From: a bacterium
GTDB lineage: Bacteria; UBP15; UBA6099; DSWB01
DNA length: 24,320 bases
NCBI GenBank assembly: GCA_020061125.1
Contig: JAGUYV010000469.1
Location: 1-24,320 of the forward strand
Reading direction: 5' to 3'
The notes beneath the pieces were generated by a model, which worked only from the letters and a program-made list of their open reading frames with translations, had not been told where the DNA came from and searched no databases. Position 1 is the stretch's first letter; every line of letters starts with the position of its first letter. The position numbers and the translations under genes are program-made. Shown here piece after piece: positions 1 to 24,320 of this stretch.

Positions 1-157
1 CCAGGCAGTCCAGCGCCCCGTCTCCGCCGTCCGAGATGGGCGCCTGATCCACGCTCACGCCCGGAATGCTCTTCTTGAGCGCGCGCGCAATGATGCGGCC
101 CGCCTCCACCGAGGTCAGACTGCCCTTGAACGGGTTGCACGCCACAAGGATGTTCAT
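1..157 (-). CDS. Glycerate kinase, N-terminal fragment (runs off the left edge)
   Basis: Only the first 52 codons are present. The protein begins MNILVACNPFKGSLTSVEAG and continues to APISDGGDGALDCL. The N-terminal (D/N)xFKGSL segment and the DGGDG loop about 35 residues later are characteristic of the GarK/GlxK glycerate kinase family, which phosphorylates D-glycerate to 2-phosphoglycerate in the cytoplasm using ATP. The ATG lies 5 bases downstream of the sugar transferase stop on the same strand. A GAGG ribosome-binding site sits inside the last codons of that gene, so the two are probably cotranscribed and perhaps translationally coupled. The rest of the gene is outside the window, so integrity cannot be judged. 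Confidence 0.85.
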   Translation of the reverse strand, partial: MNILVACNPFKGSLTSVEAGRIIARALKKSIPGVSVDQAPISDGGDGALDCL

Positions 158-162
158 AAGCC

Positions 163-1488
163 TCACGCCTGCCGGGTACCGAATGTCAACCGCAGTATGT
201 GCTGCACGGTCTGGTACATGATCGCGAAGTCCAGCAGGGGATGATAGTTGTGAATGTAGAGCAGGTCGTATTTGAGCTTCATGTCCGCGTCCGAGTCGTA
301 CAGGCCGTTGACCTGCGCCAGGCCGGTCATGCCCGGCAGCACCTGCTTGCGCTCCCTGTACGCTGGGTTGCGGGCCTCGAACTCCTGCACGAAATCCAGG
401 CGCTCGGGGCGCGGCCCCACCAGGCTCATCTGCCCGAGGATGACATTGAAAAGCTGGGGCAGTTCGTCAATTTTTGTCTGGCGTAGGATTTTGCCCACGG
501 GCGTGACGCGCGGGTCCGAGCGCGCGGCCAGCACAGGCCCGGTGTGCTTTTCCGCATCCGCCACCATGGTGCGCAGCTTGACGATGCGGAACAGGCAGCC
601 ATTTTTGCCGACCCGCTCCTGGGTGTAGAAGGCCGGGCCGCGCGAGGTGAGCTTCACGGCCAGCGCGCCCAGCGCAAGCACGGGCAGGGCCGGTATCAGC
701 AGAAGCGCGGACAGGGCCAGATCCATAAGCCGCTTGAGCAGCAGCATGCGCCGCAGGATGGGTTTTTTGGACATGAAAATCAGCGGCACATCTCCCAGCA
801 CCGTGTGGTGCAGCGCGCCCGCCACGATGTCGCACGCCTCGGGCACCATGTACACGGACACTCCCGGGTGCTTGAGGATAATATCGAAGCCCAGGGCGCG
901 CGTGCCGCGCATGCTGTCCGTGATGATCACGCAGTCCGCGCCCTGGGCTTTAATGGCTTGGTGCAGGGCGTCGGCGTCGCACTGGGGCAGGGACGCGGCG
1001 TGCGCGAACCGTTTGCGCGGGTCCGCGGCGATGAACTGCTCCAGGCTTGCAATCCTTTCCTGGTTGCCGTAAAGAATCACGCGCCGCACGGGCAGTCCGC
1101 GCAGAAACCGGTCCTGCGCGAAAATGCGGAACACGGAAAACGCCAGAAGCAGGCACAGGTAGGACAGGATGAAAACCGTGCGGGGAAACGCGAAGTCGCG
1201 GCTGATGAAGGTAAGCGCGATGATGCCTATGGTGCCGAAGGATACGGAAGTAAACACCTTGAAAAAGATGCTTAATGCGTCGTCGTCCTCGTTGTTGTCG
1301 TACAGGCCCTGCACATAAAACAGCACGATGTAAACCAGGGTGATGTATTCCCAGGTGTTGTAGTACGCCCGGATGTTGCGCTCGGGCACGAACCCGAGAA
1401 AGCGGATGGAAAAGGTCGCCAGAATACAGCCGTTGACGAGCAGTGCGTCAATCAGCGCAAGAGCCAGCGGATGTCTCCAGAGTTTCAA
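163..1488 (-). CDS. Polyprenyl-phosphate sugar-1-phosphate transferase (WbaP/WcaJ-like, long form)
   Basis: Membrane enzyme that starts exopolysaccharide or O-antigen repeat synthesis by moving a sugar-1-phosphate from a nucleotide sugar to undecaprenyl phosphate. Numbered from the TTG at 1488 (441 aa), it has about four N-terminal membrane segments (roughly 8-32, 48-63, 83-95, 105-123), a Rossmann-like middle domain (135-239), and a membrane-anchored catalytic domain from 250 on. The catalytic domain carries FRIVKLRTM, the Asp341-Glu342 dyad in KIDELPQL, VGPRPE (357-362) and LPGMTGLAQVNG, the hallmarks of the bacterial sugar transferase family (PF02397). There is no ATG near the start. The frame is open to a TTG at 1530 (455 aa) that lacks a ribosome-binding site, whereas the TTG at 1488 has GAGG 8 bases upstream and begins just before the first membrane helix. 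The exact sugar cannot be read from sequence. Confidence 0.9.
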   Translation of the reverse strand: MKLWRHPLALALIDALLVNGCILATFSIRFLGFVPERNIRAYYNTWEYITLVYIVLFYVQGLYDNNEDDDALSIFFKVFTSVSFGTIGIIALTFISRDFAFPRTVFILSYLCLLLAFSVFRIFAQDRFLRGLPVRRVILYGNQERIASLEQFIAADPRKRFAHAASLPQCDADALHQAIKAQGADCVIITDSMRGTRALGFDIILKHPGVSVYMVPEACDIVAGALHHTVLGDVPLIFMSKKPILRRMLLLKRLMDLALSALLLIPALPVLALGALAVKLTSRGPAFYTQERVGKNGCLFRIVKLRTMVADAEKHTGPVLAARSDPRVTPVGKILRQTKIDELPQLFNVILGQMSLVGPRPERLDFVQEFEARNPAYRERKQVLPGMTGLAQVNGLYDSDADMKLKYDLLYIHNYHPLLDFAIMYQTVQHILRLTFGTRQA

Positions 1489-1587
1489 TCGTGCAGCCTC
1501 ATTCCAATGCGGTGCAGCGCGCAAACGCAAAACAACGGCGCGCGCCGCGCCAGGGCCGTATCCGCCCCTGCTTGAAAAACGATTTCA

Positions 1588-1616
1588 ATTATAAGGGTTT
1601 CCGGATCTCATTGCAA
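1588..1616 (-). promoter_or_regulatory. Sigma70-type promoter for the sugar transferase gene
   Basis: On the minus strand, TTGCAA (1616-1611), a 17-base spacer and a perfect TATAAT (1593-1588). The start point would be near 1581, leaving a leader of about 90 bases to the TTG at 1488. Spacing is ideal and the -35 matches 4 of 6. Confidence 0.55.
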
Positions 1617-1662
1617 AAACGCGCGCGCGAATTCTAAATAAACAGGCGGGCGCACGAGCCGC

Positions 1663-1668
1663 TATAAT
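1663..1668 (+). promoter_or_regulatory. Perfect -10 element (TATAAT) upstream of the radical SAM gene
   Basis: TATAAT lies 35 bases before the ATG at 1704. No convincing -35 is found 16-18 bases upstream, so this is a partial promoter call and may need an activator. Confidence 0.4.
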
Positions 1669-1703
1669 GACACTAAAGACAGTGGCGAGAGGTGATGCGG
1701 CCC

Positions 1704-2576
1704 ATGCAGTACGACGAACCCCTGTTCCGGCCTCCGAGCGAGGCCCATTCCCTGATCCTCCAGGCCACGCTTGGCTGCTCCAACAACACCTGCCTGTTCT
1801 GCGGCATGTACAAGATGAAAAAATTCAAGGTGCGGCCGTTCGAGGCGTTCAAAAAAGATGTTCTCGAATGCGCGCAATACATGCCCGGCGCGCGGCGCAT
1901 CTTTTTGGCCGATGGCGACGCCCTGGTCATGAGCATGTCCCATTTCACAAAAGTCTTGCGTCTGCTCTATGCAAAATTTCCGAATTTGGAACGCGTGACC
2001 TGCTACGCCAATCCCATCAATCTGCTCAACAAAAGCATGGGCGAGCTGCGCCAGCTCCGCGAGGAAGGGCTGGACATCCTCTACCTGGGCATGGAGTCGG
2101 GCAACGACGAGGTGCTAAAAAGAATCGCCAAAGGCTCAACACGAGCGGAAATTCTCGAAGCGGGCCGCAAGGCGCTGGACGCCGGGTTCCCCCTGTCCGT
2201 CACGGTCATCCTCGGGCTTGGCGGCAGGAAATTGTCCGAGGCGCACATCCGCGACACCGCGTCCCTGTGCTCGGAGTTGAACCCCACATATTTGAGCGCG
2301 CTCACGCTCATGCTCGGCCCGCTCGAGGGCTATTTCGCCAAAACCCAGGGGCCGGATTTCGATTTTCTGGACAAGCTGGACATGCTGCGCGAGGTGCGCG
2401 GACTGGTGAGCGCGCTCGAAACAAGCGGCACGGTGTTCCGCACCAACCATGCGTCCAATTATCTTCCGCTCAAAGGCGTGTTGAGCCGGGACCGCGCGCA
2501 ACTGCTGTCCGCCATTGACGCGGCCCTCGCCGACCCGGACAGGTATCTCAAGCCGGAATTCCTGCGCGCGTTGTGA
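1704..2576 (+). CDS. Radical SAM protein (COG1032-like) with a CX4CX2C cluster motif
   Basis: Cytoplasmic iron-sulfur enzyme that would cleave S-adenosylmethionine to a 5'-deoxyadenosyl radical; the substrate is unknown. Numbered from ATG 1704 (290 aa), the cluster cysteines are C25, C30 and C33 in LGCSNNTCLFCGMYK. The spacing is therefore CX4CX2C rather than the canonical CX3CX2C. A later YLGMESGNDEVLKRI segment is the usual radical SAM beta-strand with Gly and Glu contacts to SAM, and TVILGLGG is another conserved core strand. There is no B12-binding domain and no extra cluster domain; the length is that of a bare radical SAM core plus a short tail. Start choice is uncertain: GTG 1692, ATG 1695 and ATG 1704 are all in frame. 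I prefer 1704 because GAGAGG (1687-1692) is 11 bases upstream, while it is too close to 1695. Confidence 0.85.
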   Translation: MQYDEPLFRPPSEAHSLILQATLGCSNNTCLFCGMYKMKKFKVRPFEAFKKDVLECAQYMPGARRIFLADGDALVMSMSHFTKVLRLLYAKFPNLERVTCYANPINLLNKSMGELRQLREEGLDILYLGMESGNDEVLKRIAKGSTRAEILEAGRKALDAGFPLSVTVILGLGGRKLSEAHIRDTASLCSELNPTYLSALTLMLGPLEGYFAKTQGPDFDFLDKLDMLREVRGLVSALETSGTVFRTNHASNYLPLKGVLSRDRAQLLSAIDAALADPDRYLKPEFLRAL

Positions 2577-2611
2577 GGGCGGACGCGGCCGCCTCGCAAA
2601 CCTCGTTCGAG

Positions 2612-2640
2612 TTGATGATCCCCCTTCGGGCTGATACCAT
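2612..2640 (+). promoter_or_regulatory. Candidate sigma70 promoter for hldD
   Basis: TTGATG (2612-2617), a 17-base spacer, then TACCAT (2635-2640). Each hexamer matches 4 of 6. The predicted start near 2647 gives a leader of about 64 bases. No terminator was found between the radical SAM gene and hldD, so readthrough is also possible. Confidence 0.35.
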
Positions 2641-2710
2641 ATTAAAAACCGGCGCGAACAGATTTTCGCGTCCCTTTGCGGTTCAATCTCATTTTTAAGG
2701 AGCAGTCCCC

Positions 2711-3673
2711 ATGTACATCGTCACCGGGGCCGCGGGTTTCATCGGCAGTGAAATCGTCAAGGCGCTCAACGACAGGGGCGTCACCGACATCCTGGCTGTG
2801 GACGACCTGTCCAACGGCCAGAAAATCTTCAACCTCAACGATTGCCGGTTCTCGGACTACATGGACATGGACGATCTTCTGGACGCCATGGAGGGCAACG
2901 CCTTCGGCAAGGTTACGGCCATCCTGCACCAGGGCGCATGCTCGGACACCATGGAATACGACGGCCGTTACATGATGGATGTGAATTTTTCCTATTCCAA
3001 ACAGGTGCTGAACTACGCGGCCGCGAACAGGATTCCACTCGTGTACGCGTCCAGCGCGTCAACCTACGGCAACAACACCACATTCGTCGAGGATCCCGAA
3101 AACGAAAAACCCATCAATGTGTACGCCTTTTCCAAATATGCGTTTGACATGCATGTGCGCAGCCGCATGAAGTATCTGGAATCCACAGTCGTGGGCCTGC
3201 GCTATTTCAATGTGTACGGGGTTCGCGAAACCTTCAAGGGCCGCATGGCGTCCATGGTGTATCAGCTTTACAAGCAGTTGCGCAACACGGGCGTGGCCAA
3301 ATTGTTTGAGGGCACGGACGGGTATCCGGACGGAGGCCAGGAGCGCGACTTCGTGTTCGTGGGGGATGTGGCCAAAGTGAATCTGTTCTTCGCCCAGGGA
3401 CCGGCGCGCCAGGGCATTTTCAACACGGGCACGGGAGCGGCGCGCTCCTTCAACGACATCGCAAGCACCCTCATCAAACTTATGGGCAAAGGCCGCATCG
3501 AGTACATTCCGTTCAACGCCACGCTCAAGGGCAAGTACCAGAGTTTCACGCAGGCGGATGTGTCGGCGCTGCGCGCAGCGGGTTACTCCGCGCCCTTCGC
3601 CACCCTGGAGCAGGGCATCGAGGAATGTTACGAGCAATGGGAAGCGCGTGCGGGCGCGCTGCCCGAAGACTAG
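2711..3673 (+). CDS. hldD: ADP-L-glycero-D-manno-heptose 6-epimerase
   Basis: Converts ADP-D-glycero-beta-D-manno-heptose to the L-glycero form, the last step in making the heptose donor for the LPS inner core, in the cytoplasm with bound NADP. The 320-residue protein follows the family along its whole length (E. coli RfaD/HldD is 310). It has the Rossmann loop TGAAGFIGS (5-13), HQGACSDT (73-80), the catalytic Tyr138-x3-Lys142 in YAFSK, RYFNVYG (164-170), the RDFVFVGDV strand (212-220) and LRAAGY near the end. A short Gly/Pro-rich insertion (about 201-210) precedes RDF compared with E. coli. AAGGAG lies 8 bases before the ATG. It shows that the organism builds a heptose-containing LPS core; no other LPS core gene lies in the window. 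Confidence 0.96.
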   Translation: MYIVTGAAGFIGSEIVKALNDRGVTDILAVDDLSNGQKIFNLNDCRFSDYMDMDDLLDAMEGNAFGKVTAILHQGACSDTMEYDGRYMMDVNFSYSKQVLNYAAANRIPLVYASSASTYGNNTTFVEDPENEKPINVYAFSKYAFDMHVRSRMKYLESTVVGLRYFNVYGVRETFKGRMASMVYQLYKQLRNTGVAKLFEGTDGYPDGGQERDFVFVGDVAKVNLFFAQGPARQGIFNTGTGAARSFNDIASTLIKLMGKGRIEYIPFNATLKGKYQSFTQADVSALRAAGYSAPFATLEQGIEECYEQWEARAGALPED

Positions 3674-3686
3674 GGCGCGGCGCCCT
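3672..3686. terminator. Short GC-rich inverted repeat between convergent genes
   Basis: AGGGCGC, one base, then GCGCCCT, covering the 16-base gap between the hldD stop and the response regulator stop. It lacks a T-run on either strand, so termination is a guess from position only. Confidence 0.25.
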
Positions 3687-3689
3687 GCA

Positions 3690-4088
3690 TCAGCCCACGA
3701 CCGACGCGCGCGCCACGGCGTAGCGTAGCGAGCGCACAAGCTGGTACCCGTCTATGAATCCCTTGACAAGATAATCCTGCGCGCCCTGCTGCACGGCCTG
3801 CACCGCGGTTTTTTCATCGTCGTTGCCCGTGAGCACCACGATGGGCGTGTCCCCGGCCTTGTCCCGCAGACGGTAAAAGGTTTCGATGCCGTGGCTGTCG
3901 GGTAGCCACAGGTCGGACAAAACAATGTCCGCATCCTCGCGGTCCAGAGCCTCGAAGGCCTGTGTCAGCCGCAGGCAATGCGTAATCAGAAACCCCTCGC
4001 CGCCGAATTCAAGCAGCATTTCCGAAATCAGATCCGCATCTCCTGCATTGTCCTCAATCAGCAATAACTTGATGTTCCGTTCGCTCAT
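3690..4088 (-). CDS. Single-domain response regulator (receiver only)
   Basis: A 132-residue CheY-like receiver with no output domain. It begins MSERNIKLLLIEDNAGDADL. The acidic pair is E12-D13, the phospho-acceptor is D59 in LSDLWLPDSHG, the switch Thr is T87 in VVLTGND, and the conserved Lys is K109 in YLVKG. The start at 4088 is fixed by a strong GGGGGAGG site 6 bases upstream; the frame is open further upstream, but that part overlaps the preceding gene. The gene overlaps the preceding receiver gene by 35 bases and is the last of three genes transcribed from the histidine kinase. It probably relays phosphate or acts by protein contact. Its output partner cannot be read from the sequence. 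Confidence 0.92.
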   Translation of the reverse strand: MSERNIKLLLIEDNAGDADLISEMLLEFGGEGFLITHCLRLTQAFEALDREDADIVLSDLWLPDSHGIETFYRLRDKAGDTPIVVLTGNDDEKTAVQAVQQGAQDYLVKGFIDGYQLVRSLRYAVARASVVG

Positions 4089-4527
4089 GGGCGCCTCCCC
4101 CTGGCAGTTTCGCCGTGTGAAACCAGAATGTTTCGATGCTCTGGAACACGCGCGCATATTCGTCGAAATCCATAGGTTTTGTGATGTAGCAGTTTGCATT
4201 GTTTCTGTACGACTTGCAGATGTCCGAGTGGTTTTCCGAAGCCGAGAACACGATGACCGGAATGTGGCGGAAGCGGTCGTCGCCCTTGATTGCGGTCAGC
4301 ACTTCCATGCCGCTGACGCCGGGAAGGTTCAAGTCCAGGATGATGAGACGGGGCAGGCCGTCGCGCGCGGCGCGTTCGAGGCGCCGGAGCGCATCCTCGC
4401 CGTCGCGCGCCACATGCAGCGCGCCCGCGTTGCTGCTGGACTCGAAGTATTCCAGGGCCAGATCCACATCACCGGGGTTGTCCTCCACCAGAAGAACCCA
4501 CATGCCGTCGCGCGCGCCGTGCGTCAT
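4054..4527 (-). CDS. Rcp1-like single-domain response regulator
   Basis: A 157-residue receiver starting MTHGARDGMWVLLVEDNPGD. Acidic residues are E15-D16, the phospho-acceptor is D65 in ILDLNLPG, the switch Ser is S95 in IVFSAS, and the conserved Lys is K117 in YITKPMD. The ending SIETFWFHTAKLP matches the Rcp1 family, receivers that pair with phytochrome-type and multi-PAS histidine kinases. The start is set by GGGAGG 6-7 bases upstream. Its ATG overlaps the kinase stop codon as ATGA, a 4-base overlap that implies translational coupling, and its 3' end overlaps the next receiver by 35 bases. Cytoplasmic; most likely the direct phosphate acceptor of the neighbouring kinase. Confidence 0.93.
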   Translation of the reverse strand: MTHGARDGMWVLLVEDNPGDVDLALEYFESSSNAGALHVARDGEDALRRLERAARDGLPRLIILDLNLPGVSGMEVLTAIKGDDRFRHIPVIVFSASENHSDICKSYRNNANCYITKPMDFDEYARVFQSIETFWFHTAKLPGGGAHERTEHQVIAD

Positions 4528-7256
4528 GACCCTGCCTCCCTGTCTGGAATGGTGAAGAAGAATGTTGACCCCTGGCCCTGGCCGGATTCGACCCAGATGC
4601 GGCCGTGGTGGTGTTCCACGGCTTTTTTGCATACGGACAGACCGATGCCCGTTCCCTGAAATTCGTCCCTGGTGTGAAGCCGCTGGAAGATTTTGAAGAT
4701 GCGCTCGTGGTGCTCGGGCGGAATGCCGATGCCGTTGTCGCTCACCGAGAACACCCATTCGCCGTGGCCGCGTTCCGCGCTCACATGGACATGCGGCGCG
4801 GGATCCGTGCAGTATTTCAGGCCGTTGGCCACAAGGTTCTGCAACAACTGGCCCAGCAGCGCCGGGGCCGCCTGCACTTCGGGTAGGTCCGAATATGTGA
4901 TCCGCGCGTTTTTCTCGCTCACGGTCGCGCTCAAGTCGCCGGCAATGCGCTCGATCAGCGCGGTGCAGTCCACGGTTTCGAAATCGCCGTTCACACGGCC
5001 CACGCGCGAATAATCCAGAAGCGCGGAGATGAGTTTCTGCATGCGCATGGCGCCGTCCACGGCGTAGCCGATGAACTTGTCCGCCTTTTCGTCGAGCTGG
5101 CCCTTGTAGCGCCGCTCCAGGAGCTGCATATAGCTGACCACCATGCGCAGAGGCTCCTTGAGGTCATGCGAGGCCACATAAGCGAATTCTTCCAGCTCTC
5201 TGTTGGATCGTTCCAAATCGTCCATGGCCTGGCGCAACTGCTCGCGCGCTTTGTTCCGTTCCGTGATGTCGCGGATGATGCCGACCGCGCCCCAGCCGCG
5301 GGGCAGCCTGCGCGCGGCCAGAGACATCTCGATGGGGAACCGGTCTCCGTTTTTGTTGATTGCGGCCAGCTCCAGGGTTTTCCCAACCGCGGCGCCCTCG
5401 CCGGTCTTCTGGAACGAAGCGAACGCCTTGCCGTGCGCCTCGTGAAATTCGGCAGGCGCCAGAAGCCGGTGCAGATTTTGTCCGGTTGCTTCTTCCTGCG
5501 AATATCCGAACATGCGCGCGGCCGCGGGATTCCAGAACGAGATGTCTCCCTCTTCGTCAATCATGACGATGGCGTCCTGCGTGGTGTCCGTGATTGTCCG
5601 CAAGCGCCCTTCGCTCAATCGCAGGGCGTCGTCCGCCAGTTTCTGCTCCGTGATGTTGTTGTGGGAAATGACCGCGAGCGGGGAATCCGAACCCTGAAGC
5701 GGGCGCACGATCATTCTGAACCAGCGGAGTTCGTCCGGGCTGTGGCAGGGGTATTCGAGCCGGAATTCATCGAGCTTGCCATCCAGAACAAGGCGGATGC
5801 CGTGCGCGGCGTCGTGCGCCAGGGCGTCGCCCTGGCGCGCCGCGGCTTCGCACACCTGAAAGTAGTTCCAGTCCTTGTAATCTCCGCGCCCGCCGTTTTC
5901 CCCGGAGAACCGGTCCCACGCCGCGTTGGTGTAGCGGATTGAACCCCGGCCGTCGAGGATGCAGATGTTGCTGGAAAGCGAATCAAGAATGGACGACACG
6001 AACCGCTCCTGGTGCGCGATGCGCCGCTCCATGGCCTTGCGTTCGGTGATGTCCACGGTAATGCCGAGCAGGCCGCCCACGCTGCCGTCGGGATTGTTGA
6101 AGGTGGCTTTGTGGAAGATGACATCGCGCGGCCCGGTGCGGGGATTGTTCATCTGCCCCTCATAGGCATGGCGGCCCGGTTCACGCAGGAGTTTGGTGTC
6201 GGCTTCATGGTACACTTCAGCCAGTTGCCGAGGCCAGAGGTCGAACACGGTTTTGCCCGCAAGCTGTTCGCGGGGCGTGCCCGCATGTTCCTCGAACGCC
6301 TTGTTGCAGCCCAGATACCGGCCTTTTTCGTCTTTGTAGAACACGGGCGCGGGGATGGTGTCGAGCAGCGTGTTCAGAAACATGTTTCTGGCTTCGAGTT
6401 CCATCTCCGCGTATTTCAGATTCGTAATATCAAAACCGGTGACCAGCGCCTGTCTGGCCCCTGTCTGGTCCCGGTACGCTTTCAAGAAAATCTTGTGAAT
6501 ACGGCCCCGCGCGTCCGCGCACTCGCGGGTCATTTCTTGACCGTTTGCCGCGTCGTCGAACAATTTCTGGATTGGGCAATCCGGGCACGGCGCCGCACGG
6601 CCCCAGAGGATGTCGTGGCATTTCCTGTTTGCATGCGCGCCGAAATGTTTCGTGAATACACTGTTGGCGTAGCGCACGGTGAGGGACTGATCAATGGAAC
6701 AGATGAACGCGTTCGTGGTTTCGAGCAGTGTGTTGAATTTTCTGCGTTCGGCCTCCAGCGCCTGCTGCGCCTTTTGCGCATCCTCGATGTTGCGGAACAC
6801 GCCCTGGATGATGTCGCGGCCGTTGATGCGGGTTCCCGAAACCGAAATCTGCACCGGAATCTCGCGTCCGGACGCGTGCGCCACCACTGCCTGCCTGCGG
6901 CCTGTAATGCCTCCCGAGGCGTGCTGCTCGAACATCTCGCGGTAGAAGTCGCGCCTGTTTGCAGGATGCAGATCCATCTGGGACATGCCCAGCAGCTCGC
7001 TTCTGGGCCGGCCCATGAGGTCCTCGGCCGCGCGATTCACGCGCACTATGATTCCCGTGGCGGCGTCAGCCCAGAAAATCGCGTCCAGCGCATTCTCGAA
7101 CGCCAGCCGGAATTCCTGGTCCGTGTCCGCATGCGCGCAGTCCGGCGCCGGAAGCAGCGACGCCGCGGCCGCGGCGCTGCCGTTGCCTTCAGGCGCGCCG
7201 GATTCCCCGCGGGCCTGGCCATTACCACAATCCTTGCGCTCTGAATCGGTCCCCAT
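4524..7256 (-). CDS. Soluble multi-PAS sensor histidine kinase (five PAS domains, HisKA, HATPase)
   Basis: A 910-residue cytoplasmic kinase with no membrane segment. PAS-like domains lie at about 47-160, 170-281, 288-404, 411-537 and 547-665, most ending in the typical DIT-type strand (e.g. VDITERK). The second contains C213 and a CPDC pair (C224, C227). The dimerisation/phospho-acceptor region has H697 in YVASHDLKEPLR. The ATPase domain shows an N-box (N807, N811), DNGIGI (840-845), an F-box (IFKIFQRLH) and GTGIGL (868-873). The start at 7256 is chosen because GAGGAG lies 5-6 bases upstream. The frame stays open to TTG 7409 and includes ATG 7289, but neither has a ribosome-binding site. It heads the operon with two receiver genes and is divergent from an NtrC-type regulator. 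The signal is unknown; no heme or flavin motif stands out. Confidence 0.94.
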   Translation of the reverse strand: MGTDSERKDCGNGQARGESGAPEGNGSAAAAASLLPAPDCAHADTDQEFRLAFENALDAIFWADAATGIIVRVNRAAEDLMGRPRSELLGMSQMDLHPANRRDFYREMFEQHASGGITGRRQAVVAHASGREIPVQISVSGTRINGRDIIQGVFRNIEDAQKAQQALEAERRKFNTLLETTNAFICSIDQSLTVRYANSVFTKHFGAHANRKCHDILWGRAAPCPDCPIQKLFDDAANGQEMTRECADARGRIHKIFLKAYRDQTGARQALVTGFDITNLKYAEMELEARNMFLNTLLDTIPAPVFYKDEKGRYLGCNKAFEEHAGTPREQLAGKTVFDLWPRQLAEVYHEADTKLLREPGRHAYEGQMNNPRTGPRDVIFHKATFNNPDGSVGGLLGITVDITERKAMERRIAHQERFVSSILDSLSSNICILDGRGSIRYTNAAWDRFSGENGGRGDYKDWNYFQVCEAAARQGDALAHDAAHGIRLVLDGKLDEFRLEYPCHSPDELRWFRMIVRPLQGSDSPLAVISHNNITEQKLADDALRLSEGRLRTITDTTQDAIVMIDEEGDISFWNPAAARMFGYSQEEATGQNLHRLLAPAEFHEAHGKAFASFQKTGEGAAVGKTLELAAINKNGDRFPIEMSLAARRLPRGWGAVGIIRDITERNKAREQLRQAMDDLERSNRELEEFAYVASHDLKEPLRMVVSYMQLLERRYKGQLDEKADKFIGYAVDGAMRMQKLISALLDYSRVGRVNGDFETVDCTALIERIAGDLSATVSEKNARITYSDLPEVQAAPALLGQLLQNLVANGLKYCTDPAPHVHVSAERGHGEWVFSVSDNGIGIPPEHHERIFKIFQRLHTRDEFQGTGIGLSVCKKAVEHHHGRIWVESGQGQGSTFFFTIPDREAGS

Positions 7257-7289
7257 TGCAGCTCCTCTTAGTAATTTGTCATTTTCCAT

Positions 7290-7305
7290 GTCAAGAATCG
7301 TGCCA
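7290..7305 (-). promoter_or_regulatory. Sigma54-like promoter upstream of the histidine kinase operon
   Basis: Minus strand TGGCACG-N4-TTGAC: a perfect -24 half and correct spacing (10 bases between GG and the -12 dinucleotide), but GA instead of GC at -12. The start point would fall near 7279, about 23 bases before the kinase ATG and after the alternative ATG at 7289, which agrees with 7256 as the true start. Confidence 0.5.
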
Positions 7306-7324
7306 TGCGCGGCATCGGCGCATG
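7304..7324. repeat. Inverted repeat overlapping the kinase -24 element
   Basis: CATGCGC, 7 bases, GCGCATG: a perfect 7-bp dyad of operator size. It touches the first bases of the sigma54-like -24 element of the kinase operon. It could bind a regulator that blocks or positions polymerase; no family is recognised. Confidence 0.5.
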
Positions 7325-7522
7325 CGACTGCCAACCGAAATTTCAAATCCTGCGCATTCACAGATGTTTTGTTAAATCGGCAACAAGGATTTTGCGGTAA
7401 CCAATGCAAATCACAGTAGCATTCGAGTCACAATGTAGCAGCCGGACTCCTGCAAACTTGTGCTTTCACGACACTATGATGCGAAACGACATCTGCAAGC
7501 ACGGAATATTTTTGCTTACAGG

Positions 7523-7551
7523 TGGACTTTGCGTAGCCAATGAGGTACAAT
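7523..7551 (+). promoter_or_regulatory. Candidate sigma70 promoter reading toward the NtrC-type regulator
   Basis: TGGACT (7523-7528), a 17-base spacer, TACAAT (7546-7551); matches of 4 and 5 of 6. It would give a leader of nearly 300 bases before the regulator start, or a short untranslated RNA. Confidence 0.35.
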
Positions 7552-7629
7552 CAAAACACTGGACCCGGCTCTGGCGTATTGAAATTGCTGCATTGTCGCA
7601 CTTGTGCTTCACTCGGCTTGCCGGCATTT

Positions 7630-7644
7630 CTGCAAAAATTGCAG
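7630..7644. repeat. CTGCAA-AAA-TTGCAG inverted repeat
   Basis: A perfect 6-bp dyad with a 3-base centre, 43 bases upstream of the sigma54-like element at 7688. It shares the CTGCAA word with single copies at 7450 and 7493. Possible activator binding site. Confidence 0.4.
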
Positions 7645-7687
7645 CTTTTGTTGGGGGGGGCGCAAAAGTGGCTGCGGCTGCGGGGGC

Positions 7688-7703
7688 TGGCACTGATTTT
7701 GAT
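7688..7703 (+). promoter_or_regulatory. Sigma54-like promoter upstream of the NtrC-type regulator
   Basis: TGGCAC-N5-TTGAT with exact -24/-12 spacing but GA rather than GC at -12. The predicted start near 7714 leaves a leader of about 135 bases. It has the same form as the elements before the kinase and the DUF342 gene, which suggests autoregulation. Confidence 0.4.
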
Positions 7704-7723
7704 TACACATTCTTCAAAAACAA

Positions 7724-7777
7724 AAGCGGCTCGGACCGCGGCTTGAGGACACTCGCATCAATCACCCAAAGCCGCTT
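7724..7777 (+). repeat. 8-bp inverted repeat in the regulator leader
   Basis: AAGCGGCT (7724-7731) and AGCCGCTT (7770-7777) are exact complements separated by 38 bases. If transcribed, they could close a stem-loop ending about 72 bases before the ATG at 7850. Confidence 0.35.
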
Positions 7778-7849
7778 CCCGGTCCCGGCGCAATCCCGGC
7801 CGGATTCATTCATAGAGCAGAAACCACGGTGAAAAGGAGAGTTCCGGGG

Positions 7850-9241
7850 ATGAACAATTCCATACTGCTGGTTGACGATGAAGATCTGGTGAGGCGGAGC
7901 ATCAAGGCGTTTCTTGCGGCCGAGGATTATACCGTGGAGGAAGCCTCGAGCGGCGAGGACGCGCTGCGTTTGCTCAATGACAAATATTTCGATCTCCTTC
8001 TGATTGATTTGCGCATGCCCGGCCTCACAGGCATCGAGGTGCTCGAGCGCCTGCGCATCATGCACAAAAAAACCGAGGTCATTCTCATGACCGGGTACGG
8101 CACCATAGACACGGCCGTGGAGGCCATTCGGGCCGGGGCGTTCGATTTCCTGTCCAAACCCATAGATTTCGACCGGCTGCTGGTGACCGTGCGCAACGCC
8201 ATGGAGAAAACCGAGTTGCGCCATCGCGTGGACGCCCTGGCCACCCAGGTGCAGAAGGAACTGAACCTGGACAACATCGTAGGCTCGAACATCATGATGC
8301 TGAAAATCTTCGACACCATCCGCCGCGTGAGCGACAGCGATGTGAATGTGCTCGTCACCGGCGAGAGCGGCACGGGCAAGGAACTGCTGGCCCGCGCCCT
8401 GCATGTGAACAGCCGCCGCAAGCAGGGGCCGTTCGTGCCGGTCAACTGCGTGGCCCTGTCGGAAAACCTGCTGGAGTCCGAACTGTTCGGGCATGAGAAG
8501 GGCGCGTTCACCGGAGCGGCGCAGCGCAAGCGCGGGTATTTCGAGGCCGCGGCCGGAGGCACGATTTTCCTGGATGAAATCGGCGACCTGTCCATGCCGC
8601 TTCAGGCCAAGCTGCTGCGCACCCTGCAGGAGCGCACCATCCAGCGCGTGGGCAGCACCGAACTCATCGAGGTGGATGTGCGCATCGTCAGCGCCACGAA
8701 CAAGAACCTGCAGGACCTCGTGTCGCAGGGCGCGTTCCGCGAGGATCTGTTCTACCGCCTCAATGTGCTGTCCCTGGAAATGCCGCCCCTGCGCCAGCGC
8801 AAAGACGACCTGCCCCGCCTGGCCCGGCATTTTCTCGAAAAATACGCGGCCCAGCAGTCCCGTCCCTCGCCCGCGCTCGACCCGGAAGCCGAGGAAACCA
8901 TTATGGCCTACAACTGGCCCGGAAACATCCGTGAGCTGGAGAATGTGATCCAGCGCGCCGTGGCCCTGTGCCAGGGACAAAGCATTGGCCGCGAGCATCT
9001 GCCCGGCCATCTCGCCAGCGCCGCACAAAACGGAGCGCGCACGGTGTCGTTTACGGGCGTGTCCTCATTCAAGGAAGCCAAGGCCCAGGTGATTGACGAG
9101 TTCGAGAAAAATTTCCTGTGCGAAGCCCTCAAGCAGCACCAGGGCAATGTGACCCGGGCCGCGGACGCCGTTGGCCTTGGCCGCACCGTCATGCAACGAA
9201 TGCTCAAGAATCACAGCATCGAATCCCGCGATTTCAAGTAA
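7850..9241 (+). CDS. Sigma54-dependent response regulator (NtrC family)
   Basis: 463-residue transcription activator with three domains. The receiver (about 4-118) has acidic D9-D10-E11, phospho-acceptor D53 in LIDLRMPG, T81 and K103. The AAA+ domain (about 142-370) has Walker A GESGTGKE (171-178), the sigma54-contacting GAFTGA loop (218-223), Walker B GGTIFLDEIGDL (237-248) and WPGNIREL. The C-terminal Fis-type helix-turn-helix runs from about 429 to 455 (NVTRAADAVGLGRTVMQRML). It would bind upstream sites and open sigma54 promoters. I start it at ATG 7850, with AAGGAG at 7834-7839; the in-frame GTG at 7829 lacks a ribosome-binding site. No kinase is on its own strand, so the divergent multi-PAS kinase is the likely phosphodonor. 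A strong terminator follows. Confidence 0.95.
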   Translation: MNNSILLVDDEDLVRRSIKAFLAAEDYTVEEASSGEDALRLLNDKYFDLLLIDLRMPGLTGIEVLERLRIMHKKTEVILMTGYGTIDTAVEAIRAGAFDFLSKPIDFDRLLVTVRNAMEKTELRHRVDALATQVQKELNLDNIVGSNIMMLKIFDTIRRVSDSDVNVLVTGESGTGKELLARALHVNSRRKQGPFVPVNCVALSENLLESELFGHEKGAFTGAAQRKRGYFEAAAGGTIFLDEIGDLSMPLQAKLLRTLQERTIQRVGSTELIEVDVRIVSATNKNLQDLVSQGAFREDLFYRLNVLSLEMPPLRQRKDDLPRLARHFLEKYAAQQSRPSPALDPEAEETIMAYNWPGNIRELENVIQRAVALCQGQSIGREHLPGHLASAAQNGARTVSFTGVSSFKEAKAQVIDEFEKNFLCEALKQHQGNVTRAADAVGLGRTVMQRMLKNHSIESRDFK

Positions 9242-9280
9242 ACCGTTCGCAATCCATCAAATTCCCCAACAATTAAAAAC

Positions 9281-9329
9281 CGCGCGCGTGACATTTGCCA
9301 AAAGGCAATGTCGCGCGGCGCGCGTTTTT
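9281..9329 (+). terminator. Intrinsic terminator after the NtrC-type regulator
   Basis: A long GC-rich hairpin with arms from CGCGCGCG...GACATTTGCC to GGCAATGTC...GCGCGCG, one bulged T, an AAAA loop, and five Ts at 9325-9329. Confidence 0.85.
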
Positions 9330-9468
9330 GCGCCTTGGCCGTTGGCGGAATTCTTGGACAGTGTAGCGCGGCGGCTGCGGCGCAGGGCGGATGCGAAAAA
9401 TTCCTTTTCGAAAATTATCTCCCTTGCCAAAAGGATTTTTACATGCCGATCCCGCACTGCACCGTGAA

Positions 9469-9484
9469 TGGCAAGCCAATTGAT
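9469..9484 (+). promoter_or_regulatory. Sigma54-like promoter upstream of the DUF342 gene
   Basis: TGGCAA-N5-TTGAT with exact sigma54 spacing (GG at 9470-9471, GA at 9482-9483). The start point near 9495 gives a leader of about 40 bases. It is the third element of this form in 2.2 kb. Otherwise I see nothing in 9330-9534 apart from the ribosome-binding site just before the next gene. Confidence 0.4.
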
Positions 9485-9534
9485 TATACAGGGGCAGGCC
9501 GCGAAAAGCAGAACGGCCAAAGAGGAGGCCCGCA

Positions 9535-10974
9535 ATGTCTGTTGAAGCCAAACATCTCGAACCTGCGTTGACACTCGCCGGCAGACCGGAATACGCCGCC
9601 GTGACCGGGCTGGCCAGCTTCGTGGTCGAGGACGGAGGCATGAAAGCCTACGCCATCACCACGCCCCCGGCCAACGGCATGCTCACATTTTCGGAACGGG
9701 ACATGCTGTCGCTCATGCGCGAATTCGGCATCACGCACGGCATCATAAAGGAATTCATGAACTTCATCCCCGTGGGGCGCAAGGCCAAGACCCTGGTGGC
9801 CGTGGGCACGCCGCCCGAGCCGGGGCGCGACGCGGTCCTGCGCGTTCTCCAGCAGGAGCCGCCGGATGATGAACATGGCCGGGACGGCAGCCGCAACCAC
9901 CGCCAGGTGCAGCATTTCATCAAGGTGAACGCCGGTGAAATTATTGCCGAAAAGACACCGGCCACGCCCGGCGTTCCGGGCATGACCGTGACCGGCGAAC
10001 CCGTGCCCGCGGCGCCGGGCCGCGACATTCTGGTTCTGCCCGGCCGCAACACCATGCTGTCAGAAGACGGCGCCACGGTCATGGCCGTGGAAACCGGCGT
10101 GCTCCAGGCGCATGGCGACCACATTGATGTCGCGCAGCTTCTGGAGATTCATGGCGATGTGGACTATTCGGTGGGAAACATAGACTTCCAGGGTTGCGTT
10201 CGCGTGACCGGCGATGTGCTGCCCGGATTCAAAATCGCGGCGTCGGACTCCATCGAGGTCCTCGGGTTCGTGGAACGCGCCACACTGGAGGCGGGCGGCG
10301 ACATCGTGCTGCACAGCGGGTACTGCGGAGACGCCAACTGCTACATCAAAACCTGCGGCAGCCTCACCGCGCGCTCTCTGGAGAACGCGGACGCCAAGGC
10401 GCTGCGCGATCTGCGGATCGGCAAGTACCTGGTCAACAGCAGCGTGGTTGCGGGCGGCGACATCACGGTTCTGGACCGGCGCAAGGGGCGCATCGCGGGC
10501 GGTCACATCGTGGCCGGCGGCAATGTGAATTCCCGCAACATCGGCTCACCCTCCAGCGCAAGCACCATCATAGACATCGGCAACTCCGTGGAACTGGGCA
10601 CGGACAAAAGCATGCACTTCAACACCATGCGCTATTACGAGAACCGCCTGGAAAAAATCAACACCGCCATCGCCCTGCTGCGCAAGCGGCACATAAGCGC
10701 GCCCCTCAACGACAGGGAGCTTGAGGCGCTGCACGCTCTCGAAAACAAGGCGCGCCTGTGCCGCGAGCACATCCGCAACCTGTACCGCACGGGCATGGCG
10801 TTCCAGCTCAAGAAAAAGCAGGTGAACCGGTCCGCGGTTCATGTGCCCGGCACCGGCTATGCGGGCGTGCAGATTCAGGCGGCCCAGGATTATTTCGAAT
10901 TCAAGGACGATCTCGAAAATGTCGTGGTGAACCGGATGGCCGGAGTTCTGGCCGCGCGCGCCGCGGAAAACTGA
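9535..10974 (+). CDS. DUF342 / FapA-like polymer-forming beta-helix protein
   Basis: 479-residue cytoplasmic protein of the DUF342 (FapA, flagellar assembly protein A) family. The N-terminal part (about 15-200) includes GMTVTGEPVPAAPGRD (149-164) and LSEDGATVMAVETG, typical of the family's FapA domain. Residues about 205-350 are a run of short GD/GG-spaced strands (GDVDYSVGNIDFQG, VTGDVLPGFKI, GDIVL, AGGDITV, AGGHIVAGGNV) expected to form a right-handed beta-helix. About 365-430 is Lys/Arg/Glu-rich and probably a coiled coil. GAGGAGG precedes the ATG. Family members occur near flagellar or chemotaxis loci, but no flagellar gene is in this window. The context is instead a two-component circuit with a sigma54-like promoter. 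The biochemical role is unproven. Confidence 0.88.
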   Translation: MSVEAKHLEPALTLAGRPEYAAVTGLASFVVEDGGMKAYAITTPPANGMLTFSERDMLSLMREFGITHGIIKEFMNFIPVGRKAKTLVAVGTPPEPGRDAVLRVLQQEPPDDEHGRDGSRNHRQVQHFIKVNAGEIIAEKTPATPGVPGMTVTGEPVPAAPGRDILVLPGRNTMLSEDGATVMAVETGVLQAHGDHIDVAQLLEIHGDVDYSVGNIDFQGCVRVTGDVLPGFKIAASDSIEVLGFVERATLEAGGDIVLHSGYCGDANCYIKTCGSLTARSLENADAKALRDLRIGKYLVNSSVVAGGDITVLDRRKGRIAGGHIVAGGNVNSRNIGSPSSASTIIDIGNSVELGTDKSMHFNTMRYYENRLEKINTAIALLRKRHISAPLNDRELEALHALENKARLCREHIRNLYRTGMAFQLKKKQVNRSAVHVPGTGYAGVQIQAAQDYFEFKDDLENVVVNRMAGVLAARAAEN

Positions 10975-11009
10975 AGGCAAGTCCCCAAACTCCTCTTTTC
11001 ATATTCACC

Positions 11010-11036
11010 GGAGCGCTTTTGAGCGCTCCTTTTTTT
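11010..11036 (+). terminator. Strong intrinsic terminator after the DUF342 gene
   Basis: GGAGCGCT-TTTG-AGCGCTCC, a perfect 8-bp stem with a 4-base loop, followed by seven Ts. Confidence 0.93.
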
Positions 11037-11080
11037 GTGACAGCAATAGCGGGATTCAATTAACGAGATGGGCGGGGTTT

Positions 11081-11106
11081 GCAGGATGGGGAATGGGCTA
11101 TCCTGC
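11081..11106. repeat. Inverted repeat downstream of the oxidoreductase operon
   Basis: GCAGGAT and ATCCTGC separated by 12 bases, in the gap between the DUF342 terminator and the end of the minus-strand ACT gene. It has no T-run in the minus direction, so it is only a weak candidate end for that operon. I see nothing else in 11037-11182. Confidence 0.3.
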
Positions 11107-11182
11107 CCGGCATGCCAGGCTTATGTTGCGTGTTTTTGCTGGAGAGTGCGTTGAGCTGCTGCGGCCTTGATTCGCCCAACAG

Positions 11183-11611
11183 TTACAGCGAATAGATTTC
11201 CTCGCCCAGGATGCGGATCCAGTTGCCGCGCAGGGCTTCCTCGGCCTTGTCGTTGTCCTCGGTGCGGAAGATGAGCACGGCTTCGCTGCTGGAGCGGCGC
11301 AGGTAGGGGTAGAAATATTTGACATTGATGCCTGCCTGGGCCAGGGGTTTGAGCACGGCGTTCAGCCCGCCCGGGTGGTCCGGGGTTTCCACGGCGATGA
11401 CATCGCGCAGCTTCACATGATAGCCTGCGGTCTTGAGCACGGCCTCGGCCTTGTCCGGGTTGTCGGTGATGAGGCGCACGATGGCCATGTCGCTGGCGTC
11501 GGCCAGGGTGAGGCCGCCGATGTTGATGCCCTCGCGGCCCAGCAGTTCGCTGACCTTGGACATTTCACCGGGTTTGTGTTCGAGCAGCACGGACAATTGT
11601 TTCACGGACAT
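11183..11611 (-). CDS. Tandem ACT-domain protein
   Basis: 142-residue cytoplasmic protein of two ACT domains (about 4-66 and 72-133). Each begins with a strand followed by a (K/H)PG turn: LLEHKPGEMSKVSELLGREGINI and TPDHPGGLNAVLKPLAQAGINV. ACT domains bind amino acids at the domain interface. This two-domain family is commonly found beside aryl- or 2-oxoacid:ferredoxin oxidoreductases and phenylacetate-CoA ligases, where it is presumed to sense an amino acid. Here it is the last gene of the oxidoreductase operon, 33 bases after the gamma subunit. The ribosome-binding site (AGGGGG, 11 bases from the ATG) is weak. A role as allosteric amino-acid sensor for the pathway is inference. Confidence 0.88.
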   Translation of the reverse strand: MSVKQLSVLLEHKPGEMSKVSELLGREGINIGGLTLADASDMAIVRLITDNPDKAEAVLKTAGYHVKLRDVIAVETPDHPGGLNAVLKPLAQAGINVKYFYPYLRRSSSEAVLIFRTEDNDKAEEALRGNWIRILGEEIYSL

Positions 11612-11644
11612 GGGAGAAGCGCCCCCTTTAATTGGTCGTTGTGG

Positions 11645-12262
11645 TCAGCGGCCCGCGGCGGCCCTGGCTTTGGGCGCGGGCTTTTTCGCGGTTTTCTTTT
11701 TGGCGGCCCGGCCCTTGCCGAGTTCGGCCGCGGCCCAGTCGTATCCCGACTGCACGGCCTGCTGGTTGATGTCTATGACTTTTTTGTTTTTCTTCGCGAA
11801 GATGTCCGCGATGGCGGCCTGCATGGTGTCCATGGTCACCACGCCGGACATGGCGATGAACGCGCCCAGCAGCATCATGTTGGCGTTGCGCAGGCTGCCG
11901 GATTTTTCCGCCAGTTCGCTGGCGGGCATGTAGAGCGAGGTCACATCGCTGCGTTTGAGCTTGCCGTTGACCAGGCTGGAGTTGATGAGATAGCTTCCGC
12001 CCGGCCGGCCAAAGTTGGTGAACCGCACCAGGGACGGGTTGTTGAGAATCACGATGTTGTCGGGCGAGGAGGCGATGGGGGATGCGATGTCCTCGTCCGA
12101 AACCACCACGGTGCAGTTGGCGGTGCCGCCTCGCACTTCGGCGCCGTAGGCTGGCATGTAGGTCACATGCAGGTCTTCCTGCATGGCCGCATAAGCCAGG
12201 CAGTAGCCCATGCTCAATACGCCCTGGCCGCCAGCGCCTGCGAACAGTGTCTTAATCAGCAT
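11645..12262 (-). CDS. 2-oxoacid:ferredoxin oxidoreductase, gamma subunit
   Basis: 205-residue subunit of the POR/KOR/VOR family. It starts MLIKTLFAGAGGQGVLSMG with the signature GAGGQG (9-14), followed by MPAYGAEVRGG and NNPSLVRF, all conserved in gamma subunits. I use ATG 12262 because GAGGAGG lies 9 bases upstream; an in-frame start 18 bases further up overlaps the beta gene more and has no site. The gene overlaps the beta-subunit stop by 11 bases. The C-terminus from about residue 184 is an unusual Lys/Ala/Pro-rich tail (KKKTAKKPAPKARAAAGR) that goes beyond the normal fold. It acts with the alpha, beta and ferredoxin subunits encoded upstream. Confidence 0.92.
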   Translation of the reverse strand: MLIKTLFAGAGGQGVLSMGYCLAYAAMQEDLHVTYMPAYGAEVRGGTANCTVVVSDEDIASPIASSPDNIVILNNPSLVRFTNFGRPGGSYLINSSLVNGKLKRSDVTSLYMPASELAEKSGSLRNANMMLLGAFIAMSGVVTMDTMQAAIADIFAKKNKKVIDINQQAVQSGYDWAAAELGKGRAAKKKTAKKPAPKARAAAGR

Positions 12263-13100
12263 CTTCGCCGCCCTCCTCATCTTTCCTGGCCGTCACATCT
12301 TTGTACACTCCGGGCACGAAGGTCTTGCTCATTACATTCTCGATCCATTCCCACGACTGCACGGGGTTCATTTTCCAGTTCGTGGGGCAGGCGGAAAGGA
12401 TCTCCACGAGCGAGAAGCCCAGGCCCTGTTCCTGGATGTCGAAGGCCTTGGCTATGGCTTTCTTGGTTTTTTTGATGCCCGCGGGGCTGTTGAGCTTGGT
12501 GCGTTCCAGATAGGCCACGCCGTCGAGTCCGCTCAAAAGCTCGCACACGCGTACGGGGTGCCCCTCGAATTCGGCGCGGCGGCCGAACGGGGATGTTGTG
12601 GTTTTCTGCCCGAGCATGGTTGTGGGCGCCATCTGGCCGCCGGTCATGCCGTACACCGCGTTGTTCACGAAGATGACCGTGATTTTTTCGCCGCGGTTTG
12701 CGGAGTGAACGAGTTCGGCGGTGCCGATGGCGGCCAGGTCGCCGTCGCCCTGGTAAGAAAACACCGTGGCGTTGGGCAGCACGCGCTTGATGCCGGTCGC
12801 CGTGGCGCAGGCGCGGCCGTGCGCGGCTTCGACCATGTCCACATCAAAATAAAAATACGCCAGCACCGCGCACCCGGCCGGGGGCACGCCGATGGTTTTT
12901 TCCGCCAGGCCTTTTTCTTGAAGCACTTCGGCCACCAGGCGGTGGATGACGCTGTGGCCGCAGCCCGGGCAGTAGTGCATCACGGCCTTTTTCATGGTGG
13001 AAGGCCGCGCGGCCGGGAACTCGCGTTTCTTTGCTGCGGCCTTGGGTGCGGGCGCCTTTTTGGCGGGCGCCGCTTTCGCGCTTGTGGTTGCTTTAGCCAT
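12252..13100 (-). CDS. 2-oxoacid:ferredoxin oxidoreductase, beta (TPP-binding) subunit
   Basis: 282-residue subunit that binds thiamine pyrophosphate. CPGCGH (44-49), GDGD (118-121) and NNAVYGMTGGQ (146-156) are the classical TPP/Mg and substrate-channel motifs of KorB/VorA-type subunits. Residues 1-36 are an extra, low-complexity Ala/Lys/Pro stretch (AKAAPAKKAPAPKAAAKK) ahead of the normal start of the fold at about MKKAVMHYCPGCG. ATG 13100 lies 2 bases after the alpha stop; an in-frame GTG at 13106 overlaps that stop as GTGA. No clear ribosome-binding site is present, so translation is probably coupled to the alpha subunit. With alpha it decarboxylates a 2-oxoacid to an acyl-CoA and reduces ferredoxin. 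Confidence 0.93.
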   Translation of the reverse strand: MAKATTSAKAAPAKKAPAPKAAAKKREFPAARPSTMKKAVMHYCPGCGHSVIHRLVAEVLQEKGLAEKTIGVPPAGCAVLAYFYFDVDMVEAAHGRACATATGIKRVLPNATVFSYQGDGDLAAIGTAELVHSANRGEKITVIFVNNAVYGMTGGQMAPTTMLGQKTTTSPFGRRAEFEGHPVRVCELLSGLDGVAYLERTKLNSPAGIKKTKKAIAKAFDIQEQGLGFSLVEILSACPTNWKMNPVQSWEWIENVMSKTFVPGVYKDVTARKDEEGGEDAD

Positions 13101-13102
13101 GG

Positions 13103-14227
13103 TCACATCGTTTTCGCAGGATTGTTGTATATGCGGCGGATCACGCCGGCCAGCTCGACCGGTGTGGGCACCACGCCGCCGGGGCGGCCGAAGAAGTGAA
13201 CCGGCGCGCGGCCTTCCACGGCCAGGCGCACATCGTCCACCATCTGCCCCATATTCATTTCAAAGGAAAGGAACGCCTGCACGCCGCGGTCCGCGGTCTC
13301 GCGGATGACCTGCGAGGGGTAGGGCCACAGAGTGATGGGGCGGATGAGGCCCACCTTGAGTCCCTTGTCGCGGCAGCGCTTGACCGCGCTGCGCGCGATG
13401 CGCGCGGCCGTGCCGAACGCCACCACCACGAAGTCCGCGTCGTCCACGGACACCAGCTCGGCGCGCGGCTCCTTGCGCTCGATTTTCTGCAGCTTGCGGT
13501 ACAGGCGCCAGTTGTGCTCTTCCATCTCGTGCGGGGGAAGGATGAGGGAGCGGAAGAAGCGGCTCGGGCGGCCCTTTGCGCCGCGCAGCGCCCAGGGCTT
13601 GGGCGGCAGCTTGGCCACGAGCCGCATGGGCTGGTCCTCGCGGAAAATCACCGGCTCCATCATCTGGCCCATCATGCCGTCGCCCACCACCAGCACGGGG
13701 TTGCGGTACTTGTCGGCCAGGTCGAAGGCCTCGTAGGTGAGGTCGGCCATTTCCTGAACCGTGGCCGGAGCGAGCACGATGGTGCGGTAGTCGCCGTGCC
13801 CGCCGCCGCGCGTGGCCTGGTAGTAGTCGGACTGGCTCGGGGCGATGTTGCCCAGGCCCGGGCCGCCGCGCATGATGTTCACCACCACCGCGGGCAGCTC
13901 CATGCCGGCCATGAACGAGATGCCTTCCTGCTTGAGGCTGATTCCGGGCGAGGACGAACTGGTCATGCACCGCGCGCCGGTCACGCTCGCGCCCAGCAGC
14001 ATGTTGATGGCGCTCAATTCGCTCTCGCTCTGGATGAACACCGGGTTTTCCTCGGGGTGTTCGGCGCGCAGCTCGCCCATGCGGCGGGACATGTACTCGG
14101 GCAGCTCGTTCTGCGGGGTGATGGGATAGCCCGCATAGAACCGGCATCCGGCGCGGATGGCGGCTTCGCCCACGGCTTCTGTGCCGCGCAGCAGTTGCTT
14201 TCTGGGTTTGTCTTTAGATTTCGTCAT
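13103..14227 (-). CDS. 2-oxoacid:ferredoxin oxidoreductase, alpha subunit (VorB-like)
   Basis: 374-residue alpha subunit. GYPITPQ (33-39), the FIQSESELSAINM segment, TSSSSPGISL (89-98), MRGGPGLG (119-126) and ATRGGGHGDYR match the pyrimidine-binding alpha fold. The pattern GYPITPQNELPEYMSRR and the ending GRPGGVVPTP are closest to subunits annotated VorB (3-methyl-2-oxobutanoate dehydrogenase, branched-chain 2-oxoacids) and KorA. I cannot separate VOR from KOR activity by reading alone. The gene overlaps the ferredoxin gene by 14 bases. The order ferredoxin-alpha-beta-gamma is that of four-subunit enzymes with a separate delta subunit. Cytoplasmic. Confidence 0.93.
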   Translation of the reverse strand: MTKSKDKPRKQLLRGTEAVGEAAIRAGCRFYAGYPITPQNELPEYMSRRMGELRAEHPEENPVFIQSESELSAINMLLGASVTGARCMTSSSSPGISLKQEGISFMAGMELPAVVVNIMRGGPGLGNIAPSQSDYYQATRGGGHGDYRTIVLAPATVQEMADLTYEAFDLADKYRNPVLVVGDGMMGQMMEPVIFREDQPMRLVAKLPPKPWALRGAKGRPSRFFRSLILPPHEMEEHNWRLYRKLQKIERKEPRAELVSVDDADFVVVAFGTAARIARSAVKRCRDKGLKVGLIRPITLWPYPSQVIRETADRGVQAFLSFEMNMGQMVDDVRLAVEGRAPVHFFGRPGGVVPTPVELAGVIRRIYNNPAKTM

Positions 14228-14429
14228 CGTCTACCAACTGGATAGCCATGTCCGGGCACACAAGCATGCACATGCCGCAGCCGGTGCAGCGCACGGTCTT
14301 GCATTTCTCGGCCGGGAAATAGCCCTTTTCGTTGAGCTTTTTGGCGGTCTGCAGACCGCCCTTGGGACAAACATGGACGCACAGGCCGCAGCCCTTGCAC
14401 CACTCTTTGTCAATGATCACTTTCACCAT
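14214..14429 (-). CDS. 2x[4Fe-4S] ferredoxin, delta subunit of the oxidoreductase
   Basis: 71-residue ferredoxin beginning MVKVIIDKEWCKGCGLC. The first cluster motif is C11-x2-C14-x2-C17-x3-C21-P and the second is C48-x2-C51-x2-C54-x3-C58-P, with one further Cys at 43. It would pass electrons from the TPP/FeS core to external ferredoxin. The start at 14429 has GGAG 7 bases upstream. It is the first gene of the operon, directly behind a good sigma70 promoter, and its 3' end overlaps the alpha gene by 14 bases. Confidence 0.95.
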   Translation of the reverse strand: MVKVIIDKEWCKGCGLCVHVCPKGGLQTAKKLNEKGYFPAEKCKTVRCTGCGMCMLVCPDMAIQLVDDDEI

Positions 14430-14480
14430 AAGTCCGCTCCGTGACGGGGCGCCCGGCCCCGTGTTCAGGCACAGCATCGT

Positions 14481-14509
14481 ATTTTAGTGTTCCATCCGCG
14501 TTTTTTCAA
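14481..14509 (-). promoter_or_regulatory. Strong sigma70-type promoter of the 2-oxoacid oxidoreductase operon
   Basis: Minus strand TTGAAA (14509-14504), exactly 17 bases, TAAAAT (14486-14481); each hexamer matches 5 of 6. The start near 14474 gives a leader of about 45 bases to the ferredoxin ATG. Confidence 0.75.
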
Positions 14510-14587
14510 CAAAACTGCGCCGCGCGAATGAAACATGGATCATTATAAGAAGAATGCGGGGGCGTCCACACCACCCGCGCCGGGCGG

Positions 14588-14603
14588 CCGTTTCGCGAAA
14601 CGG
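14588..14603. repeat. Perfect 16-bp palindrome downstream of the acyltransferase gene
   Basis: CCGTTTCGCGAAACGG is fully self-complementary and lies 13 bases beyond the acyltransferase stop. No T-run follows on the minus strand, so it may be an operator-like site or a weak hairpin rather than a standard terminator. The rest of the gap 14510-14615 has only an isolated TATAAT (14547-14542, minus). Confidence 0.4.
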
Positions 14604-14615
14604 GAAGGTGCGGCG

Positions 14616-15803
14616 CTATAGCACGCGCCGCGCGCCGGGAAGCGCGCGAAGAACCACCGCCAGCACGCTGCACACAGGAACCGCCAGCGCAAACAGCAGA
14701 GCGAATTTCATCAGCGGATGCCACCCCAGGGGCCGCAGCGCCAGGCCCAGAAACACCAGCACGGGCGCATGCACGATATATATGGCGTAAGCGTTTTGCG
14801 AAAGGAACCGCATCACCTGGCCGCCGCCTCCGATCCTTTTTCTGAACAGCCCCGTGAGCCATGCGATCATGCTCACGCACATCACCGGCTCCCACGCGGC
14901 ATAGGCTAACGCTTGCCAGTACGGCCCGCCCAGAAACAGGTCTTCCCTGCCGTCGAGCGCGCCGCCCGCAATCAGAACAACCGGCATGAGCGCCACCAGG
15001 AACGCGGCCGCATAGCCCCAGCGCTTCGACGCGCTTTCGGGATATTTTGCGAACCACTGTCCCCGCCACGCAATAAGCCCGGCGGCGAAGCAGCCGATGT
15101 ACAGCGGGAAGTAGGCGATTTGCAGATTCAACCCGCGCGGGGATTCTCCGACCGGCATCCACAGCCGCACCGCGAACGCGATCAGCCCGCATCCGATGAT
15201 GAACGCCGCCGTTGCCGCCCCGCCCGGAACCGCGGGCGCACGGTCCGATGCGGCTCCGCGTCCCCTGCCAAAGGCGCGCACGGCCAGATACGCCATTGTG
15301 AAAATCAGCAGCGCCAGCAGAAACCACAGCGGCCCCGTGCCGTACTGCGCCCGGAGGCGCGCATAATCGTTGAGGTAATCGAGCAGAAAACCGCCGAACC
15401 CGCCCTCGTATCCCCGGAACCTCGACGCCAGGGTCCACAACAGGAGCGGGTGCACAAGAATGTCGAACGCCACGATGGGAACGCCCAGCCGGATCAGCCG
15501 GTCGCGCAGGAACGCGCCCGCGCCTTTGCGGTCAACCGACGCCACTGTGAAATACGCGGAAATCATAAAGAAGAACGACATGAAGTACGCCTGGTTCACG
15601 CCGCAGAAAATGCCGGACACCACCACTGTGAGCGTGTCCTGCCGCCCCTCGATGTAATACCAGCCGCCCGTGCCCGAGTAGGTGATGATGGCGTGGTGCG
15701 CCACCACAAGGAGCGTGAGGAACACGCGCAGGCTGTCAATGAAAACCGTGCGCCCGCCGGGCGCGGTTTTGGCTCTTTTCCGCATCATGCAGGTATTATA
15801 CAT
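14616..15803 (-). CDS. Acyltransferase family 3 membrane protein
   Basis: Up to 395 residues with about ten hydrophobic segments and the PF01757 (acyltransferase 3) pattern. The first helix contains FIDSLRVFLTLLVVAHHA, with the conserved Arg26 and His36-His37, then YFMSFFFMISAYF, a LIRLGVP loop and a late SQNAYAIYIVHAPVLVFL segment. Family members (OafA, MdoC/OpgC and relatives) transfer acetyl or succinyl groups to sugars at the inner membrane. The layout with the YIVHAP motif is nearest to the OpgC/MdoC branch, but the acceptor is unknown. ATG 15803 and the ATGs at 15788 and 15785 are all in frame and none has a ribosome-binding site; a TATAAT lies between them. It is divergent from the CmcI-like gene. 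Confidence 0.88.
   Translation of the reverse strand: MYNTCMMRKRAKTAPGGRTVFIDSLRVFLTLLVVAHHAIITYSGTGGWYYIEGRQDTLTVVVSGIFCGVNQAYFMSFFFMISAYFTVASVDRKGAGAFLRDRLIRLGVPIVAFDILVHPLLLWTLASRFRGYEGGFGGFLLDYLNDYARLRAQYGTGPLWFLLALLIFTMAYLAVRAFGRGRGAASDRAPAVPGGAATAAFIIGCGLIAFAVRLWMPVGESPRGLNLQIAYFPLYIGCFAAGLIAWRGQWFAKYPESASKRWGYAAAFLVALMPVVLIAGGALDGREDLFLGGPYWQALAYAAWEPVMCVSMIAWLTGLFRKRIGGGGQVMRFLSQNAYAIYIVHAPVLVFLGLALRPLGWHPLMKFALLFALAVPVCSVLAVVLRALPGARRVL
15795..15800 (-). promoter_or_regulatory. -10 element (TATAAT) inside the possible 5' end of the acyltransferase gene
   Basis: A perfect TATAAT on the minus strand overlaps the first codons if ATG 15803 is used. If this is the real -10, transcription would start at about 15788, at the in-frame ATG, giving a leaderless message. 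The -35 is weak (TTTACT with a 15-base spacer). Confidence 0.3.
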
Positions 15804-15828
15804 CGTGTTGAGAAAAGTAAAGCCTTAC

Positions 15829-15842
15829 GCGCCGTCCGGCGC
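15829..15842. repeat. GC-rich inverted repeat between divergent starts
   Basis: GCGCCG-TC-CGGCGC, a perfect 6-bp dyad between the two divergent -10 elements. Possible shared operator. Confidence 0.35.
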
Positions 15843-15847
15843 TGTGT

Positions 15848-15853
15848 TATGAT
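15848..15853 (+). promoter_or_regulatory. Probable -10 element of the CmcI-like gene
   Basis: TATGAT (5 of 6), with a start point expected near 15860, about 27 bases before the GTG. The -35 (TTACGC at 17 bases) is poor. Confidence 0.35.
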
Positions 15854-15886
15854 CGGCCCAATGCTAATACTCGGAGGCCGCTTCCA

Positions 15887-16561
15887 GTGCAATTTCCATT
15901 GGATGACAGGGCGCAAGCGATTTCTGACGCATTTCATGCCATGTACTATCACAAGCCGCTGGACCGCGCGGACGGCCGGGCCTGGGAAAACACCCGCTGG
16001 CTCGGCATGAAAGTTCACAAGAATCCATTGGATTTGTGGAACTATCAGGAAATCCTCGTCGAGACCCAGCCCCAGGTGATCATCGAGACGGGCGTATGCG
16101 ATGGGGGCAGCATTCTTTATCTGGCAACCATAGGCAGCCTTATCGGCATCCGGACGGTTATCGGCATAGATATTGAGATTCGAGAATCCACCGCGCCCCT
16201 GAAAAGACTCAACAATGTTGCGCTTATAGAGGGAAGCTCCACGGATCCGGGAGTTCTTGAGCGTGTGCGTGAAATTGTCGCGGGCAGACCCGCGACTGTG
16301 ATTCTGGACTCGGACCACGCCCGCGATCATGTCCTGAACGAGTTGCGTCTGTATGGCGAATTCGTGCCGGTTGGCGGCTATATGATTGTGGAGGACTCGA
16401 ATGTCAACGGCCATCCAGTGCTGCCGGATCACGGTCCCGGACCGTTCGATGCGGTTCACGATTTTCTTTCGGAAAATGATCACTTTGAAATTGATGCGTT
16501 CCGGTGCGGCAAGTTCCACATGACCTTCAATCCTGACGGATATCTGAAGCGGGTCAAATGA
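15887..16561 (+). CDS. CmcI / rhamnosyl O-methyltransferase family protein
   Basis: 224-residue SAM-dependent enzyme of the PF04989 family (cephalosporin hydroxylase CmcI and mycobacterial rhamnosyl O-methyltransferases). The SAM-binding loop is IIETGVCDGGS (65-75). The acidic residue after strand 2 is D95 in GIDIEI, with GSSTDP following, and the metal/acceptor region is DSDHARDHV (141-149) plus MIVEDSN (166-172). GTG 15887 is the start: GGAGG lies 9 bases upstream and no ATG fits. The first residues, with the WLGMKVHKNPLDLWNYQEIL segment, are also typical. In bacteria outside antibiotic producers this family usually methylates surface sugars. That fits the divergent acyltransferase, but the substrate is inference. 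A bidirectional terminator follows. Confidence 0.9.
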   Translation: MQFPLDDRAQAISDAFHAMYYHKPLDRADGRAWENTRWLGMKVHKNPLDLWNYQEILVETQPQVIIETGVCDGGSILYLATIGSLIGIRTVIGIDIEIRESTAPLKRLNNVALIEGSSTDPGVLERVREIVAGRPATVILDSDHARDHVLNELRLYGEFVPVGGYMIVEDSNVNGHPVLPDHGPGPFDAVHDFLSENDHFEIDAFRCGKFHMTFNPDGYLKRVK

Positions 16562-16574
16562 TCTTATGGAGGAT

Positions 16575-16613
16575 AAAAAGCCGCCGGGCTGAAAATCTCC
16601 CGGCGGCCGTTTT
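16575..16613. terminator. Bidirectional intrinsic terminator
   Basis: GCCGCCGGG (16580-16588) and CCCGGCGGC (16599-16607) form a perfect 9-bp stem with a 10-base loop. TTTT follows on the plus strand, and AAAAA at 16575-16579 gives TTTTT on the minus strand. It serves both convergent genes. Confidence 0.9.
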
Positions 16614-16630
16614 GGCGTTATTTGAGCGGC

Positions 16631-17848
16631 TTACTTTCTGGTTCTTCCCCACACGGCGTAAAGCGGGTCGGACTGCCACACTTTGCCGATATAGCGGTCG
16701 TTGGGATCCCAGGCGCGGGGCCAGTTGCGCTCGCTCCAGGTGTGCAGGCGCTCGAACCGGCCCGAATCCAGGAAATAGTCCAGCACCAGGCCCGGGCGCT
16801 CGAACTCGTGCAGCTCGGTCCAGATGCGCACGGCCTTGGCCGGGAACCAGCGATTGGAGAATGTGACGATGAACGCCCCGCCGGGCCGCAGCACGCGCGC
16901 CGCTTCACGGAACACCTCATGCGGCTGCGTGAGGTATTCCACGGACATGTTGCAGACCACTGCGTCGAAGCGGTTGTCGTCGAACGGCAGCTCGGGCCGC
17001 TCGTTGAGGTCGTGCGTCACATGCGCCGAGAGCTTGCGGTTGGCGCGCAGTTCCTGCTCGTTCATGCCCAGGCCCACGAGTTCCTTGAGATACAGCTCTT
17101 CGGGGATGTGGGTGTGCGAGCCGCTCATGAGGTCGAGCACCTGCGTATGCGGATGCAGGAGGCCGGAGAGCAGATGCGCGAGGTTGTCCTGCGCCTGCTT
17201 GTCAATGTGCGCGGTGATGCGCGGTTCTTTGTAGAAAACCTGGTCCTGGGACTCGTCCGCGCGGCGGAACGGGTCGTCGGAGTAGAAATCCGTGGGCGCG
17301 CCATGCCAGCGGGCCTGGAATCCGGGGCCGCTGGTGAGCAGGTCTCCGTGGAGCTTGCTTTCGCCTCCCGGTTCGCGATGCTTTTCGGCAACCTTTAATA
17401 CATGCGCCTTGATGTTCAGATGCCTGTCCGCGAGCGGGTGGTTGAAGTCCGCGGTGATGCCGCCGGTGCTGATCTCGCCCACGCGGAACGGGGTGAGGTC
17501 CTGGGGCATGGCGCCTGTAGTGCGCGCAAGAAGACCCGCGGGATAGATGCGGCCCCTGCGCGGTTCCAGGGCGCGGCCCTGCACCTCGCGCCGCTCGAAC
17601 CCACCTGGCGGCGCCTGTATGACCTTGCGGTCCTGCAGCGCGGGCACGGCTTCTCCGGGCGCATAGTCGAAGTTGAGCATGTCGCCCTCGCCTTTGCCGT
17701 ACAGCGCTTCTCCCATGTAGCGCGGAAATGTATCCCGCCAAATGTTCACACGGTGGCCGTAAAGCAGCTCCGTGTGCTCGGCCTCATCGCTCTCCCAGTG
17801 CATTTCAAAGAGGATGCTGGCCACTTTTCCGTCGTCAATTTTCAACAT
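16631..17848 (-). CDS. Fusion of an FKBP/SlyD-like prolyl isomerase domain and a SAM methyltransferase
   Basis: 405 residues in two parts. The N-terminal part (about 1-155) resembles SlyD-type FKBPs: it opens DDGKVASILFEMHWES, has LLYGHRV and MGEALYGKGEGDMLNFDYAPGEAV, and ends GGITADFNHPLADRHLNIKAHVLKV, the signature final strands of the FKBP fold. The C-terminal part (about 205-405) is a class I methyltransferase of a Methyltransf_11 subfamily. Its motif I is VLDLMSGSHTHIP (237-249) in place of the usual VLDLGCGTG, then DLNERPELPFDDNRFDAVVCNMSVEYL, VLRPGGAFIVTFSNR and the ending DPLYAVWGRTRK. GGGAGG is 9 bases from the ATG. There is no signal peptide, so it is cytoplasmic. It follows a thioredoxin-like gene by 81 bases on the same strand. 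The substrate is unknown. Confidence 0.85.
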   Translation of the reverse strand: MLKIDDGKVASILFEMHWESDEAEHTELLYGHRVNIWRDTFPRYMGEALYGKGEGDMLNFDYAPGEAVPALQDRKVIQAPPGGFERREVQGRALEPRRGRIYPAGLLARTTGAMPQDLTPFRVGEISTGGITADFNHPLADRHLNIKAHVLKVAEKHREPGGESKLHGDLLTSGPGFQARWHGAPTDFYSDDPFRRADESQDQVFYKEPRITAHIDKQAQDNLAHLLSGLLHPHTQVLDLMSGSHTHIPEELYLKELVGLGMNEQELRANRKLSAHVTHDLNERPELPFDDNRFDAVVCNMSVEYLTQPHEVFREAARVLRPGGAFIVTFSNRWFPAKAVRIWTELHEFERPGLVLDYFLDSGRFERLHTWSERNWPRAWDPNDRYIGKVWQSDPLYAVWGRTRK

Positions 17849-17908
17849 GAATCATTCCTCCCGTGTGCGAAGTTTTGAAAGCCGGAGCCGAAAAGGGGGA
17901 GGGCTTTG

Positions 17909-17924
17909 CGCCGCGGACGCGGCG
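17909..17924. repeat. GC-rich hairpin between the thioredoxin-like and fusion genes
   Basis: CGCCGCG-GA-CGCGGCG, a perfect 7-bp stem just past the thioredoxin-like stop. No T-run follows in the direction of transcription, so it is probably an mRNA processing or attenuating stem rather than a full terminator. Confidence 0.35.
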
Positions 17925-17929
17925 GCGTC

Positions 17930-18484
17930 TCACGGTTTCCACTTGATGGAGCAGCCCATGGAGTGCTTGAAAGCCTGCGGGGGCTGCTTGCCGGCCAGAA
18001 GATGGTCAAGGGCCTCGGCCATGTCATTGTGCGTGGCCGCTTCGCCAAGCTGCAGGGCATCGTCAATCCGGCCCTGATAAACCAGCCTGCGGGACTGGTC
18101 GAACAGGAACGGATCGGGCGTGCACACAGCGCCGTAGTCGCGCGCCGCGGTCTGGTCCGGGTCGTGCAGATACGGGAAGTTGAGGCCCTGGGACTGCGCG
18201 AACGCGATCATGTTCTCGAAACTGTCGTCGGGATAATTTTTTGCGTCGTTGGAATTTATGCCCACGATGCGCAGGCCCCTGTCCAGATAATGCGCCTGCA
18301 ATTTGATGAGGGTCTGGATTTTCTGTTTCACATACGGGCAGTGGTTGCACATGAAGACCACGAGCAGATAAGGATAAGCGCTGAAATCCGCCAGCGCGTA
18401 AGTGCGGCCGTCAATGCCCATAAGTTTGAAATCCGGTGCAGGTCCGCCGGTTTTGATTTTCTTTTCGGATTGCATAAGAGCCAT
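17930..18484 (-). CDS. Thioredoxin-fold protein with a CNHCPYVK active site
   Basis: 184-residue member of the AhpC/TSA-thioredoxin superfamily. The sequence PAPDFKLMGIDGRTYALADF leads into LVVFMCNHCPYVK with redox pair C46 and C49. It then has GINSNDAKNYPDDSFENM and a GAVCTPDPFLFD segment containing the cis-Pro (TPDPF). The FMCNHCPYVK form defines a common bacterial family of cytoplasmic thioredoxin-like proteins whose partners are not established. There is no signal peptide or membrane anchor. GAGG lies 7 bases before the ATG. It is the first gene of a two-gene minus-strand unit with the FKBP-methyltransferase fusion, which suggests protein folding or redox quality control; that link is inference. 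No clear promoter was found upstream. Confidence 0.9.
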   Translation of the reverse strand: MALMQSEKKIKTGGPAPDFKLMGIDGRTYALADFSAYPYLLVVFMCNHCPYVKQKIQTLIKLQAHYLDRGLRIVGINSNDAKNYPDDSFENMIAFAQSQGLNFPYLHDPDQTAARDYGAVCTPDPFLFDQSRRLVYQGRIDDALQLGEAATHNDMAEALDHLLAGKQPPQAFKHSMGCSIKWKP

Positions 18485-18597
18485 GATTGCACCTCACGCG
18501 GCATTCGTAAAATTCATTAAACATAGAACAGGCGCTTTGCCGCGGGGGTTCCAATCGTCGAGGAATCTCTGGCGCCGCAAACCCATGATAAAAACAT

Positions 18598-18626
18598 TTG
18601 AAAATGGAGCGGACACGCGGTATGTT
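18598..18626 (+). promoter_or_regulatory. Sigma70-type promoter for the TonB-dependent receptor
   Basis: TTGAAA (18598-18603), exactly 17 bases, TATGTT (18621-18626); matches of 5 and 4 of 6. The start near 18633 leaves a leader of about 120 bases that holds an inverted repeat. No clear Fur box was found. Confidence 0.55.
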
Positions 18627-18677
18627 TTGAGCGACATAACGAATCCGCGCCCGCACATGGCGCTGACCATAATAGAG

Positions 18678-18721
18678 CCTTGCACGCATTGCCGCGCTGA
18701 CTGTCCGGACTCGATGCAAGG
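18678..18721 (+). promoter_or_regulatory. Leader stem-loop upstream of the TonB-dependent receptor
   Basis: CCTTGCA (18678-18684) and TGCAAGG (18715-18721) are exact complements enclosing 30 bases that include a GTCCGGAC palindrome. The stem ends about 18 bases before the GGGAGGAG ribosome-binding site. It does not match the cobalamin, TPP or c-di-GMP riboswitch motifs I know. It could be a protein- or small-RNA-controlled leader. Confidence 0.35.
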
Positions 18722-18751
18722 AAAAACACAGAGTATCCAGGGAGGAGATTT

Positions 18752-20830
18752 ATGAGAAGGGTGAGCATGTACCTGCAAATGGCGGCTCTGCTGTGCGCGG
18801 CGCTGACAACCCCGTGCTTTGCGCAGAGCGCTCCCGAGGAAGAAGCCATTGACCTCGGGGAAATCACCATCACGGCAACCAAGAAACCCGAAAAAGTGGA
18901 AAATGTCAGCGAATCCGTGGAAGTCATCACCAAGGATCAGATTGCCGCCATGCCCGTGACCAATGTTGACGAGTTGATTGGCATGTTTGCGGGCGCGGTT
19001 TCGACGCGTGACGACGGCAACAGCGACGCCAGGGGCGGGCTGATGCTGCGCGGCCAGGACACCGGCTCGGGCCGCGTGCTGGTGCTCGTGGACGGCATGA
19101 TTCTCAACAACGGCGATTCCGGCACTGCGAATTTCAACACCGTGGACATTGACAATGTCGAGCGCATCGAAGTGATCCGCGGCGCGTCGTCGGTCATGCA
19201 CGGCACCAACGGCATGGGCGGCATCGTGAACATCATCACCAAGGCCCCGGACACCGGCGAGTGGAAGGCCAAGACCAACCTGAAAGCCGGCGGAAGGAAC
19301 ACTTACACGCAAAAACTATTCCTCGAAGGCGGCCTGTCGCGCAATCTGGCCCTGTCCTTTTCCGCGTCAAACAAACGCTCGGGTTCTTTTAACAGCGAAT
19401 TCCCCGAAGACCGCGACGCCGGAAATCAGGACCCGGAAAACACCACCATCGAGGAGCGCCGCTATTTCGTGAAAGCCGAGCAGTTCCTGGGAAGCGCCGA
19501 CACCTCGCTGACTTATTCCGTGGGCGTCTACGATGACGAGCGCCACCGCGGCGAAGCGTTCAATCTCACGAACAATCCCAACGGCTCCATGTGGAGTTTC
19601 GACACCCAGAGATATCAGATTGATTTCAGCAACCCCGGAGAGCGCTTCTCGGCGCGCGCATCCCTGGGCTACAACCTCGAAAAATACGAAAGCCTTTCCG
19701 AAAGACTGCGCAACAACCGATACACGCACTGGATCGTCAGCTCCGACAGGCTCAACTACGGTCTGGACGGAAGCATGGCCTGGACCGGCGACCGGCACGA
19801 TGTAACCGTGGGCGCGGGCTACTCCGTGGCCTCGCAGGACGCCAAGGACGACTATCAGTGGAACAACGACACGGATGTGCGCACTGATCCCACATTCGAC
19901 GCTTTCAACAAGGGCGATCTCGAAACCCTGTTCGCCTATGTCCACGACACGGTCGCGCTCACGGACGCCGCGGACCTTCAGATGGGCCTGCGCTTCGACG
20001 ACGCCAAGGTCAAGGACGCGTCCTACAATCTGTCCGGCTCCACCACGGTTGTGGCCCTCAATGGAAAAGGCTGGGACCATGTCAGCCCCAAGCTGGGCCT
20101 GATTCTGCACACGGGGCAGAACTCCCGCGTGCGCGTGCAATACAACCACGCGTTTCACGCGCCGAATCTGGAAAGCATGACGCTCAACATGCAGAGGGGC
20201 GGCTCTTTCTGGAACTCGAACCCGGACCTCAAGCCCGAAAAATCCGACTCCTACGAAATCGGGTTCGAGCACAACGGCAAAGGCTGGAAACACAGCATCA
20301 GCGCTTATTACAGCAAGGCCAAGGACTATATTGACATCATGGACTGCACCACGGCCATGGGCTGCAACATAGGCGATCGCAAGTACATGAATGTGGGCCA
20401 GGTGGATTTCAAGGGCCTGGAATTCGAGATGTCCCGGAAAGTGAATCCCAACACGCTCGTGTATTTCAACGCTTCCTACACCGATACCGAAGTCAAGGAT
20501 TATCCGTCCGACACGACCCTGGTGGGCAAGCGCCTGGCCTCGGTCCCGGAATTCACCGGCAATCTGGGCTGCACCTACGGCCGCCCGAACGACGAGAGCC
20601 TGGGCCTGAACCTGCGCTACACGGGCCTGGCCTACGACGACAACGCGAACACCGTGCCCCAGAAGGCTTACTACACCGCGGATGTCAGAGCCTCCAAATG
20701 GGTCTCCAAAACCGACGCCGTGGAACTGCAGATCAACAACATTTTCAAACCTATCCGCCTGGCCGGCAGCAGCAGCGACTACCGCCTGCCCGGCGTGGTC
20801 TTGACTCTCGGCTACACAAGGCTGTACTGA
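18752..20830 (+). CDS. TonB-dependent outer-membrane receptor
   Basis: 692 residues. A signal peptide ends near CFA|QS (about residue 24). It is followed by a TonB-box-like EITITATK (37-44). A plug domain (about 48-160) contains ESVEVITKDQIAAMP, LMLRGQDTGSGRVLVLVDG and VERIEVIRGASSVMHGTNGMGGIVNIITK, the standard plug signatures. A 22-strand-type beta-barrel follows with HAFHAPNLESMTLN, NPDLKPEKSDSYEIGFEH and the terminal strand VVLTLGYTRLY, ending in an aromatic. The plug features resemble siderophore/cobalamin receptors, but the ligand cannot be assigned. A pair of Cys (MDCTTAMGC) lies in a predicted surface loop. GGGAGGAG precedes the ATG. The next gene is a periplasmic diheme protein. No TonB, ExbBD or ABC importer is in the window. 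Confidence 0.95.
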   Translation: MRRVSMYLQMAALLCAALTTPCFAQSAPEEEAIDLGEITITATKKPEKVENVSESVEVITKDQIAAMPVTNVDELIGMFAGAVSTRDDGNSDARGGLMLRGQDTGSGRVLVLVDGMILNNGDSGTANFNTVDIDNVERIEVIRGASSVMHGTNGMGGIVNIITKAPDTGEWKAKTNLKAGGRNTYTQKLFLEGGLSRNLALSFSASNKRSGSFNSEFPEDRDAGNQDPENTTIEERRYFVKAEQFLGSADTSLTYSVGVYDDERHRGEAFNLTNNPNGSMWSFDTQRYQIDFSNPGERFSARASLGYNLEKYESLSERLRNNRYTHWIVSSDRLNYGLDGSMAWTGDRHDVTVGAGYSVASQDAKDDYQWNNDTDVRTDPTFDAFNKGDLETLFAYVHDTVALTDAADLQMGLRFDDAKVKDASYNLSGSTTVVALNGKGWDHVSPKLGLILHTGQNSRVRVQYNHAFHAPNLESMTLNMQRGGSFWNSNPDLKPEKSDSYEIGFEHNGKGWKHSISAYYSKAKDYIDIMDCTTAMGCNIGDRKYMNVGQVDFKGLEFEMSRKVNPNTLVYFNASYTDTEVKDYPSDTTLVGKRLASVPEFTGNLGCTYGRPNDESLGLNLRYTGLAYDDNANTVPQKAYYTADVRASKWVSKTDAVELQINNIFKPIRLAGSSSDYRLPGVVLTLGYTRLY

Positions 20831-20863
20831 AGGAGCACCGACCGGAACTGTTTCATTGTCTGC

Positions 20864-20909
20864 TTCCAGAGGAACCGGATGTGCGGTATAATGGAACCAC
20901 ACCATCCGG
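20864..20909 (+). promoter_or_regulatory. Promoter with flanking inverted repeat between receptor and diheme genes
   Basis: A perfect TATAAT (20887-20892) with a weak -35 (TTCCAG at 20864-20869, 17-base spacer). CCGGATG (20875-20881) and CATCCGG (20903-20909) form an exact inverted repeat centred on the -10, as an operator would. The start would be near 20899. Two terminator hairpins follow before the next gene. Confidence 0.5.
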
Positions 20910-20911
20910 AA

Positions 20912-20940
20912 ACTCTGACCGTAATGCGGTTAGTGTTTTT
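20912..20940 (+). terminator. First leader hairpin with T-run
   Basis: ACTCTGACCG-TAATG-CGGTTAGTGT pairs over 10 positions with one T.T mismatch and one G.U, followed by TTTT. It is terminator-like and sits immediately after the promoter at 20887. Confidence 0.5.
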
Positions 20941-20948
20941 CTCATCGG

Positions 20949-20981
20949 GGGGAACGGGTTGCGCTGCCCGTTCCCCTTTTT
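20949..20981 (+). terminator. Strong intrinsic terminator upstream of the diheme gene
   Basis: GGGGAACGGG (20949-20958) and CCCGTTCCCC (20967-20976), a perfect 10-bp stem with an 8-base loop and five Ts. It ends transcription from the receptor gene. It also lies downstream of the only visible promoter for the diheme gene, so it may act as an attenuator. Confidence 0.9.
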
Positions 20982-21024
20982 CTTCGAACCCGCCTGAATC
21001 TGTGCATGAAAGGAAAATCTTATC

Positions 21025-22185
21025 ATGAAATTATCCAAAAGATTGTTCTCTCCTGTGGCGGCGCTGCTGCTCATCGGCGTCATGGCCGGGCTGGGCCGCG
21101 CCGCGTACATCGGCCACAAGGACCCGGACATGCCCGTGTTTCTGTCGGTTTATCCGGACGCCAAAGGCACGGCCATTGACGACTGCGCCACCTGCCACCG
21201 CACGGGAGAAGCTCCTGTTCCGGGCGATCCCCTGGGCCGCACGGCGCAGGTCAATTCCTGCGATTTTTGCCATGCGGCCATGAAAATGAACAACGGCAAG
21301 CCGCTGAACACGCTCAATCCCTTCGGCCGCGAGTTCATGCGCCACGGACGCAGCGCCGCGGCGCTCAAAGGCATGGCCGCCCTGGACTCGGACGGCGACG
21401 GCGTGTCCAACGCCGACGAAATCGCCGCGCGCACCCTGCCCGGAGACCCGGACAGCGTCCCCTCCATGCCTCTGGCGCCCTCGGTCACGCTGACTCTGGA
21501 CCAGATGATCAAATCTCTTGCCGTGATTGATGTCCCGCTGTTCATGAATGTGTCGAAATCTCCGGACGGAGACCGTTATGATGACCTGCGCGGTTTCCTG
21601 CTCATTGATGTGCTCAAGGCCGCGGGCATGAGCGAATCCGCCACGAGCGTGGATGTGATCAGCGTTGACGGGTACGCGAAAACATTCACCATCGAGCAAC
21701 TGCGCGTCATGTATCCGCAGTCCGCGCCTGTGTTCGGACTCGGGGAAAAGGAACTGGGCGAATGCTGGATCGTGAAATACTTCGCCAAGGGACTGGTCGA
21801 GGGCGCGCCCCTGCCTCCGGCGGGCGTGATGCTCACATACGAAATGAACGGCGAACCTTATGACAGCGCCATCATGGTTCCCGAGACCGGCAAACTGCGC
21901 GGCTCAGGGCCGCTGCGCGTCACAGGCCCGCAAATGATTCAGCCCGGCCCTCCGGACCTGTCCTCAAAAGCGCCCGAATCCTGCAACGATGTGGTTCCAA
22001 GAGTGTATCAGTACCACAGAGACGGGTACGAAAAAAATTCCGATTACTGCGTCAAGGCCGTGGTGGCCCTGCGCGTGAATCCCATGCCCAAAGGCATGCG
22101 CGCCCCGCACTGGCAGCCGGACGCCATGAAGCACATCTCCGGGCGCAGCCTCATCGTGTACGGCGCGCTGGACAAAAAGAACTGA
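21025..22185 (+). CDS. Secreted diheme cytochrome with Ca-binding motif and molybdopterin-oxidoreductase-like domain
   Basis: 386 residues. A signal peptide (about 1-26, GLGRA|AY) is followed by two c-type heme sites, C54-A-T-C57-H58 and C79-D-F-C82-H83. Next comes a calcium-loop motif, DSDGDGVSNADEI (121-133), as in dockerin/thrombospondin type 3 repeats. The remainder (about 155-320) has LTLDQMIKSL, GFLLIDVLKAAGM, TSVDVISVDGYAKTFTIEQL and MLTYEMNGEPYDSAIM. This resembles the fold of the oxidoreductase molybdopterin-binding (sulfite oxidase-like) domain without an obvious cofactor Cys; that similarity is by eye. AGGA lies 10 bases before the ATG. It probably acts in the periplasm as an electron-transfer or redox-sensing partner. 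Its place right after a TonB-dependent receptor suggests uptake or reduction of a metal or heme ligand, which is inference. Confidence 0.85.
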   Translation: MKLSKRLFSPVAALLLIGVMAGLGRAAYIGHKDPDMPVFLSVYPDAKGTAIDDCATCHRTGEAPVPGDPLGRTAQVNSCDFCHAAMKMNNGKPLNTLNPFGREFMRHGRSAAALKGMAALDSDGDGVSNADEIAARTLPGDPDSVPSMPLAPSVTLTLDQMIKSLAVIDVPLFMNVSKSPDGDRYDDLRGFLLIDVLKAAGMSESATSVDVISVDGYAKTFTIEQLRVMYPQSAPVFGLGEKELGECWIVKYFAKGLVEGAPLPPAGVMLTYEMNGEPYDSAIMVPETGKLRGSGPLRVTGPQMIQPGPPDLSSKAPESCNDVVPRVYQYHRDGYEKNSDYCVKAVVALRVNPMPKGMRAPHWQPDAMKHISGRSLIVYGALDKKN

Positions 22186-22222
22186 CGCGCGGGCTTCACT
22201 CCTCCAAACGCTGTTCCCCGGG

Positions 22223-22252
22223 GACCGCGGGCCTCAAGGCCCGCGGTCTTTT
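22223..22252 (+). terminator. Strong intrinsic terminator after the diheme gene
   Basis: GACCGCGGGCC-TCAA-GGCCCGCGGTC, a perfect 11-bp stem, followed by TTTT. Confidence 0.93.
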
Positions 22253-22279
22253 GACTTGAAACCGCCGCGCCGTTAAGAT
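22251..22279 (+). promoter_or_regulatory. Sigma70-type promoter of hisC
   Basis: TTGACT (22251-22256), 17 bases, TAAGAT (22274-22279); matches of 5 and 4 of 6. The -35 shares its first bases with the T-run of the preceding terminator. The start near 22286 gives a leader of about 60 bases. Confidence 0.65.
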
Positions 22280-22347
22280 TATTCTCTGATTACGGCCACC
22301 GCGCGCAATTCCGCGGCCGGACTTCCCGAACGGAAAGGATCCCCGTC

Positions 22348-23448
22348 ATGGACTGGAGCAAAATCGCCAATCAGCATCTTCTCGAAATATCTCCCTATGT
22401 GCCCGGAAAACCCGTGGAGGAAGTGCAGCGCGAGCTGGGCCTGGATACGGTGCACAAGCTCGCGTCCAACGAGAACATCCTGGGGCCTTCGCCCAAAGCG
22501 GTCGAGGCCATCCGGAACGCGGCCGCGCAGGTGAATTTCTACCCCGACGGGAGCTGCTACTACCTCGTGGACGCTTTGGCGAAAACGCACGGGGTCGAGC
22601 CGTCGCAGATCGTGATCGGCAACGGCACGGACGAAGTCATCCGCCTGCTGTGCAACGCGCTCCTGGGGCCGGACGGAAATGTGGTGTACGCGCACCCCTC
22701 GTTCGTGATGTACAAGATTTCCTCCATGGTCATGGACGCGCAGCGCATCGAGGTTCCGCTCAAGGACACCTACACGCACGACCTCGACGCCCTGGCCGCG
22801 GCGGTCACGGACAAAACGCGCATGGTCTTTGTCTGCAACCCCAACAACCCCACCGGCACCATTGTGAAAAAGGCGGCTGTGGACGCCTTCCTGGACAAAC
22901 TGCCCCAGGGCGTGCTGGCCGTGTTCGACGAAGCGTATTTCGAATATGTCGAGGATCCGGAATATCCGGACTCGCTGGATTATTTCAAGGCGGGCCGCGC
23001 CGTGGTGTGCCTGCGCACCTTCAGCAAGGTGTACGGCCTTGCCGGGCTGCGCGTGGGATACGGCATCATGGATTCGAGCCTTGCGGGCGTGCTGCACCGC
23101 GTGCGCAATCCGTTCAATGTGAACGCCCTGGCCCAGGCCGCTGCCGTGGCCGCGCTCGGCGACGCCGATCATCTGGCCGCCGCGCGCAAGTTCAACTCGG
23201 ACGGCAAAAATTATCTGCATGCGGAATTCGACCGGATGGGCCTGTCCTACGCCGCGTCCGAGGCCAACTTCGTGCTTGTGGACATCAAACGCGACGCCCA
23301 GGCAGTGTTCGAAACCCTGCTGAAAAAGGGCGTGATCGTGCGGCCCGGTAAGTTCCTGGGATTCCCCACGCATCTGCGCGTATCCATCGGAGACCAGGCC
23401 GGCAATCAGGCGTTCATCAAGGCGCTTGAGGAAATTCTCGGTTCCTGA
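22348..23448 (+). CDS. hisC: Histidinol-phosphate aminotransferase
   Basis: 366-residue PLP enzyme that interconverts imidazole acetol phosphate and histidinol phosphate with glutamate in histidine synthesis; some members also accept aromatic substrates. It shows KLASNENILGPSPKA (37-51), FYPDGSCYYL (64-73), GNGTDEVI (91-98), CNPNNPTG (163-170), FDEAY with PLP-binding D194, and TFSKVYGLAGLRVGY with the Schiff-base Lys K227 and phosphate-binding R235. Near the C-terminus NFVLVDI and HLRVSIG complete the fold I aminotransferase pattern. AAAGGA lies 8 bases before the ATG. It is a single gene with its own promoter; no other his gene is in the window, so the his genes are dispersed here. Confidence 0.95.
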   Translation: MDWSKIANQHLLEISPYVPGKPVEEVQRELGLDTVHKLASNENILGPSPKAVEAIRNAAAQVNFYPDGSCYYLVDALAKTHGVEPSQIVIGNGTDEVIRLLCNALLGPDGNVVYAHPSFVMYKISSMVMDAQRIEVPLKDTYTHDLDALAAAVTDKTRMVFVCNPNNPTGTIVKKAAVDAFLDKLPQGVLAVFDEAYFEYVEDPEYPDSLDYFKAGRAVVCLRTFSKVYGLAGLRVGYGIMDSSLAGVLHRVRNPFNVNALAQAAAVAALGDADHLAAARKFNSDGKNYLHAEFDRMGLSYAASEANFVLVDIKRDAQAVFETLLKKGVIVRPGKFLGFPTHLRVSIGDQAGNQAFIKALEEILGS

Positions 23449-23463
23449 TAATTCAATTATTCT

Positions 23464-23478
23464 TGACAGCGCGTGTCA
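23464..23478. terminator. Short hairpin between convergent hisC and TPR genes
   Basis: TGACA-GCGCG-TGTCA, 5-bp arms, overlapping the TPR gene stop. The T-run is poor on both strands; weak candidate only. Confidence 0.25.
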
Positions 23479-24320
23479 GCGGTCGAGCGCTTGCATGAGT
23501 ATGCGGGAATTTTCTTCCGCCTGAATGCGGCGCGGGTCCGAAGGGGGCAGGGCGTCCCGGATGCGCGCGAGGTTGAGTTTAAGCAATTCGATTTCCGGCG
23601 GCGACAGGCGGCGCTTGTCGAAGAGCGTGTTGGCCAGGGCAAGGCGCGCGTCAAGGTAATGCGGGTCCAGCTTTATGGCTTTCATCAGGTTCATGGCCGC
23701 CAGATGATACTGTTTGTTTTCATGATGCACAAGCCCGAGATTGTAATATGTGTATTTGACCTTGGGGTCGAGCCTGATGGCGTTCTGGTACGCGTGGATC
23801 GCCAGTTCGCTGCGGCCCAGATCCGCGTAAGCGCGGCCGAGCGCGATCCAGGCCTGAAAATTGATCGGGTCCAATCCGCGGGCTTCTTCGAGAACCACGC
23901 GCGCCTCACGCGCGCGGCCGCGTTCAAGCAGAGCCTGCCCCAGATTCACATAAGGCCGCGCGCAGTCCGGGCAGCACCCGATGGTGTCCGACCAGAGGGA
24001 CACACTGTCGCGCCACACCGCGGTGCGTTGCACGGTCATGGCGCCGAACCCAAGACAGATTAGAGCCAGAAAGACCGCGTACCCGGAGCGCACGCGCGGC
24101 CCCGGCAGCGCAAATCCGCGCGGGCGCTCGAGCAGCAGAGCCGCGGCCGCCATGCACAGCCCCGCGTTCGTCATATACGCGTAGCGCTCGGAAAACACAG
24201 CGCCGAACGGCACAATATTGGACACGGGCGCGAACGCGAACAGGAAGAAGAAAATTCCAAAACTCACGCACGGCAGAATCCGGCGCGCCGCGGGCGCGCA
24301 CACGCACAGCAGCCCGGCCA
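23476..24320 (-). CDS. Membrane/TPR protein of TMTC type, C-terminal part (runs off the right edge)
   Basis: The visible 280 residues are the end of a polytopic protein. They have hydrophobic segments LPCVSFGIFFFLFAF, NAGLCMAAAALLLE and YAVFLALICLGFGA. Between the first two is FAPVSNIVPFGAVFSERYAYM, and after the third comes WRDSVSLWSDTI...CP, the pattern of TMTC-like multi-membrane glycosyltransferase-related proteins. About four tetratricopeptide repeats follow: PYVNLGQALLERGRAREA, AWIALGRAYADLGRSELA, TYYNLGLVHHENKQYHLA, and ARLALANTLFDKRRLSPP (irregular). The frame stays open to the window edge, so the start lies outside. Related proteins are thought to use a lipid-linked sugar or to organise surface complexes; the function here is unknown. 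Confidence 0.8.
   Translation of the reverse strand, partial: AGLLCVCAPAARRILPCVSFGIFFFLFAFAPVSNIVPFGAVFSERYAYMTNAGLCMAAAALLLERPRGFALPGPRVRSGYAVFLALICLGFGAMTVQRTAVWRDSVSLWSDTIGCCPDCARPYVNLGQALLERGRAREARVVLEEARGLDPINFQAWIALGRAYADLGRSELAIHAYQNAIRLDPKVKYTYYNLGLVHHENKQYHLAAMNLMKAIKLDPHYLDARLALANTLFDKRRLSPPEIELLKLNLARIRDALPPSDPRRIQAEENSRILMQALDR

What the first reader, a model, noticed from the sequence alone, without database searches (positions are those of the whole stretch)
1..24320. The tetranucleotide ACGT is absent from the whole 24.3 kb
I read every CGT in the window and the base before it. CGT preceded by C, G or T occurs several hundred times, but ACGT not once. At about 60% G+C, base composition alone would predict roughly 80 copies. 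Codon choice follows this: Asp, Asn, His and Tyr before a Val codon are T-ending (for example GATGTG, AATGTG, CATGTG, TATGTC) although C-ending codons dominate elsewhere. It spans all genes and intergenic DNA, including hisC and hldD, so it is a host property and not a mark of one island. Other CG-containing palindromes (TCGA, CCGG, GCGC) are plentiful, so it is not general CpG loss. Two explanations fit: restriction of unmodified ACGT (the specificity of MaeII/HpyCH4IV-type enzymes), or 5-methylcytosine at ACGT decaying to ATGT/ACAT. The frequent ATGT and ACAT words favour the second.
Basis: partly seen in the sequence, partly recalled or inferred. Interest (0 to 1): 0.85.

Follow-up and report, generated by a model that had tools for sequence, protein, structure and literature searches.

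The report
Genome purged of the word ACGT
This bacterium has removed the four-letter DNA word ACGT from nearly its whole genome, most likely because it carries a restriction-modification system whose enzyme would cut that word, and the pattern of replacements points to selection against the word and not to chemical decay of a methylated base.

Summary
The window has 0 ACGT where 59 are expected. In 604 kb of contigs of the same 4.1 Mb draft genome that were not picked for containing ACGT, there are 24 against 1,444 expected. Six related genomes of the same order are normal. All coding frames and noncoding DNA are depleted. At least 8 of the 24 survivors lie in 16S rRNA, a tRNA and 6S RNA. Contig C128 carries the only cytosine-5 methyltransferase found in the draft, followed by a DUF4928 protein (a PADLOC Type II restriction-enzyme family) and a Vsr mismatch endonuclease. 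A 62-64% identical pair sits in an ACGT-depleted genome of another phylum. Codon evidence opposes it: Thr codons before T show no surplus of ACA, and the A|CGT frame, where deamination would change Arg, is depleted too (1 against 43). Best explanation: long-lasting avoidance of the site of an ACGT-specific Type II system. This is a known phenomenon, here unusually deep. Specificity is inferred, and one depleted genome (G191) lacks the operon.

The parts
1..24320 (.). Whole window (G000 contig C233): no ACGT on either strand. Ordinary chromosomal genes: sugar transferase, radical SAM, NAD-dependent epimerase, PAS histidine kinase, sigma-54 response regulator, FapA, 2-oxoacid:ferredoxin oxidoreductase subunits, acyltransferase, TonB receptor and others.
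   Evidence: The causal genes are predicted outside the window, on G000 contig C128 (L120): m5C MTase 417-1541, DUF4928 nuclease 1463-2461, Vsr 2464-2868, all + strand.

Best explanation
The genome has long carried an ACGT-specific orthodox Type II restriction-modification system, most likely the C128 operon: a cytosine-5 methyltransferase, a DUF4928 restriction endonuclease and a Vsr endonuclease. The methyltransferase protects host ACGT by making m5C. Any ACGT left unmethylated, for example when modification is diluted or lost, risks cleavage by the nuclease. Over time selection removes ACGT wherever another codon or intergenic base will do. Only sites fixed by other constraints, such as rRNA and other structured RNAs, and recently arrived DNA such as a Mu-like prophage keep it; there methylation must protect them. 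Vsr would repair deaminated m5C, so decay contributes little. Shown: the depletion, its genome-wide reach, its depth in all frames, the proportional codon redistribution, the operon, and the co-occurrence in a second lineage. Inferred: that the operon's specificity is ACGT, that the DUF4928 protein cuts DNA, and that selection acts through self-restriction.
For: Operon anatomy and families: PF00145, PF16280 = PADLOC REase_II (E 2e-42), PF03852/TIGR00632 Vsr. It is the only PF00145 gene found in the draft genome. G323, of a different phylum, has a 62%/64% identical M/R pair as its only PF00145 gene found, and ACGT is its most depleted tetramer (5 against 45.5; 16 against 401 genome-wide). Same-order genomes G001-G006 had no DUF4928 match and are not depleted. 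All three frames and noncoding DNA are depleted: 1/357, 7/950, 1/43, 5/176. Missing ACG codons are redistributed in proportion, not into ACA. Survivors sit in 16S, tRNA and 6S RNA. Prophage-like contigs C259 and C8 keep 8 of 11 and 9 of 28 expected ACGT. Literature: avoidance of orthodox Type II sites is common and grows with lifespan in the genome (PMC4687349).
Against: G191, in the same genus as G323, is just as depleted (5 against 289) but has no detectable PF00145, DUF4928 or Vsr gene at 93% completeness. G324 is depleted without a DUF4928 relative. More distant carriers with 31-40% identical methyltransferases (G057, G199, G315, G040, G314) are not clearly depleted, nor are two plasmids with the methyltransferase and DUF4928 genes, so specificity cannot be read from the family. 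The operon is GC-poor (48% against 64% in its flank), which suggests later acquisition. The MAG is 79% complete, so another ACGT system may be missing from it. The codon test predicts poorly in one control set (G002-4).
Confidence: 0.66

Rival explanations
1. Mutational decay: m5C in ACGT deaminates to ATGT/ACAT faster than it is repaired, and this alone empties the genome of ACGT.
For: An m5C methyltransferase is present. In Helicobacter pylori, loss of m5C ACGT sites is heavily skewed to ATGT/ACAT (PMC10423294). AC|GT sites, the largest class, can only escape silently by C to T.
Against: No surplus of ACA among Thr codons before T, where decay predicts about 59% and 31% is seen; same direction in G323. 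The A|CGT frame, where decay costs an Arg, is also empty (1 against 43). ATGT/ACAT are not specially enriched. Vsr sits in the operon.
Confidence: 0.17
2. Avoidance caused by another or an earlier ACGT restriction system, lost or not assembled, with the C128 operon a bystander of different specificity.
For: G191 is depleted without any detected PF00145, DUF4928 or Vsr gene. Traces of lost systems are documented (PMC4687349). The operon is GC-poor, relatives with diverged methyltransferases are not clearly depleted, and the draft genome is incomplete.
Against: C128 is the only m5C restriction-type operon found. The N6/N4 methyltransferase genes on C172, C411 and C259 have no recognisable nuclease beside them, and C259 is phage-like. 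The closest relative of the operon sits in an independently depleted genome.
Confidence: 0.13
3. A composition or codon-context bias unrelated to restriction.
For: Mild ACGT depletion (0.76-0.78) occurs in order relatives.
Against: A 60-fold deficit at one palindrome, in every frame and in noncoding DNA, while TCGA, CCGG and GCGC are common.
Confidence: 0.03
4. A technical artefact, such as digestion during library making or a filter in the assembly.
For: The genome is a fragmented draft of 513 contigs.
Against: 16S, tRNA and prophage-like contigs keep ACGT, and codons compensate in frame.
Confidence: 0.01

Closest known systems
Avoidance of orthodox Type II restriction sites in host genomes (PMC4687349)
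   Same: A 4-bp palindrome strongly under-represented in a genome carrying a candidate Type II system; depletion also seen in a related genome without the system (G191), as in the paper's traces of lost systems.
   Different: The depth is extreme (ratio 0.017; the paper's under-representation threshold for palindromes is 0.78). The specificity is inferred, not annotated.
Helicobacter pylori ACGT / M.Hpy99XI (PMC10423294)
   Same: ACGT as the target of an m5C methyltransferase, with very few sites (53-295 per Mb; here about 40 per Mb).
   Different: The paper attributes loss mainly to deamination (ATGT/ACAT). Here codon redistribution and the A|CGT frame argue against decay as the main cause, and a Vsr gene is in the operon.
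DNA cytosine methyltransferase - DUF4928 - Vsr cassettes on proteobacterial plasmids and SGI1-related islands
   Same: Same gene order (M, DUF4928, Vsr) on Burkholderia plasmid NZ_CP019671; the same three genes listed together in SGI1-related elements (PMC9035990); DUF4928 about 54-57% identical.
   Different: Methyltransferase only about 37-41% identical. The two plasmids examined are not ACGT-depleted, so specificity may differ or acquisition be recent.
MaeII / HpyCH4IV / TaiI type enzymes (ACGT cutters, from general knowledge)
   Same: The proposed specificity.
   Different: No sequence comparison with these enzymes could be made here.

Membership tests
Type II restriction-modification system | Adjacent methyltransferase and restriction endonuclease genes | tested here: met
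   C128: PF00145 417-1541, DUF4928/REase_II 1463-2461, overlapping, same strand
Type II restriction-modification system | The nuclease cleaves the unmodified site | not testable with these tools
   Only a family match to PADLOC REase_II; no match to a solved structure
Type II restriction-modification system | Recognition sequence is ACGT | tested here: inconclusive
   Inferred from depletion in two genomes with the close pair (G000, G323); G191 and G324 are depleted without it
m5C DNA methyltransferase | C-5 cytosine methylase domain across the protein | tested here: met
   PF00145 positions 4-322 of 324, E 5.7e-42; TIGR00675
Vsr mismatch endonuclease | Vsr family profile over full length | tested here: met
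   TIGR00632 1-119 of 119, E 3.6e-46
Restriction-site avoidance | Site depleted genome-wide in coding and noncoding DNA, not in relatives lacking the system | tested here: met
   24 against 1,444; frames and noncoding; G001-G006 normal
m5C deamination decay | Missing sites reappear as ATGT/ACAT | tested here: not met
   ACA before T matches proportional redistribution, not decay; A|CGT frame also empty

The most novel reading that the evidence does not exclude
DUF4928 proteins of the close G000/G323 type are ACGT-specific restriction endonucleases in a three-gene M-R-Vsr operon, and Vsr protection plus strong self-restriction selection yields near-total, decay-free purging of a methylated word, in contrast to the deamination-driven loss in H. 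pylori.
Probability: 0.45. Interest if true: 0.5.

Novelty: new member of a known kind. Interest (0 to 1): 0.4.

Why it matters
It gives a testable specificity for an uncharacterised nuclease family (DUF4928), and a clean natural case for separating two causes of site loss, restriction avoidance and m5C decay, by codon-frame counts. A near-total purge also suggests that the system has been active in this lineage for a very long time.

Tried and rejected
Viral contigs and phages: no DUF4928 relative. The two plasmids with the methyltransferase and DUF4928 genes do not reveal a specificity. Nuclease structure: no solved relative by sequence; structure prediction was not tried because its stated rule does not list loci of this origin. 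The idea that any carrier of a DUF4928 operon is ACGT-depleted was rejected: G057 is normal by tetramer count (0.93) and G199 only mildly depleted (0.47).

Full report
Observation. The window holds no ACGT; a Markov model expects 59. It is contig C233 of a 4.12 Mb draft genome (G000, 79% complete, 513 contigs). Across 64 contigs (604 kb) not picked for containing ACGT there are 24 ACGT against 1,444 expected. A flanked pattern over the whole genome gives 9 against 462 for the reversed word, while six genomes of the same order give 171-425 against 234-587. By tetramer count G001 and G002-4 are at 0.76-0.78. The depletion is therefore genome-wide and specific to this lineage within its order.

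Where sites survive. On contig C30 all six ACGT lie inside the 16S rRNA gene (6724-8298; sites 6915-8131) and the rest of the contig has none. One lies in a tRNA-Ser gene on C3 and one in 6S RNA on C71. On C56, which was fetched because it held ACGT, two lie in tRNA-Tyr and tRNA-Thr genes. Contigs C8 and C259 have phage genes (Mu-like major head protein, tail tube, amidase/endolysin, a methyltransferase) and keep 9 of 28 and 8 of 11 expected. ACGT is thus tolerated but removed where free to change, and newly arrived DNA has not yet lost it. This also argues against an artefact.

Candidate cause. The only cytosine-5 methyltransferase found in the draft lies on C128 in an operon with a DUF4928 protein, which PADLOC lists as a Type II restriction enzyme, and a full-length Vsr. 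The flank of the operon is ACGT-free (0 against 7 expected), so the contig shares the genome's signature; the operon itself is GC-poor (48% against 64%) and holds one ACGT against 4.8 expected. Other methyltransferase genes (C172, C259, C411) have no recognisable nuclease beside them.

Independent lineage. Among 386 genomes searched with the DUF4928 protein, nine match (G000 included); besides G000, only G323 also has a close methyltransferase (62% for M, 64% for DUF4928). G323 is in another phylum, has no other PF00145 gene in the draft, and ACGT is its most depleted tetramer (5 against 45.5), 16 against 401 by pattern. Its Vsr is matched only over residues 1-74. Carriers with diverged methyltransferases are not clearly depleted. 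Two facts weaken the link: G191, of G323's genus, is depleted without any of the three genes, and G324 is depleted without a DUF4928 relative. Loss of a system with a lasting trace is documented (PMC4687349) and would account for G191, but this was not shown.

Avoidance or decay. Two codon tests separate selection from deamination. First, xxA|CGT: deamination there changes Arg to Cys or His, so decay should be checked by protein constraint; observed 1 against 43 expected. Second, Thr before a T-starting codon: ACG is forbidden. If lost by deamination it should appear as ACA, giving about 59% ACA among the remaining Thr codons; if avoided, ACA/ACC/ACT keep their proportions (35/49/16%). Observed: 31/53/17%. 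The best-fitting fraction moved to ACA is zero and the log-likelihood difference is 180 in favour of avoidance; G323 agrees (6.4 units). The context correction comes from Ala, Pro and Ser codons and is imperfect: it misfits in the G002-4 control. Long re-equilibration of codon usage could soften a decay signal, so decay is made unlikely, not excluded. The neighbours ATGT and ACAT are no more enriched than TCGT, ACGA or ACGG.

Comparison. H. pylori shows a similar scarcity of ACGT under the m5C enzyme M.Hpy99XI, which its authors ascribe mainly to deamination (PMC10423294). The M-DUF4928-Vsr arrangement is known on plasmids and genomic islands without an assigned specificity in the sources I could reach. 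The phenomenon is a deep instance of known restriction-site avoidance.

Noticed in passing
G000:C8 (L146) and G000:C259 (L148): Contigs with Mu-like phage genes (major head gpT, tail tube, amidase/endolysin, N6/N4 methyltransferase) keep much more ACGT than the rest of the genome.
   Followed up: partly
G324 (L141-L144): A 35% GC genome with no DUF4928 relative lacks ACGT and GCGC altogether in 46 kb and is poor in GTAC, GATC and GGCC: several avoided palindromes at once.
   Followed up: no
G191: Genus mate of G323, ACGT-depleted (5 against 289) without detectable M, DUF4928 or Vsr genes; possibly a trace of a lost system.
   Followed up: partly
L133:2430-2700: In G323 the Vsr gene is matched only over residues 1-74 and then runs into unrelated sequence, so it looks truncated.
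   Followed up: no
window and G000 in general: CTAG is also rare (1 against 11 in the window; ratio 0.21 in 405 kb of the genome), as in many bacteria.
   Followed up: no
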